DNA of 64,000 nucleotides, taken from Mycolicibacterium goodii. GTDB taxonomy: Bacteria; Actinomycetota; Actinomycetes; Mycobacteriales; Mycobacteriaceae. Within the stretch, counting starts at the first letter, position 1; each line of letters opens with the position of its first letter. Below the pieces are notes generated by a model. The model was given only the letters and a program-made list of their open reading frames with translations. It was not told where the DNA came from and did no database searches. The stretch lies in NCBI RefSeq assembly GCF_001187505.1, contig NZ_CP012150.1, positions 4,092,001 to 4,156,000 of the forward strand, given 5' to 3'. Positions 1 to 64,000 of this stretch are shown here, piece by piece. The position numbers and the translations under genes are program-made.

Positions 1-2
1 TC

Positions 3-3407
<3,405 letters not shown>

Positions 3408-3431
3408 CGCGCACGAAAATCGGTGCCGCGC

Positions 3432-4226
3432 TTATCGAAACAGCGCGGCGTTGCGTGCGGCCCACTGCGCGACCGTCATCGCCGGGGTCCCGGTCAGCTC
3501 GGCGACGAGTTGGTTGGCGCGCTGTCGTTCGCTGTCGCCGCGCATCAGGTCGTAATACCAGCCGGCGGCGTCGCCCATCACGGGTTCGAGCGCGGCCACG
3601 GCCTCGTCGTGGCCGCACTGCTCGAATGTGACGGTGCGCCCGATGCCGGCGCCGATCTGCGCGGCGATCTCGGCGCGGGTCAGCGCCTCGGGGCCGGTGA
3701 GTTCGAGCATCTGCCCGTGGTGGGACGGTGCGACCAGCAGGGCCGCCGCGACGCGGGCGATGTCGTCCATGCTGATCGGAGCCTCCACCACCGACGGGTA
3801 GGGCTCGCGGACGGTGCCCGTCCGCTTGATCTGATCGGCCCAGATGGTGAAGTTGTCGAGGAATTCTCCCGGCCCCAGTTGGGTGTGCGGTACTCCCGAT
3901 GCCCGCACCGTGTCGGCGTTTTCGGTCCAGTGCGCGCCGCCGGAGAGTGCGACGACGTAGCCGACGCCTGCGCGGCGGATGCGGTCGAGGGTCGCATCGA
4001 GCGTGGCCGTGAACGGGGCGAGATACATGCGCTCGACACCGTCGAACACGCCGTCGAGCGACTCGACATCGCCGAGGTAGCCGGTGAAAACGCTCACACC
4101 CTCGGGCAGGGCGGCTTTCGCCGGATTCTTTGTCAGTGCACGGATGTCGTTCGCCCCCAATTCGATCAGCCGGTCCACGATGCGGCGGCCGATGTTCCCG
4201 GTGGCGCCGGTCACAAGAATCGTCAT
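3432..4226 (-). CDS. NmrA-like NAD(P)-binding SDR family protein
   Basis: A 264-residue atypical short-chain dehydrogenase/NmrA-like protein. It begins MTILVTGATGNIGRRIVD, a classic Rossmann GxxGxxG nucleotide-binding start, and lacks a clear YxxxK catalytic pair, as is common in NmrA/azoreductase-like members. I chose the ATG at 4226 because the Rossmann motif starts immediately there; the frame extends further upstream but that part has no family character. It ends 24 bases from the metH stop (convergent) and is divergent from the HAD gene with a 76-base gap that must contain both promoters. The substrate is unknown; redox sensing or quinone/ketone reduction are both possible. Confidence 0.85.
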   Translation of the reverse strand: MTILVTGATGNIGRRIVDRLIELGANDIRALTKNPAKAALPEGVSVFTGYLGDVESLDGVFDGVERMYLAPFTATLDATLDRIRRAGVGYVVALSGGAHWTENADTVRASGVPHTQLGPGEFLDNFTIWADQIKRTGTVREPYPSVVEAPISMDDIARVAAALLVAPSHHGQMLELTGPEALTRAEIAAQIGAGIGRTVTFEQCGHDEAVAALEPVMGDAAGWYYDLMRGDSERQRANQLVAELTGTPAMTVAQWAARNAALFR

Positions 4227-4302
4227 GGTTTCCAAGGTAAAAGAGTGGTCCGACACCGTCGTTGATGTGACTTCGGCGTCGGGGCCTGACACAATCGAGA
4301 AC

Positions 4303-4980
4303 ATGCTGGCGGTGTTGTGGGACATGGACGGCACCCTGGTCGACTCCGAAAAGCTGTGGGACATCTCGATGCACGCGCTGTACCAGCGCATGGGTGCGGT
4401 GCTCACGCCGGAGGTGCGGGAATCGACGGTCGGCGGTTCATCGGAGACGGTGATGCGCATCGTCTACGAGGACATCGGACTGGAACCCGATCCCGTGGCG
4501 ATGGCGGAGTCCGCGGACTGGCTGCATGCCTACACCGGTGAGTTGTTCGAGCAGGGCCTGCCGTGGCGACCGGGTGCTCAGGAGATTCTCGATGCGTTGA
4601 TCGCCGCCGAGGTGCCGATGGCCCTGGTCACCAACACCCGACGCGATCTCGCCGAGCGGGCGCTCAACAGCATTGGCCGCCATTACTTTTCGGTGAGTGT
4701 GTGCGGTGACGAGGTGCCCAACGGCAAGCCCGCGCCGGACCCGTACCTGCGTGCCGCCGAACTGCTCGGTCTGCCCGTCGCGCACTGCCTTGCGGTCGAG
4801 GACTCCGTGACCGGGACCACCGCCGCCGAGGCCGCGGGGTGCCCGGTGCTGGTGATCCCCAACGACGTCGAGGTGCCGCACGGCCCGCGTCGCAAGCGGG
4901 TGGAGTCGCTGAGCCTGCTTGGGGTCGAGGATCTGCGCGCGATCCACGCGGAGTTGGGCCCGGAGCGCCTGACCGCCTGA
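4303..4980 (+). CDS. HAD superfamily hydrolase (beta-phosphoglucomutase/phosphatase-like)
   Basis: A 225-residue haloacid dehalogenase-like phosphatase. HAD motif I is DMDGTLVDSE at the N-terminus, motif II is the TN of ALVTNTRRDL, motif III is the lysine of NGKPAPDPY, and motif IV is EDSVTG. The helical cap lies between motifs I and II, as in subfamily IA phosphatases and sugar-phosphate mutases. The start at 4303 places motif I at residues 7-16; the frame is open upstream but without family features. It sits in the conserved metH-hisG neighbourhood. Substrate unknown. Confidence 0.9.
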   Translation: MLAVLWDMDGTLVDSEKLWDISMHALYQRMGAVLTPEVRESTVGGSSETVMRIVYEDIGLEPDPVAMAESADWLHAYTGELFEQGLPWRPGAQEILDALIAAEVPMALVTNTRRDLAERALNSIGRHYFSVSVCGDEVPNGKPAPDPYLRAAELLGLPVAHCLAVEDSVTGTTAAEAAGCPVLVIPNDVEVPHGPRRKRVESLSLLGVEDLRAIHAELGPERLTA

Positions 4981-5068
4981 AATACCCCGACGGATACGGC
5001 CATGCGGGTGACCGCGGTGTGCCATTGTGAATGTGATCGGTATCACTCTCCCGCCGAGAGGACGCATC

Positions 5069-6520
5069 ATGTCACATGGTCCGCTGAGCGACGACACCCC
5101 GTCCATCTACGGTGACGACGACCATTCCACCTCCTCGGGCCTGAGCGCGATCCGCATCGCGTCGGTCGCGGCCCTCGGCGGGTTGCTGTTCGGCTACGAC
5201 AGCGCGGTGATCAACGGAGCGGTGGACGCCCTGCAGAAGCACTTCGCGATCAGCAACTTCACGCTGGGCGTCGCGGTCGCGTCGGCACTGCTCGGCGCCG
5301 CCGCGGGCGCGCTCACCGCAGGCCGCCTCGCCGACCGGATCGGGCGTATCGCGGTCATGAAAATCGCCGCGGTGCTGTTCCTGCTCAGCGCGATCGGCAC
5401 GGCCGTGGCCACCCACATCTGGATCGTCATCATCTTCCGCGTCATCGGCGGCATCGGCGTCGGCGTCGCATCGGTGATCGCGCCCGCCTACATCGCGGAG
5501 ACCTCGCCGCCCGGTATCCGCGGCAGGCTCGGATCGCTGCAGCAGTTGGCCATCGTGTCCGGCATCTTCCTGTCACTGGCCATCGACTGGGCGCTCGCCG
5601 AACTCGCAGGCGGGTCCGGCGAGGAACTGTGGCTGAACCTGGAGGCCTGGCGGTGGATGTTCCTGATGATGGCGATCCCCGCCGTCGTCTACGGGTTGCT
5701 GGCGTTCACGATTCCCGAATCACCGCGCTATCTCGTTGCTGCACATCGGATTCCGGAAGCCCGCCGGGTTCTGACGATGCTGCTCGGGCAGAAGAACCTG
5801 GAGATCACGATCACGCGGATCCAGGACACCCTGGAGCGCGAGGACAAGCCGTCGTGGGGCGATCTGCGCAAGCCCACCGGCGGCATCTACGGCATCGTGT
5901 GGGTGGGGCTGTTCCTGTCGATCTTCCAGCAGTTCGTCGGCATCAACGTGATCTTCTACTACTCGAACGTGCTGTGGCAGGCGGTCGGATTCGACGAGAG
6001 TTCGTCGTTCATCATCACGGTGATCACATCCATCACCAACATCGTGACGACGCTCATCGCGATCGCGCTCATCGACAAGATCGGCCGCAAGCCGCTGCTG
6101 CTGATCGGCTCGTCGGGCATGGCGGTCACGCTCGCGACGATGGCCGTGATTTTCGGGACGGCCACCCAGGTCGACGGCCAGCCCCAGCTCGGCGGGACCA
6201 CCGGACCCATCGCGCTGATCGCCGCCAACCTGTTCGTGGTGGCATTCGGCATGTCGTGGGGGCCGGTCGTGTGGGTGCTGCTCGGTGAGATGTTCCCGAA
6301 CCGGATCAGGGCCGCCGCACTGGGTCTGGCCGCCGCCGCGCAGTGGGTGGCGAACTTCCTGATCTCGGTGACATTCCCCGGTCTGCGCGAGGTCCTTGGC
6401 GTGGCGTACGGCTTCTACGCGGTGTGTGCGTTGCTGTCGTTCCTGTTCGTGTGGCGCTGGGTCGAGGAGACCAAGGGCAAGAACCTGGAGGACATGCACG
6501 CCGACGCGCTGGGTCACTAG
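5069..6520 (+). CDS. Sugar porter family MFS transporter
   Basis: A 483-residue inner-membrane proton-coupled sugar importer with the 12-helix major facilitator layout. Diagnostic motifs are GRLADRIGRI in the first cytoplasmic loop, AYIAETSPPGIRGRLGS before helix 5, PESPRYL after helix 6, the second-half QQFVGINVIFYYS (sugar-contact helix 7), and RWVEETKGKNLE at the C-terminus. The start at 5069 is preceded by a GAGAGGA ribosome site; an upstream in-frame ATG at 5027 is less likely. It lies just upstream of hisE, so readthrough is possible, but no functional link to histidine synthesis is implied. The transported sugar is not predictable beyond galactose/glucose/xylose-type. Confidence 0.92.
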   Translation: MSHGPLSDDTPSIYGDDDHSTSSGLSAIRIASVAALGGLLFGYDSAVINGAVDALQKHFAISNFTLGVAVASALLGAAAGALTAGRLADRIGRIAVMKIAAVLFLLSAIGTAVATHIWIVIIFRVIGGIGVGVASVIAPAYIAETSPPGIRGRLGSLQQLAIVSGIFLSLAIDWALAELAGGSGEELWLNLEAWRWMFLMMAIPAVVYGLLAFTIPESPRYLVAAHRIPEARRVLTMLLGQKNLEITITRIQDTLEREDKPSWGDLRKPTGGIYGIVWVGLFLSIFQQFVGINVIFYYSNVLWQAVGFDESSSFIITVITSITNIVTTLIAIALIDKIGRKPLLLIGSSGMAVTLATMAVIFGTATQVDGQPQLGGTTGPIALIAANLFVVAFGMSWGPVVWVLLGEMFPNRIRAAALGLAAAAQWVANFLISVTFPGLREVLGVAYGFYAVCALLSFLFVWRWVEETKGKNLEDMHADALGH

Positions 6521-6559
6521 CCGCCATGCGTGCACCCCGGGCGGCGGCTGCCGCCCGAC

Positions 6560-6841
6560 ATGAAACAATTCATGCCCGTGAAGACTTTCGATGCCTTGTT
6601 CGCCGAGCTCAGCGACAAAGCGCGGACCCGCCCTGCCGGTAGCGGCACGGTCGCCGCGCTCGACGCCGGCGTACATGGGATCGGCAAGAAGATCCTCGAA
6701 GAGGCCGGTGAGGTGTGGCTGGCCGCCGAACACGAGGGCGACGACGCGCTGGCCGAGGAGATCAGCCAGTTGCTGTACTGGACGCAGGTGCTCATGGTGT
6801 CCCGCGGCCTGACCCTCGACGACGTCTACCGGAAGCTGTGA
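6560..6841 (+). CDS. hisE: Phosphoribosyl-ATP pyrophosphatase
   Basis: Hydrolyses phosphoribosyl-ATP to phosphoribosyl-AMP, the second step of histidine biosynthesis. The 93-residue protein has the mycobacterial HisE pattern: [12 protein letters not shown] at the start, [17 protein letters not shown] (MazG-like metal-binding acidic helix) in the middle and the [12 protein letters not shown] end. The start at 6560 gives the same length as the M. tuberculosis protein. The hisG start follows 11 bases after the stop, so the two are translated from one transcript. Confidence 0.96.
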
Positions 6842-6852
6842 CCGTGACCGGC

Positions 6853-7710
6853 ATGTTGCGCGTGGCGGTTCCGAACAAGGGTGCGCTGAGTGAATCGGCT
6901 GCCGAGATCCTCTCCGAGGCGGGCTACCGGCGCCGCCGTGACCCCAAGGATCTGACCGTCGTCGACCCGGTGAACAACGTCGAGTTCTTCTTCCTGCGGC
7001 CGAAGGACATCGCGATCTACGTGGGCTCCGGTCAGCTCGACCTCGGGATCACCGGGCGCGATCTGGCGGCCGATTCGGATGCCCCGGTACGCGAGCGCCT
7101 CTCGCTGGGCTTCGGCAACTCGACGTTCCGCTACGCCGCGCCCGCCGGGCGAGAGTGGACCACCACCGACCTCGCCGGCAAGCGCATCGCCACGTCGTTT
7201 CCCAACCTGGTGCGCAAGGACCTCGCGGCGCACGGCATCGACGCCACGGTGATCCGGCTCGACGGTGCGGTCGAGATCTCGATCCAGCTCGGTGTCGCCG
7301 ACGTCATCGCCGACGTGGTCGGTTCCGGTCGCACGCTGGGATTGCACAACCTGGTGGCGTTCGGCGATCCGCTGTGTGAGTCCGAGGCCGTGCTCATCGA
7401 ACGCGACGGTAACGGTGACGAGGACGAAAACGCAGCGGCGCGCGACCAACTCACAGCGCGCGTGCAGGGTGTGGTGTTCGGCCAGCAGTACCTGATGTTG
7501 GACTACGACTGCCCGCGTGCGGTTTTGGATCAGGCCACCGCGGTCACCCCGGGCCTGGAGTCCCCGACGATCGCTCCACTGGCCGATCCGGACTGGGTCG
7601 CGGTGCGCGCGTTGGTGCCCCGACGCGACGTCAACGCGATCATGGACGAGATCGCGGCGATCGGCGCGAAAGCGATTCTGGCCTCCGACATCCGGTTCTG
7701 CCGCTTCTGA
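6853..7710 (+). CDS. hisG: ATP phosphoribosyltransferase, long form
   Basis: Catalyses the first committed step of histidine synthesis, condensing ATP with PRPP. The 285-residue length and the C-terminal ACT-like regulatory region ([20 protein letters not shown]) identify the long, histidine-feedback-inhibited form. The N-terminus [14 protein letters not shown] and the PRPP-loop region DVVGSGRTL are characteristic. The ATG at 6853 is chosen by similarity to the mycobacterial protein start; a GTG three codons earlier is also available. It forms an operon with hisE. Confidence 0.97.
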
Positions 7711-7773
7711 TCAGTCGGTGCTGCAGCGCCAGGCGTGTTAGCGTCCGGGGGACAACCCACCCCGGAGGCTGCC

Positions 7774-8256
7774 ATGACGCACTTTTTGGTTCTGTTGTTG
7801 GCTCTTCTCATCGGTGTGGTGGCCGGCCTGCGGGCGATGACCGCTCCGGCCGTGGTGGCCTGGGCCGCGGCGCTGCAGTGGATCAACCTGGACAACACCT
7901 GGGCCGAGTGGCTGGCGCATCCGATCACCGTGACGGTGCTGACGATCCTGGCCGTGGGGGAGTTGGTCACCGACAAACTGCCGAAGACCCCGAGTCGCAA
8001 GACCGCGATCCAGTTCGGCACCCGCCTGATCACCGGCGCGTTCGCCGGGGCCGTCATCGGTACCGCCTGGGGGTACAAGTTCGGTGGCCTGGGCGCCGGT
8101 TTGGTCGGCGCGGTCCTGGGGACTCTCGGCGGCGCCGAGGCCCGACGACGGCTGGTCGCCGCCACCGGTGGGCGTGATCTGCCGATCGCGTTGTCCGAGG
8201 ACGCCGTTGCGGTCCTCGGCGGTTTCGGTATCGCGGCGCTGACGGCGGTGGTGTGA
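7774..8256 (+). CDS. DUF4126 family membrane protein
   Basis: A 160-residue hydrophobic protein with several predicted membrane helices, including a start of MTHFLVLLLALLIGVVAGLR and glycine-rich helices near the C-terminus (GLGAGLVGAVLGTLGG). It matches the DUF4126-type membrane protein that follows hisG in mycobacteria. A CGGAGG ribosome site at 7763-7768 supports the ATG at 7774. The stop is one base from the start of the next gene, so the two are likely co-transcribed. Function unknown. Confidence 0.85.
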   Translation: MTHFLVLLLALLIGVVAGLRAMTAPAVVAWAAALQWINLDNTWAEWLAHPITVTVLTILAVGELVTDKLPKTPSRKTAIQFGTRLITGAFAGAVIGTAWGYKFGGLGAGLVGAVLGTLGGAEARRRLVAATGGRDLPIALSEDAVAVLGGFGIAALTAVV

Positions 8257-8257
8257 C

Positions 8258-9628
8258 ATGACACGTACGTTCGACGCCATCGTCATCGGGGCGGGTCAGG
8301 CCGGCCCACCGCTGGCAGGCAGGTTGACCGACGCCGGTCAGACGGTCGCGGTGATCGAGCGAAAGCATGTCGGGGGCACCTGCGTCAACACCGGTTGCAT
8401 TCCCACCAAGACGCTGGTTGCCAGCGCCCACGCGGCCAGGCTCGCCCGACGCGGAGCCGAATACGGCGTCGGCACAGGCGACATCACGGTCGACATGGCC
8501 AAGGTCAAGGCCCGCAAGGACAAGATCATGCTCGACGACCGGCACGGCGTCGAGTCCTGGATCGAAGGAATGAACGGGGCCACCTTGATCCGGGGACACG
8601 CCCGGTTCGTCGACCCCCACACCGTCGACGTCGACGGTGAACGGCTGACGGCGGAGCGAATCTTCATCAACACCGGCGGGCGTGCCGTCGTCCCCGACTT
8701 CCCGGGACTCGACGGTATCGGCTACATGACCAACACCGGCGTCCTCGAACTCGATTCGGTGCCCGAGCATCTCGTCATCATCGGCGGTAGCTACATCGCA
8801 CTGGAATTCGCGCAGATGTACCGCCGTTTCGGCGCCGAGGTGACCGTGGTCGAGAAAGGTCCGCGGCTTGCCGGTCGCGAGGACGAGGACGTCTCGGCGA
8901 CCATCAAGGACATTCTCGAAGCCGAGGGCATCACCGTGGTGCTCGACGCGACCGGCATCCGGTTCACCAAGCGTGCCAACGGTTTCGAGGTGATCCCGCG
9001 CGACGGCGCGGAGCCGATCGCCGGTACGCATCTGCTGCTCGCCGTCGGGCGGCGGCCCAACACCGACGATCTCGGGCTGCAGAAGGCCGGCGTCGAGGTC
9101 GACGAACGCGGCTTCATCGTCGTCGACGATCAGTTGCGCACCAGCGTCGAGCACATCTGGGCGATGGGGGACTGCAACGGCAAGGGGGCCTTCACCCACA
9201 CGTCGTACAACGACTTCGAGATCGTCGCCGCGAACCTGTTCGACAACGATCCCCGCCGGGTCAGCGACCGGGTGCCCACCTACGCGCTCTACATCGACCC
9301 GCCGCTGGGGCGTGCCGGCATGACCGAGGCCCAGGTGCGCGCCTCAGGTCGAAAAGCGTTGGTGGGCAAGCGCCCCATGACCCGGGTCGGGCGCGCGGTC
9401 GAGAAGGGGGAGACGCAGGGCTTCATGAAGGTCCTGGTCGACGCCGAGAGCCAGGAGATCCTCGGCGCGGCCATTTTCGGTGTGGGTGGTGACGAGGTGG
9501 TCCACTCGATCCTCGACATCATGGCGGCCAAGAAGCCCTACACCGCGATATCGCGCACCATGCACATCCATCCCACCGTCAGCGAGTTGGTGCCTACGAT
9601 GCTGCAGGAGCTCAAGCCGCTTCGGTGA
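8258..9628 (+). CDS. Class I pyridine nucleotide-disulfide oxidoreductase (mercuric reductase-like)
   Basis: A 456-residue FAD flavoprotein. It shows the FAD-binding GAGQAGPPLAGRL motif, the redox-active disulfide GGTCVNTGCIPTK near residue 40, a second Rossmann motif (IIGGSYIALEFAQ) for NAD(P)H, and the C-terminal dimerisation domain with HIHPTVSELVPT, whose histidine normally completes the active site. It resembles mercuric-reductase/RclA-like members rather than lipoamide dehydrogenase, and it lacks an N-terminal heavy-metal domain and a C-terminal vicinal cysteine pair, so mercury reduction itself is doubtful. Its 3' end overlaps the convergent flavodoxin-like gene by 17 bases. Confidence 0.9.
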   Translation: MTRTFDAIVIGAGQAGPPLAGRLTDAGQTVAVIERKHVGGTCVNTGCIPTKTLVASAHAARLARRGAEYGVGTGDITVDMAKVKARKDKIMLDDRHGVESWIEGMNGATLIRGHARFVDPHTVDVDGERLTAERIFINTGGRAVVPDFPGLDGIGYMTNTGVLELDSVPEHLVIIGGSYIALEFAQMYRRFGAEVTVVEKGPRLAGREDEDVSATIKDILEAEGITVVLDATGIRFTKRANGFEVIPRDGAEPIAGTHLLLAVGRRPNTDDLGLQKAGVEVDERGFIVVDDQLRTSVEHIWAMGDCNGKGAFTHTSYNDFEIVAANLFDNDPRRVSDRVPTYALYIDPPLGRAGMTEAQVRASGRKALVGKRPMTRVGRAVEKGETQGFMKVLVDAESQEILGAAIFGVGGDEVVHSILDIMAAKKPYTAISRTMHIHPTVSELVPTMLQELKPLR

Positions 9629-10208
9629 TATCGCGTCCCGCACACAACTGTGCGGTGACCGCGGCCACCCGCGCGCCGAGGTGACGGCAGGTCTCGACGT
9701 CGGCGGGGTGGACCGATGCCGCGTCGCGGTCTACATCGGTGGCTGCCGCCGCGCCCAGCCAGAATCCGAGCCGGTTCAGGTCGTCCTCGCTGCCTGCGCT
9801 GCTGTTCCAGCCGGGCGGCAATCCCAGGTTCACCCAGTGCATGTGGTGTTGTGCGGCGAACACTGCAAGGCTGATGAGGGTCGACTGCTTGTCGCCTGCT
9901 TTGGCTCCGGAGTTGGTGAATCCGGCTGCGACCTTGTCCCGCCAGGTGCCCTCGATGCAGCGGCGTCCGGTCTGCTCGGCGAAGCGCTGGAATGCCGCCG
10001 CGACGTTGCCCATGTAGGTGGCGCTGCCGAAGATGATGGCATCGGCGGTGTCCAGGGCCTGCCACTGCTCGTCGGTGATCTCGTCGACCGGTACGAGGCG
10101 CACGTGCGCTCCGCCGGAGCGGGCGCCTGTCGCGACCGATTCGGCCAAGTGCGCGGTGTGGCCGAAACCGGAGTGGTAGGCAACGCAGATCTGAGGATGG
10201 GTGGACAT
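9612..10208 (-). CDS. Flavodoxin-like / NAD(P)H:quinone reductase family protein
   Basis: A 198-residue flavodoxin-fold protein. The N-terminal strand-loop YHSGFGHTAHLAESV forms the FMN phosphate-binding loop, followed by DAIIFGSATYMGNVAAAFQRF, the typical WrbA/flavodoxin FMN-ring loop. It probably uses FMN to reduce quinones or other electron acceptors. The ATG at 10208 follows a usable GGAG site. It is two bases from the SRPBCC gene and reads in the same direction, so it is likely the last gene of an ArsR-SRPBCC-flavodoxin operon. Confidence 0.88.
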   Translation of the reverse strand: MSTHPQICVAYHSGFGHTAHLAESVATGARSGGAHVRLVPVDEITDEQWQALDTADAIIFGSATYMGNVAAAFQRFAEQTGRRCIEGTWRDKVAAGFTNSGAKAGDKQSTLISLAVFAAQHHMHWVNLGLPPGWNSSAGSEDDLNRLGFWLGAAAATDVDRDAASVHPADVETCRHLGARVAAVTAQLCAGRDITEAA

Positions 10209-10210
10209 GG

Positions 10211-10713
10211 CTACTCCTGTGTGCTGGTGAGTGATTCGGCGATCTGGCGATAGCGTGTCGCCCAGTCGGGAAGCGGTGCGCCGTCGAGGTGCGCCTCGAG
10301 GCGGTCCAGATAGGCCGCTGTACCCGGTCGGAAACCGTTGGCGTTGCGTAGGCCGAGCCCGCGATGGCTGAAAGTCAGCCTCGTACCGCCGTTTTCCGGC
10401 CGCAGTTCGTAACGAACGACGCTGGATTCGACGACGCGCTGGTGCCACTCGTGTTCGAATATGTGCGGTGGTTCCCACACCGTGATCCGTCCCGTCATGC
10501 GTTTGGCGTCGGCCGGGACATCCGGTGCCGACGGATCCATCTCGATGTGACCACCGGGGCGCCCGTCGATTGTGGTGTGCCCCATCCACTGTGCGCGTTC
10601 TTCTGGATCCGTGATGGCCGTCCACACCGTGGCCACGGGGTGGGGAGCCAGCGTTCGAACGTCAGGACCCCGCGGTCACCCTCGATCGTCAGCCGGCCCT
10701 CACGGGGGATCAT
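10211..10713 (-). pseudogene. SRPBCC/AHSA1-like protein, interrupted by a frameshift
   Basis: Two frames together encode one SRPBCC (AHSA1/START-like ligand-binding) protein. The first frame starts at ATG 10713 and gives MIPREGRLTIEGDRGVLTFER; the second continues LAPHPVATVWTAITDPEERA to the stop at 10211. The junction near 10650 needs a one-base correction. No good start exists for the second frame except a GTG at 10636 that would drop the first strand of the fold. Its ATG overlaps the ArsR stop (ATGA), the standard ArsR-SRPBCC pairing. Either a recent inactivating indel or a sequencing error. Confidence 0.75.
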
Positions 10714-11027
10714 TTTCTGGTCTCCTGCCGTTTCGCGAGATGGCGTTCCAAAGCGTCCAGGTGGTCGGTCCAGAACCGGCGATACCGTTCGATCCAGTCG
10801 TCGATCTCGACGAGCCCGTCGGCGCGCAGCGCGTAGATGCGACGTTGCGCATCCGCGCGCACCTCCACCAGGCCGACCTCCCGCAGTACCTTCAGATGCC
10901 GGGAGACGGTCGGCTGGGTCAATTTCGGCAGGGTAGCGACGAGTTCGCCGGCGGTGCGCTCACCGCCGGCCAGTGCGTCGAGCAGGGCCCGCCGGTTCGG
11001 TTCGGCGACGGCTTCGAAGACGTCCAT
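10710..11027 (-). CDS. ArsR family transcriptional regulator
   Basis: A 105-residue winged-helix repressor. It begins MDVFEAVAEPNRRALLDALAG, continues with the recognition-helix segment LTQPTVSRHLKVLREVGLVE, and has a C-terminal dimerisation helix with IERYRRFW typical of the SRPBCC-associated ArsR group. Metal-binding cysteines are absent, so it is not a metal sensor. I prefer ATG 11027; an ATG at 11048 lies inside the palindromic operator. Probably autoregulates the downstream SRPBCC and flavodoxin genes. Confidence 0.9.
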   Translation of the reverse strand: MDVFEAVAEPNRRALLDALAGGERTAGELVATLPKLTQPTVSRHLKVLREVGLVEVRADAQRRIYALRADGLVEIDDWIERYRRFWTDHLDALERHLAKRQETRK

Positions 11028-11045
11028 GTCCCCAGTATGCGCCTT

Positions 11046-11059
11046 CATCTATATAGATG
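11046..11059. promoter_or_regulatory. Perfect 14-bp palindrome, likely ArsR operator
   Basis: CATCTATATAGATG is identical to its reverse complement and stands directly upstream of the ArsR coding start, where an autoregulatory operator is expected. ArsR-family proteins bind short AT-rich palindromes. Assignment to this regulator is by position. Confidence 0.65.
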
Positions 11060-11133
11060 CAAGGCTATGAACAGGGTGGGTCGGCTACCTGAACCGTTGG
11101 CAACGGTTCTGCAGGAACCCACTGTCAATGTCA

Positions 11134-11187
11134 TAATCCCAGCGAAATGTCATATGTTTTGGCACATATGACACGAAGCTGGGATTA
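11134..11187. repeat. Large two-tier inverted repeat (54-bp hairpin)
   Basis: Outer arms TAATCCCAGC (11134-11143) and GCTGGGATTA (11178-11187) are perfect complements, and inner arms TGTCATATG (11148-11156) and CATATGACA (11165-11173) are also perfect, with a 4x4 internal bulge and an 8-base loop. It lies at the boundary between conserved and accessory DNA, in AT-richer sequence. It is not followed by a T-tract, so it is not a simple terminator. It could be the end of a mobile element or a site recognised as folded single strand. Confidence 0.75.
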
Positions 11188-11729
11188 CGTCAGATCTCTC
11201 GGGCTCGATCACCTGATCATTCTGCTCGGAGGACGGGCACCGGGGTCATCGTGGCGCTTGATTTCCGTCGGGATGTTGTCGTGACCGAGTGGGTGCCGTT
11301 GGGCTCCATGACAGCGTGGTGTCGCCGCGCTGTGAGCTGGGCTCTCGACGTCAGGGTTGTTGTGTGCGGAGAACGCGCTTTTTCGATGCCGACGTGGAGC
11401 GTGTGCCAGCGCCGAAGCGGCGACCGAGAGCGAGTTTCAGTTTCCTAACCGTGCCGATGGCGAGTGTCAGCTCCGGTTAAATCCTGAGCAGCCTGCTCCG
11501 GTCGAAAAGTGAGCAGGTTTACGGGGTGGGGTCTGCCTCACGGTCGGTTCCGAGAGGATTAGCGGTTCCAGTACGTAGCTGCGTGGTGAGAGCTGCACAT
11601 TCTTACGCCGCCGACTCGGCTACGACGTGACTCGACACTCAGCGATGCCGAGCACAACGGGTCTAATGCACGAATAGGTGACATCTGAGTTGGGTTGCCC
11701 GGTGTGGGCGGGCTGGAAGGATATTCCCC
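11188..11729. other. Intergenic region with no supported gene
   Basis: About 540 bases without a convincing gene. Short frames exist but show no domain character. A stem (11490-11498 with 11511-11519, one G-U pair, 12-base loop) is present. The interval together with the large hairpin and the transposase fragment downstream looks like debris of mobile elements. Confidence 0.5.
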
Positions 11730-11801
11730 ATGGCAAGGGCCCATCTCTGTGAGTTTCGCCACGACGTTGTCCGCGTGGCCCGCATCCGCGAGACGGCGTG
11801 A
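11730..11801 (+). pseudogene. IS3-type transposase OrfA N-terminal fragment
   Basis: A 23-codon frame MARAHLCEFRHDVVRVARIR ending in TGA resembles the first residues of IS3-family OrfA proteins (EFRxDVVRVARxRE), where the helix-turn-helix should follow. The rest of the transposase is absent. It is a relic of an insertion sequence; no terminal repeats could be assigned. Confidence 0.5.
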
Positions 11802-11945
11802 CGGGCCCACCGTCGCCGCAGGCGGAACCGCCCACGGTCGGCTCAGCCGACGAATTTCAGGTCCGCGCTGAACCGAACCAGGTATCGCCGGTACCCCGAA
11901 CGAGCGTGACTCCCTCGATGTCCTCTGAAGGCGTTCACTAGAAGC

Positions 11946-12995
11946 ATGCGAGCCACTTATCTGTGCGGCGCGGGGGACGTCCGCGTGATCGACGCGCCCG
12001 ATGCCAAGATCGAGAAGCCCGGCGACGCGTTGGTCCGAGGGGTGCGGGCCTGCGTGTGTGGCAGCGACGTGCACCCCTATCACCCCTCGGCCCCGACGAC
12101 CGAGGGTGTGTCGATGGGGCACGAGTTCGTCGGCGTCGTCGAGGAGATGGGAGCCGAGCTCACCACCTTGAACACCGGCGATTTCGTCATCGCCCCATTT
12201 GCAGTGTTCTGCGGCACCTGCGAGTTCTGCCAGGCCGACCTGCAGACCTCTTGCGTTAACGGTGGCTTCTGGAACGACGCTGGACTCGGGACTGCAGGTG
12301 GCCGGGCCGAGGCAGTCCGGGTGCCGCCGGCCAACGGAACGTTGGTCAAAGTACTCGATGTCACTGAGCCGACGGAAGACGCGCTGCTGGCATCCCTGCT
12401 GACCCTATCGGATGTGTACGGCACCGGCTGGCACGCCGCGGTCAAGGGCGGCGTCACCGACGGTCGTACCGTCATCGTGATCTGCGACGGCGCGGTCGGC
12501 CTGCTGGCGGTGTTGTCGGCCAAGCAGTTGGGGGCTGAGCGGATCGTAGTTATGAGCCGTCACCAGGCCCGCACTAATCTGGGCCGGGAGTTCGGCGCCA
12601 CCGATGTCGTCGTCGAGCGCGGCGACGAAGGAATCGCCAAGGTCCGCGATATCACCGACGGCGGTAGCCAGATCGTGCTCGAAGCCCTGCGCCATATGCC
12701 GGCCTACGAGCAGGCTGTCGGCGTTGTCCGCCCTGGCGGCGTCATTAGCCGGGTCGGCGTGCCGCAGTACGAGGAGGCGCCGGTCGGATTCGGGTCGCTG
12801 TTCGGCCTCAACGTCACCGTTACCGGCGGCGCGGCCCCCGTGCGCCCGTATCTCGAGACGCTGCTGCCTGCGGTGCTCGATGGCAGCGTGCAGCCGGGCC
12901 GAGTCCTCGACCGCACTGCTGTACCGGACGAAACACCGGACGCCTATGCCGCCATGGACGCCCGCGAAGCATTGAAAGTGATCGTTACACCATGA
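11946..12995 (+). CDS. Zinc-dependent alcohol dehydrogenase (MDR family)
   Basis: A 349-residue NAD(P)-dependent zinc dehydrogenase. Catalytic-zinc ligands are visible in VCGSDVHPYH and in the GHEFVG motif; structural-zinc cysteines are in FCGTCEFCQADLQTSC; the Rossmann region is VIVICDGAVGLLAVLSAKQLGA, where the usual GxGxxG is replaced by CDGAVGLL. Substrate unknown. Its stop overlaps the next start (ATGA), so it forms an operon with the aldo-keto reductase. The C-terminal IVTP end is complete. Confidence 0.9.
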   Translation: MRATYLCGAGDVRVIDAPDAKIEKPGDALVRGVRACVCGSDVHPYHPSAPTTEGVSMGHEFVGVVEEMGAELTTLNTGDFVIAPFAVFCGTCEFCQADLQTSCVNGGFWNDAGLGTAGGRAEAVRVPPANGTLVKVLDVTEPTEDALLASLLTLSDVYGTGWHAAVKGGVTDGRTVIVICDGAVGLLAVLSAKQLGAERIVVMSRHQARTNLGREFGATDVVVERGDEGIAKVRDITDGGSQIVLEALRHMPAYEQAVGVVRPGGVISRVGVPQYEEAPVGFGSLFGLNVTVTGGAAPVRPYLETLLPAVLDGSVQPGRVLDRTAVPDETPDAYAAMDAREALKVIVTP

Positions 12996-13876
12996 GCGTT
13001 CCCAACTTCACCCTGAACAACGGCGTCCAGGTGCCTGCCCTGGGTTTCGGTGTCTACCAAACTCCTCCTGACCAGACCATCGCCGCGGTCGGGGCTGCAC
13101 TGGAAACCGGCTACCGCCACATCGACACCGCTGCTGCGTATGGCAACGAACGGGAGGTCGGTGAGGCGATTCGCCGCTCGGGACTGAGCCGCGAGGACGT
13201 CTTCATCGAAACCAAGGTATGGATTACCGACTACGGGTACGACACCACGCTGCACGCCTTCGACAAGGCGGCTGGCAAGCTTGGTGTCGACTCGATCGAT
13301 CTGCTGATCCTGCACCAGGCGTTGCCGGGTGAATTTGACCGGACCATCGAGGCCTATAAGGCGTTGGAGAAGCTGTACTACGACGGCAAAGTGCGCGCGA
13401 TTGGCGTCTCCAATTTTATGCCGCCCCATCTTGACCGGCTGATCGCCGAGACCGGGGTGGTGCCGGCGGTCAATCAGATCGAGGTGCACCCGTACTTCCG
13501 GCAGACCGAGTTGCTCAAGGTCGACGACCAGCTCGGCATTCTCAACCAGGCTTGGTCACCGATCGGTGGCATCACGTTCTACCGTAACGGGTCCCACGGC
13601 TCAACTTTGCAGGATCCGGTGATTGCCGAGATCGCGGGCGTACATGGCAAATCGCCCGCACAGGTGATGTTGCGCTGGCATATGCAACAGGGCAGACAGG
13701 CGATCCCGAAGTCGGTGAGGCCGTCGCGGATTGCAGAGAACTTCCATGTTTTCGACTTTGTACTCACCGCCGACCAACTTGCAGCTGTGGACGCTCTGGA
13801 CACCGGTGTGCGCGGCGGCCCCGAGCCTGAAGACATTACCCGCGACAAGTACGGGATCGAGATCTCAGAGGCATGA
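12992..13876 (+). CDS. Aldo/keto reductase (2,5-diketo-D-gluconate reductase-like)
   Basis: A 294-residue NADPH-dependent (alpha/beta)8-barrel reductase. The catalytic tetrad is visible: Asp in GYRHIDTAAAYGNE with the following Tyr, Lys in FIETKVWITD, and His in DLLILHQALPGE. NADPH-binding residues lie in the C-terminal IPKSVRPSRIAEN. It is most like the 2,5-diketogluconate/methylglyoxal reductase subgroup. Translationally coupled to the alcohol dehydrogenase, so it may interconvert alcohol and carbonyl forms in one pathway. Confidence 0.92.
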   Translation: MSVPNFTLNNGVQVPALGFGVYQTPPDQTIAAVGAALETGYRHIDTAAAYGNEREVGEAIRRSGLSREDVFIETKVWITDYGYDTTLHAFDKAAGKLGVDSIDLLILHQALPGEFDRTIEAYKALEKLYYDGKVRAIGVSNFMPPHLDRLIAETGVVPAVNQIEVHPYFRQTELLKVDDQLGILNQAWSPIGGITFYRNGSHGSTLQDPVIAEIAGVHGKSPAQVMLRWHMQQGRQAIPKSVRPSRIAENFHVFDFVLTADQLAAVDALDTGVRGGPEPEDITRDKYGIEISEA

Positions 13877-13885
13877 GGGGGAGGC

Positions 13886-14214
13886 ATGCCCATACGCGTG
13901 ATTGGCCGGGGCCTGCAGGTGTCGGTAATCGAACTCGGCGCTGCGGGATGTCTCCGGGTGCGCGCCCAACCCCGGTGACCGTGAGGACATGACCGGTGTG
14001 CATCGAAACGCCGTCGGCGAGGCCGAGATCGACATCGCTGACGTGTATTGGCCATACGCCAACACGGGTGCTGGCGCCGCCGCGGGACCAGATCGTCATT
14101 TTCACCGCGCTCGTCTCGACGCCCCGACGGGCCCACGTCGTCGACCTAATGGCCGCAGTGCCGAGCGAGTACTCGCTGTGGACCCTTGACCCCGAGCCCC
14201 GAAATGCGCTGAGC
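13886..14214 (+). pseudogene. Decayed aldo/keto reductase remnant
   Basis: After a good ribosome site (GGGGGAGG) the frame MPIRVIGRGLQVSVIELGAA reads like an AKR N-terminus but stops at 13976. In shifted frames further AKR landmarks follow in order: [13 protein letters not shown] near 14025 (DTAEVYGPYTN in intact copies), a degraded APxRDQIVI near 14080, and [14 protein letters not shown] near 14161 ([14 protein letters not shown] in the next gene). Internal stretches are deleted. A relic of a tandem AKR gene. Confidence 0.7.
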
Positions 14215-14466
14215 CCAGTACGAATTTCCGCCGTTCAGGGCACGGTTTCGCGACTCAACGCCGAGGACGTACTTCCCGACGAGGATATTGGTGACTCGCG
14301 GGCGCGGCCTTGCGAGGCGAACCGCCTCTCGGGCCCGTCGGCGTCGTCGCTGGTGACGACGGGCAGGAGATGGCGTTACGGGTGTGCCTCGAGGTTTGAG
14401 CATCCGTACTGGTACGACCGAAAAAGATTGTTGGTGTGGCGAATTACCCCGAGATCGGAGAACCGA

Positions 14467-16638
<2,172 letters not shown>

Positions 16639-17128
16639 TGCCAGAGGGACCCTTTCATTCGGCGGTGTTGTCAGGACCAGGGAAGATGTTTACTGGATCC
16701 AGACGGGCGGATTCCTGTTCTGTGGAAGAGTGTCCGAGATTCCGGCATTCCACCATCTACGTAGGACAGGAGTTCGAAGATGGAAAAGTGGTTTCCGTTC
16801 ACGGGTATTGCGCCCGCGTCGGCAGCCTCGTTCTTCGGATGGGTATACCGCCCGACGCCCACCGGACTTTGCCCCAGCGGAGGGTCAATGCACTTCAGGC
16901 CCAGGGTTACCGGGTGATCACTAGTAGATCGCGAAAGCGCTCCTTAATCATCGCCGGTCGTTGCGATCCAGCCGGAGGCGGCAGTCACCCAGTGCATGGT
17001 AGCTGTGGCTCGACCGAAAAGCCTGTTGTGCAGCATGGTCGAGGTTGATGTGACGTCAACCGACACTGCGGATCAGCACCGTTGTCCATGAGCGTTGGAA
17101 TCCAAATCCACTACATTTCACCGGCCGG
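16639..17128. other. Intergenic region, one weak small frame
   Basis: No convincing gene in about 490 bases. The best candidate is a 45-codon frame at 16780-16917 (MEKWFPFTGIAP start, GGACAGGAG site seven bases upstream), which ends before any domain is formed and may be the start of a deleted membrane-protein gene. The rest separates the AKR run from the convergent esterase. Confidence 0.35.
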
Positions 17129-18790
17129 CTACTCGTACTGCGGTCCGCTCGCGGTGGGAGTCGGGTAGGGGCCGGCAAGTGTGCTGAATCCCTGTTCTGC
17201 CCAGAACTTGCATTTCGCCCTATCTGACAAGCCGATGTCTGAACCGACGTCGGCGGTGTCGAACACCATGACGTTTTGATCGTCAGGCTTATACACTGGC
17301 CAGGCGGGCAGTCCTTCGGCGTTCGGATCGCCGGTCGCCGCAAAGTTTGTCCAGTACTTGATCATCGTGTTTGAGATATGTCGCTGTGCGGGACTCAGCT
17401 CGCCCTGATGGAAGAGATACGACAGCTCCTTGGTGTGCGCCGCACCGTCGAGCGCCCCCGTCGCCTCGAAGATCGGAGTGGGATAGGGCGCTGTTCGATC
17501 AGCGAACTCGTACGCATACAACGGAACATGTGGCGCGGCGAGTTGGTTCGCCAAATTCAGGTTGCACAACCCGATGCGGTTGTTCGTGATCATCCCGGAG
17601 TCGGTCAAGGCGGCACTGAGCGCATAAATTGGGGCGGAGTAGTTGGCCAGTGGATACTGCTGTTGAATCGCCGCGACCCGCGAGCCACCGAAGTAGGATC
17701 CCAGGATCGCTGGGTAATCTTCTGCAGTCACCGAGTCGGTTTCACCGCCGTACTTCTCGGCCAGTTGATACAGCGCCTCGTCACGATTTGCCCCCTGCAT
17801 TAGCGGCACCCGGCTGAACTGGCCGGTGGCCATCGCCTCTCGCATCGGCAGGGGTAACGCGCCGCCACCCCAAGCTGGCTGTGCGCCGGCGGTGTTGGTG
17901 GTCGCGCCCTGCTCTTTGGTGAGGATGATGCTGGCCGGCAGGGCGCGCAAGCAGGGGAGCGGGTTGGGCTCGGTACAGCCGAGTTCGTGTGCAATCTCCG
18001 CTCCGCGCTGCTCGGACGCGGTCAGCGACGGATACAACTGCCACTGGCAGGGACCACTCTGCGAGATCGCGCGATGGAAGAGCCCGCGCGCCAGCGGTGA
18101 TGCAAGGAGAAGGCAGACAGCCTGTGCACCACCGGATTCCCCGAAGATCGTGACGTTATCGGGATCGCCGCCGAAGTTGGCGATGTTCTCTCGTACCCAT
18201 CGCAGTGCCTGGAGCTGGTCCAGCATTGCGTAGTTTCCGGAGCCTACGTCGGGATGTTCTGCGGTCAAAGCCTTATGCGCGAAGAAGGCAAATGTGTTCA
18301 ATCGATAGTTCATCGACACATAGATGACCGGTCGCGCCCGAGTGACCAGCCAATCCGCGTTGTATTCGTGTGCGGCGGACTGGCGTTGGCCACCACCGTG
18401 GATGAAGACCATCACCGGCAGCTTGCGTTCCGTGCGATGGTGCGGTGCCCACACGTTCAAATGAAGGCAATCCTCATTCGTGCTCGCTAGCCTGCCGGAC
18501 TGTGGACAAGGGCTGCCCGGTGCGGTTGCATCACGTGTGCCCGTCCACGGCTCTGGCGGTTGAGGCGGCCTCCACCGCAGACCGCCGAGCGGCGGCGCTG
18601 CGTACGGAATGCCCTTGAACACGTCGACGGTGCCGTCGAAGGAAACCTTGCCCCGCAGTGACCCTGCGGTGGTGTTCGCTGCGACAAAGTCGGCGTGTTC
18701 GTTCGCGGTTGAGGGGTTCAACGACACACTGCACCCGATAACCGACAGAGCTGCGACCACGGCGAGCGCTCGCAGTTTTGGATTCGACAT
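17129..18790 (-). CDS. Carboxylesterase type B family lipoprotein
   Basis: A 553-residue alpha/beta-hydrolase of the cholinesterase/carboxylesterase-B family. The N-terminus has a signal with lipobox-like VIGC (cysteine near residue 20), so it is probably membrane-anchored outside the cell. Family landmarks: GIPYAAPPLGGLRWRPPQP, EDCLHLNVWAP, oxyanion-hole FIHGGGQ, nucleophile elbow FGESGGAQAV, and GAAHTKELSYLF with the catalytic histidine. The ATG at 18790 is chosen because the signal peptide starts there. It is divergent from the peptide-type ABC operon and shares its regulatory interval, so it may release the compound that is then imported. Confidence 0.92.
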   Translation of the reverse strand: MSNPKLRALAVVAALSVIGCSVSLNPSTANEHADFVAANTTAGSLRGKVSFDGTVDVFKGIPYAAPPLGGLRWRPPQPPEPWTGTRDATAPGSPCPQSGRLASTNEDCLHLNVWAPHHRTERKLPVMVFIHGGGQRQSAAHEYNADWLVTRARPVIYVSMNYRLNTFAFFAHKALTAEHPDVGSGNYAMLDQLQALRWVRENIANFGGDPDNVTIFGESGGAQAVCLLLASPLARGLFHRAISQSGPCQWQLYPSLTASEQRGAEIAHELGCTEPNPLPCLRALPASIILTKEQGATTNTAGAQPAWGGGALPLPMREAMATGQFSRVPLMQGANRDEALYQLAEKYGGETDSVTAEDYPAILGSYFGGSRVAAIQQQYPLANYSAPIYALSAALTDSGMITNNRIGLCNLNLANQLAAPHVPLYAYEFADRTAPYPTPIFEATGALDGAAHTKELSYLFHQGELSPAQRHISNTMIKYWTNFAATGDPNAEGLPAWPVYKPDDQNVMVFDTADVGSDIGLSDRAKCKFWAEQGFSTLAGPYPTPTASGPQYE

Positions 18791-18803
18791 CCGGCACCTG
18801 ATC

Positions 18804-18835
18804 GTTCGATATTGCGATAACAGTTCCGTGATTAG
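18804..18835 (-). promoter_or_regulatory. Candidate tandem operator upstream of esterase
   Basis: On the minus strand, CGCAATATCGAAC (18816-18804) fits the repeated 13-bp element found at other promoters of this island, and a weaker partner CTAATCACGGAAC (18835-18823) lies 19 bases upstream. The proximal copy is 13 bases before the esterase ATG. Confidence 0.45.
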
Positions 18836-18950
18836 AGACACTGACCATAGCCAGGCGCTGAGTTTCCTGTCAATTTGTGATCGGCACCCCAATATCTCGT
18901 TGGAGTGACTGTTGACACATCCTTGGGCCCCATTTAGTCTCCTAAAGGTC

Positions 18951-18983
18951 GCAATCGCGATCATTCATACGTAAATACGAACA
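18951..18983 (+). promoter_or_regulatory. Tandem 13-bp operator-like pair upstream of ABC operon
   Basis: CGCAATCGCGATC (18951-18963) and CGTAAATACGAAC (18971-18983) are same-strand copies of one element with exactly 20 bases between starts. The proximal copy ends 10 bases before the binding-protein ATG. The same pair geometry recurs at five other intergenic places. Confidence 0.6.
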
Positions 18984-18993
18984 GGAGCGTCAG

Positions 18994-20661
18994 ATGGCGA
19001 GGCTCGGAAGGAAGCGTTCGGCGTTCTTCACCATCGCGTCGATGACGTGTCTGATGGTCGCCACGGCGTGCGCCGGATCCGCGACGGATTCAGGTCCGGC
19101 GGGGGAGACCGTCAGATTCGCGGTCTCCGATTTTGAGAATGACGCGCTTGATCCCGCGATGGAAACCAACAGCGGGATGCGCGTCGCCAAGTACCTGATG
19201 TGGGACTCACTGCTCGAAATCGGGCTTAACAGCGAGATCGCCCCTGGCGTCGCTGAGTCGTGGGAGCTGTCTCCGGACGGGCGCACGTGGACCTTCAACA
19301 TCCGCCACGGGATCACCTTTCACAACGGTGAGGAGTTGGCCGCCGACGACGTCAAGTTCAGCCTCGACCGGATGATGGCTCCCGAGGCCGCGACGGGTGA
19401 TTCCACCCTGGCGCGTGAGCAGATCGACAACGTGGCGGTGGTCGACGCTGACACCGTCGCCATCCACACCAAAGGCGTTCAATCCGGGTTGCCATACCTA
19501 CTTTCGCCGCACCAATCGGTGATCGGAATCGTGATGCCGAAGGATTACCTACTCAACGAAGGCGGGCCGACCTTCGAGCAGCAGCGGGAGCTGATGGAAC
19601 GGGCGCCAATCGGCAGTGGCCCGTTCAGATTCGTCAGTCGCAGGGCAGGAGACGCGGTGTCGTTCGAATCCCTCGATCATCACTGGCGCCACACGCCGGC
19701 GATCAAGAGGGTGGAGATTCTGCGGGTCAGCGAAGAAGCCACCCAGGTGTCCATGCTGCAATCCGGTGAAGTCGACGTCATCACCGTCTCACCCGACCAG
19801 GCAGCGCCGTTGAAGGCTGCGGGGATGGAAATCCGAACGGTTGAGAACTCCGGCGAGATCGGGATGTTCTTCCCGGGCTCGTGGCGAGAAGCTTCGCGTA
19901 CGGAGCCGGCCGGCAACCCCGACGTGCGCCGGGCGCTGTCGTTGGCGATCAATCGGCAGGAGATCATCGATTCGGTGCTCGCCGGCTACGCCGACCTCAA
20001 GACCACGCCGTTCAACACCTCGCCGGCGACCGAGAGCATCGACGAAGGATATTTCCGGGACTGGGCAGCGCAAGCCAACGCCTACGATCCAGAACAGGCA
20101 CGCGAACTTTTGACAAATGCCGGATATCCCAACGGGTTTGAACTCCAGTTGTTCTCCTATGCACGCCCCGGTGTCCCGGGCCTGAGCCAGATCGCTGAAA
20201 TCGTCGCGGCGCAGTGGGCTCAGGTCGGTGTGACGGCCAATATCGTGCCGACGGACTACAACTCATACCGGCCGCATTTCGTCAACATCGATCCGGGCGA
20301 CACGTTCAATGCCGGCGACGCCAACATCCACGGTGCGGCAACCCGCTTCGACGTCATCGGCGCCTTCGCGGCCTATGTACGTGAAGAAGGCGGTGCCGTG
20401 CAGAGCGTGAAGGACCCCGAACTTGAAGCTCTGGTCGACCGTGCCGCTGCCACCCTCGATGAGGGGGAACGGCGGAACCTCGTCCAACAGGCCTACCAGC
20501 GATTCCTGGACACCTGGACCGTGCTCGAAATAGCCAGTACTGACGCAGTATTCGCGGTCAACCCCGAAACCGTCGGGCCCTGGTCGACAATCCGGGCCTA
20601 TCCGTTCCTCGGGCGCACTTTCGAAACGATCCAGGTGCCGGGAGCTCCGGGGTCCTCCTAG
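18994..20661 (+). CDS. ABC transporter substrate-binding lipoprotein, peptide/nickel family (SBP_bac_5)
   Basis: A 555-residue extracytoplasmic binding protein. A signal peptide ends in a lipobox-like VATAC (cysteine near residue 26). Family landmarks are GVAESWELSPDGRTWTFNIRHGITFHNGE near residues 85-115 (quoted motif GVAESWELSPDG) and the long C-terminal lobe with the YAxPG-like FSYARPGVPG. It would deliver an oligopeptide, opine or similar small solute to the permeases encoded downstream. First gene of an operon running to 26105, with an operator-like tandem repeat just upstream. Confidence 0.93.
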   Translation: MARLGRKRSAFFTIASMTCLMVATACAGSATDSGPAGETVRFAVSDFENDALDPAMETNSGMRVAKYLMWDSLLEIGLNSEIAPGVAESWELSPDGRTWTFNIRHGITFHNGEELAADDVKFSLDRMMAPEAATGDSTLAREQIDNVAVVDADTVAIHTKGVQSGLPYLLSPHQSVIGIVMPKDYLLNEGGPTFEQQRELMERAPIGSGPFRFVSRRAGDAVSFESLDHHWRHTPAIKRVEILRVSEEATQVSMLQSGEVDVITVSPDQAAPLKAAGMEIRTVENSGEIGMFFPGSWREASRTEPAGNPDVRRALSLAINRQEIIDSVLAGYADLKTTPFNTSPATESIDEGYFRDWAAQANAYDPEQARELLTNAGYPNGFELQLFSYARPGVPGLSQIAEIVAAQWAQVGVTANIVPTDYNSYRPHFVNIDPGDTFNAGDANIHGAATRFDVIGAFAAYVREEGGAVQSVKDPELEALVDRAAATLDEGERRNLVQQAYQRFLDTWTVLEIASTDAVFAVNPETVGPWSTIRAYPFLGRTFETIQVPGAPGSS

Positions 20662-20700
20662 CTCCAATTCCAACGGTAGAAACCAGATTCGGGAAGTGGA

Positions 20701-22113
20701 ATGCTGAAAGAACATCAAGTCGCCGCAGATACCCTGATCGACAGCGCCGCGTACAAGCTCGCCCAGTACGCCACCGCTTCGCGATTCGAAACCCTGCCGG
20801 ACGAAGTGAGTGATCGTGCCAAGCTCATCGTATTCGACCAGCTGGCTTGTAGTTTCGTGGGTGCCGAGCTGCCGGCTGGACGTATCATCAGCCGGTACGT
20901 TCACAATTACGGTGGTAAGCCGGAGTCGGTGGTGCTGCATTCCGGTGATCGGTGCCCGGCCCCACTGGCCGCCCTTGCCAATGGCACCGCAGGGCACGCC
21001 GACGAATTCGACAGTGTGCACGCGACCTCCGACTTTCTCGGTACCGGCCACCCGGCGGCGATCATCGTGCCTGCCGCGGCTGCGATCGCAGAACGCCAGT
21101 TCGCCACCGGGCGAGATCTGATCAACGCGGTCGCGCTGGGTTACGACGTCGGATCGCGGACCATCTCGGTGACCGGAGGGTTGGCGCCGATGATGGGTAA
21201 CCACGGCATTGATCCCGGCTCGCTGCACTCGCTGGGCGCGGCTTTCGCGTGCGCCAGGCTGCTGGGCCTCGACGAGCATCGCCACCTGTTCGCCGCGGCA
21301 CTGGCGGCGCAGCAGAGTGTCGCGCTCAACGCGCCCTACGGCGAGCGCAGGCACATGAGCAAGGCGTTCGTCACCGGGCAGTCCGCATTCGCCGGAGTCA
21401 CCGGTGCGGTGATGGCTGCGGCCGGCTTCGAGGCCAGCGACAACATCTTCGAGGCCCGCGGCGGCATCATCGACACGTGGGGCCAGAACGGTCGCGAAGA
21501 ACACCTGAACAAGGACCTCGGCGTCGACTATGCCGTGATGGGCGCGAACTTCAAGTTCTACTCCGCCGGCTACCCGATCCACTCGCCCGTCGAAGCGGTG
21601 TTGGGGATGAAGAGTGAGTACGGGCTGAACCCGGAAGGCATCAAACGGATCACTGTCCGGATGCAGTCTCATCCGGCCAGCGTGGTCAACAACCGATCCA
21701 TGCCGACCATCTGTCTGCAGCACATGGTGGCGGTCGCTCTGGTGGCAGGAAAATTGGGCTTCGACGAAGCACATTCCAGTGTGCTGCAGAACGATCCCGT
21801 TGTCCTGCAGTTGAAATCGCGCATCGATCTGATCAGCGATCCAGAACTAGATCGGGAACAGCCACAGGGTCGCAGCGCGCATGTGACCATCGAGACCGAC
21901 GGACAGACGGTGTCGCGCAAAATCGAGCACCCGCGAGGACATCGGTTCAGGACTCCTGCACCGACCTGGGATGACATTCGCGAGAAGTATGAAGAACTGT
22001 TGGTACGTCGCATCGGTCAACAGCGCTTCGACCAGTTCTACAACGGTTGCGTGGGATTGGAATCGGTTGAGGACATCAACGAGGTCACCGTCCTGCTCGC
22101 GGAGTCGTCATGA
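20701..22113 (+). CDS. MmgE/PrpD family protein (copy 1)
   Basis: A 470-residue member of the family that includes 2-methylcitrate dehydratase PrpD, cis-aconitate decarboxylase and iminodisuccinate epimerase. Landmarks: LIVFDQLACSFVGA near residue 45, GTAGHADEFDSVHA near residue 100 (the histidine/aspartate region of the active site), and KFYSAGYPIHSPVEAV where classical PrpD has a KxYPxxxxxH pattern. It lies between the binding-protein gene and the ATPase gene of one ABC operon and overlaps the next start (ATGA), so it most likely acts on the imported compound. The reaction is not predictable. Confidence 0.88.
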   Translation: MLKEHQVAADTLIDSAAYKLAQYATASRFETLPDEVSDRAKLIVFDQLACSFVGAELPAGRIISRYVHNYGGKPESVVLHSGDRCPAPLAALANGTAGHADEFDSVHATSDFLGTGHPAAIIVPAAAAIAERQFATGRDLINAVALGYDVGSRTISVTGGLAPMMGNHGIDPGSLHSLGAAFACARLLGLDEHRHLFAAALAAQQSVALNAPYGERRHMSKAFVTGQSAFAGVTGAVMAAAGFEASDNIFEARGGIIDTWGQNGREEHLNKDLGVDYAVMGANFKFYSAGYPIHSPVEAVLGMKSEYGLNPEGIKRITVRMQSHPASVVNNRSMPTICLQHMVAVALVAGKLGFDEAHSSVLQNDPVVLQLKSRIDLISDPELDREQPQGRSAHVTIETDGQTVSRKIEHPRGHRFRTPAPTWDDIREKYEELLVRRIGQQRFDQFYNGCVGLESVEDINEVTVLLAESS

Positions 22114-23219
22114 CAGCGGTGCCATCGGCGGTGTCCACCGAGAGTGGCACCGCGTCCGAGCCACCCGCCTTGCTGTCAGTGCGGAATCTGCGCAAACACT
22201 TTATGTTACGGGGCGGTTGGCCGTGGTCGAAGTCGCGGGGCGTAGTGAAGGCGGTCGACGGGGTTTCGTTCGACCTCGGGCAGCAGCAGACATTGGCGAT
22301 CGTGGGCGAATCAGGATGCGGGAAGTCGACAACCGCCCGTCTGATACTGCAACTGGGCGAGCCGACCGGTGGTGACGTGCTGTTCAAGGGCGACGGTATC
22401 TGGCAGCTGGACCGCACGGAGCAGCGCGCCTATCGGCGGTCGGTCCAGGCGGTGTTCCAGGATCCGTCGAGTGCTCTGAGCCCGAGACGCCGCGTGAAGA
22501 AGATCGTGACCGAGCCGTTGATGACGATCGAAGGGCTGCGGGGTAGCGACGCGCAGGCACGAATCGGCGATCTGCTCGCGCCGGTGGGGCTCACCCTGGA
22601 TGTAGCAGACCGGTTTCCGCACCAACTCAGCGGCGGGATGAAACAACGGGTCGCGATCGCCCAGGCCCTCGCCACCCGCCCGTCGGTGATTGTGCTCGAC
22701 GAACCCGTGTCGGCGTTGGATGTCTCGACAAGCGCCGAGATCCTCAACCTACTGAAGCGAATTCAGGGTGAATTCGGCGTTTCGTATGTACTGATCACAC
22801 ACAACCTGGCCACGGTCCGCTATCTCGCGCATCAGGTGGCGGCGATGTATCTCGGCACGATCGTGGAAAAAGGCAGCAACAGCGAGATCTTCCGCAATGC
22901 AACTCATCCGTACACGCTGGCGCTGATGTCTGCGTCCATCCCGCGTGAGGAGGCTTCAGCCGGCCGGGACCGGATCATTCTGGAGGGCGACATCCCGTCA
23001 CCGGTCAATCCTCCGAAAGGATGTCGCTTCCACACGCGATGCTGGTTGGCGCAGTCGTTGGGTAATCCGAAGCGGTGTCGAACCGAAGAGCCTCAGCTGC
23101 AGCAAATTTTAGGTACACATCGGGCAGCCTGTCACTTTCCGGCCGAAGCCGTCGCGTCACCGCAACGAAAAGCCTTGATCGACAGCTTGACGGGACCGTC
23201 GGCGCAAGGAGGTGAGTAG
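22110..23219 (+). CDS. Oligopeptide-type ABC transporter ATP-binding protein (OppF/DppF-like)
   Basis: A 369-residue cytoplasmic ATPase. Walker A GESGCGKSTT, signature LSGGMKQR, Walker B VIVLDEPVSALD and H-loop ITHNLA are complete. The C-terminus carries the oligopeptide-transporter cysteine motif GCRFHTRCWLA, typical of Opp/Dpp ATPases with an Fe-S or zinc site. Start overlaps the PrpD stop. Partner of the second ATPase at 25071. Confidence 0.95.
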   Translation: MTAVPSAVSTESGTASEPPALLSVRNLRKHFMLRGGWPWSKSRGVVKAVDGVSFDLGQQQTLAIVGESGCGKSTTARLILQLGEPTGGDVLFKGDGIWQLDRTEQRAYRRSVQAVFQDPSSALSPRRRVKKIVTEPLMTIEGLRGSDAQARIGDLLAPVGLTLDVADRFPHQLSGGMKQRVAIAQALATRPSVIVLDEPVSALDVSTSAEILNLLKRIQGEFGVSYVLITHNLATVRYLAHQVAAMYLGTIVEKGSNSEIFRNATHPYTLALMSASIPREEASAGRDRIILEGDIPSPVNPPKGCRFHTRCWLAQSLGNPKRCRTEEPQLQQILGTHRAACHFPAEAVASPQRKALIDSLTGPSAQGGE

Positions 23220-24140
23220 GTGGGTACGTTCATCGCCAGACGGGTGGGCCAGGGCGCGCTCACCATCGCGATACTGGCGGTTCTCGTCTTTTTGTTGTCG
23301 CGGGTCACCGGTGACCCCCTCAACACCCTCGTCCCCATCGAAGCGACACCGGCCCAACGGGAGAACATCGCGCGGCAACTCGGTCTGGACAAACCCCTCT
23401 ACCAGCAATTTTTCGTCTACATCGGGAGCCTGCTGACCGGCGACTTCGGCGTGTCGTTCACTCACCGGGTACCAGTCTCGGACCTCTTCGCGGAGCGGAT
23501 CTTCAACAGCCTTGCACTCGTCGTGCCCGCGTTCGTCATCGTCGTCATCCTTGGCCCAGTCCTGGGCGTTATCGGTGCGACGTCGCGGTTCACCATCGTC
23601 CGTAAGGCCGTGTTGATCTTCGCGACGCTCGGTATCGCGCTTCCGGTGTTCTGGATCGGCCTGGTTTTCGTTCGCATCTTCGCCGTACAGCTGGGCTGGT
23701 TGCCTGCCTCCCGAATGGGCGACTGGACTCACTACGTCCTGCCTGTTGCGTCGCTGTCGCTGATGATGATCGCCGGCATGATGCGGCTGGTGCGCTCCAG
23801 CATGCTGGATTCCCTTGGCCGCGACTACATCAAGCTGGCCCGCATCACCGGCGTGTCCGAACGCTCCATCCGGTGGAAACATGCACTGCGCAACTCGCTG
23901 TCGTCGGCGGTCGCTTTTCTCGGCGTCTACATGTCGCTACTGGTGGCAGGTACCACCGTCGTCGAGAAGGTGTTCGCATGGCCGGGTGTCGGTCTGCTCC
24001 TCTACGACGGGGTGGTTGCCCGTAACTATCCGCTGGTGCAGGGAATCATTCTCATCTCGGCGGTCATGGTCGTGGCGCTCAACGCGGTGTTCGACGTGTT
24101 GCAGGCATACCTCGATCCGAAGATCCGGCTGGGAGCGTGA
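23220..24140 (+). CDS. Oligopeptide-type ABC transporter permease (DppB-like)
   Basis: A 306-residue inner-membrane permease with about six helices. N-terminal pattern FIARRVGQGALTIAILAVLVFLLSR and GDPLNT are typical of DppB/OppB; the EAA loop is seen in DYIKLARITGVSERSIRWKHALRN. It starts with GTG, preceded by a strong AAGGAGGTGAG site directly abutting the previous stop. Overlaps the next permease gene at its stop. Confidence 0.94.
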   Translation: MGTFIARRVGQGALTIAILAVLVFLLSRVTGDPLNTLVPIEATPAQRENIARQLGLDKPLYQQFFVYIGSLLTGDFGVSFTHRVPVSDLFAERIFNSLALVVPAFVIVVILGPVLGVIGATSRFTIVRKAVLIFATLGIALPVFWIGLVFVRIFAVQLGWLPASRMGDWTHYVLPVASLSLMMIAGMMRLVRSSMLDSLGRDYIKLARITGVSERSIRWKHALRNSLSSAVAFLGVYMSLLVAGTTVVEKVFAWPGVGLLLYDGVVARNYPLVQGIILISAVMVVALNAVFDVLQAYLDPKIRLGA

Positions 24141-25036
24141 TGACGAATATGACTGCGCAATTGGCGATGCCGCCGGTCGAGCCCGTGGTGATCGACACTC
24201 CGAAGCCGCGACGGCGCGGCTTCCCGCTGCGCCGCCTGCCGTGGACCGCGATCATCATCATCGTCGCGTTCCTCGCGGCCGGGCTGTTCGCACCGCTGCT
24301 GGCTCCATTCGATCCGTACACGCCGAGTCTCGGCGACCGCCTCCAACCGCCGTCGGCGGAGCACTGGCTAGGGACCGACACGTTGGGACGTGATCTGTTG
24401 AGCCGGTTGATCTTCGGCGCACGTGTGACCTTGGTGGTCGTGATGATCGCCTTGGCGGTGTCGGCTGCGATCGGGATTGCGGTCGGCGTCATCGCCGGTT
24501 ACCTCCGGGGCCGGGTGGACACGGTGATCTCGCGCACGGTTGATGCGATGTTGGCCATTCCGTCGATCTTCGTGGCGTTGGCGTTGGCGGCCGCCCGAGG
24601 CCCCGGGCAGGCGTCAGTGGTCATCGCGGTGTCCATCGTGTTGTGGGCGCGGTTCGCACGAGTCATCCGGTCCGACGTATTGTCGCTGACCGAACAGGAT
24701 TTCATCGCACAGGCGCAGGTGACCGGGTGTTCGCGGATACGCACCATGCTGATCCACATCCTGCCGAACGTGCTCAACAGCGTCATGGTGTTGCTGAGCA
24801 TCAACATGGGCTACGTCATCATGCTCGAAGCGTCGCTCAGCTTCCTTGGTGCGGGCATTCCGCCACCGACGCCGTCGTGGGGCGCGATGGTGTCAGAAGG
24901 GCAGAACTACATCGGAGTCGCCTGGTGGGTCTCGATCATGCCGGGCATCGCGATTGCGCTGATTGTGCTTGCGCTCAACGTTTTCGGTGACTGGCTGCGT
25001 GACTACCTCGATCCTCGCACTCGTGATGCTGTCTAG
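24140..25036 (+). CDS. Oligopeptide-type ABC transporter permease (DppC-like)
   Basis: A 298-residue permease. Landmarks are the N-terminal helix, the DppC motif LAPFDPYTPSLGDRLQPPS followed by HWLGTDTLGRDLLSRLIFGAR, and the EAA loop DFIAQAQVTGCSRIRTMLIHILPN. ATG 24140 overlaps the preceding stop (TGATG); a GTG one codon earlier is an alternative. Pairs with the DppB-like permease. Confidence 0.94.
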   Translation: MTNMTAQLAMPPVEPVVIDTPKPRRRGFPLRRLPWTAIIIIVAFLAAGLFAPLLAPFDPYTPSLGDRLQPPSAEHWLGTDTLGRDLLSRLIFGARVTLVVVMIALAVSAAIGIAVGVIAGYLRGRVDTVISRTVDAMLAIPSIFVALALAAARGPGQASVVIAVSIVLWARFARVIRSDVLSLTEQDFIAQAQVTGCSRIRTMLIHILPNVLNSVMVLLSINMGYVIMLEASLSFLGAGIPPPTPSWGAMVSEGQNYIGVAWWVSIMPGIAIALIVLALNVFGDWLRDYLDPRTRDAV

Positions 25037-25070
25037 AGCGACGCGCTCAAACCCGGAAGGTTACTTTGCT

Positions 25071-26105
25071 ATGACTTCGGTGGACACCGATGATCCCATA
25101 CTATCGGTCGAAAACCTCGCGATCGAGATGAGGTCACGTCTGGGCGTCGGGCACGCGGTTTCGGGGGTGTCATTCGCCGTACGGCGAGGCGAGACCCTGG
25201 GCCTGGTCGGCGAATCGGGATCGGGAAAGAGCCTGACCGCGTCGGCGATCCTTCAGCTACTGCCCAAACCGATCGCCCACATCACCTCGGGAGCCATCAA
25301 GTTCAACGGCTCTGATCTGCTCACCAAATCCGAGCGGGCGATGCGCGAGATTCGTGGCCGCCACATCTCGATGGTGCTACAGGATCCCTTGAGTGCCCTC
25401 AACCCGGTGTTCACCATAGGATCGCAGTTGCGCGAGCCGCTAAGGATGCATACGCCTCTGAAGGGAACAGCGCTGACCGACCGCGCGGTCGAACTTCTTG
25501 ATTTGATGAAGATTCCGCAGCCCCGAGAACGGTTGGGCAACTACCCGCATCAGTTCAGCGGGGGAATGCGACAGCGCGTGGTCGGCGCCATCGCCATCGC
25601 GGCCGAACCGGAGCTGCTCATCGCTGACGAGCCGACGACTGCCTTGGACGTGACGGTTCAGGCCGCATATCTCGAACTGCTCAAGGAACTGAACGACCGC
25701 ACCAACATGGCGATGTTGTTCATCACACACGATTTCGGTGTAGTGCGCAGTGTTTGCGACCGGGTAGCCGTGATGTACGCGGGCAGGCTGGTCGAAGTCG
25801 CCCCGACCCGCACGGTATTCAGTGCTCCGCGGCATCCATACACGCGCGCCCTGATCAATGCGGTTCCGGATATTCGCCGTCCGACGGAGCGCTTGGCGAC
25901 GATTTCCGGGTCGCCGCCGTCCATTTATGACCAGCCGACCGGCTGCAGATTCCATTCACGCTGCTGGCTGTACCGAGAGCTCGGGGAGCCCGAACGGTGC
26001 CGAACCGAGGTGCCCAACTTTGACGGCAAAGCGGCAGGTGCGGACTCCGCCGCCGCTTGTCACTTCACCGAGGAAGCAGCTGAGAGGTCACCCGTGATGG
26101 TCTGA
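25071..26105 (+). CDS. Oligopeptide-type ABC transporter ATP-binding protein (OppD/DppD-like)
   Basis: A 344-residue ATPase with Walker A GESGSGKSLT, signature FSGGMRQR, Walker B LLIADEPTTALD, H-loop ITHDFG, and the C-terminal GCRFHSRCWLY cysteine motif of Opp/Dpp ATPases. A CCGGAAGG site precedes the ATG at 25071. It completes the SBP-PrpD-F-B-C-D operon and is the last clear member. Confidence 0.95.
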   Translation: MTSVDTDDPILSVENLAIEMRSRLGVGHAVSGVSFAVRRGETLGLVGESGSGKSLTASAILQLLPKPIAHITSGAIKFNGSDLLTKSERAMREIRGRHISMVLQDPLSALNPVFTIGSQLREPLRMHTPLKGTALTDRAVELLDLMKIPQPRERLGNYPHQFSGGMRQRVVGAIAIAAEPELLIADEPTTALDVTVQAAYLELLKELNDRTNMAMLFITHDFGVVRSVCDRVAVMYAGRLVEVAPTRTVFSAPRHPYTRALINAVPDIRRPTERLATISGSPPSIYDQPTGCRFHSRCWLYRELGEPERCRTEVPNFDGKAAGADSAAACHFTEEAAERSPVMV

Positions 26106-26154
26106 ACTGCATGGTGACTGAACCCGCACGAGGCGCGCAGCGACTCCTGTTCGA

Positions 26155-26215
26155 TCCACGACGGCTGACGACAGCCAGGCGTCCGAGTCACTCGTCGATG
26201 GAAAGTTCGTGCAGC
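26155..26215. repeat. Diverged intergenic repeat, copy A
   Basis: The segment around GGCTGACGACAGCCAGGCGT (from 26161) and the following AAAGTTCG-type stretch aligns without gaps to the segment starting near 28510 (GGTTGACGACAGCCGGGCGT). About three quarters of some 54 positions match by eye. The two copies flank the MBL-hydrolase and TRAP-binding-protein genes. Confidence 0.4.
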
Positions 26216-26333
26216 CCTCGTGGTGGTGGACTCGATCGCCGACGTCACAGGTCTGGTCGCCGTCTTGCAGTAGGCGAGCGGCTCCCATCCGCTCCGTCTG
26301 GCACGTTCACACAACTAGAGGAGAAGAACAGTC

Positions 26334-27143
26334 ATGACTGATTCCGAGTATGAAGTCGTTGCCCTGCGCTATGCCTTCAGAGAGGACGGCACCGCCTCGA
26401 GTACCTATTACGCGTACGAAGTCTACGGTGAGGCCGATCATTCGATTGCGTCGGACTATTACATCTTCGTGGCACGAAACGACTTTCGCACCGTGCTGGT
26501 CGACTGCGGCTATTCGCCGCGGCGTGCGCGCGAGCGGGGGCGGACTCTGACGGCGCTCCCCGAGGAGCTTCTCGCGCGGATGGGCATCGCGCCGGAGGAC
26601 GTCGACCACGTGGTGCTCACCCACATGCACTGGGATCATGTCGGCAACACCGGCCTGTTCCCCAACGCGACGTTCAGCATCGCCCGTAGCGAGTACGAGT
26701 CCGTCACCGGCCCCTATGGGCGTCGGCCGTGCATCGGTGTGGCCCTCGGTGATGAGGAACTCGAAGCGGTGAAAGGCCTCGAGCTCGCAGGCCGTCTCTA
26801 CCAAGTTCCCGATGGCGGCGTCGAACTCTTCCCTGGAATCCGTCTGGTAGTGGCTCCGGGACACACGCCGGGACAGTTGCTCACTGATGTGACCACGTCG
26901 ACGGGCTCGGTCGTCCTGGCATCGGATGCGCTGCACTTCTATGACGAAATGGCTCTCGACCGCCCATTCTGGGTCTTCACCGATCTGGCGGGCATGTACC
27001 GAACGTACGAACTGTTGCGTAGCTACTCGGCGCGCCCGAACACCGTTGTCGTTCCGGGCCACGACCCCGCCGTCACCACGCACTTCAGGGAGATCGCCGA
27101 GAACTGTTTCGACCTGACGACTCCTTTGTCGGGCACGGCGTAG
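26334..27143 (+). CDS. Metallo-beta-lactamase fold hydrolase (lactonase-like)
   Basis: A 269-residue MBL-fold protein with the metal-binding motif THMHWDHVGN near residue 95 (HxHxDH), a later histidine in VAPGHTPGQLL and a bridging aspartate in VLASDALHF, plus a C-terminal VVPGHDP histidine. The arrangement resembles the N-acyl-homoserine-lactonase/quorum-quenching group, so hydrolysis of a lactone or ester is likely. A GAGGAGAAG site lies in front of the ATG. It follows the ABC operon by 228 bases and may act on the same compound. Confidence 0.88.
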   Translation: MTDSEYEVVALRYAFREDGTASSTYYAYEVYGEADHSIASDYYIFVARNDFRTVLVDCGYSPRRARERGRTLTALPEELLARMGIAPEDVDHVVLTHMHWDHVGNTGLFPNATFSIARSEYESVTGPYGRRPCIGVALGDEELEAVKGLELAGRLYQVPDGGVELFPGIRLVVAPGHTPGQLLTDVTTSTGSVVLASDALHFYDEMALDRPFWVFTDLAGMYRTYELLRSYSARPNTVVVPGHDPAVTTHFREIAENCFDLTTPLSGTA

Positions 27144-27222
27144 GAACGGCGAGGATGAAGACGATTGATCGGATGTACGTCGGGTCGGAACGACGCGCAG
27201 AGTGGTCGAGCGGGGGGCGCGG

Positions 27223-28308
27223 ATGGTGAGGCGTCGAAGGCCGAGGGAGTTCGCCCGAATCGCGTTGGTGGTCCTCTGCGTGCTGATGCTCACCGCAGGG
27301 TGCGGGCCGAGCGTGAGGGTCGGTTCCGACGGCACGATCACCCTCCGTGTCGCGCACGACATGCCGGCGTCCTACGGCCTGGTCAAGCACGGCGTCGAGG
27401 TCTGGATGGACGAGGTGAGGGAGCGGACGGGCGGAAAGGTTCAGTTCGATTATTACCCGGCCGGGCAGCTGATCGGGGCCGGCGAGTTGCTGTCGGCGGT
27501 GAAGTCCGGCGTCGTGCACGTGTCGGCCTTCGTTCCGGCCACGTCGGCGGGCGCCGACCTGCCGCTGACCGACGTGCTGAGCGTTCCCGGATTCGCCGCG
27601 TCCTCGACGAACGTCCGATACCGGGCGTACTGGGATGTGTTGAAGAATCAGCTCTATGAGGCCGAATGGCGGCAGCAGGGCATCCGCCCGGTCGTCAGCC
27701 TCTTGACGGGCCCGTACCAGCTGATCATGACGGGCCCGCCGCGTCGTGGACTCGACGGCTGGAGGGGGCGGACCATCCGGACCTCCGGAGGGGCGGCCGA
27801 TTTCCTCGTCGCTGGACTCGAGAGTGCGGCCGTCACGATGTCCGGGGCTGAGCAGTACGAGGCGCTCCAGCGGGGGACTATCGATAGTGGGGTTAACTCA
27901 TTGGATGCGCTCGTGCCTTTCCGGTTCTACGAGGTGGTCGACGCAGCGACTACGAATCTGCCGATCGGCGGATCAGTCGCGGTGATGGCGATCGGGGAGG
28001 AGGTCTACGACGCCCTGCCCGAGGCGGTCCGCAAGGCCATGGACGAGGCGAGCGCCATCGCGATGAAGGCGTCAGCCGACGCGGTGAATGCGCAGTTGGA
28101 GACAGGCAGAGAAAAAACCGCGGACGCCGTCGAGTACTACGCGATGACGGACGGTGAACTGGCAGAGCTCGACCCGGTCTTCACTGAGGCGAGGGAGCGC
28201 TGGATTGCGCAACGCGAGAAGAACGGCCTTCCGGGGCGCGAGATCGTCGATGCTTGGGCCCGAGCGCTTTCGAACGCTGAACGCGAAGAGGGAGTCGCGC
28301 CGAGCTGA
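27223..28308 (+). CDS. TRAP-type dicarboxylate binding lipoprotein (DctP family), orphan
   Basis: A 361-residue periplasmic-type binding protein. The signal peptide ends with lipobox LTAGC (cysteine near residue 26). DctP/SBP_bac_7 features are TLRVAHDMPASYGLVKHGVE near the mature start, GGKVQFDYYPAGQLIGAGEL, and the conserved arginine helix RGLDGWRGRTIRTSGGAA. TRAP systems need DctQ and DctM membrane subunits; neither is encoded in this window. It may work with components elsewhere or have been recruited by another transporter or sensor. Confidence 0.88.
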   Translation: MVRRRRPREFARIALVVLCVLMLTAGCGPSVRVGSDGTITLRVAHDMPASYGLVKHGVEVWMDEVRERTGGKVQFDYYPAGQLIGAGELLSAVKSGVVHVSAFVPATSAGADLPLTDVLSVPGFAASSTNVRYRAYWDVLKNQLYEAEWRQQGIRPVVSLLTGPYQLIMTGPPRRGLDGWRGRTIRTSGGAADFLVAGLESAAVTMSGAEQYEALQRGTIDSGVNSLDALVPFRFYEVVDAATTNLPIGGSVAVMAIGEEVYDALPEAVRKAMDEASAIAMKASADAVNAQLETGREKTADAVEYYAMTDGELAELDPVFTEARERWIAQREKNGLPGREIVDAWARALSNAEREEGVAPS

Positions 28309-28726
28309 TCGCCGGCGGAGTCGGCGTCTTGTTCCGAATCGATGCGCACTGAACTCCTCCCGCCGGGGGCGCAGCAGGACCACTTGGTAGAGGCGTAGAC
28401 GCGGTTGTCGGCACACGTCGTGCGGCCTGCGAGATGTTACGAGATCACCGACTACCTCAGTGGTCGCATAAAGGCCCATTGGTGGTATCGGTGTTTACCC
28501 GCCCGAGCCGGTTGACGACAGCCGGGCGTTCGGGCGTCCGTCGACGCAAAGTTCGGCCAGCACTTGATCATCGCGCCCGAGGTTGAGGCGCTGAGCGGTC
28601 AGTGGCCGGGCGTGTCCGGACCTGATGGTGCAAGGCTCGTGGCGCCCTGCACGGCTTGCTGCAGTCCAGCGGCGGAAGGCCCGCCAGCTGATAGCGGGTT
28701 GACTGCACCGCCGCCGGCGCATAGAT
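28309..28726. other. Intergenic region with diverged repeat copy B
   Basis: About 420 bases with no supported gene. The segment near 28510-28563 is the second copy of the diverged repeat seen at 26155-26215. Its minus-strand reading (LAELCVDGRPNARLSSTG) could be the fossil of a coding segment, but no family is recognisable. Confidence 0.4.
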
Positions 28727-28759
28727 TGTAATAACGAACGGAGACTCATATATACGAAC
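28727..28759 (+). promoter_or_regulatory. Tandem 13-bp operator-like pair upstream of PrpD copy 2
   Basis: TGTAATAACGAAC (28727-28739) and CATATATACGAAC (28747-28759) are same-strand copies exactly 20 bases apart. The second is centred on a near-palindromic TCATATATACGA core. They stand in the AT-rich stretch directly before the MmgE/PrpD coding region. Confidence 0.6.
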
Positions 28760-28898
28760 TCATGCGATGGGGTCGTTTTCTACTGTCTCGAACATTCGCG
28801 GGGTGCACACCGGCGGTGCCGGGTCCCTTCCCGGCGATAAGGGAACAACACGATCGATGAGCCCGACCTTTGAACCGGCGACGGGAGATTACGAATTC

Positions 28899-30305
28899 AT
28901 GACCAGCACACGACAATTCGATCTTGAGCGAAAGGACGCCGGTGCCATCCTGGCCGCTGCGGCGGCTGACACTACGTTCGACGACTTGCCCGATGCTGCG
29001 ATCCGGAATGCAAAGTGGGGCATCCTCGATACGTTGGGCGTTTGTGTTGCGGCCACAACGACAGCCGATGACTATCTTGGACCGATCCGGCGCTGGCTCA
29101 GCAACGCGCCGTCTGGCATGGTGCCCGCGGTCACCCTCGACAGGCAGCTGACGCCGCTCGATGCGATTCTGTGGTGGGGCGCGCTCGCCCACACCCTTGA
29201 CTACGACGACGTCGCGGGCTACTCGCATCCCTCGGGCCCTGCTGTGTGTGCGGCACTGCCTACGGCGCACGCCGCGCGCATCGACGGACGACAACTGATC
29301 ACCGCCGTGGCATTGGGCCAAGACCTGGTGATTCGACTCGCGCAGGCTGTCCGCAAACCAGTCTCCCAGTACGGTTGGCTGCCCTCGATTCCCGGTATCC
29401 TCGGTGCCGCCATCACGACGTCCAAAGTGCTGTCGCTGGATGCGGAGCAGACCCGGAGTAGTTTGGGTCTGGCACTTCATCAGACCTCGGGAACCATGGA
29501 GGCACTGGCGCGACCCGGTTCGGCCTACCGTGCAGTGCGGGAAGGATTCAACGCCCGCGCGGGCGCGATGTCGGCCTACTTGGCGGGCGAGGGGATGCCC
29601 GGTGATGCCACCAGCCTCGAGGGTCAGTACGGGTATTTCAACCAGTTCTTTCACGGTGATTACGACCGGGGATTCCTGGTGAACCCGACGTTGCTCGGTC
29701 CGCTCACCACATTCAAACCCTGGCCGTGTGCGGGTCATCCGCAGCTGTTCCTCACCGCGGTCGCAGATCTGCTGAAGGGTGGCGAAGTCAATCCCGCCAC
29801 GATCAAATCGATTCGGATCACCGGATGCAGCGACCTGCTACCGCACCAATGCGAGCCGATTGACGTGCGTTCAGCGCCACCACACAGCATCGATGCCAAG
29901 GTCAGCATCCCGTTCCTCATCGGCAAACTCCTCACACACGGCACGATCACCATTGACGATTTCACGGTGGACGGGCTCAAAGATGCGCCGGCCAGCGCTC
30001 TCGGTGAGCGGGTCCGGTGGAAGTTGGACGTCGGGCTTCGGCGAGGCATGAACGATTACGGGATCGGCATCGTGGAGATCGAACACGAGGACGGCTCCAC
30101 GGCACGCAGTGAGGCAGCGTTCCCGCTCGGTCACCCGGAGAATCCGCTGGTCTGGGACGACATCGTCACCAAGTTCCACAACTGCATGCAATTGGCTGGG
30201 CTGGGGCATGTTTCGGAGAAGGTCGTGCAGACGGTAGACAATCTCGAGTCCCTGCCTGATGTCACGGCTTTGCTCAACTCGATCGGCAACGGCAGTCGCG
30301 AATGA
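28899..30305 (+). CDS. MmgE/PrpD family protein (copy 2)
   Basis: A 468-residue MmgE/PrpD protein. Landmarks: NAKWGILDTLGVCVAATTTA near residue 45, HTLDYDDVAGYSHPSGP with the active-site aspartate/histidine region near residue 105, and FKPWPCAGHPQLFLTAV matching the second conserved Lys/His segment. I prefer ATG 28899 because the family pattern begins soon after it; in-frame ATGs at 28857 and 28767 would add 14 or 44 residues. It is distinct from copy 1 and is followed 15 bases later by an MFS gene, so a transporter-enzyme pair is likely. Confidence 0.87.
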   Translation: MTSTRQFDLERKDAGAILAAAAADTTFDDLPDAAIRNAKWGILDTLGVCVAATTTADDYLGPIRRWLSNAPSGMVPAVTLDRQLTPLDAILWWGALAHTLDYDDVAGYSHPSGPAVCAALPTAHAARIDGRQLITAVALGQDLVIRLAQAVRKPVSQYGWLPSIPGILGAAITTSKVLSLDAEQTRSSLGLALHQTSGTMEALARPGSAYRAVREGFNARAGAMSAYLAGEGMPGDATSLEGQYGYFNQFFHGDYDRGFLVNPTLLGPLTTFKPWPCAGHPQLFLTAVADLLKGGEVNPATIKSIRITGCSDLLPHQCEPIDVRSAPPHSIDAKVSIPFLIGKLLTHGTITIDDFTVDGLKDAPASALGERVRWKLDVGLRRGMNDYGIGIVEIEHEDGSTARSEAAFPLGHPENPLVWDDIVTKFHNCMQLAGLGHVSEKVVQTVDNLESLPDVTALLNSIGNGSRE

Positions 30306-30320
30306 TGAAGCCCTCTCGAA

Positions 30321-31748
30321 ATGAATTGGGGGATTAGCACGTTCGCTCCCAAGCCGATAGCTTCACTACGCCGCCACCTATCTCTATATCCGGTCCTCGC
30401 CTATGCCGCGTTGACCAGTTCGGTCGTCAGTTCCCTCGGTATGTTGCTGGTGCCGAACATCTCGCATGAGATGAACGTCTCCATCGGTACTGCACAGTGG
30501 ATGCTGACGATCAACCTTCTTGTGGGCGCGGTCGCAACGCCGATCATGGGCAGGCTCAGCGACGGGCCCCACAAGAAGGCTCTCCTGCTGTGGTCAATCG
30601 CGATCATCCTCACCGGCTCCCTCGTCGCCGCGTTGGCGCCGAACTTTCTAGTGTTCCTGATCGGTCGGGCATTGCAAGGGCTGTCGTATGGGATTGTCCC
30701 TGTGACCATTTCGTTGGCGCGGCGTTATCTTCCAGGTGAGGACGTCCGTGCAGCGGTCTCCAGCCTGTCGGTGATCGTCGCGACAGGACTGGGCATCGGT
30801 TATCCCCTTACAGGCCTTCTGGCGAGTGCCTTCGGGTTTCGATCCGCCTTCGTCTTCGCGGTGATATTTCTGATCACCGCCGGTGGGGCGGTGTGGGTGG
30901 CAGCCCCGGCCGGCCCTGACGAACAGGCTCCCCGTCGGCCCCTCGACATTCAGGGTGCGACTCTTCTCGGACTCGGACTCGCGGCCTTGGTTGTCACCGT
31001 GAGTGAGGGCGCACGGTGGGGCTGGGGTTCTGCTGGGACTTTGATGGCCATGGTGATCGCGGTGTCAGCACTCGCCGGGTGGTCGCGGTTCGAACTGCGC
31101 ACACCGAATCCGCTCATCAATCTGCGCGCCATACGCAGCCCGGACGTTCTCCTTGCCCACAGCACCGCCATCGGCCTCGGGGCGGCGATGTATATCGGTC
31201 TGTCGATCGCAAGTCTGATTGGTCAATCACCAGCGACGAGCGAGTATGGACTTGATCTGACACTATCGGAGTCAGGATTCGTTATGCTGCCGCTGTCGAT
31301 CGGCAGCTTGGGCGCTAATCGGTTTGTACGGTGCATATCTCGCTATCTGAAAATGTCCTCCTTGCTTCTCTGCGGGGCAGCGGTGGTGACCGGCGGGGCC
31401 ACACTCATCGCACTGGCGCACGACGAGCTCTGGGAGATCCTCATCGGCATGTTTCTTTTTGGAGTGGGAATCGGAATGACCTACGCTGCGATGCCCGCTT
31501 TGATCGCTCGCAGTGTCGCCGCTGAGGAGCTGGGCAGCGCTGTCAGCTTCAATCAGGTGCTTCGCACTGTAGGGGGCACGTTCGGCAGTGCGGTCTCCGG
31601 CGCGGTGCTTGCCACCCACATGGCACCGGACCTGCACCCGACCGAAGGCGGCATCGCTCTCGCCCTGGAGATCAGCGCCATCGGGAGCGCCGTCGTGCTA
31701 CTGGGCATTTCGGTCAATTCCATCCGATTTTGGCGTAGAGACCACTAG
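30321..31748 (+). CDS. MFS transporter, DHA family (EmrB/QacA-like)
   Basis: A 475-residue inner-membrane protein with about 14 hydrophobic segments. The N-terminal helix pair, IMGRLSDGPHKKALLLWS (motif A region) and IGRALQGLSYGIVPVTISLARRYLP (drug/H+ antiporter-type motif) place it with the DHA2-like group. The usual motif-A pattern GxLaDrxGrkxxl is degenerate (GPHKKA). Coupled closely with the MmgE/PrpD gene upstream, so it may export a product or import a substrate. Ends tail-to-tail with the next gene, the two stop codons overlapping in CTAG. Confidence 0.9.
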   Translation: MNWGISTFAPKPIASLRRHLSLYPVLAYAALTSSVVSSLGMLLVPNISHEMNVSIGTAQWMLTINLLVGAVATPIMGRLSDGPHKKALLLWSIAIILTGSLVAALAPNFLVFLIGRALQGLSYGIVPVTISLARRYLPGEDVRAAVSSLSVIVATGLGIGYPLTGLLASAFGFRSAFVFAVIFLITAGGAVWVAAPAGPDEQAPRRPLDIQGATLLGLGLAALVVTVSEGARWGWGSAGTLMAMVIAVSALAGWSRFELRTPNPLINLRAIRSPDVLLAHSTAIGLGAAMYIGLSIASLIGQSPATSEYGLDLTLSESGFVMLPLSIGSLGANRFVRCISRYLKMSSLLLCGAAVVTGGATLIALAHDELWEILIGMFLFGVGIGMTYAAMPALIARSVAAEELGSAVSFNQVLRTVGGTFGSAVSGAVLATHMAPDLHPTEGGIALALEISAIGSAVVLLGISVNSIRFWRRDH

Positions 31749-33121
31749 ATGTTGGCTTGATCCGGTAGTGGGCGCGTAGACGCGGGAGTGGCTGTATCGG
31801 CCGTCGAGGGCGGGTTGGCCAGACGAACCGAGTACAACACCCCGCCGACGACGCACACCGCAGCGGCAAGGAAGATAACCGAGACGCCGAAAGTGCTGTT
31901 GCTGGGCGATGCCTGGACGAGCGCGAGGGCAGTGACGGGTGCAAGTCCACCGGCGATCGCTCCGCCTATCTCGCGTCCGGTGCCGACACCGGAACCTCGA
32001 ACCACTGCAGGGAAGAGGCCCGCGAAGAAGGCTCCCTGCGCGGCGACCATGGTGGGCATCGCTACGCCGGTGGCGACGATGAGCGCGACCCAGATCACCA
32101 CGGCGCGGTTGGTGTCGAGCATCCAGAAGAACGGGAACGCGAGAAGCCCGATTAACGCGCCTCCCGCAGCCAAAACGCGGTGGGGACCGAACTTGTCACA
32201 CATTCGCCCGGCGATAGGGACCACCAGGATCGCAATCCCGGTCGCGATGGCCACGCCGGTGGCGCCGACACTCGCATCGACATCGCGGTACGTCGACAGG
32301 TAAGCCAGTGAGAAGGTCTTGAACAGGTAACTGGCCGCAGTAGAGCCGAAGAAGACGACCAGGGTGAGCAGCAGCGGCCGCCAGTTCATGCGAACGAGAC
32401 TGTTCAGGGGCGACTGCACACTCGCGGTTGCTTTGCGGCTGGCTTTGAAATCGGGTGCTTCGGGCATGCGGGTGCGCATGACCAGGCCGACGGCAACCAG
32501 AGCGAAGCTCGCGATGAACGGAATCCGCCAGCCACCTTGCTGAATGAGGAACTCGCCGCTCGCGGTCATAAGTATGGCGACGACGATCGAGGCCAGAAAG
32601 AGGCCCAGATTCGAGCCCAATGCCGGCCAAGAGCCTTGGCTTCCACGTTTCGCGGGATTCGCATTCTCGTAGGAGATCGCGATGGCTGGAGAGAATTCGG
32701 CCCCGGCCCCGAGTCCCTGGATGAGGCGGAGCAGCACGAGAAGCACTGGTGCTGCTATCCCAATCATCTCGTACGAGGGCAGTAAGCCGATCAAGCCCGA
32801 CGCGGTGCCCATCAAGATGAACGAGAGCAGGAGTATGGGCTTGCGCCCAAACCGGTCACTTAAGGCGCCGAACACAATGCCGCCAATGGGTCTGGCGAAG
32901 AACCCGACGCCGAAGGTGGCGATAGATGCCAGTGTTGCGGTCGCGGAGTCGAAGGCAGGAAAGAAGACTTGGCCGAACACCAGCGCCGCCATGCTCGCGA
33001 AGAGGAAGAAGTCGAACCATTCCAGTGCGGTGCCGACCACTACCGCGTTCCGTAGGCGGCGTCTCGACTTCGCGGGATCTGTGCTGTCGGATCGTGTAAT
33101 CCCCACGTTGGGACTCCTCAT
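31745..33121 (-). CDS. MHS family MFS transporter (metabolite:H+ symporter), copy 1
   Basis: A 458-residue proton symporter of the MHS group, which includes shikimate, citrate, alpha-ketoglutarate and proline/betaine carriers. Landmarks: GTALEWFDFFLFASMAA in helix 1, RPIGGIVFGALSDRFGRKP (motif A), LRLIQGLGAGAEFSPAIAISYEN in helix 4. The ATG at 33121 is used; an upstream ATG at 33184 would overlap the operator-like element. Divergent from its paralogue at 33369. Confidence 0.92.
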   Translation of the reverse strand: MRSPNVGITRSDSTDPAKSRRRLRNAVVVGTALEWFDFFLFASMAALVFGQVFFPAFDSATATLASIATFGVGFFARPIGGIVFGALSDRFGRKPILLLSFILMGTASGLIGLLPSYEMIGIAAPVLLVLLRLIQGLGAGAEFSPAIAISYENANPAKRGSQGSWPALGSNLGLFLASIVVAILMTASGEFLIQQGGWRIPFIASFALVAVGLVMRTRMPEAPDFKASRKATASVQSPLNSLVRMNWRPLLLTLVVFFGSTAASYLFKTFSLAYLSTYRDVDASVGATGVAIATGIAILVVPIAGRMCDKFGPHRVLAAGGALIGLLAFPFFWMLDTNRAVVIWVALIVATGVAMPTMVAAQGAFFAGLFPAVVRGSGVGTGREIGGAIAGGLAPVTALALVQASPSNSTFGVSVIFLAAAVCVVGGVLYSVRLANPPSTADTATPASTRPLPDQANI

Positions 33122-33156
33122 CTGCTGGGCCTGAAGCTTGATCCTCACGCTGCACA

Positions 33157-33169
33157 GTTCGTATATACG
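33157..33169 (-). promoter_or_regulatory. Operator-like element upstream of MHS copy 1
   Basis: Read on the minus strand this is CGTATATACGAAC, the best single match to the 13-bp element of the island, containing the perfect palindrome CGTATATACG at 33160-33169. A weaker partner may exist about 20 bases upstream on the same strand. It lies 36 bases before the MHS copy 1 start. Confidence 0.55.
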
Positions 33170-33314
33170 TGTGAACAATCGCATATTGAGACGCTGTGGT
33201 GATGGAATCTATCGTCCACGGCTGACGGAGGCAAGCTTCTGCCGGGGTGCGCCAGCCCCTTGACGTAGAGCGCTTCAATTGACAGGCAAACGTGATTCAG
33301 GATACATTCATGTT

Positions 33315-33347
33315 CTGTAACACGAACAAGTGTGCGGATATACGATC
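33315..33347 (+). promoter_or_regulatory. Tandem 13-bp operator-like pair upstream of MHS copy 2
   Basis: CTGTAACACGAAC (33315-33327) and CGGATATACGATC (33335-33347) are same-strand elements exactly 20 bases apart, ending 21 bases before the MHS copy 2 ATG. Both MHS promoters in this divergent interval therefore carry the element in the direction of their own gene. Confidence 0.55.
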
Positions 33348-33368
33348 AACAGGTTTGGAGCGACGCCC

Positions 33369-34781
33369 ATGACTGACAGCGCAGCGACCGCAACCGATCG
33401 GCGCACACTTCGCCGTCGGGTGCGGTCGGCCGTAATCGTCGGGTCGGCCCTTGAATGGTTCGACTTCATGCTCTACGCGTCGATGTCGGCGTTGATCTTC
33501 AATCGGATCTTCTTCACGAATATGGATCCGGCAACCGCGACGCTGGCGTCGTTGGCTACCTTCGGGGTCGGCTTCCTGGCGCGACCGATCGGCGGCATCG
33601 TTCTCGGCGCAATGGGAGATCGCATCGGTCGAAAAACGGTCCTGATGCTCACGTTCGTCCTGATGGGCGTGTCGTCCGGCCTCATCGGTCTAGTCCCCGA
33701 TTACGAGTCGATTGGCATCTTTGCGCCCATCTGTCTGGTGATTCTGCGTCTGGTGCAAGGGTTTGGCGCCGGAGCGGAAAGTGCGAGCGCCGTCGCGGTT
33801 TCCTACGAATATGCCGATCCTGATCGCAAAGGGAGATCGGCCGCATGGCCAGCTCTCGGCGCCAACATGGGGTTGTTCGCCGCCTCGATCCTGGTCGCGA
33901 TTCTCGCTGCGACACCGGATGACTTCCTGTACGGGATCGGCTGGCGGATTCCGTTTGTTTCAAGCTTCGTTCTGGTCCTGCTTGGTTTGATCGTGCGAGC
34001 GCGCCTGCCCGAAACTCCGGAGTTCACGGAGGCGGCGGCACAGGACAGGATCATCCGTGACAAGTCGCCGCTGAGAAGCTTGGTCACGAACCATTGGCGT
34101 GGCCTGCTCATCATCATGATCGTGTACTTCGGCTACAACGGTGCCGGCTATCTGTTCAAGACATTCAGCCTGGCCTACATGACGACCTACCGGGACGTGG
34201 ACGCGAGTGTGGGAGCGTTCGCCGTTGCCTTGGCCACCGGCGTTGCAGTGCTCACCGTTCCGATTGCCGGCCGCCTCACCGACATCTGGGGCGCCGGAAA
34301 AGTCGTCCTGGGTGGCGGCCTCCTCGTGGCCGCCCTGGCATTCCCGTTCTTCTGGCTGATCAATACCGGTAATCCTGTGTTGATTAGTATTGCCGTCGTC
34401 GCCGGCACAGGAGTCGCAGCGCCCACGATGCTTGCGGCCCAAGGCGCCTTCTTCGCGCAGCAGTTCCCGGTGGAGGTCCGGAACTCGGGCATGAGTACGG
34501 GGCGAGAAGTTGGGGGAGCGATCGCCGGCGGGGCTGCGCCTGTCGTGGCAATGTCGCTGGTTCAGATGTCCCCGAACAACGGAACCTGGGGGGTCTCACT
34601 GCTTTTCCTGTTGGGAGCCGCCTGCACGATCGGTGGCGTCTTATGTGCTGCCAGGATCAATCCCAACGTGGCACGCGGCGGCAACATGGCCGCCGAGCAC
34701 ACTCACGACGCTAGAGCCAGTGCAGGGTCGGCACGGTCGGCGCTGGCTGAAGGGCCTGACGTCACTGCCGGTGCCCGTTGA
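33369..34781 (+). CDS. MHS family MFS transporter (metabolite:H+ symporter), copy 2
   Basis: A 470-residue paralogue of the divergent MHS transporter. It shares GSALEWFDFMLYASMSA, LARPIGGIVLGAMGDRIGRKT, and LRLVQGFGAGAESASAVAVSYEYA with it, the last segment carrying SAS in place of FSP, a difference near the likely substrate path. A GGAG site precedes ATG 33369. Likely imports an organic acid with protons. The thiolase gene follows 15 bases later, so transport and CoA-ester metabolism may be one transcript. Confidence 0.92.
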   Translation: MTDSAATATDRRTLRRRVRSAVIVGSALEWFDFMLYASMSALIFNRIFFTNMDPATATLASLATFGVGFLARPIGGIVLGAMGDRIGRKTVLMLTFVLMGVSSGLIGLVPDYESIGIFAPICLVILRLVQGFGAGAESASAVAVSYEYADPDRKGRSAAWPALGANMGLFAASILVAILAATPDDFLYGIGWRIPFVSSFVLVLLGLIVRARLPETPEFTEAAAQDRIIRDKSPLRSLVTNHWRGLLIIMIVYFGYNGAGYLFKTFSLAYMTTYRDVDASVGAFAVALATGVAVLTVPIAGRLTDIWGAGKVVLGGGLLVAALAFPFFWLINTGNPVLISIAVVAGTGVAAPTMLAAQGAFFAQQFPVEVRNSGMSTGREVGGAIAGGAAPVVAMSLVQMSPNNGTWGVSLLFLLGAACTIGGVLCAARINPNVARGGNMAAEHTHDARASAGSARSALAEGPDVTAGAR

Positions 34782-34796
34782 TACGAAAGGTAATCG

Positions 34797-35975
34797 ATGA
34801 AAATTGATCCAATTGTCGTGCTCGACGGTGCACGCACTCCTATCGGCAGTTTCGGCGGGGCACTGAAGGATGTGCCGGCGCATGAACTGGGTGCAGCGGC
34901 AGCACGGGTCGCTTTGGATCGCGCCGGTCTGCCCGGCGCACTCGTCGACGAAGTCGTGATGGGCTGCATCGGGCAGGTGGGACCGGACGCCTACAACGGC
35001 CGCCGCGTCGCGTTGGGTGCGGGATTGCCGGAGAGCACACCGGCATACACGGTCAACCGGCTGTGCGGGTCAGGGCTGCAGGCAATTTGGTCTGCCGCAA
35101 TGCAGATACGCTGGGGCGCAGCGCAGTTCGCATTGGCTGGTGGAGACGAGAACATGTCGCGAATGCCGTTCTACGACTTCGGCGCCCGGTCCGGCTTTAA
35201 GTTGGGCGACCGGTCTCTCGTCGACGGCACGGTGGCGATGCTGACTGATCCGTTCAGCGGTGTGCACATGGGCCGCACCGCCGAAGCCGTTGCCAAGAAA
35301 TATGACGTCACACGCGAGCAACAAGACGAGTTTGCAGTCGAATCGCAGCGGCGAGCAGCCACCGAGGCGGCGCGCACGGCGTTCGCCGACGAGATCACCC
35401 CTGTCGAGGCAGGTGGTCGGCGGCCCGTCACGGTGGCCTCCGACGAACATCCCAAACCAGAGACCACCGAGGAAGTCCTGGCCAAGCTGCGCCCTGCGTT
35501 CGAACAGGGCGGCTCTGTCACCGCGGGTAACTCATCTGGCATCAATGACGGTGCGGCCGCACTTGTGTTGGCCGCCGGTTCGGCAGCCGATGAACGCGGA
35601 TTGACCGGTCTCGCCAGCCTGGAGGCAGTCACCACCGCTGCCATGGATCCGGGGCTGATGGGGTACGCGCCAGTTCTGGCCCTACACAAGCTGTTCGAGC
35701 AGACCGGGATGACACCGGACGACATCGATGTATTCGAGGTGAATGAAGCGTTTGCCGCGCAAGCCGTCGCCGTGATTCGTGACGCCAAACTATCGCCCGA
35801 GGCCACGAATCCTTATGGAGGCGCGATCGCACTCGGTCACCCGGTGGGTGCCACCGGGGCGATACTGTCGCTTCGTGTCGCCAAGGATCTTGTCCGCCGT
35901 GATCTGGAGTTCGGGGTCGTGACGATGTGCATCGGCGGTGGTCAAGCGTTGGCGGCGCTGTTCCGCAGATTATGA
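34797..35975 (+). CDS. Acetyl-CoA acetyltransferase (thiolase)
   Basis: A 392-residue thiolase that cleaves (or condenses) acyl-CoA units. All three active-site regions are present: nucleophilic Cys in NRLCGSGLQAIWSA near residue 88, the His of GHPVGATGA near residue 350, and the second Cys of MCIGGGQALA near residue 380. The degradative biosynthetic distinction is not possible from sequence alone; context with an organic-acid symporter favours the degradative direction. Ribosome site GAAAGG precedes the start. Confidence 0.95.
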   Translation: MKIDPIVVLDGARTPIGSFGGALKDVPAHELGAAAARVALDRAGLPGALVDEVVMGCIGQVGPDAYNGRRVALGAGLPESTPAYTVNRLCGSGLQAIWSAAMQIRWGAAQFALAGGDENMSRMPFYDFGARSGFKLGDRSLVDGTVAMLTDPFSGVHMGRTAEAVAKKYDVTREQQDEFAVESQRRAATEAARTAFADEITPVEAGGRRPVTVASDEHPKPETTEEVLAKLRPAFEQGGSVTAGNSSGINDGAAALVLAAGSAADERGLTGLASLEAVTTAAMDPGLMGYAPVLALHKLFEQTGMTPDDIDVFEVNEAFAAQAVAVIRDAKLSPEATNPYGGAIALGHPVGATGAILSLRVAKDLVRRDLEFGVVTMCIGGGQALAALFRRL

Positions 35976-36033
35976 CAGCGCACGACGACCGACTTTCGAA
36001 TTGCCGGCCGTAGGCGGAAAGGATTCAGGACGT

Positions 36034-36846
36034 TTGACCGCCGATCTCGTGTTCTTCGCCGCAGACAACACCTCCGGCGCCGAGAAGTTGGTTCCGTTGG
36101 CGGCCGCCGCGGGCAACTGGGGGCCGTCGAGGATGCGCGGGATGGCAGTCAGCGGCGCGCTGGCCCGGGCCGCCGAACGGTCGATCGGGCGGCCCGACAT
36201 GCGGCCGGTTCGTTGGACTCTCGACCTGTATCGCCCTGCAGCGCTGGCGCCCTGCAACACCTGCAGCCGGGTTGTTCGTTCCGGGCGTCGATTGTGCCTC
36301 GTCGAATCGGAACTGCTCCAGAATGATTCGCCGGTTGCAAGGAGTACCGCGTTGTTCTTGCAGCCCGATTACCGAACACCTGAGGGCCGTACCTGGGCAC
36401 CATCGCACGATATTGCGCCACCCCCAACAGAACTCGCGCCAACCGGGCGAGAGTCGAGGCTGTACTACAGCGAGGGGATCGGGTGGACGGGGTCGGGTGC
36501 GGAGCACCAGAGTGCGGCGCGCAAACAGGTATGGATACTGCCGGTCACTGTCGTGGAGGGCGAGCAGTCTTCTCCGTTCGTTCACGCCGCCAGTTCGGCT
36601 GATGTCGCCAGTTTGGTCAGCAATTGGGGCAACTCCGGTATGGAGTTCATCAACGCCGACGTAACCCTGACTTTGTCGCGGCCTCCTGTGTCGACGGAGA
36701 TCGGGTTCTCCGCGATGGATCGGACCGAGGCCGACGGCATCTCGGTAGGCACGAGCGCAGTATTCGACCGTGCCGGAGTGCTGGGAACAGCGCTGGTGTG
36801 CGCGATGATCAACGGTGGTACGAAGGTCGACCCTCGCGTTCGGTGA
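36034..36846 (+). CDS. Acyl-CoA thioesterase-like protein (double hot-dog fold)
   Basis: About 270 residues resembling TesB-like/4HBT_3 double hot-dog thioesterases: GNWGPSRMRGMAVSGALARAAE (the helix segment of the first hot-dog), PVRWTLDLYRPAALAPC, RRLCLVESELLQNDSPVARSTALFL, and a second half with SNWGNSGMEFINADVTLTLSRPP. No in-frame ATG exists before the conserved part; I use the TTG at 36034 behind AAGGATTCAGGACG, but TTG 36001 or GTG 35938 (overlapping the thiolase) are alternatives. It lies in the thiolase operon and could release a CoA ester. Confidence 0.7.
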   Translation: MTADLVFFAADNTSGAEKLVPLAAAAGNWGPSRMRGMAVSGALARAAERSIGRPDMRPVRWTLDLYRPAALAPCNTCSRVVRSGRRLCLVESELLQNDSPVARSTALFLQPDYRTPEGRTWAPSHDIAPPPTELAPTGRESRLYYSEGIGWTGSGAEHQSAARKQVWILPVTVVEGEQSSPFVHAASSADVASLVSNWGNSGMEFINADVTLTLSRPPVSTEIGFSAMDRTEADGISVGTSAVFDRAGVLGTALVCAMINGGTKVDPRVR

Positions 36847-36865
36847 CGCTCATGAAGGAGACGAC

Positions 36866-37810
36866 GTGAAAGCAATCGGCATCACGGAATACGGAGGCCC
36901 AGAGGCGCTCGAACTCCTGGACCTGCCCGAACCGCAGGCCGGTGACGGCGAAGTGCGAATCCGGGTACACGCTGCCGCGGTGAACCCGACGGATACGCTG
37001 ATCCGGTCAGGTGCGCGGCGCCAGGCCGGCATTGCCGCGCCGTACGTACCGGGCATGGATGCGGCGGGCATCATCGATCAGATCGGTCCCGGCGTTGACA
37101 CCCGGCTCGCGGTCGGGATGCCCGTCGTGACCATCGTGGTTCCTTCAGGAACACACGGTGCATACGCGGAAAAGATCGTTGTTCCTGCCGCTTCGGTAGT
37201 GCCCGCGCCCCGCGGTGCGGATCTGGTGGAAGCGAGCACATTACTCATGAACGCCATGACCGCCCGTCTGGCGGTCAATGCCCTGGAATTGAGCACGGGT
37301 GACGTGGCCGCCGTCACCGGCGCCGCCGGCGCCTTCGGCGGGTACGCGATCCAGCTTGCGAAGGCCGATGGGCTTCGCGTGATCGCCGACTCGAAGCCTG
37401 AAGACGAAGCACTCGTGACGACATTCGGCGCCGACGAGGTCATTGAACGCGGCCCCGACGTTGCCGCACGAATCCGTGCAGTTGTCCCCGCGGGCGTGCC
37501 AGGTCTCGCAGACGGCGCCCTGCTGAACGGCTTGGCAGTGCCCGCGATTGCTGACGGTGGACGCCTAGTGACAGTGCGCGAGTGGGACGGTCCCGCCGAG
37601 CGGGGCATCATTATTCACTCGGTCCGCGTGAGGCACTCGGCGACTGATACGCAGGGGCTCGAGCGCCTGGTTCGTCAAGTCGAGCTGGGCGTGCTCACTC
37701 TCCGTGTCGCGCAGGTGTTCCCGGCAACCGCTGCCGCCCAAGCGCATCGACTGCTCGAAGCCGGCGGAATTCGCGGCCGGCTGGTACTTGATTTCACTGA
37801 CTTTGGCTAG
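36866..37810 (+). CDS. Quinone oxidoreductase-like MDR family protein (zinc-free)
   Basis: A 314-residue medium-chain dehydrogenase/reductase of the NADPH:quinone-reductase type. Landmarks: MKAIGITEYGGPEALELLDLP start, the conserved VNPTDTLIRSG loop, VTGAAGAFGGYAIQLAKADG for NADP(H), and the terminal LEAGGIRGRLVLDF. It has no catalytic-zinc cysteines. GTG 36866 follows a clear AAGGAG. Last gene of the 33369-37810 run. A decayed relative lies at 61320-61570. Confidence 0.9.
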   Translation: MKAIGITEYGGPEALELLDLPEPQAGDGEVRIRVHAAAVNPTDTLIRSGARRQAGIAAPYVPGMDAAGIIDQIGPGVDTRLAVGMPVVTIVVPSGTHGAYAEKIVVPAASVVPAPRGADLVEASTLLMNAMTARLAVNALELSTGDVAAVTGAAGAFGGYAIQLAKADGLRVIADSKPEDEALVTTFGADEVIERGPDVAARIRAVVPAGVPGLADGALLNGLAVPAIADGGRLVTVREWDGPAERGIIIHSVRVRHSATDTQGLERLVRQVELGVLTLRVAQVFPATAAAQAHRLLEAGGIRGRLVLDFTDFG

Positions 37811-37848
37811 ATATCGCGCAGCGCTGACGACAACTTGCGTCGCGACGT

Positions 37849-37888
37849 GTGAAGCAGCCCCCGGGGCGATCCCAAGGGGTTGCTTCAC
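37849..37888. repeat. Long inverted repeat downstream of the MDR gene
   Basis: GTGAAGCAGCCCC (37849-37861) pairs with GGGGTTGCTTCAC (37876-37888) with a single G-T wobble and a 14-base loop. It begins 38 bases after the MDR stop. It may be a transcription terminator, but no T-tract follows, or the subterminal end of the IS110-type relic just downstream. Confidence 0.6.
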
Positions 37889-38029
37889 CGCTGGTATGGA
37901 TCGAGTTGGTCCTTCTCAAATGCAGCCGGAGGTGCAGGAAGGGATCGGTAACTGATTCCTTTTGGAGTCCGTGTGTTGACGCACGTCGACCTCCTGACAC
38001 ACCCCGGAGGTGTTGTTGTGTCTGTGTAT

Positions 38030-39215
38030 GCTGCTCCAGGTCACGTCATCCACGTTCATCGTTGCCGTTGATGTCGGCAAGACCTCGGCACTGTTGTCGA
38101 TGACTGATTCGGGTCGTCATCGGTTGTTCGGTCCGTCGGATTCGCGTTGAATCGTACAGGGTTGACCGCCGTCGCGGCTGCGGCGATGTCCTTGGTTCCG
38201 CCGTCTGGCAGGTCAAGGTCGGTGTGGAGGCGGCCGGCCACTATCACTGTCCAGTGCTTGACCATCGCTGGCCACCCGGGTGGGAAGTGTTGGAACTCAA
38301 TCCTGCCCCCGTCGCCAAGCAACGCCGGGTGCAGGGTAGCGGACGGCTCCAGACCGATGTAATCGATCGGGAAGCAATCACCGAACTTGTGCTGGCCGGG
38401 TATGGCAGCCCGGTGACCGATCGAGATGAGGTGATCGGCGAGATGAGCGCCTGGGCCGGTCATCGGAGCCGGCGGGTGGCCACGCGTACTGCGACGAAGA
38501 ATCAGCTCCTCGGGCAGCTGGACCGAGCGTTTCCCGGTCTACTCCTGGCTCTGCCGGATGTGCTGAGAACCAAGATCGGCCGGCTGGTAGCCACTGAGTT
38601 TTCTGATCCGTCACGTCTGGCCGGACTCGGCGTCAACCGGCTGATCCGATTGGCCGCAGCCCGCGACCTGCGCCTGAGCCGCCCGGTCGCCGAACGTGTG
38701 GTGGCCGCGGCACGCGGTGCATTGCCCACCCGCGATGCGGTGATCGCGCGCCGGATATTGGCCGCCGATCTGGCGTTGTTTAATGATCTGGATCACCAGA
38801 TCCAAACGGCTGAGGCGGCGTTGACTGCTCTGCTGGCGCGTAGCCCGTATGCCACTTTGACCTCGGTGCCAGGCTGGGCGTGATGCGAGTGTCTAATTAC
38901 GCTGCGGCTCTGGGTGATCCACAACGGTGGCCGGAGGCCCCGGCAAATCTATCGTGCGTCGGGCGGTCGCCGATGCAGTACGAATCGGCTCACAAGCGCC
39001 GCGACGGCGGCATCAGCCGGGAAGGCAGCGTGGCCGCGCCCTGATCGACCTCGGTATCGGCCTGTGGCTCAACGAACCGGCAGCCAAGAACTACGCACAC
39101 GAACTCAAGGCCCGCGGAAAGCATGGCGGCGTCGTGGCCTGTGCGTTGGCCAATCACGCCAACCGCATTGCTCACGCCTTGGTACACGACCACGCCACCT
39201 ACGAGCCGACGCGAC
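38030..39215 (+). pseudogene. IS110-family transposase relic
   Basis: Fragments of a DEDD/serine-type IS110 transposase lie in the correct order but in different frames: the first catalytic strand FIVAVDVGKTSALLS near 38055; after a stop near 38147, VEAAGHYHCPVLDH and the TDVIDREAITELVLAG segment in the frame ending at 38883; then RVSNYAAALGDPQRWPEAP, GPRQIYRASG and finally LIDLGIGLWLNEPAAKNYAH to HDHATYEP. At least four frame changes or stops mean no functional enzyme. It marks a past insertion between the thiolase operon and the porin gene. Confidence 0.85.
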
Positions 39216-39573
39216 GAGTTCTAACCCGTTCCCGATCACCACCGGTGAAAGGAGCGACCAAGACACTGCACAACATTTGTCGGTAGTGCCACGCTGAACG
39301 GACGGGACGAAGGGCCGGATCAGATGCCGTCATCGCTATGGCGGACCCGTTACCGGGTTACGCCGTGACTAGCTTGGCGCCCGGCCCTTCGCCTCCGCGG
39401 CAGCCCGAACGACGCCAGATAACCCACTTCAGAGGTTGCATACATCAGCGGCGGCGCCAGGCACCTCTCCGCGAAGTCAACACCACCGACCGCACCAACA
39501 CGAACGCGCCGAACAGGGGCGAGAACCTACTTCGGCCACACACCCGCTTGACTCGACCTACAGCCGGCTAGTA
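39216..39573. other. Intergenic region with no supported gene
   Basis: About 360 bases between the transposase relic and the porin. Short frames exist but lack domain character. The first part may be the right flank of the IS110-type element. Confidence 0.5.
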
Positions 39574-39605
39574 CATGAACTGAACGTTCATATGCTCAGT
39601 TCATG
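39574..39605. terminator. Stem-loop at the 3' end of the porin gene
   Basis: CATGAACTGA (39574-39583) and TCAGTTCATG (39596-39605) are perfect 10-bp complements with a 12-base loop, and the stem overlaps the porin stop codon. Its position fits a transcription or mRNA-stability element for the minus-strand porin transcript; there is no strong T-tract. Confidence 0.5.
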
Positions 39606-40231
39606 TTCCAGGGCTCGCCGTAGGTGGTGACCGAGTCACCGGTGGAGGCGATCAGCCGGGCGAACGGACGCAGCAGCACACCGCCGGCCGCACCGGTCAC
39701 GGTGCCGTGCGCGTTGGACACCGCCACACCGCCGGCAGCACCGGAGACGTCGACCGAGAAGGTCGCGACTTCCTGGATGCCCGGGCCGTTGCCGAGGTCG
39801 GCCGAGATCGACACGCCGGGGAACAGGTTCGGCGTGATGATGGTGTCGAGGCCGAACGGCGGCTGGGTGATGTTGCCGTCGTCGATCAGGATGTTCGGGG
39901 TGGTGTAGCTGAAGTTGATGCCCACGCCCAGCGACCACGGGAAGCCGATCTGGTAGCCCAGCTCCAGGGTGCCCTCGAACTCGTCGGCGCCCGGGCCGGC
40001 CACGATGTACTTGGCGCGACCGGAGTGGAACCACTCACGGGTCAGACGGTTGCGGTCGAGCGGGAACACACCGTTGAGGAAGGTGTCCCACTGCTGCACG
40101 GTCAGGGTGCGGTCCTGGCCGTCGACGAGGCTCAGCTCGTTGTCCAAGCCCGCGTGAGCAGTGCCAGTGCTTGTAAATAGAGCCGCGATCGCGGCCACCG
40201 CCGCCACACACGCACGTGAAATCGATCTCAT
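39596..40231 (-). CDS. MspA-family outer-membrane porin
   Basis: Forms octameric water-filled channels in the mycobacterial outer membrane for small hydrophilic nutrients. The 211-residue precursor has a 27-residue signal ending THA-type (TGTAHA) before mature GLDNELSLVDGQDRTLTVQQ, leaving exactly 184 residues as in MspA. Mature positions 90 and 91 are Asp, but position 93, Asp in MspA, is Asn (codon AAC), and position 139, Glu in MspA, is Ala. The N-terminal half is MspA-like, while NITQPPFGLDTIITPN resembles MspD. AGGGAG lies five bases before ATG 40231. Likely serves the organic-acid uptake systems around it. Confidence 0.96.
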   Translation of the reverse strand: MRSISRACVAAVAAIAALFTSTGTAHAGLDNELSLVDGQDRTLTVQQWDTFLNGVFPLDRNRLTREWFHSGRAKYIVAGPGADEFEGTLELGYQIGFPWSLGVGINFSYTTPNILIDDGNITQPPFGLDTIITPNLFPGVSISADLGNGPGIQEVATFSVDVSGAAGGVAVSNAHGTVTGAAGGVLLRPFARLIASTGDSVTTYGEPWNMN

Positions 40232-40308
40232 TGTCTCCCTAGCTACCATGACGGTGACCCCTGCTGGTGCACCGCGACTTTCGATGTTGGCTCGCCTCTT
40301 CGGCGTGC

Positions 40309-41703
40309 TCAGGTCAAGATGTGCACGAGCTCCTCGACGTCGGGAAGTGATTCGAGGTCACTTATCGCGGCACTCAGCCGACCAGCGATGTCGGCGGGTG
40401 ATGCCGCCGCGGCATACGTAGCGCAATCCGAAGCCTTTGTGGCGAATTCCTGCTGCGTCATCATGTTTTTCGGGTGTCCTTTCGGATAGTCCACCCGGTT
40501 CTGCAAGCTCTCGCCGTCACGGAAGCGGACCGTTACCTTGGCCGGTGTCACGAAGCGGCTCCACTCGCGGTCGATTTCGCCGTCCACGTACGGCTTCACA
40601 CGCGCCGCCAACTCGAGTACGTCGGGACGTTGCAGGTTTTTGGAGGTGAAGTGTCCGATACTCGGTGGCCCGTCGATCCAAGCCGCCGCCACGGTGTAGG
40701 GAATGCTGAACTGCGCCTCGACAACGGTGCGCGGCGCCATTCGAACGTGCTCGGGAACGCAGACCATTTGGTAACCCGGCCCGGTGACACCGACCTCGAT
40801 TGCCTCGATGTCCTCGGCCGGTCGACCGGTCCCGGCGCGTGCTAGGAGAGCCGCGTCTATCGCGGCATGGGTGTCGCGGCAGCACGGATATGGTTTGTAA
40901 CTGAGGTTCAGCAGTTCGAATTGCGTGCCGAGGCCTTTGCGGACGGCGGCGGCGTCAACTCGATTTTGAAGATAGACCCGGAAGAAGCCGTCCGCCCCCT
41001 CGAAAACCTCTTGGGCACCGCGGATGCCGCGCTTGGCCAGTTGCACGGCAACGACTGCCGCCTGGGCGGCCAACGCCGGTTGTAGCCGCTTCATCAGGGA
41101 CGCGTCCCGGGTGACTTGGTGGTTGCCCGCGACCGAGCTGTAAACGATGCCGAACGCGTTGACCATCTCGTCCGGTGTCAGACCGATTGCCCTACCGGCT
41201 GCCGCCGTCGCGCCGAAGTACCCGAGCAGGGAACTGTAGATGAAGCCGCTTTCGACGATGTCGACCTGAACGGCGACGCCCAGTCGGCAGGTGATCTCCA
41301 GGCCGGCGGCAACAGCAGCGATCAAGTCTGCGCCCGTGCACTTTTCGGCCAGCTGCCCGGCGGCGATAGCCGCCGGAACGGTAGAGACACCCGCGTGCAG
41401 GATCGCCGCATCATGCGTGTCGTCATAGTCGCGTGCATGAGCCATCGCAGCATTCACCCACGCCGCGTGATGTGCAGGATACTTCCCCCCGAACACCCAC
41501 ATATCGGCCTGCGGCGTTCCCGCCCACTCGCGGACAAGGGCCGACACGTCCGCTATCGCCTCGGCGGAGGATCCTGCGAGCGCGCAGGCCAAGGTGTCCA
41601 GGATGTTGGTCTTGATGGCTGCGACGACGTCGTGGTCGAGGCTGGCGAGCTCGGTCGTCGATGCAAACTGCGCTACGTCGAGTACGAGATCTCGATGGGT
41701 CAC
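40309..41703 (-). CDS. MmgE/PrpD family protein (copy 3)
   Basis: A 464-residue MmgE/PrpD protein. Landmarks: TNILDTLACALAGSSAE near residue 30, MAHARDYDDTHDAAILHAG near residue 85 (active-site Asp/His region), and LSYKPYPCCRDTHAAIDAAL, the KPYPxCxxxH segment in its canonical form. The GTG start at 41703 follows GAAGGGG; the frame is open upstream but without family pattern. It is divergent from the Fe3+/polyamine-type ABC operon. Of the three copies it is closest to the canonical KPYPCC motif. Confidence 0.88.
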   Translation of the reverse strand: MTHRDLVLDVAQFASTTELASLDHDVVAAIKTNILDTLACALAGSSAEAIADVSALVREWAGTPQADMWVFGGKYPAHHAAWVNAAMAHARDYDDTHDAAILHAGVSTVPAAIAAGQLAEKCTGADLIAAVAAGLEITCRLGVAVQVDIVESGFIYSSLLGYFGATAAAGRAIGLTPDEMVNAFGIVYSSVAGNHQVTRDASLMKRLQPALAAQAAVVAVQLAKRGIRGAQEVFEGADGFFRVYLQNRVDAAAVRKGLGTQFELLNLSYKPYPCCRDTHAAIDAALLARAGTGRPAEDIEAIEVGVTGPGYQMVCVPEHVRMAPRTVVEAQFSIPYTVAAAWIDGPPSIGHFTSKNLQRPDVLELAARVKPYVDGEIDREWSRFVTPAKVTVRFRDGESLQNRVDYPKGHPKNMMTQQEFATKASDCATYAAAASPADIAGRLSAAISDLESLPDVEELVHILT

Positions 41704-41739
41704 AAGTACCCCTTCCGGTGAATGGACCAGCGCGGTGAA

Positions 41740-41772
41740 CGCAATTACGAACTCATAGACGTAATCTAGAAC
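41740..41772 (+). promoter_or_regulatory. Tandem 13-bp operator-like pair between PrpD copy 3 and ABC operon
   Basis: CGCAATTACGAAC (41740-41752) and CGTAATCTAGAAC (41760-41772) are same-strand copies exactly 20 bases apart. The pair is 36 bases from the PrpD copy 3 start on the other strand and 219 bases before the ABC ATPase start. Within it ATTACG and CGTAAT also form an inverted repeat. Confidence 0.6.
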
Positions 41773-41990
41773 ACGGGTTAGAGTAGGTGTGAGCCGGGCC
41801 ACTGTCAATGGGGTAGCGCGCGGGGCGTCCCGCCTTGCGCGAGGCGTGATTGCGGGTCTGGATGCGACGTGGATTCGCTCAAAAACAGTCAAATTCAACA
41901 AATTTCACTGAGACGGTTTACTCGCGACCAAACTATGTGCATAGTTAGCATAGTTCGTGTCCGTGGTGACTCGGATCACAAGGGAGCCCC

Positions 41991-43148
41991 ATGCCAGGAA
42001 CACTCAGCAGATCGCGGACCCATCGTGGCCGCGGCACCGGTACGTCGACGACAAACGGTGGCGTGCAGGTTAATATCCAGAACTTGACGGTGACCTTCAA
42101 GGGCAAGGTCGCGGTCGACAACCTCAGCCTCGCCATCACGCCGGGGGAAATGCTGGTCCTCCTGGGACCGTCTGGGTGCGGCAAGACCACGACCATGCGT
42201 TCACTGGTCGGCCTGCAACAGCCCGACGCGGGAACCATCACAATCGGTGACCGCGTGGTGTTCGACTCGAGGTCGGGCGTCGACTTACCAGTCAACGCCC
42301 GCAATGTCGGCATGGTGTTCCAGAGTTACGCGATCTGGCCGCACATGACCGTCGCGCAGAACATCGCGTTCCCGTTGCGAATGCAGAAGCGACCCAAATC
42401 TGAGATCGCCGACCGTGTTTCGGTTGCGCTGGATACCGTCGGTCTATCCGGCCTCGGAGACCGCGGGGCCAGCATGCTCAGCGGTGGGCAGATGCAGCGT
42501 GTCGCCCTGGCGCGCAGCTTTGTCATGGAGCCGGTCATGTTGCTGCTCGACGAGCCGCTGAGCAACCTCGACGCCAAACTGCGGGAGAAGCTGCGCTTCG
42601 AGCTCCGCGAGTTGCAGCAGCGCTTGCAGATGACAGCCGTCTACGTGACACACGATCAGACCGAAGCATTGGCTCTGGCCGATCGGATCGCGATCATGCA
42701 GGACGGCGTCATCCGGCAGTTGGGTTCCCCGGCAGAGCTATACACCCGGCCGAATTCGACTTTCGTGGCCGATTTCCTCGGGGTGGACAACATATTCCCC
42801 GCCTCGGTCGTGAGTAGTCGGGCGAGTGCCGGTTGTGTGGTGCGCCTGGATTCCTGCGATACCCCGATCGAAGCGACTGATCAACCGGGCGAGCAGGAGC
42901 GCACCAATCTGTGCATTCGCCCAGAGGACATCTGCCTATCCGCTGCACCGTCCTATGATGCCGTGAACTCCTTGCCGGCGACGGTGGACTCGTTGAGTTA
43001 TCTGGGCGACCGCATCCGATACCACGTATCAGTCGGTCCCGAGCTACGGTTCACAGTCACCCGGCCGGTCGACGAGCCAGCCCTGGCACCGGGTGACGAC
43101 GCCACGATCACCCTACCCGCCGACAAAGTTCAACTTCTCGGGCGGTAG
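41991..43148 (+). CDS. ABC transporter ATP-binding protein (PotA/FbpC-like)
   Basis: A 385-residue ATPase of the iron/spermidine/putrescine group. Walker A GPSGCGKTTT, signature LSGGQMQR, Walker B MLLLDEPLSNLDAK, H-loop VTHDQTEA, followed by a C-terminal TOBE-type regulatory domain of about 120 residues (CIRPEDICLSAAP). The first about 25 residues before VQVNIQNLTVTFKG are not conserved, and the GTG-encoded valine there (VQVNIQ) could be the true start. The permease begins two bases after its stop. Confidence 0.94.
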   Translation: MPGTLSRSRTHRGRGTGTSTTNGGVQVNIQNLTVTFKGKVAVDNLSLAITPGEMLVLLGPSGCGKTTTMRSLVGLQQPDAGTITIGDRVVFDSRSGVDLPVNARNVGMVFQSYAIWPHMTVAQNIAFPLRMQKRPKSEIADRVSVALDTVGLSGLGDRGASMLSGGQMQRVALARSFVMEPVMLLLDEPLSNLDAKLREKLRFELRELQQRLQMTAVYVTHDQTEALALADRIAIMQDGVIRQLGSPAELYTRPNSTFVADFLGVDNIFPASVVSSRASAGCVVRLDSCDTPIEATDQPGEQERTNLCIRPEDICLSAAPSYDAVNSLPATVDSLSYLGDRIRYHVSVGPELRFTVTRPVDEPALAPGDDATITLPADKVQLLGR

Positions 43149-43150
43149 CG

Positions 43151-44902
43151 ATGGCGATAACACTCGACGTTCCTCGCGAAGCCACGGCACGGCCACTCCC
43201 CACGCGACGACGTTCGTCATGGGCGATCCGCGGGACCGCGGTCTTCATCGGCATCGTCCTCATCGCTCTCGTCGTGGTGCCCATGGGCACGCTTCTGGTG
43301 GCGGCATTCACCGACAGCCCTCCGCGTCCAGGGGCGCCGCTAGGAAGCTTCACATTGGAAAACCTCGTCGCCCTGACGTCCGTCGGCAACCGTGCCGCAC
43401 TGATGAACACCGTCATCATCGGTGTGTGCGCCACCGTGCTGGCATTGGCGATCGGCGCCACGCTGGCCTGGATCTCGGCCCGTACAGACGTGCCGTTGCG
43501 CGGCCTGGTCCAGCTGGCCGCCATCATGCCGATGTTCACCTCGTCGTTGGTCGGCGCACTCGCTTGGTCGCTGCTCGGATCGCCCGAACAGGGCTACCTC
43601 AACATCGTGTTGCGCGGAGTCGGGCTGCCCGACCTCGTCAACATCTACTCGCTACCCGGAATCATTTTCGTTGCAGGCGTGTACTACTCGCCGTACACCT
43701 TCCTACTCGTTCACGCCGCGTTGAGCCTGATGAATCCGGAGTTGGAGGAGGCGGCATATGTGCACGGTGCGAAGTTCCGCGACGTGGTCACGAATGTCAC
43801 GTTGAAACTCGCCATGCCCGCTCTACTGGGTGCGGGGACGTTGACGCTCGTCATGATCACCGAGAACTTCCCGATCCCGCAGGTGCTCGGTTCACCGCAG
43901 GGCATTCAGACCATGCCGACGCAGATCTATCAGCTGATGGCGATGGCGCCGTCGCGTCCGAACGAGGCCAGCGCGGCCGGCGCGGGACTGCTGGTGCTGA
44001 CCGGGGTACTGGTGTATGTGCAGCGCAGAGTGCTGGCCAGCCGGGACTTCACGACGGTGTCCGGCAAGGGCTTCAAGCCGACAAGACAGAAGCTTGGTGT
44101 CTGGCGGTGGCCGGCGTTGTCGCTCGCGGTGCTGTATGCCTTCGTCGCGGTGGTGCTGCCCACGTTTGCCTTATTGCAGTCGGCATTTCGCAACAACCCG
44201 TACACACGGGATGTGGCGGCCATGTTCGCGCCGAATTCGTTCAGCATGAATAATTTCCGTGACGTGCTGATGTCAGACGATCTGCACAGCAGCTTGCTGA
44301 ACAGCTTGATGATCGGGCTGGGCACGGCAGTGGTGGGCGGTGCCATCTACCTTCTTCTCGGCTACTACGTGCATCGCACCAAAGGCTCCGGCTCGCGAAC
44401 CTTCTCCTACGTGGCGATGTGGCCGGCCGCGGTGCCTGCCCTGGTCATCGGGTTGGGATATCTGTGGTCATGGTCGGGGGTTTCGATCGTCTACGGGACG
44501 CTGGCGATCCTGATCCTCGGTTTCATCGGGCACTTGCTCCCCCAGGGGTTCCAGTCGATTTCGTCGTCGCTGATCCAGGTGCACAGTGATCTCGAGGAAA
44601 GCGCGCAGGTGTCAGGCGCCAGCCGACTGCGGGCCGCGTGGGAGATTCTCGTGCCGCTGATCCGCACCGGTGTGGTCTCCACCATGCTTCTGCTGTTCAT
44701 TCTGTCGATGCGGGAGATCAGTGTCGCGATCTTCCTCTTCACCTCGAAGACCCAACCGCTGTCCGTTGCCATCTACAACACTTGGGAAACCGGGCGCCTC
44801 CCACCGGTCGCGGCAATGAGCCTCATCTACATCGCGGTGCTGGTGGTGCTGACCATGGTGTCTCGCCGCTGGTTCGGAGTCGAGTCGGACCGAACCAAAT
44901 GA
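43151..44902 (+). CDS. ABC transporter permease, fused double-domain (FbpB-like)
   Basis: A 583-residue inner-membrane permease with two homologous halves of about six helices each. EAA loops are seen in each half: LEEAAYVHGAKFRDVVTNVT and LEESAQVSGASRLRAAWEIL. This single-chain layout is typical of Fe3+/2-aminoethylphosphonate/thiamine-type ABC systems. Works with the ATPase upstream and the binding protein downstream. Confidence 0.94.
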   Translation: MAITLDVPREATARPLPTRRRSSWAIRGTAVFIGIVLIALVVVPMGTLLVAAFTDSPPRPGAPLGSFTLENLVALTSVGNRAALMNTVIIGVCATVLALAIGATLAWISARTDVPLRGLVQLAAIMPMFTSSLVGALAWSLLGSPEQGYLNIVLRGVGLPDLVNIYSLPGIIFVAGVYYSPYTFLLVHAALSLMNPELEEAAYVHGAKFRDVVTNVTLKLAMPALLGAGTLTLVMITENFPIPQVLGSPQGIQTMPTQIYQLMAMAPSRPNEASAAGAGLLVLTGVLVYVQRRVLASRDFTTVSGKGFKPTRQKLGVWRWPALSLAVLYAFVAVVLPTFALLQSAFRNNPYTRDVAAMFAPNSFSMNNFRDVLMSDDLHSSLLNSLMIGLGTAVVGGAIYLLLGYYVHRTKGSGSRTFSYVAMWPAAVPALVIGLGYLWSWSGVSIVYGTLAILILGFIGHLLPQGFQSISSSLIQVHSDLEESAQVSGASRLRAAWEILVPLIRTGVVSTMLLLFILSMREISVAIFLFTSKTQPLSVAIYNTWETGRLPPVAAMSLIYIAVLVVLTMVSRRWFGVESDRTK

Positions 44903-44942
44903 CCATCGGCTCAATCCTATTCGCTACTCGAAAGGCACAACG

Positions 44943-46046
44943 ATGAAAACCATCAGTCGGCGCTCGGCGTTCGGTGTGATCGTCGCCGGGCTCGTGCTGT
45001 CCAGCGCCGCCTGCGGCGGGTCGGCAGGACAGATGCAACAGGGCCAGCCACTGGTCATCGACGACGAGACCATTGCCACCGCCGAGCTGGTCGACGCCGC
45101 CAGCCAAGAAGGAGCGCTCACGGTCTACACGGCCGTCAACGAGGCCACCACGACGGCCATGAATGACGCATTCACCGAGGACACCGGGATCCCGGTCGAG
45201 TACGTCCGCAGCCCTTCGGGGCGTCTCTATGAGCGCATCAAGAGTGAAATGGGCGCCGGTAACTTTTCGGCCGATGTGGTCGCAATCGGAGATCCGTCTC
45301 TCGTCGTAGATCTCGACAAGAGCGGCCTGTTCACGCCGTACCAGGTCCCGAGCGATGCCGAGCTGGACCAGCAGTACAAGTCCAAGAACGGCACGTACTA
45401 CACGTACGCATCGTCGCCGACTGTGCTGGCGTACAACACTGAGGCATACCAGGGGACGCCGCCGACCTCATGGGCACAGCTTGTTGACGGTAACGGGCAG
45501 AACCGGTTCGGGTTGGTCCAGGCATCGGCGAGCGCGGGCGGATGGCGGCTCGCGTTGTTTATGCGGGAGAAGCTCGGCAATGGGTCCGATTCCTACTGGC
45601 GCAGCCTCGCCGCGACCAAGCCACTGTTGGACACGTCGACCGGGTCACTGACCGAGAAGCTGGCGCGGGGCGAGATCGCCATCGCTGCCGCCCGGCCGCC
45701 GGAGATCGCTGAAGCGCAAAAAGACGGTGCGCCAGTCGAACTCATCTGGCCTACCGACGGCACACCCGTGCACGGCGTCTACATGGGCGTGACGGCTAAA
45801 GCTCCACACCCGAATGCAGCCAAGCTCTACGCGAACTGGGTGATGTCCAAGAGGGGTCAAACAGTGCAAGCCGAGTTTGGCGCCGACTACGCCGTGCGGG
45901 ACGGTGTCGAGAACCCCACCATCAACGACAAGCCTGCTCCCGCGCTAGCGGACATCCAACCCAACTTCGTCCCGGACGAGGTTTCCATCGAACGGCGTGA
46001 TCTATGGGTCCCGGAGTGGAACAAGGTCTTCGGCGTCAGCGGGTGA
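44943..46046 (+). CDS. ABC transporter substrate-binding lipoprotein (FbpA/SBP_bac_6-like)
   Basis: A 367-residue binding lipoprotein; signal with twin Arg (SRRSAF) and lipobox SSAAC (cysteine near residue 24). The mature part begins with the family pattern GALTVYTAVNEATTTAMNDA, then VRSPSGRLYERIKSE and the interdomain KNGTYYTYASSPTVLAYNTEA. The iron-coordinating tyrosine pair of ferric-binding proteins is not obvious, and the genes around are for CoA-ester catabolism, so an organic compound is a more likely ligand than iron. Confidence 0.93.
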   Translation: MKTISRRSAFGVIVAGLVLSSAACGGSAGQMQQGQPLVIDDETIATAELVDAASQEGALTVYTAVNEATTTAMNDAFTEDTGIPVEYVRSPSGRLYERIKSEMGAGNFSADVVAIGDPSLVVDLDKSGLFTPYQVPSDAELDQQYKSKNGTYYTYASSPTVLAYNTEAYQGTPPTSWAQLVDGNGQNRFGLVQASASAGGWRLALFMREKLGNGSDSYWRSLAATKPLLDTSTGSLTEKLARGEIAIAAARPPEIAEAQKDGAPVELIWPTDGTPVHGVYMGVTAKAPHPNAAKLYANWVMSKRGQTVQAEFGADYAVRDGVENPTINDKPAPALADIQPNFVPDEVSIERRDLWVPEWNKVFGVSG

Positions 46047-46095
46047 CGACGCTCAAAAACACTCGCATCTACGACAACAGGGGAGGTTCTCGAGC

Positions 46096-47283
46096 ATGGT
46101 TGCCCTCGACGGTGTCCGCGTCATCGACCTCGGGCAGTTCTACTTCGGACCGTACTGCTCGATGCTGCTGGCGCGCCTTGGCGCGGACGTCATCAAAGTC
46201 GAAGCGCCCGAGGGTGATCCGTACCGGCGCTTGCCGACCGCGTACGACGATGGCACCTCGGTCCAGTTTCGGCTGATCAATTCGGGTAAGCGGCTGCTGC
46301 GGCTGGATCTCAAACAGGCGGACGGGCGTGAGGTGCTGCTGCGACTGGTACGCGAATCCGATGTTCTGGTGCAGAACCTGTCACCGGGAGCTATGGAGCG
46401 GTTCGGCCTCGGCTACGACACCCTGAGCGCCGAGAACCCGCGATTGATCCTGGCGTCGGGCACCGGCTTCGGCTCGTTCGGGCCGTACAGCGGGGAGCCG
46501 GGTATGGACCTCACCATCCAGGCGCGGACCGCGGTGATGAGCACCACTGGCTTCGACGACGGGCCTCCCGTGCGTACCGGGCCTTCGGTGGTCGACTTCC
46601 TCGGTGGCGCCCACCTGATGGGCGGTGTGCTGGCGGCGCTGTTTCAGCGGGAACACACCGGCCGCGGTCAGCATGTGGAGGTCGCCTTGCAGGACGCCGT
46701 CATCCCATCGCTGTCATCGAACATCGCGGGTTTTGTCAACAGCGGCGGGCAGATGCCCGAACGGACGGGCAACCACAACGGCGGTCTGGCGGTGGCGCCA
46801 TACAACGCCTACGAGACAAGTGACGGTTGGATCAGCGTGATCTGCCCCACCGACTCGCATTGGAATCGACTGCGCACGTTGATGAACGATCCGGAAGCTG
46901 ATGAGGATCGCTTTGGATCCATGGCGGGGCGCTGCGCGGAAATGGACGCCGTGGATGCGGTCGTCGCGCGGTGGACGAAGCCCCGACCAAAGGGCGAGCT
47001 GCGAAAGATGTTGATCAAGAAGGGCATTCCTGCTGCGGAGGTCGTGACCCTCGCTGAACTCATGGAGGACCCGCACGTAAGGGCCCGCGGGGTGCTGCGC
47101 ACCGTGCAGGATCCCGCCGGACAATGGTGGACGTTCGGCAGCCCGCTGTTCCTTTCCGATTCACCGGAAGCACCGCCCGTCCGGCCCGGTCGGTTAGGCG
47201 CCGACACCGATTCCATCCTCACCGGTCTGCTGGGGTTCACACCTCAGCAGGTTAGTGACCTCCGCAACGCCGGAGTCGTATAG
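46096..47283 (+). CDS. CoA-transferase family III (CaiB/BaiF-like)
   Basis: A 395-residue class-III CoA-transferase that moves CoA from a donor acyl-CoA to a carboxylate, using an aspartyl-CoA intermediate. Landmarks: VRVIDLGQFYFGPYCSMLLARLGADVIKVE (quoted start VRVIDLGQFYFGPYC), LILASGTGFGSFGPYSGEPGMDLTIQA with the likely catalytic Asp of GMDL, and PYNAYETSDGWISVICPTDSHW. GGGAGG precedes ATG 46096. It follows the binding-protein gene by 49 bases, giving activation of the imported acid as its likely job. Confidence 0.94.
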   Translation: MVALDGVRVIDLGQFYFGPYCSMLLARLGADVIKVEAPEGDPYRRLPTAYDDGTSVQFRLINSGKRLLRLDLKQADGREVLLRLVRESDVLVQNLSPGAMERFGLGYDTLSAENPRLILASGTGFGSFGPYSGEPGMDLTIQARTAVMSTTGFDDGPPVRTGPSVVDFLGGAHLMGGVLAALFQREHTGRGQHVEVALQDAVIPSLSSNIAGFVNSGGQMPERTGNHNGGLAVAPYNAYETSDGWISVICPTDSHWNRLRTLMNDPEADEDRFGSMAGRCAEMDAVDAVVARWTKPRPKGELRKMLIKKGIPAAEVVTLAELMEDPHVRARGVLRTVQDPAGQWWTFGSPLFLSDSPEAPPVRPGRLGADTDSILTGLLGFTPQQVSDLRNAGVV

Positions 47284-47313
47284 CAATTGAACAGCAAGGA
47301 GAAGGGTGAATTC

Positions 47314-47814
47314 ATGGCAGTCAGTACTGAACTCGTGGAGAGAATCAGACAGCAGGTCGGTGACTCGAGTCCGCCCGTGAGCGCGACAATTGACGGGCTC
47401 CTGTCTCGGCGTTACGCGAGGGCGATCGGTGAGGACAACCCGCTGTACTTCGACGAGAACTACGCCAGGGAGCGGGGGTACGACGGCCTGGTTGTACCTC
47501 CGAATTTCCTCCCGTCGTACCTTGATTGGTCAGACGGCGGCCCCGAGGAGGGACTGCGGCCGGACGGCACCCCGGCGCACGAGATGCAGTGGATTCCATT
47601 GGAGGGCGTGCGCATCATGGGCGGCGGTGAGGAGATGCACTTCCACGCCCCAGTGACGGCCGGCACTGAAGTCGTTCTGACGAGCAGCCTCGAGGAAGTG
47701 TCGTCCCGGGATTCCAGGTCGGGCCTGATGTTGATTCTCAAAATCCGCAATGAGTACGTGGCGCGTGACGGCAGACCACTGATGACGTCGATGAGGACGG
47801 TGTTGGGACGATGA
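47314..47814 (+). CDS. MaoC-like FAS1-type dehydratase domain protein (subunit 1)
   Basis: A 166-residue hot-dog protein of the N-terminal MaoC/FAS1-dehydratase type, like the first half of HTD2 or mesaconyl-CoA hydratase. Landmarks: RRYARAIGEDNPLYFDENYARERGYDGLVVPPNF (start RRYARAIGEDNPLYFDE) and EGVRIMGGGEEMHFHAPVTAGTEV. It lacks the active-site Asp/His pair, which its partner supplies. GAAGGG/AAGGAG sites precede ATG 47314, and its stop overlaps the next ATG, which suggests an obligate heteromer. Confidence 0.9.
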   Translation: MAVSTELVERIRQQVGDSSPPVSATIDGLLSRRYARAIGEDNPLYFDENYARERGYDGLVVPPNFLPSYLDWSDGGPEEGLRPDGTPAHEMQWIPLEGVRIMGGGEEMHFHAPVTAGTEVVLTSSLEEVSSRDSRSGLMLILKIRNEYVARDGRPLMTSMRTVLGR

Positions 47815-48287
47815 GCACCATCGATACCGGTCTGACAGTCCGCTTCGCCGAGGACGTGAGCGTCGGCGACCAGATGGCCCCGGAGGTGCACCGCCCCACC
47901 GAGGTTCAGTTGTTCCGATACTGCGCGACTACCTGGAACAGCCACCGCATCCACTTCGACCGCGACTACGCCGCCAGCGAGGGCTACCCGAACGTGCTCG
48001 TGCAGTCACATCTGCACGGGGCGTTCCTGACGAGCCTGTGCACCGGCTGGGCCGGCGAGACGGGGCGCGTTGTTCGCCTCGGCTACTCGGTTCGCCGTTT
48101 CGCCTGCCCGGGTGATGCTTTGCGATGCGAGGGAACGGTCACGGGATTGACCACCGCCGATGGCGGCGTCACCGTATCCCTCGAACTGCGGGAGGTCCGC
48201 GAGTCCGACGGCGTGGTGTGTGCGCAGGGCGAGGCCGACGTCTACCTGCCGGCGCGGAACGGCGCAGAGCCGGCCACAACAGCGTGA
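47811..48287 (+). CDS. MaoC-like dehydratase (subunit 2, catalytic)
   Basis: A 158-residue hot-dog hydratase with the HTD2-like active-site helix TWNSHRIHFDRDYAASEGYP (Asn/His hydratase motif), followed by VLVQSHLHGAF. It hydrates an enoyl-CoA or dehydrates a hydroxyacyl-CoA. Translationally coupled to the upstream MaoC protein (ATGA overlap), so the two probably form the active enzyme. Confidence 0.9.
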   Translation: MSTIDTGLTVRFAEDVSVGDQMAPEVHRPTEVQLFRYCATTWNSHRIHFDRDYAASEGYPNVLVQSHLHGAFLTSLCTGWAGETGRVVRLGYSVRRFACPGDALRCEGTVTGLTTADGGVTVSLELREVRESDGVVCAQGEADVYLPARNGAEPATTA

Positions 48288-48297
48288 GGGAGATCGC

Positions 48298-50100
48298 ATG
48301 GGGTCGTTGAGAATCGCGAATTGTTCTGGCTTCTACGGAGACCGCATCTCTGCGGCGCGTGAGATGGTGACCGGTGGTGACATCGATGTGCTCACCGGTG
48401 ACTACCTGGCCGAGTTGACGATGTTCCTGCTGTGGAAGGCCCGTAGCGCCGGTCGTCCCGGCTACGCCGTCACCTTCCTGCGGCAGATGGAAGAGGTGCT
48501 CGGCACCTGCCTGGACCGCGGAATCAAGGTGGTCACAAACGCGGGTGGGCTCGACCCCGGCCGGCTCGCGGACGACTTGAGAGCAGTCGCCCAGCGGCTG
48601 GGGCTTTCGCCGAACATCGCGTACATCAACGGTGACGATCTGATGGGCCGGCTCCCCGCACTGCAGGCCGGCGGGGTGGATTTTCGAAACCTCGACACCG
48701 GGAAGCTGCTGTCCGAGGCCGACGTGCCGCCGGTCACGGCGAATGCCTACCTCGGCGGTCGCGGCGTGGCCTACGCGCTGTCCCAGGGCGCCGAAATCGT
48801 GATCTGTCCGCGGATCACGGATGCCTCGCTGGTGGTGGGCCCGTGCATGTGGCGGTTCGGATGGGGCGATGACGAGTACGACAAGCTCGCGGGCGCGGTC
48901 GCGGCCGGCCATGTCATCGAATGCGGCGCGCAGGCTACTGGCGGGAACTATGCGTTCTTCGCCGAGATCGAAAACCTCGGCACACCTGGGTTCCCGATCG
49001 CGGAGATGGCGCCGGACGGGTCGGCGGTGATCACCAAACATGCACACACCGGCGGTCTGGTTTCGGTCGGAACGGTCACCGCGCAACTCGTCTACGAGAT
49101 CGGTGACAACCACTACTTGAACCCTGACGTAACCCTCGAGTTGGATTCCATCCACCTCACGCAGGAGGGGCCGGACCGCGTCCGGCTTTCCGGAACTCGC
49201 GGACTGCCGCCCCCGCCGACTCTGAAAGTCGCAGTGACCTGCGAGGGCCTACACCGTCAATCCATGACGTTCGCCATCCCCGGCGAGGACGTCGAACTCA
49301 AGGCGCAGTGGGCGTGCCGCGGGATGTTGGAAACCCTCGGTGGTGCAGACCAATTCGACGACGTGGACTTCCGGGTCGTGCGGCACGACCAGCCCGGCTC
49401 CGTCATCAACGAGCTGTCGGTGGCGAAACTCGTCGCGACCTTCTCAGCGAGGGACCCGAGCGTGCTCGGCCGCCGGATCTTCGACGCGGCGACCGGACTG
49501 GCGTTGTCCAGCTATCCCGGTATCTACTTCCAGGACGAACGCCAACAGCGGCCGACGCAGTCGGGCGTGAATTGGCCCTGCCTGGTACCGGCACATCTGG
49601 TGACCGAACGGGTGATCCTCGACGATGGTACCGAGCACGAGATCCCGGACCGCATTCCGGTGGAGACCGGCCCTGCAACACATTCGGCCCTGCGAACCGG
49701 AAGTGTGAACGGTCGGGTGATCGGGCCCACCGCACGGGTATCCCTGGGCACAGTGTTCGGCGCTCGATCGGGAGACAAGGGCGCCAACGCCAACGTGGGT
49801 CTCTGGGCGCGCAACGCGGAGGCCTATCGATGGCTGGAGCATGACTTCACCGTGGCAGCCTTCCGGCAGGTCTTACCTGAGGCGGACGGCTTGGAAATCA
49901 CCCGGACCGCATTGCCCAACCTGAAGGCGGTCAACTTCGTCGTCCACGGGCTGCTTGGTGAGGGCGCCGCATCGGGTTCCCGATTCGACCCACAGGCTAA
50001 AGGCTTGGCTGAGTTCATTCGCAGTCGGTTCGTCGAGCTGCCCGTGGCCCTATTGAAGGCCGGCGATCGCAGTGACGGTACCGCAGAGGCAATGAGGTGA
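48298..50100 (+). CDS. AtuA family protein (acyclic terpene utilisation-like, DUF1446)
   Basis: A 600-residue protein with the AtuA N-terminal domain (RIANCSGFYGDRISAAREMV, VVTNAGGLDPGRLADDLR, ITDASLVVGP) over about 450 residues, and a C-terminal ferredoxin-fold AtuA-like domain (VFGARSGDKGANANVGLWAR). AtuA is needed for growth on acyclic terpenes in Pseudomonas, but its reaction is not established. No geranyl-CoA carboxylase genes occur in this window, so a different branched substrate is likely. GAGGGAG precedes the ATG; overlap region with the next gene at TGA. Confidence 0.9.
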   Translation: MGSLRIANCSGFYGDRISAAREMVTGGDIDVLTGDYLAELTMFLLWKARSAGRPGYAVTFLRQMEEVLGTCLDRGIKVVTNAGGLDPGRLADDLRAVAQRLGLSPNIAYINGDDLMGRLPALQAGGVDFRNLDTGKLLSEADVPPVTANAYLGGRGVAYALSQGAEIVICPRITDASLVVGPCMWRFGWGDDEYDKLAGAVAAGHVIECGAQATGGNYAFFAEIENLGTPGFPIAEMAPDGSAVITKHAHTGGLVSVGTVTAQLVYEIGDNHYLNPDVTLELDSIHLTQEGPDRVRLSGTRGLPPPPTLKVAVTCEGLHRQSMTFAIPGEDVELKAQWACRGMLETLGGADQFDDVDFRVVRHDQPGSVINELSVAKLVATFSARDPSVLGRRIFDAATGLALSSYPGIYFQDERQQRPTQSGVNWPCLVPAHLVTERVILDDGTEHEIPDRIPVETGPATHSALRTGSVNGRVIGPTARVSLGTVFGARSGDKGANANVGLWARNAEAYRWLEHDFTVAAFRQVLPEADGLEITRTALPNLKAVNFVVHGLLGEGAASGSRFDPQAKGLAEFIRSRFVELPVALLKAGDRSDGTAEAMR

Positions 50101-50108
50101 GCGCGTGC

Positions 50109-50435
50109 ATGACCAACCCGTGGATCGACGCCACACCGGAAGAGATCACCGGAATACCAGTGACAACAGGGGTGTACGAGATCCGGGACCAGTCCGGCGA
50201 GCTACTTGACATCGGCTACGCGGGATCGCGGGAACCGTTCGGACTGCGGTCGCTGCTACAGCGCCTGGTGGGTGAGATCGATACTGACGGCTTGCAGTTC
50301 AGATACGAGCAGCACGTGCAGTACCACACCCGTTATATCGAGCTGGTGCTCAATCACCGAGCTCGCCACGACGGGGTCCTACCGCAGCGCGTCGCGGAGC
50401 GCAGACCCCTGGTGCATGGCCACCTGTCCCCATGA
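50109..50435 (+). CDS. Small GIY-YIG-like domain protein
   Basis: A 108-residue protein. TGVYEIRDQSGELLDIGYAG near residues 20-40 resembles the GIY-YIG core (GVY and DIGYAG), and GLRSLLQRL and RYIELVLNHRARHDG supply arginine and glutamate positions typical of that fold. Catalytic identity is uncertain, because the second motif is degenerate. ATG 50109 has GAGGTGAG seven bases before; a GTG at 50097 overlaps the AtuA stop. A nuclease-like fold in the middle of an acyl-CoA operon is unexpected; it may bind a cofactor or partner rather than cut DNA. Confidence 0.65.
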   Translation: MTNPWIDATPEEITGIPVTTGVYEIRDQSGELLDIGYAGSREPFGLRSLLQRLVGEIDTDGLQFRYEQHVQYHTRYIELVLNHRARHDGVLPQRVAERRPLVHGHLSP

Positions 50436-50457
50436 GTGAAAAGGAGTGCAACGAACA

Positions 50458-51639
50458 ATGCTGGAGTTGAGCGACGAACAGCGCGACGTGATGCAGATGG
50501 TGCACCGTTTCGTTCGTGAACAGATCTGGCCGCTGGAGGACGAGCTCGATCCGGACGAAAGCCGGCTTCCCGAAACAGAGTTCGAACGACTGACGGCTAT
50601 GACCAAGGCCATGGGCTTGTTCAACCTCGACCTGCCGGCCAGGGAGGGCGGACCGGAGATCGACCTCGTCACTCGGTGCCTGCTGGCCATCGAGATGTCC
50701 CAACATCGCGCGGGACTGTATGCACCCTGCTACGACGTATTTGGACATACCGGACAGATACCGCTGCTGTCGGCGTGGGCGACACCACACCAGCGGGAGA
50801 AGTATCTCGAACCGTCAATCGCTGGCAAGAAATGGGCTTGCTTCGCGTTGTCGGAACCCTCGGGAGGCAGCGATCCCGGTCGGAACATCAAGACCCGGGC
50901 AGTCAAAGACGGTGACCACTGGATCATCAACGGGGACAAGTTGTGGATCAGCTTCGCCCACGAGGCCGACTTCGCGTTGGTGTTCGCCAGGACCGGGGGA
51001 CCGGGTCGTGAGGGGATCACGTGCTTCATCGTCGATACGGATACCCCAGGATTTTACGTCCGGCGCATCGTCCACACTCTGCGATCCACCCACCCCGCAA
51101 CGGAGCTGCAGTTGGAAAACGTACGGGTGCCAGAGGAAAACATCCTCGGCGAGCTGGGCAAGGGCTTCTCGTTGGCCAACGAACGACTGAGTCGAAACCG
51201 CATTCCCTACAGTGCGGGCTGTATCGGAATCGCGGTTCGGGCACAGGAACTCGCCATTCAATGGGCAAAAATGCGAGAGTCGTTCGGCAAGACTCTAGCC
51301 GAGCACCAGGGCATCGCGTGGATGCTGGTGGAGAACGAATACGACATCCGCACCGCGACGACGATGGTGCTCAGCGCTGCGAGTGCCGCCGACGCGGGGA
51401 AGCCGTTCCGCACCGAAGCGGCGCTGGCGAAGATCGCCGCCACCGAGGCAGCCGCAAGGGTGGTCGACCGCTCGATCCAGATCCATGGCGGGATGGGAGT
51501 GTCCCGGGAAATGCCCCTGGAACGGTGGTACCGCGAACTGCGCATCCGGCGCATCGGCGAGGGAGCCACCGAGGTGCAGAAGGTGATCGTCAGTCGAGAC
51601 CTCCTCAACAACCCCTACCGATTCTTTCTCACGAGGTGA
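50458..51639 (+). CDS. Acyl-CoA dehydrogenase
   Basis: A 393-residue flavoprotein dehydrogenating acyl-CoA to enoyl-CoA. Landmarks: FALSEPSGGSDPGRNIKTRAV (FAD/substrate strand, quoted core FALSEPSGGSDPG), GDKLWISFAHEADFALVFAR, RMRESFGK-type KMRESFGKTLAEHQGIAW, and the C-terminal IHGGMGVSREMPLERWYRELRIRRIGEGATEVQ, where the Glu of IGEGATE is a candidate base. AAAGGAG precedes ATG 50458. Between the GIY-YIG-like and third MaoC genes, so it is the dehydrogenation step of the operon. Confidence 0.95.
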   Translation: MLELSDEQRDVMQMVHRFVREQIWPLEDELDPDESRLPETEFERLTAMTKAMGLFNLDLPAREGGPEIDLVTRCLLAIEMSQHRAGLYAPCYDVFGHTGQIPLLSAWATPHQREKYLEPSIAGKKWACFALSEPSGGSDPGRNIKTRAVKDGDHWIINGDKLWISFAHEADFALVFARTGGPGREGITCFIVDTDTPGFYVRRIVHTLRSTHPATELQLENVRVPEENILGELGKGFSLANERLSRNRIPYSAGCIGIAVRAQELAIQWAKMRESFGKTLAEHQGIAWMLVENEYDIRTATTMVLSAASAADAGKPFRTEAALAKIAATEAAARVVDRSIQIHGGMGVSREMPLERWYRELRIRRIGEGATEVQKVIVSRDLLNNPYRFFLTR

Positions 51640-51643
51640 CGTT

Positions 51644-52135
51644 ATGGGTGAACCGTTCGATCTTCCTGATTCGTTTATGTTCACGGTCCGCAGCCGCGGC
51701 CGGACCATCACCGAGGCCGACTTCGCCATGATGACCAATCTGACGTGGACGACTTCCGAGATCCACACCAACAAGGCGTTGATGGCGGACTCGCCCACCG
51801 GGGAGCGGCTCCTAGCCGGCGCCTGCGTCCTGGCGTTCGCACTCGGGTTGTCGACCCCGGCGATCAAGCCCGAACTCGAGTCGCGCGGAATAAGTCTCCT
51901 CGCCCTGCTGGGCTACGACGAGGTGCGATTCCAGGCGCCGTTGCGCCCCGGCGACACGATATTCGTCGAGTCGCGGATGGCTTCTTTACTTCGCACGAGC
52001 CGGCCGCCCCGCGCGGTGGTGAATTGTACGGACACCCTGGTCGACAGCGACGGCAGGACATTGTGCACGTATGCCCGCAGCGCGCTGTGCGATGCCAGCG
52101 CGGCGGGTGTCTACGGGGTGGGCAACCATGCCTAA
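51644..52135 (+). CDS. MaoC-like hot-dog protein (third copy in operon)
   Basis: A 163-residue MaoC/R-hydratase-like hot-dog protein. TITEADFAMMTNLTWTTSEIHTNKALMADSP corresponds to the hydratase motif region (quoted ITEADFAMMTNLTWTTSEIH), and the last half has GYDEVRFQAPLRPGDTIFVES. It starts four bases after the dehydrogenase stop. Likely hydrates the enoyl-CoA made by that enzyme. Confidence 0.88.
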   Translation: MGEPFDLPDSFMFTVRSRGRTITEADFAMMTNLTWTTSEIHTNKALMADSPTGERLLAGACVLAFALGLSTPAIKPELESRGISLLALLGYDEVRFQAPLRPGDTIFVESRMASLLRTSRPPRAVVNCTDTLVDSDGRTLCTYARSALCDASAAGVYGVGNHA

Positions 52136-52196
52136 TGTATGTATGTTTGCGGACCCGGGTCGGGTCGGTAACAGACAACTGGGGAAAGGACCGCCG

Positions 52197-53081
52197 ATGG
52201 CTACCTCTGGACACTCGGGCGCGCCGCGCAAGGCGAACCCCACAGCACGACGGTCGCGTAAGTCGGCCCCGGTCGAGCTGCCCCCCATGGAGCGGCCCCG
52301 GCAGGTGCCGACGAAGTCGTCGTTCCTGCTTGCCGAGACCATCCTGCGGGACATCGTGCGTGACCGGCTGAAGCCGGGGGACCCGCTGCCCGCCGAACGC
52401 ATCATGGTGGAGAAGTACGGCATGGGCCGAACCACCGTGCGGGAAGCCTTGCGGTTGCTCGAGTATCAAGGCGCCATCCAGATCAAGCAGGGCCTCAACG
52501 GGGGCCCCATCGTTCAGACGCCGAACTCCTCGCACTTTGCGAGCACCATCCTGTTCTTGATGCAGATGCAGCGCACACCGTTCCGGTCGATCGTCGAAGT
52601 GCGTTCCGCCATCGAACCGATGATCTGTCAGCTCGCGGCGGAGCGGATCTCCCGGGAGGCGCTCGATGAGTTGCAGCGAACCATCGTCGAGATGCACCGA
52701 ATCGTCGACGAGCACGAAGCCACCCCTGAGTTCAACGAGCTGAATACCCGTTTCCACAACGTCATCGCGTGGTCCTCGGGCAATCCGCTGTTCCAGTACC
52801 TTGCCGATTCGTTGCTGGACATCATGGACGGCGCCGTCGTGGGAGTGAGCTACTCCGAGCGCAGCGAGCGTGGGGTCATCGTCGCGCACGAGTCGATCCT
52901 GGCGGCACTGCGCGAGCGCGACGGGACCGCTGCGTCGGAGGCGATGCAGCAGCACCTCGACGATTGGGAGGCCTACGCACGCCGCCGTTACCCCGACGCT
53001 TTGGACCAAGTCATTCCGTGGACCTGGGGCGGTGGCTATCGTGCCGTGATCCCGCCCGCGCACACTGCATTAGGAAAGTAG
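52197..53081 (+). CDS. GntR family transcriptional regulator (FadR/FCD type)
   Basis: A 294-residue regulator. Winged helix: LRDIVRDRLKPGDPLPAERIMVEKYGMGRTTVREALRLLE (recognition part MGRTTVREALRLLE), preceded by a basic 40-residue extension. The C-terminal FCD ligand domain contains VRSAIEPMICQLAAER and LNTRFHNVIAWSSGN with the metal-binding Asp/His pattern partly kept. GAAAGGA precedes ATG 52197. Near the end of the CoA-ester operon, so it probably senses a CoA ester or acid of the pathway. It is one candidate for the island-wide 13-bp element, although GntR sites are usually palindromic. Confidence 0.93.
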   Translation: MATSGHSGAPRKANPTARRSRKSAPVELPPMERPRQVPTKSSFLLAETILRDIVRDRLKPGDPLPAERIMVEKYGMGRTTVREALRLLEYQGAIQIKQGLNGGPIVQTPNSSHFASTILFLMQMQRTPFRSIVEVRSAIEPMICQLAAERISREALDELQRTIVEMHRIVDEHEATPEFNELNTRFHNVIAWSSGNPLFQYLADSLLDIMDGAVVGVSYSERSERGVIVAHESILAALRERDGTAASEAMQQHLDDWEAYARRRYPDALDQVIPWTWGGGYRAVIPPAHTALGK

Positions 53082-53085
53082 CCCC

Positions 53086-53946
53086 ATGACATCCATTGAT
53101 ATCCCCGATATTCCGCTCGCGAAGGGCTTGATGTGTGGTTCGACGGCCATCGTCACCGGCGGTGGCAGTGGTCTGGGTCGGGGGATCGCGCTCGGTCTGG
53201 CGGCCTGCGGCGCCTCTGTGATTGTCAGTGGACGTAGGCCGGAGGTTCTCGACGATGCGGTCGCCGAAATCCGCGCATTGGGCGGCGCCGCTGCTGCAGT
53301 TCCGTGTGACATCCGGGACCCGGATGCGGTCGCGGCCATGGTGGCGGAGGCCGAGTCCGCACTCGGCCCCGTAAACGTGCTGGTCAACAATGCCGGGGCG
53401 ACTTTCACAGCCCCCGCTGAAACGCTGTCCCCCAATGCATTTCGTGCGGTTGTAGAAACGGACGCCTTTGGGACCTTCTACGCCTGTCAGGAGGTCGGTC
53501 GACGGTGGATCGAGCGGGGTACCGGGGGCGCGATCCTCAACATCACCAGCACATCTCCGATGACCGGCAACCCCGGCCGAATCCATGGCGGTGTGGGCAA
53601 GGCCGGCGTCGACTCGCTCACCAAGAGCCTCGCGGTGGAATGGGGCCGGCACGGCATCAGAGTCAACTCCCTGGCCCCTGGTTATACCCCAACGGCAGGC
53701 GTGAACAAGGCCACGCGGGTTGAACGGGCCTCGGCAGCGGATCTCGCCCGGCTCGGGGCTGCCGTCCCGCTGGGGCGAGTGGGCACCGTCGAGGACATTG
53801 TGTGGCCGGCGGTGTTTCTGGTGTCACCGGCGGCGGCTTTCGTCAACGGTGCGGCGCTGATCGTTGACGGTGGCAAGTGGCTGTCTTCCGGCCGCACGTT
53901 CGTGGCGGCAGCAGGCGAGCCGGTGTCGGATCCGGCGCCAAGCTGA
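53086..53946 (+). CDS. SDR family 2,4-dienoyl-CoA reductase-like protein
   Basis: A 286-residue SDR. Nucleotide motif TGGGSGLGRGIALGLAA; NNAGATF; and, at the active site, NITSTSPMTGNPGRIHGGVGKAGVDSLTKS, quoted here as GRIHGGVGKAG, in which the usual catalytic Tyr of YxxxK is replaced by a His-x-Gly pattern. This pattern, followed by SLAVEWG, is that of 2,4-dienoyl-CoA reductases (DECR2/SPS19 group), which lack the classical Tyr-Lys pair. The enzyme would reduce a dienoyl-CoA with NADPH, which suits an acid with existing double bonds. Starts four bases after the GntR stop. Confidence 0.88.
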   Translation: MTSIDIPDIPLAKGLMCGSTAIVTGGGSGLGRGIALGLAACGASVIVSGRRPEVLDDAVAEIRALGGAAAAVPCDIRDPDAVAAMVAEAESALGPVNVLVNNAGATFTAPAETLSPNAFRAVVETDAFGTFYACQEVGRRWIERGTGGAILNITSTSPMTGNPGRIHGGVGKAGVDSLTKSLAVEWGRHGIRVNSLAPGYTPTAGVNKATRVERASAADLARLGAAVPLGRVGTVEDIVWPAVFLVSPAAAFVNGAALIVDGGKWLSSGRTFVAAAGEPVSDPAPS

Positions 53947-54037
53947 ATCGGCAGAGCGATTCGCGTTGACAGCGTGCGCGTCCACGTAAGTTCGCTGTTA
54001 CGCACTATTGATTGCAGTACCGAACAAGGTTTTGTCG

Positions 54038-54960
54038 GTGACCGAAGAGTTGAATCTGCCGCACGTGACACCCCCGTTCCGCACGTTGCGCGGCGAGCAC
54101 GCTCTCGACGCGTTGCCGCGCGAGCTGGCGCGGCTTGGTGTCCAACGGGCCGTGGTGATCTCTGTGGCGCCACTCCTCGACCATCCGGACGGATGGGCCG
54201 GCTGTATACCGCATTGGGCGGGCGCCTGGTCGGACAGTTCCACGGGGTCGCCGAGCATAGCCCGATACCCGCGATGGAGGAGGCGCGACAGTTCCTGGCT
54301 GAGCGTGAAGCGGATGCTGTCATCGCGGTCGGCGGCGGGTCATCGGTGGTGACTGCGCGCGCCGCGAACATCCTGCATGCCGAACAGTGCGACATCCGTG
54401 AACTGTGCACGCAGCGCACAGCCGAGGGGAAGCTCGTCAGCCCGAAGCTGACCAAACCGAAGCTGCCCATCTGGGTGGTGCCAACCACTCCGATTACTGC
54501 CTACGCCAAGGCCGGTGCGGCCGTTCGTGATCCGTCGACTGGAGAGCGACTCGCCCTCTACGACCCCAAAGTGCGGGCGCAGGGCGTTATGCTTGACCCG
54601 GTCATGGCGCTCACCGCTCCAGCGAAGCTCGCCTGGTCGGCTGCCCTCAATGTCTTCTCGATGGCAGTGGAGGGCCTGCAGTCCCGCGGCGTCGATCCGC
54701 TGGCAGACGCACTGCTATGCCACGCCCTCCGCACGGTCATCGAGTGGCTGCCACGTCTGCAGGAGGATCCGGACGAATCTCAACCGCGCCTCAATCTGAT
54801 GCTCGCGGCCCTGATGAGCGGTCAAGGCTCTGACTACACCGGAGGTGGCCTGGCGCAGGCGCTTTCGCATGCCGTTGGACCGCGGTCGTCGGCACCCAAC
54901 GGAGTTGTCGAGGCGCTACTGCTGCCCTATGCGATGCACTTGAACGCAACGAACGGATGA
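54038..54960 (+). pseudogene. Iron-type alcohol dehydrogenase/maleylacetate reductase-like, frameshifted and truncated
   Basis: The first frame gives MTEELNLPHVTPPFRTLRGE and a Rossmann-like region to about 54190; after a frame change near 54192 the second frame gives MGRLYTALGGRLVGQFHGVA, the GGGSSVVTARAAN cofactor motif and AQALSHAVGPRSSAPNG with a metal-site histidine. The second frame stops at 54960, short of the usual C-terminal helices by perhaps 80-100 residues. Probably non-functional. GTG start 54038 is uncertain. Confidence 0.8.
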
Positions 54961-54992
54961 ACCCTCGAGTGAAGGTGCGGATCGAGTTCTCA

Positions 54993-56347
54993 TGAAGCCG
55001 CGTGATGAAACCATGAACCTGGTCATGTTCCTTGCCCCGACGGGGCGGATGGGGTCGAGCTGGCGAAGCCCGACGGCCCCGGTCGAGGAGCTGTGGGGAT
55101 CGGAGTTGCCGAGCCGCCTTGCCCGCAAGGCCGAGGCGGCGAAGTTCGACGCGATCTTCCTCGCCAACGTGCTCTACACTCACTCGGGTGGCGGCCTTGG
55201 GCCCAACCATTCTCGACGGGTTACGAGCCGTTCATCACGATGAGCGCGATGGCGGCGCAGACGCGGCACATCGGGCTGATCGGGACCGCATCGACGACGT
55301 TAATGCATCCCTACAACATGGCTCGCTACCTGACCAGCCTGGACTGGCTCAGCGGCGGCCGTGCGGGCTGAAACATCGTCACGTCGCAGGTCGGCGAGGA
55401 ACATTACGGGATTCACTTGCCGCCCAACAGTGAACGCTATGTCCGGGCACAGGAATACCTGACGGCGGTCAAGGCGCTCTGGGATGCATGGGACGACGAT
55501 GCCGTCGTCAATGACCGAGAAAACGCCACTTGGGCAAGGGCTGAACGGATCCATCCGGTCGAGTTCGAAGGCGAGTACTACCGGACGGCGGGCCAGCTGT
55601 TCATGCACCGTTCGCCACAGGGGTGGCCGGTGATCGTGCAGGCGGGGCAATCGCCCGCAGGGATGGATCGAGGCGCGCAACGCCGAGGTCATCTTCACCG
55701 CCCAGACCGATCTCGATGTCGCACAGGCGTTTTATCGTGAAATCAAGGATCGTGCCGCCGCCGCCGGGCGCGATCCCGACAGCGTCCGGATCCTGCCGGG
55801 CATGACCCCGATCGTGGCCGAGACGACTGAAGCGGCGTTCGCGATCGAAGCTGCGCTCGACGAGTACATCGATCTCGAGATGGGCACCGCCGAACTCAGC
55901 GTTGCCAGGCAGGCAGATCTCAGCCGGCTGGATTCGGATCAACAGATCCCGCCGGAGCTTCTGGTGGATCCCGATGTGGCGGAAATGGACGCGCTCGGCG
56001 GCAGTCGCTACCGCAACTTCTACAACATGGCGGTGCGCCAGAAGCTCACCTTGCGCCGCATCATCGCACTCAACGATCGGGCAATGGGCCACGACAGCGC
56101 CACCGGTGCGGTCGTCGACGTGGCCGACCATATGCAGGAGTGGTTTGAGGGGCGGGCTTGCGACGGTTTCGCAATCACGCCGGTAACAGTGCCGGAGGGC
56201 GTCGACGCCGTGTGCGAGATCCTCGTAACCGAGCTTCGCCGGCGCGGGTTGGCCCGCCGCGAATACGATGGCACAACATTGCGTGAGAATCGAGGCCTCC
56301 GCCGGCCGGCATCACCACGACGTGCAGAGGGACCAGCGACCGTATGA
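54993..56347 (+). pseudogene. NtaA/SnaA-type flavin-dependent monooxygenase, nonsense and frameshifts
   Basis: Fragments of a bacterial-luciferase-like FMNH2 monooxygenase of the nitrilotriacetate/pristinamycin/DszA group, in order: LVMFLAPTGRMGSSWRSPTA near 55020, YEPFITMSAMAAQTRHIGLIGTASTTLMHPYNMARYL from 55224, then SGGRAG-stop-NIVTSQVGEEHYG where a TGA at 55369-55371 replaces the Trp expected in the family, GWIEARNAEVIFTAQT from 55664 and a complete C-terminus (DGFAITPVTVPEGVDA). One frame change near 55200, one near 55662 and the TGA make it inactive. A TGA-as-Trp reading is not supported in this organism. Confidence 0.85.
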
Positions 56348-56351
56348 GACT

Positions 56352-57086
56352 TCAGCCGAGTTGGCTCGCCGGGCGGAGCAGGATCTCATTGATGGCCAGA
56401 TGTCGGGGCCGGGAGAGCGTGAATGCAATGACCTCAGCGATCTCCTCGGGCTTGACCGTGGCCTCGTCGTAACCCTTCTGCACGGCCTGCCGGGTGGCCT
56501 CGTGGGTGATGTGAGAAGGCAGCTCGGTGTCGACGACACCCGGTTCGATCAACGTGACGCGGACTTCGGGCAGCAGTTCCTGGCGAAGTGATTCGGACCA
56601 GCCGTTGACGCCCCACTTGGTGGCGGCGTAGACGCCGTTGGTCGCTCTCGCGGTGCGTCCGGCGACCGAGGAGATGTTGATCAGATCGCCGCCGCCGTCT
56701 TTGAGCTGATCGAGGAAGACCTCGGTGGTTGTGATGGTGCCGAGCAGGTTGATCTCCACCATGTTGCGGTAGTCGTCCCGTTGTTCGGAGGAGAACGGGC
56801 CGAGGAGCATGATGCCGGCGTTGTTGATCAGCACGTCAGCCCCGCCGAGTTCGTCCTGAACCCGCTGCGCCGCGGCGACGAGTGCGTCCCGGTCGGTCAC
56901 GTCAGCCGCGATCGCGATCGCGCCGTCGCCGAGCTCCGCAGCAAGGGCCTCGATTCGATCGCGCCGGCGCGCGACAAGCACCACCCGGTATCCGCCGGCA
57001 TGCAGGACGCGCGCGGTCGCGGCGCCGATCCCGGAGGATGCGCCGGTGATGACTGCGACACGGGAGAGGTTCTGAGAGTCGGCCAT
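56352..57086 (-). CDS. Short-chain dehydrogenase/reductase (classical)
   Basis: A 244-residue classical SDR with NAD(P) motif TGASSGIGAATARVL, NNAG, catalytic Ser in INISSVAGRTA and Tyr/Lys in GVYAATKWGVNG. The ARRRD start of the second strand suggests NADP(H). AAGGAG lies before ATG 57086. Eighteen bases from the next SDR and in the same direction, so the two form an operon. Substrate unknown. Confidence 0.92.
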   Translation of the reverse strand: MADSQNLSRVAVITGASSGIGAATARVLHAGGYRVVLVARRRDRIEALAAELGDGAIAIAADVTDRDALVAAAQRVQDELGGADVLINNAGIMLLGPFSSEQRDDYRNMVEINLLGTITTTEVFLDQLKDGGGDLINISSVAGRTARATNGVYAATKWGVNGWSESLRQELLPEVRVTLIEPGVVDTELPSHITHEATRQAVQKGYDEATVKPEEIAEVIAFTLSRPRHLAINEILLRPASQLG

Positions 57087-57103
57087 GGTTCGATCTCCTT
57101 CTG

Positions 57104-57934
57104 CTAATCGGCGAAGTCGGTGGTGGCGCTGATATGTGCCCATTCGTCGATCTCGTCGATGCGGGTCTGGTATTCGTCGCGGACGATCTGGATGGCATCG
57201 GTACCGAGCAGCAGCCGGAACGGGGCTTGCTCCCCTTCGACCGTGGCGATGATGACCTGCGCTGCGCGGTCGGGGTCGCCCTGCTGGGTGCCGTGGGTGT
57301 GGTCGTTCTCCTTGCGGCGCTTCCCGGCGGTCTCGGCGTAGTCGTCGATCACGGTGCGGGACTCCATCAGTGAGCGGCCGGCGAAATCGGTGCGGAACGC
57401 GCCCGGTTCGATCACCATCACTCGGATACCCAGTGGCGCCACCTCGCGGTTCAACGCGTCGGACATGCCTTCAAGAGCGGCCTTGGTGGCGGTGTAGTAG
57501 CCGGAGGCGGGGTTCGATCGGGGCGCGCCGATCGAGGAGACGTTCACGATGGTGCCCGACCGGCGTGCGCGCATCTGCGGGAGTACCTGCTTGATCAGGT
57601 CGACAGGCCCGAAGAAGTTCGTGGCGAACAGCTCGTCCACCTCGTCCACAGCTGCTTCCTCCACCGCGGCCCGATACCCGTGGCCGGCGTTGTTGACCAA
57701 CACGTCGATACTTCCGAACCGCTCGGTGGCGGCGTCGACCGCGGCGACCACCTGGTCGTGGTCGGTGACGTCCAGCGCCACTGCCAGCGCACTGTTCGGG
57801 TGTGCGTCGACGATGCTCTTCACGTGGTCGGCGTTGCGGGCGGTGATCACAGCACTGTCTCCGTGGTCGAGGACAGCGTGTGCCAGTGCGGCTCCGAGAC
57901 CGCTCGACGCTCCCGTGATCAACCAAGTGGTCAT
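57104..57934 (-). CDS. Short-chain dehydrogenase/reductase (classical)
   Basis: A 276-residue classical SDR: TGASSGLGAALAHAVL, NNAGHGY, Ser in NVSSIGAPRSNPASGYYTATKAALEG with the Tyr-x-x-x-Lys pair (YYTATK). A 25-residue hydrophilic C-terminal end extends the fold. First gene of the two-SDR operon. AAGGAGAAAG precedes the ATG at 57934. Substrate unknown. Confidence 0.92.
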   Translation of the reverse strand: MTTWLITGASSGLGAALAHAVLDHGDSAVITARNADHVKSIVDAHPNSALAVALDVTDHDQVVAAVDAATERFGSIDVLVNNAGHGYRAAVEEAAVDEVDELFATNFFGPVDLIKQVLPQMRARRSGTIVNVSSIGAPRSNPASGYYTATKAALEGMSDALNREVAPLGIRVMVIEPGAFRTDFAGRSLMESRTVIDDYAETAGKRRKENDHTHGTQQGDPDRAAQVIIATVEGEQAPFRLLLGTDAIQIVRDEYQTRIDEIDEWAHISATTDFAD

Positions 57935-58104
57935 GTGGGCTTTCTCCTTTGTACGCGTGACATGTTCGGCGTTCGCAGCGAGCTACCGGGAGTCCATCAA
58001 TTCCACCCCAGCGGGCGCGGGTGTGGGAGTCAGAGCTGATCCGGGTATTGGCAGTTCCCCCATGGCTTCGTTGCCCAGCAGGGAGCCCCCCCCGGCGGAT
58101 GGAA

Positions 58105-58824
58105 TCAGATGGCTGGTGAGTGGTCGCTGATACGGCTGCCGCCGGGATCGACCGGTTTGAGGTCGGCATCGAGGTCATACCGGAAAGGGATTCCTGTGGG
58201 GATGTTCAATCTGGCGATGTCGGAATCCGAGATCGCGTCGAGGTACTTGATCAGGGCACGCAACGAATTACTGTGGGCGACAACGAGTACAGTGCGTCCA
58301 CTGCACAGGTCGGGGACGATCGCCGAATACCAATACGGCAGGAGTCTGTCGAGCACATCGGCCAGTGATTCCGTTGAGGGTGGAGTGACACCGATGTCAC
58401 GATATCGCGCATCGTCGGCCTGGCTGAAGGGACTCGACAGGGCGATGGCGGGCGGGCGGACCTGATATGCCCTGCGCCACCGCATGAACTCGGCCTCGCC
58501 GAACGTGGCACGGATCTGTTCTTTGCTTTGCCCCTGCAACGCTCCGTAGTGGCGTTCGTTGAGCCGCCAGCTCGTCTGAATGTCGACGAAACCCGTGCCG
58601 GCTGCCCGAAGCGCGATCTCGGCTGTGGATATTGCACGGCTCAACATGGACGTATGGACGGTGTCGGGCCGCAGGCCGGCACAGGCGAGCGCGTCACCAC
58701 ACTGCATTGCCTGGGCGCGCCCGCGATCGGACAGTGGAATGTCGACCCACCCGGCGAAGCGGTCCTCTTTGTTCCAGATGCTCTCGCAGTGCCGCAGAAG
58801 CACCAACGTGCCGGTACCCGACAT
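58105..58824 (-). CDS. Phosphoglycerate mutase-like histidine phosphatase
   Basis: A 239-residue branch-1 histidine phosphatase resembling cofactor-dependent phosphoglycerate mutase: LLRHCESIWNKEDRFAGWVDIPLSDRGRAQA (quoted LLRHCESIWN), SRAISTAEI, LNERHYGALQG, VVAHSNSLRALIKYLD with the second histidine, LNIPTGIPFRYDLD. The RHG of the family is RHC here. As a second copy far from glycolytic genes it may serve another phosphoester. ATG 58824 is preferred over a GTG one codon upstream. Confidence 0.9.
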   Translation of the reverse strand: MSGTGTLVLLRHCESIWNKEDRFAGWVDIPLSDRGRAQAMQCGDALACAGLRPDTVHTSMLSRAISTAEIALRAAGTGFVDIQTSWRLNERHYGALQGQSKEQIRATFGEAEFMRWRRAYQVRPPAIALSSPFSQADDARYRDIGVTPPSTESLADVLDRLLPYWYSAIVPDLCSGRTVLVVAHSNSLRALIKYLDAISDSDIARLNIPTGIPFRYDLDADLKPVDPGGSRISDHSPAI

Positions 58825-58870
58825 CACGGGCCTCTCAATCTTCGTTGGTTCGAAGGTTTTACAAACCTGC

Positions 58871-59650
58871 TCAGGGTTGACTGCGCCGGCACACCTCCAG
58901 CAGGAGCTCCGTCACGGCGGGCGCTGCCGTCACCATGGCATCGTGTGTGGCCCCGAGAAGCCGGTACTCGAACTGCTGTGGTGCGGCCACGCTGCGTTGT
59001 CGTGCGCGGTCCAGGACATGCTGTTCGAGCGATGAGGAAGTGCATTGGATGAATGTGGTGGCGTGGTTCCAGGCGCGTTCGGTGGAGCCCACTTCGTCCT
59101 GGTAGGTCTTGAGTGGTTGCGCGGTTAATCGTCGGTTCATCCAGGCGGTGTCGTCGGGGTCGCCGACACCGTAGTAGGACGCGTCCGCCGGAGGGATGTA
59201 CCACCCTTCGCCGTCTCGGGCTGCGATGGCCGTCATCCCGGCGCTGCGGACGGGACCGATCATGTCGAGCACTGATTCGCCGGTGCGTGGAAGAAGACCG
59301 TCAAGGTAGACCAAATGACGGACACGCGGCCAGATTTCGGCCATTGCCCCGCTGGCGACCATCCCACCGTAGCTGTGCGCGACCAATATGGCGTCGGTGA
59401 TGTCCTCGTATTCGAAGACGCTCACCAAATCTCGGATGTGCGTATCCAACCCCACGTCGGGGCCTAACAGATGGGCACGTTCACCCGAGCCCGTCAGGGT
59501 TGGTGTGTAAACCTCGTGCCCGGCGGCTCGAAGACGCTGCGCTACTCGCCGCCAGCACCAGCCACCATGGCGTCCACCGTGCAGGAGCACGAAAGGCGGC
59601 AGGGACCGTGCCTCGGCGACCGACTTACTCGCGTCGTGCAGCTCGTTCAT
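58871..59650 (-). CDS. Alpha/beta hydrolase (methylesterase/hydroxynitrile-lyase-like)
   Basis: A 259-residue alpha/beta hydrolase with the oxyanion region FVLLHGGRHGGWCWRRVA, nucleophile elbow VAHSYGGMVASG and a C-terminal GATHDAMVTAAPAVTEL with the catalytic His. The THTxxxGxERxH-like GSGERAHLLGPDVGL is typical of the esterase group that includes plant methyl-salicylate esterase relatives. Its ATG overlaps the transporter stop (ATGA). Possibly cleaves an ester imported by that transporter. Confidence 0.9.
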   Translation of the reverse strand: MNELHDASKSVAEARSLPPFVLLHGGRHGGWCWRRVAQRLRAAGHEVYTPTLTGSGERAHLLGPDVGLDTHIRDLVSVFEYEDITDAILVAHSYGGMVASGAMAEIWPRVRHLVYLDGLLPRTGESVLDMIGPVRSAGMTAIAARDGEGWYIPPADASYYGVGDPDDTAWMNRRLTAQPLKTYQDEVGSTERAWNHATTFIQCTSSSLEQHVLDRARQRSVAAPQQFEYRLLGATHDAMVTAAPAVTELLLEVCRRSQP

Positions 59651-61023
59651 GACTGTTCGGCGTCGTCGGTCGCAACTGCCCGGTCGAGATCGTAGTGACG
59701 TGTCTCTCCGAGAACCGCCATGCAGATCAGGCTGATGATGCAGACGACCGCAAGGATCGCGCCCAGGGCCATACTCCCGACTGCCCCGACAATCCACGCG
59801 CCGACGATCGGCAGTAGGCCGCCACCGATCATTCCCGCGACGCTGTAGCTGAAACCGGCTGCGGTGTAACGGTACCGGGTGTGGAACAGTTCGGATAGGA
59901 AGGCTCCCTGCGGTCCGGTGCCGATCCCGGCGAGCAACGCAGTCACAGGAAGTCCGACCGCAAACGCGGCGTGTGAGCGCATGTCGAGGATCGGGAACAG
60001 TGCCAACGTCCACAAGATGCCGATAGTTGCTGTACAGCCCAGAACGAAGCGGCGTCCGAAGCGGTCCGACATGATGGCGCCGATGACACAGCCCAGGGTG
60101 ACCGCCAGGCCACCGACCATCGCCATGCCCAGCACATAGGTGCGTGACAACCCGAGTTCCTTGGTGCCGTAGTTCACCAGATATGTGCCGCCGACATAAA
60201 CGAGGGCCATGATCATCGTCAAGATGCCGATGGCCAGTGCGATCTCGCGTGACTGGTGTTTGAATGCCTCTACGAACGGAATCCGGGATGTGCCACCACG
60301 TTTGACTTCCTTTGTGAACACCGGTGATTCACCAGTTGTGAGACGGATCCACAGTCCCACGATGACCAGCAGGAAACTAGCGAGGAATGGTACTCGCCAC
60401 GCCCAGTTCACAAAATCTTCGTCGCTGACCAGTATTGCGGTGAGGAAGAAGGTAGCGTTGGACAAGACGATGGCGCCGCCACCACCCAGATTTGCGAAGG
60501 AGCCCCAGAAGCCGCGTTGTGCTTTGGGCGCGTGTTCGGAAGAAAACAGCACGGCACCGGCGTACTCACCGCCGGCGGCAAGGCCTTGCAGAATCCGCAA
60601 GGCCACCAACAGTATCGGCGCGATGACGCCGATCTGTGCCGCGGTTGGCATGAGGCCGACGAGGATGGTCGCGATTCCCATCAACAGCATCGTCGCGACC
60701 AGGGTCTTCTTGCGGCCGTACCGATCCCCGAAATGTCCGAACAACAGGCTGCCGAAGGGGCGCGCCGCGAAGGCGACACCGAAGGTCGCGAATGACGCAA
60801 CCGTACCTGCGGCGGGGCCGAGGGCAGGGAAGAAGACGTGGGGAAATACGAGGGCTGCCGCAGTCCCGTAGATACCGAAGTCGTAGAACTCGATCACGGT
60901 TCCGATGAAGCTCGCAGTGGCAACGCGTTTGATGCCATGCTGGGATTCTGGGTTCGCGGTCGGTGCAGACTCAATTGAGGTGCGCTGAGTTTGCGTCAAG
61001 GGATTCCTCTTGGTGTCGAACAT
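59647..61023 (-). CDS. MHS family MFS transporter (metabolite:H+ symporter), copy 3
   Basis: A 458-residue MHS symporter: GTVIEFYDFGIYGTAAALVF in helix 1, RPFGSLLFGHFGDRYGRKK (motif A) and LRILQGLAAGGEYAGAVLFSSEHA in helix 4, which is the canonical MHS pattern. It differs from copies 1 and 2 (EFYDFGIYG against EWFDF). ATG 61023 is chosen; an in-frame ATG at 61068 gives a longer basic N-terminus. Operon with the hydrolase. Confidence 0.9.
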   Translation of the reverse strand: MFDTKRNPLTQTQRTSIESAPTANPESQHGIKRVATASFIGTVIEFYDFGIYGTAAALVFPHVFFPALGPAAGTVASFATFGVAFAARPFGSLLFGHFGDRYGRKKTLVATMLLMGIATILVGLMPTAAQIGVIAPILLVALRILQGLAAGGEYAGAVLFSSEHAPKAQRGFWGSFANLGGGGAIVLSNATFFLTAILVSDEDFVNWAWRVPFLASFLLVIVGLWIRLTTGESPVFTKEVKRGGTSRIPFVEAFKHQSREIALAIGILTMIMALVYVGGTYLVNYGTKELGLSRTYVLGMAMVGGLAVTLGCVIGAIMSDRFGRRFVLGCTATIGILWTLALFPILDMRSHAAFAVGLPVTALLAGIGTGPQGAFLSELFHTRYRYTAAGFSYSVAGMIGGGLLPIVGAWIVGAVGSMALGAILAVVCIISLICMAVLGETRHYDLDRAVATDDAEQS

Positions 61024-61211
61024 CGAAATGATACGGCGATGATGTTGTCGGCGAGGCGGCTTGGCCATGTGGCACCCCGCGCGATCAGCTGAGCAGGTGT
61101 CGTTCCAGGAGAACCGTTCCGGCGATTCGGAACACCTCGACGGAATGAGGTTTCTCGCCTGGCCTCACAAAGCCGACCGTCATGAACTAACCGTCCCTCC
61201 CTCAGTCGGTG

Positions 61212-61244
61212 CGTAATTAGGAACAGAAGATCGCATAAATGAAC
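61212..61244 (+). promoter_or_regulatory. Tandem 13-bp operator-like pair
   Basis: CGTAATTAGGAAC (61212-61224) and CGCATAAATGAAC (61232-61244) are same-strand copies exactly 20 bases apart, with no intact plus-strand gene directly after them but an MDR-type relic beginning near 61320. It may be the promoter of that dead gene or control the divergent MHS copy 3 operon. Confidence 0.55.
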
Positions 61245-61319
61245 GTTAGTGATGCCGGCTACATTTTGTCAACGACAGGCTATGAACCTCACGGCGATCC
61301 CAATGTTGCCGCCGTCGCG

Positions 61320-61570
61320 TCGCTCGGGCGCCTTGCCTGGGTAGAAGGTCAGTCGGACGCGGGATACGGGTCCCTGGTGAGGGTCAGGCGCGCCGCCGAC
61401 GCAGCGGGGCTTCGAACTTCTCATGAGCCAGGCTGGGCCGCGTCATGCTTAGGCTCCACGTCGCGGAGGTGTTCCCGGCAACGGCCCACGCTGAAGCGCG
61501 CCGGCTGCTCTGTTCGGGCGGACGGCGGCGTCATGAGTCGCCTCGAAGTAGACGTCGTCCGCATGTGCAT
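61320..61570 (+). pseudogene. Quinone oxidoreductase-like MDR relic
   Basis: Only the C-terminal part is recognisable, in two frames: GRLAWVEG then SLVRVRRAADAAGLRT (compare HSVRVRHSATDTQGLERL in the intact protein at 36866), followed by LRLHVAEVFPATAHAEARRLL near 61447, matching LRVAQVFPATAAAQAHRLLE there. The N-terminal domain is missing. A relic of a gene duplicated or transferred with the island. Confidence 0.65.
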
Positions 61571-61605
61571 TGACCGCGCCGCGGGTAGTCGGTAGCGTTC
61601 GATAA

Positions 61606-61638
61606 CGCAATAAGGGACGTTGGTGCATATATACGTCC
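61606..61638 (+). promoter_or_regulatory. Tandem 13-bp operator-like pair upstream of alcohol dehydrogenase
   Basis: CGCAATAAGGGAC (61606-61618) and CATATATACGTCC (61626-61638) are same-strand elements exactly 20 bases apart. The second keeps the CATATATACG core seen at 28747. The next gene downstream starts at 61809. Confidence 0.5.
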
Positions 61639-61808
61639 ACGTCGACATGTGTGCTGCGGCGCCGGCGTGCTCGCGCCGCGCGGTGCTCTGAAGCTGTCGG
61701 GCGTCAGTCTTGAAATGGGCGATTCGGGATCAAGGAATACCTCGAGTCCAGCCGCTCATCAGCTGAGCGCCGGGCGGACACCGAAGGACACCTGGAAAGG
61801 ATTCAACA

Positions 61809-62849
61809 TTGATCACCGCGCAGGCCAGGACCATGACCGGGCCGACCGAACCGTTCACCACCGTCACGATCGAACGCCGTGACGTCGGTCCCACGGACGT
61901 CCTGCTGGACATCGTGTACGCCGGCGTCTGCCATACCGATGTCCATCACGCCCGCGCTGAATTCGGACACACCCACTATCCGATCGTTCCGGGTCACGAA
62001 ATCGCCGGCATCGTCCGCGAGATCGGCACCGAAGTCACGGGAGTCGCGGTGGGGGACCACGTCGGTATCGGGTGCCTGGTCGACTCCTGCCGGGAGTGTG
62101 CGATGTGTCAGGCGGGTCAAGAGTCCTACTGCCGCGGTGGAAAAGTGTTGACCTACAATGCTATCGGTCGCGACGGACAGGTCACACTCGGCGGCTACAG
62201 CGAACGGCTGGTCGCCGATGAGCGGTTCGTCGCGCACATTCCGGACACTTTGCCTCTCGAGTCCGCCGCACCCCTGATGTGCGCCGGGATCACGATGTAC
62301 CAGCCACTGAAGCTGTGGGGGGCGGGCCCGGGTAAACGGGTCGGCATTCTCGGGTTCGGTGGGCTCGGGCATATAGGCGTCCAGATCTCCCATGCTATGG
62401 GCGCACATACGACGGTTCTCGAACTCAACGATGACAGGCGCGCAGACGCCGAGCGGTTCGGCGCTGACGATTACCGAACTACCGACGATATTGCGGCGCT
62501 TCGAGATTCGTTTGACCTCATCGTGTCGACCGTGCCGTCCAGCTACGACCTGTCCGCCCATCTGGACCTGCTCGACTTCGACGGTACGTTCGTCAACCTC
62601 GGGGTGCCGAAGGAGCCACTGCGGATCGAGCCGTATGCGATTCTGACCAACCGCCGCAAGCTCGTCGGTTCCATGAGTGGTGGCATGCCCGAGACGCAGG
62701 AGATGCTCGACTTCTGTGGTGAGCACGGCATCGCCGCCCAGGTGGAAGTGATCTCGGCGAAGGAGTTGGACGAGGCGTACGACCGACTCACCAAGGGGGA
62801 CGTGCGGTACCGCTTCGTGCTCGACACCGCCACGATCGCGGCGCCCTGA
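61809..62849 (+). CDS. Zinc-dependent alcohol dehydrogenase (AdhC/cinnamyl-alcohol type)
   Basis: A 346-residue NADPH-dependent alcohol dehydrogenase. Catalytic-zinc ligands: GVCHTDVHHARAEFG and PGHEIAGIV; structural-zinc cysteines DSCRECAMCQAGQESYC; Rossmann motif GILGFGGLGHIGVQISHAMG. It resembles the mycobacterial AdhC/YahK-type aldehyde reductases. The start is TTG at 61809, supported by AAAGGA seven bases before it and a normal family N-terminus. Followed by the hydrolase relic 45 bases downstream. Confidence 0.9.
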   Translation: MITAQARTMTGPTEPFTTVTIERRDVGPTDVLLDIVYAGVCHTDVHHARAEFGHTHYPIVPGHEIAGIVREIGTEVTGVAVGDHVGIGCLVDSCRECAMCQAGQESYCRGGKVLTYNAIGRDGQVTLGGYSERLVADERFVAHIPDTLPLESAAPLMCAGITMYQPLKLWGAGPGKRVGILGFGGLGHIGVQISHAMGAHTTVLELNDDRRADAERFGADDYRTTDDIAALRDSFDLIVSTVPSSYDLSAHLDLLDFDGTFVNLGVPKEPLRIEPYAILTNRRKLVGSMSGGMPETQEMLDFCGEHGIAAQVEVISAKELDEAYDRLTKGDVRYRFVLDTATIAAP

Positions 62850-62894
62850 GATCCTCGAGGCCTCACCGGAATCTGGAGGCAGAAAGAAGAATCA

Positions 62895-63649
62895 GTGACC
62901 TCGTACAGTGCAGATGCTGTTCTTGCTGAAACCATCACGATCACCGGCCATCTCGGCGACGAGATCGAGGCCTACCGAGCCGTCCCTCTCGCTGGAGGCT
63001 CGCGTGGCGGCGTGATCTGGATTCATCACATACCTGGATACGATCGCGAAACCAAGGAGTTCGTCCGGCGCCTGGCGCTGTCGGGTTACAACACGATTTG
63101 TCCGAACTTGTATTCGCGCGAAGCGCCCGGCGCCGCGCCCGACGATGCCGCGGCGACCGCCCGAGCGGCAGGCGGCGTGCCTGACGATCGGCTCGTCGGT
63201 GATGTCGCGGCTGCGCAGAGCTATCTGCAGCAGTTGGAGGACGCGAACGGCAAAGTCGGAGTCATCGGGCACTGCTTCGGTGGTCGTCAGGCATTGCTTG
63301 CGGCGCGCTCGCTCCCGCTGCAAGCCGCCGTCGACTGTTACGGCGCATTATCGTCGAGGATGCTCCCGATCGCTATCCACCGACCTTGAAACCCATCTTG
63401 GGACTGGCCCCAGACCTTAGCTGCCCGATGCTCGGACTGTTTGGCGCAGAGGACCAGTATCCGTCTCCGGCATCGGTGGCGACGCTCGACGCCGAGCTCA
63501 CCCGGTTGGGCAAAGAGAACGAATTCCACTCCTACAGCGGGGCCGGGCATTCATTTTTCTCAGTGGACCGACCTGCTTATCGAGTCGAGGTGGCGATTGA
63601 CGGGTGGCGTCACATCGAAAACTTCATCGCGCGGCTTATGGAAGGTTGA
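62895..63649 (+). pseudogene. Dienelactone hydrolase family protein with a frameshift
   Basis: The first frame (62895 to a stop at 63389) contains the nucleophile motif GHCFGGRQALLAA; the second (from about 63345 to 63649) contains the acid and base: LGLFGAEDQYPSPA with Asp and YSGAGHSFFSVDRPAY with His. A one-base deletion near 63345 (GAL against IIVEDAPDRYPP) splits the catalytic triad, so the gene cannot give an active enzyme unless this is a sequencing error. GTG start at 62895 behind AAAGAAGAA. Confidence 0.82.
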
Positions 63650-63653
63650 AACG

Positions 63654-63926
63654 ATGTGTACCTACCTCACCGAGAAGATCGACATCGATGCCGGTGGTAA
63701 GGGCGCTGCGGGATGGTTCCGGGGCACCGTCGCGACCGTGTATGTCGACCACCCAGTCCACGCACCGTACGGTCATACCGTCAACATCGACGTGCTCGGT
63801 CCAGAGGCTGGACCGGCAGCGCGCGTCGCACTCGAGCTGACGGAGGAGAGCGCGTTTGCACTGGCTGCAGCTATCGGTCGTGCGATCGCTTCTGCGCCAA
63901 AGGGACTCGCCTCCGAAGATCAGTAG
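63654..63926 (+). CDS. DUF6295 family protein
   Basis: A 90-residue protein beginning MCTYLTEKIDIDAGGKGAAG and continuing ATVYVDHPVHAPYGHTVNID and ARVALELTEESAFALAAAI, the pattern of DUF6295. Function unknown; relatives often lie near hydrolases and dehydrogenases. Its ATG is four bases from the dienelactone-hydrolase stop, so it was part of the same operon. Confidence 0.8.
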   Translation: MCTYLTEKIDIDAGGKGAAGWFRGTVATVYVDHPVHAPYGHTVNIDVLGPEAGPAARVALELTEESAFALAAAIGRAIASAPKGLASEDQ

Positions 63927-63941
63927 TTGACCGCTGCGTGC

Positions 63942-64000
63942 TCAGTCGAGATGACCACCGGCGCGCAGGACGCCTTCGGCGACCTTGAAGGCCTCACCGG
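63942..64000 (-). CDS. C-terminal end of an unidentified gene (continues past window)
   Basis: Reading the minus strand, the frame ...GEAFKVAEGVLRAGGHLD ends at TGA 63944-63942. Only 18 residues are visible, which is not enough to name a family. It is convergent with the DUF6295 gene, leaving 15 bases between stops. Confidence 0.5.
   Translation of the reverse strand, partial: GEAFKVAEGVLRAGGHLD

Follow-up and report, generated by a model that had tools for sequence, protein, structure and literature searches.

Across an ~80-kb, probably horizontally acquired island of the Mycolicibacterium goodii chromosome, each pair of a repeated tandem element very probably serves as an operator for a single regulator of the IclR family, whose gene lies in the same island. 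The element has a tandem period, is built from imperfect palindromes, is confined to the island, co-occurs with the IclR subfamily across phyla, and keeps a conserved position upstream of a MaoC-like gene. Judged from sequence comparisons, it is real, functional-looking, and assigned to its likely regulator. Throughout, the window is the whole stretch of 64,000 nt that was analyzed, i.e., positions 4092001-4156000 of a single-contig genome of 7.1 Mb.

Architecture of the element

A preliminary description of the window had reported six same-strand pairs of a 13-mer with a 20-bp period. All six are there, the first of them at 18950/18970, one base to the left of the claimed 18951/18971. Allowing up to two mismatches, we counted 15 occurrences of the 13-mer in the window; 100 shuffles gave 4.47 on average and never more than 11. 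With a self-trained matrix, built from the cited copies, these six are the six best (+) strand pairs in the window (37.2 to 25.2 bits), and the next pair scores 11.3 bits. When pairs of >12 bits were counted at spacings of 10 to 44, a spacing of 20 gave 6 on the (+) strand and 7 on the (−) strand and a spacing of 12 gave 6 and 4, respectively, with all remaining spacings at 3 or fewer. The minus-strand copies described at 33157 and 18804 were likewise found; their partners are weaker, and with the symmetric matrix introduced below the elements score 23.8 and 15.9 bits, respectively.

Further analysis revealed that each 13-mer sits inside an imperfect palindrome of 16 bp resembling GTTCGTATATACGAAC and that the unit is 36 bp long, comprising two tandem palindromes with 20 bp between their centres. 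This palindromy explains why the pairs are also picked up on the opposite strand, displaced by 3 bp. A gap-free alignment of 54 elements, taken from this genome and from relatives picked by score, yielded GTTCGTATATACGAAC-ANNN-GTTCGTATATACGAAC; in single copies, 4 to 12 of the 16 positions are self-reverse-complementary, and many copies are poor palindromes. The simple direct repeats of the preliminary description thus gave way to palindromes in tandem. Direct-repeat sites of the AraC/XylS type have a period of ~21 bp; we rejected this type as well, since its half-sites are asymmetric whereas the consensus copies are palindromic. The earlier reading of the element as an operator is supported, in that it looks like one, and two helical turns between copies would fit the proposed binding to a single face of the helix.

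The elements are compiled in Table 1. Their placement between genes, as first described, holds once plausible start codons, which are our choice, replace the longest-ORF starts from which distances would otherwise be measured; with these, six of the eight element centres in the window are 25-54 bp upstream and the other two 159-212 bp. The ATG at 28767 of an MmgE/PrpD gene has no clear ribosome site, and later starts are possible.

Table 1. Tandem elements in the window (window positions) and to its right (genome positions)
Element	Position	Strand	Setting
Weak tandem element, 15.9 bits	18804..18839	-	Centre 32 bp before ATG 18790, carboxylesterase gene
Tandem element, 32.2 bits	18947..18982	+	Centre 29 bp before ATG 18994, SBP_bac_5 solute-binding protein gene, Opp-type ABC operon
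Tandem element, 33.8 bits	28724..28759	+	Centre 25 bp before ATG 28767, MmgE/PrpD gene
Tandem element, one palindrome weak, 23.8 bits	33157..33192	-	27 or 54 bp before start of minus-strand MFS transporter gene
Tandem element, 30.0 bits	33312..33347	+	Centre 39 bp before ATG 33369, plus-strand MFS transporter gene
Tandem element, 27.1 bits	41737..41772	-	52 bp from GTG 41703 of minus-strand MmgE/PrpD gene; 236 bp from ATG 41991 of plus-strand ABC operon
Doubtful weak element, 17.7 bits	53990..54025	+	At start of truncated Fe-ADH frame
Tandem element, 32.8 bits	61209..61244	-	Centre 159 bp before ATG 61068, MFS transporter gene
Tandem element, 20.8 bits	61603..61638	+	Centre 188-212 bp before zinc ADH gene
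Ten elements right of the window	4157352, 4157509, 4159729, 4164776, 4165969, 4174963, 4175119, 4188906, 4189014, 4190628		Symmetric-matrix training set
Further weaker elements right of the window	4163127, 4189034		

Extent of the island

The series of elements runs ~35 kb past the end of the window, up to genome position 4190663. Within 324 kb around the window, strong pairs span 4110804 to 4190663, i.e., an island of ~80 kb. The best pair to its left scores 13.8 bits (4035522) and the best to its right 15.4 bits (4195105; 11.3 bits with the symmetric matrix), with all other pairs outside the island in this region at 12.9 bits or less. The symmetric matrix was trained on 17 island elements, 7 in the window and 10 to its right, and scores inside the island are therefore inflated.

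A genome-wide scan, proposed in the preliminary description, bears out this confinement. Exact matches to the 13-mer number four, all in the island; with up to one mismatch there are 24 genome-wide, 13 in the island and 11 elsewhere (reversed-pattern control, 7). We also used a profile of 36 positions trained on the island elements together with relatives chosen by score. At E-values up to 10, with 150 of 219 first-look candidates scored, it returned 25 rows. These represent 15 distinct elements, none of them outside 4110948-4190663; of the 17 training elements it missed two, at window 61603 and genome 4164776. Across 98 genomes of the genus, including this one, a single further match was obtained (genome G077), ~7 kb from a gene for a 37%-identical IclR protein.

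The genes on the element side or in the same operon agree with the earlier proposal of one regulon, as the elements appear to mark a single block of catabolic and transport genes. In the window, they encode Opp-type and TOBE-type ABC transporters, MFS transporters, a carboxylesterase, MmgE/PrpD, CaiB, and AtuA; beyond it, they encode aldehyde dehydrogenases, CaiB, MFS and TRAP transporters, and a 3-hydroxyisobutyrate-dehydrogenase-like protein.

The candidate regulator

Among the Pfam-scanned frames in and around the island, the helix-turn-helix regulators are a GntR/FCD protein (52071-53081), an ArsR protein (10710-11048), and one IclR protein. The preliminary description was right that the window offers only the first two, among the frames scanned, and its reading implied a regulator of unknown type. 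This last point no longer stands: an iclR gene lies 6.3 kb to the right of the window (genome 4162268-4163029, minus strand), and tandem palindromes are an architecture described for IclR regulators (PMC8222616). The ArsR gene sits to the left of the island, and ArsR was rejected as the regulator.

The island protein, ~250 aa from the chosen ATG (254 aa as queried), belongs to the IclR family (PF09339, 34.3 bits against a cut-off of 22; PF01614, 31.5 bits against 24). Its gene is downstream of an aldehyde dehydrogenase gene and has element 4164776 upstream, in addition to the weak element 4163127 (13.4 bits) ~116 bp before its ATG. Its best NCBIfam match is BhcR, the regulator of the beta-hydroxyaspartate cycle, yet at 45.8 bits against a cut-off of 350 it is not a BhcR member; the PcaR/PcaU/PobR model gave 30.5 bits against 284.75, and we rejected both as equivalogs. 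PcaR, PcaU, and PobR, which act in aromatic acid breakdown, are like the island regulator IclR-family proteins with palindromes of the GTNCG-N5-6-CGNAC type; PcaU-type sites consist of three boxes, whereas the island element comprises two full palindromes. No title or abstract opening found in the literature concerned the island IclR regulator.

A protein search returned relatives of the island IclR with up to 93% identity. Orthologues of 48-78% identity occur in Rhodococcus, Parafrankia, Arthrobacter, Amycolatopsis, Actinoplanes, Conexibacter, Microbacterium, and beta-, gamma-, and alpha-proteobacteria. Close kin are rare nearer home: at E-values up to 1e-30, with at most ten candidates per genome scored, 7 of 248 genomes of the genus (own included) had a match, the other six at 32-37% identity, and an order-level search gave 3 of 397 (own included). 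Plasmid records contributed one match, from Paracoccus denitrificans (48%). Relatives within the genus being too few and too distant, the promoter comparison was moved to other genera. The MmgE/PrpD protein of 40309-41901 is found in 3 of 98 genus genomes, with the two others 34-35% identical, and the island GntR at E-values up to 1e-60 in this genome alone of the 98. The low identity of the genus IclR proteins next to the closer relatives listed above, together with the lack of close MmgE/PrpD and GntR relatives in the sampled genus, suggests that the island was acquired horizontally.

Co-occurrence of regulator and element in other phyla

For the comparison across genera, the matrix was derived from this genome alone and loci were selected by protein similarity alone, giving 31 orthologue loci (L067-L097) from a scan of named genomes (best 80 of 126). 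Pairs of >20 bits occurred at 57 positions (480 kb), in 26 of the 31 loci, compared with none in the 48 loci with more distant IclR proteins from the same scan (25-45% identity, 899 kb). The spacing of 20 accounted for these 57; spacings of 8 and 12 gave 23 and 26, counts that we read as overlap of half-sites, and all others from 8 to 69 gave 4 or fewer. The five loci with no pair of >20 bits are L068, L070, L072, and L081, which are 5.6-15.9 kb long, and L097 (20.7 kb), where the best pair reached 18.5 bits. In 9 of the 31 loci, an element centre lies no more than 300 bp before iclR.

These results bear on whether the pairs could instead be chance, dispersed repeats, or relics of mobile elements. 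The pairs had been chosen by eye, and a partial IS110-type transposase lies inside the island. However, the flanks differ among elements (by eye), most elements stand just before genes, the element turns up again next to the orthologous regulator in other phyla, against 0 of 48 control loci, and of 200 column-permuted matrices run on the orthologue loci, 199 gave 3 hits or fewer (one gave 49). We consider any such origin exceedingly improbable.

The same loci speak to the GntR protein. It is of the FCD type, whose operators are usually short palindromes, and its gene lies within both island and window, so that it could be the protein that binds the pairs. Relatives with at least 40% identity (E-values up to 1e-30) were nevertheless found in 0 of the 31 orthologue loci, whose flanks of up to 10 kb would miss a distant gene; GntR thus does not co-occur with the elements in these loci. 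Its absence from the 97 other genus genomes makes the genus sample no test of this alternative. We rejected GntR as the regulator and regard its binding of the pairs as very improbable.

A closer competitor is another IclR protein of this genome, or several of them, with the nearest paralogues at 4868171 and 6261702. The genome holds at least 57 IclR-HTH matches (150 of 445 candidates scored), one of them in the island, and tandem elements of a related kind are present at paralogue loci (18.7 bits in L168 and 16.9 bits in L169). Moreover, in nine other loci with IclR proteins of 33-41% identity, pairs of >16 bits were found in eight (all but L164), two of which have pairs ~7 kb or more from the iclR gene; the tandem design therefore seems older than the island subfamily. 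On the other hand, there is no profile match outside the island (150 of 219 candidates scored), so the paralogues' own elements differ, and the island gene is the member of the subfamily whose orthologues carry the element. Use of the sites by paralogues appears improbable on balance, and the island IclR is retained as the preferred regulator.

Targets and promoter conservation

The clearest common target is a MaoC-like protein (FAS1_DH_region, ~390 aa), seen in 8 of the 20 element-side genes sent to Pfam. Its gene is present in 12 orthologue loci, 11 of which have an element within ~250 bp upstream (~40 bp in 10), a count that is post hoc because the gene was picked after it had been seen in those eight. 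In the twelfth (L073), the element follows an Fe-type ADH gene. The Rhodococcus copy is 70-80% identical to the 11 others and 78% identical to that of this genome (4168477-4169640), which belongs to a run behind element 4165969 consisting of CaiB, Fe-ADH, MaoC-like, CoA ligase, and enoyl-CoA hydratase genes. L067 and L071 have an element followed by the genes for the MaoC-like protein, CoA ligase, enoyl-CoA hydratase, and IclR, in that order.

Other element-bearing genes behave differently. Of 40 gene-locus cases with relatives of at least 50% identity, 9 keep the element (for the individual genes, 2/8, 3/10, 2/2, 2/3, 0/3, 0/10, 0/3, and 0/1; one case lies at a contig edge), while relatives of genes without an element here carry one in 12 of 72, 5 of them recounted via paralogues. 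The comparison of orthologous promoters proposed in the preliminary description is therefore favorable for the MaoC-like gene (11 of 12 loci) and unfavorable for the rest, at 9/40 hardly above 12/72, which means that, away from the closest relatives, individual promoters are poorly conserved. In the loci compared, the regulator, the element, and the MaoC-like core are what stays conserved.

An attempt to assign the pathway was unsuccessful. NCBIfam matches listed for 10 proteins (the best 25 for three of them) all stayed below their cut-offs, and solved-structure matches for the Fe-ADH, MmgE/PrpD, enoyl-CoA hydratase, and CoA ligase proteins were distant; the nearest for MmgE/PrpD were IDS-epimerase and cis-aconitate decarboxylase.

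Proposed mechanism

From knowledge of the family, we infer binding, a tetramer, repression rather than activation, and an inducer. One 16-bp palindrome like GTTCGTATATACGAAC would bind one IclR dimer, and two palindromes with centres 20 bp apart would place two dimers on the same helix face, so that the protein would bind as a tetramer. With most centres 25-98 bp ahead of a start codon, the bound protein may cover the promoter or leader and repress genes for transporters and a CoA-thioester pathway, with release possibly brought about by a pathway acid (the substrate) or its CoA ester.

Whether the IclR protein instead activates from the tandem site deserves more weight than the alternatives above. 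Activators and dual regulators are known among IclR proteins (PMC8222616), and 5 of 18 elements (the 17 training elements plus 18804) have centres >150 bp before the nearest assigned start. The other 13 are centred 25-98 bp before a plausible start, for which occlusion is the simpler reading. We rate activation as unlikely overall, though it may occur at some promoters.

Discussion

The tandem-palindrome architecture is already described for IclR regulators. Suvorova and Gelfand (2021; PMC8222616) report 4809 predicted sites for 1340 IclR regulators, with a group-1 consensus of GKTYCRYW3-4RYGRAMC. In 94 orthologous groups they describe palindromes in tandem, spaced 18-22 nt from centre to centre, and they relate tandem sites to tetramers on one DNA face. 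The island palindrome fits KTYCRYW4RYGRAM inside this group-1 consensus, a match that holds for the consensus of the 54 elements, with single copies deviating from it, and the 20 nt between its centres lies inside the published range. According to the same authors, sites are mostly located at -20 to -80 from starts, IclR regulators in general act on their own gene and one or two neighbouring operons, and regulogs of ten or fewer COGs make up over half of the total; in contrast, at least a dozen promoters spread over ~80 kb seem to be under the island IclR. The 16-mer and consensus-like strings had no match in the text of the papers searched, where motifs are mostly printed as figures, and none of these papers combined IclR with MaoC, MmgE, and iron-containing alcohol dehydrogenase.

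It is an even call whether the IclR gene and its tandem operator form a portable module that has moved between actinobacteria and proteobacteria together with a CoA-thioester pathway and that here fronts at least a dozen operons, making one self-contained ~80-kb island under a single IclR sensor of a central intermediate. The pathway in this reading comprises the MaoC-like hydratase, CoA ligase, enoyl-CoA hydratase, Fe-type ADH, CaiB, and MmgE/PrpD. Besides Rhodococcus, Arthrobacter, and Amycolatopsis, the module was also met in Cupriavidus and Sphingomonas, and the element ties the island to the module in these genera and others. The binding architecture would be another clean case of IclR tandem sites. 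The element gives the ~80-kb catabolic island a likely regulator and a target list, and with regulator, operator, and core operon (MaoC-like hydratase, CoA ligase, enoyl-CoA hydratase, and iclR) defined, the system is now testable in laboratory strains of Rhodococcus or Cupriavidus.

Further and possibly broken frames

Relatives of the small protein encoded across the window's right end were found at 9 of the 31 loci carrying orthologues of the island IclR, with identities of 54-85%, and this protein may belong to the core pathway. Within the island, the partial IS110-type transposase frame is a possible trace of mobility. The Fe-type ADH frame, at the start of which a weak element-like pair is located, is perhaps a decayed gene, and the antiporter-family frame of locus L015 is perhaps likewise a broken one.

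Features outside the main element set (window or genome positions, or locus:position)
Feature	Location	Strand	Remarks
Small protein, carboxymuconolactone decarboxylase-like	genome 4155942-4156475 (from window 63942)	-	crosses window's right end; likeness judged by eye
IS110-type transposase frame	window 38224-38883	+	partial; within island
Fe-type ADH frame	window 53974-54960	+	both Pfam domains matched in part only
Na+/H+ antiporter family frame	L015:6337-7191	+	only family positions 1-87 of 374 matched
Variant tandem element, IclR paralogue locus, same genome	L168:17484 (genome ~4875484)		18.7 bits; 20-bp spacing
Variant tandem element, second IclR paralogue locus, same genome	L169:9589 (genome ~6261589)		16.9 bits; 20-bp spacing

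Multiple and variant tandem elements

Overlapping pair scores revealed apparent rows of three palindromes in 20-bp steps at L083:4424-4479, L075:10359-10414 and genome 4189014-4189069, which may be sites for more than one tetramer. On a 3.4-kb contig of another genus member (L031), two consecutive IclR genes flank a tandem element of 27.8 bits. The variant elements at the two IclR paralogue loci are hinting at parallel IclR regulons with tandem sites, several in one genome.
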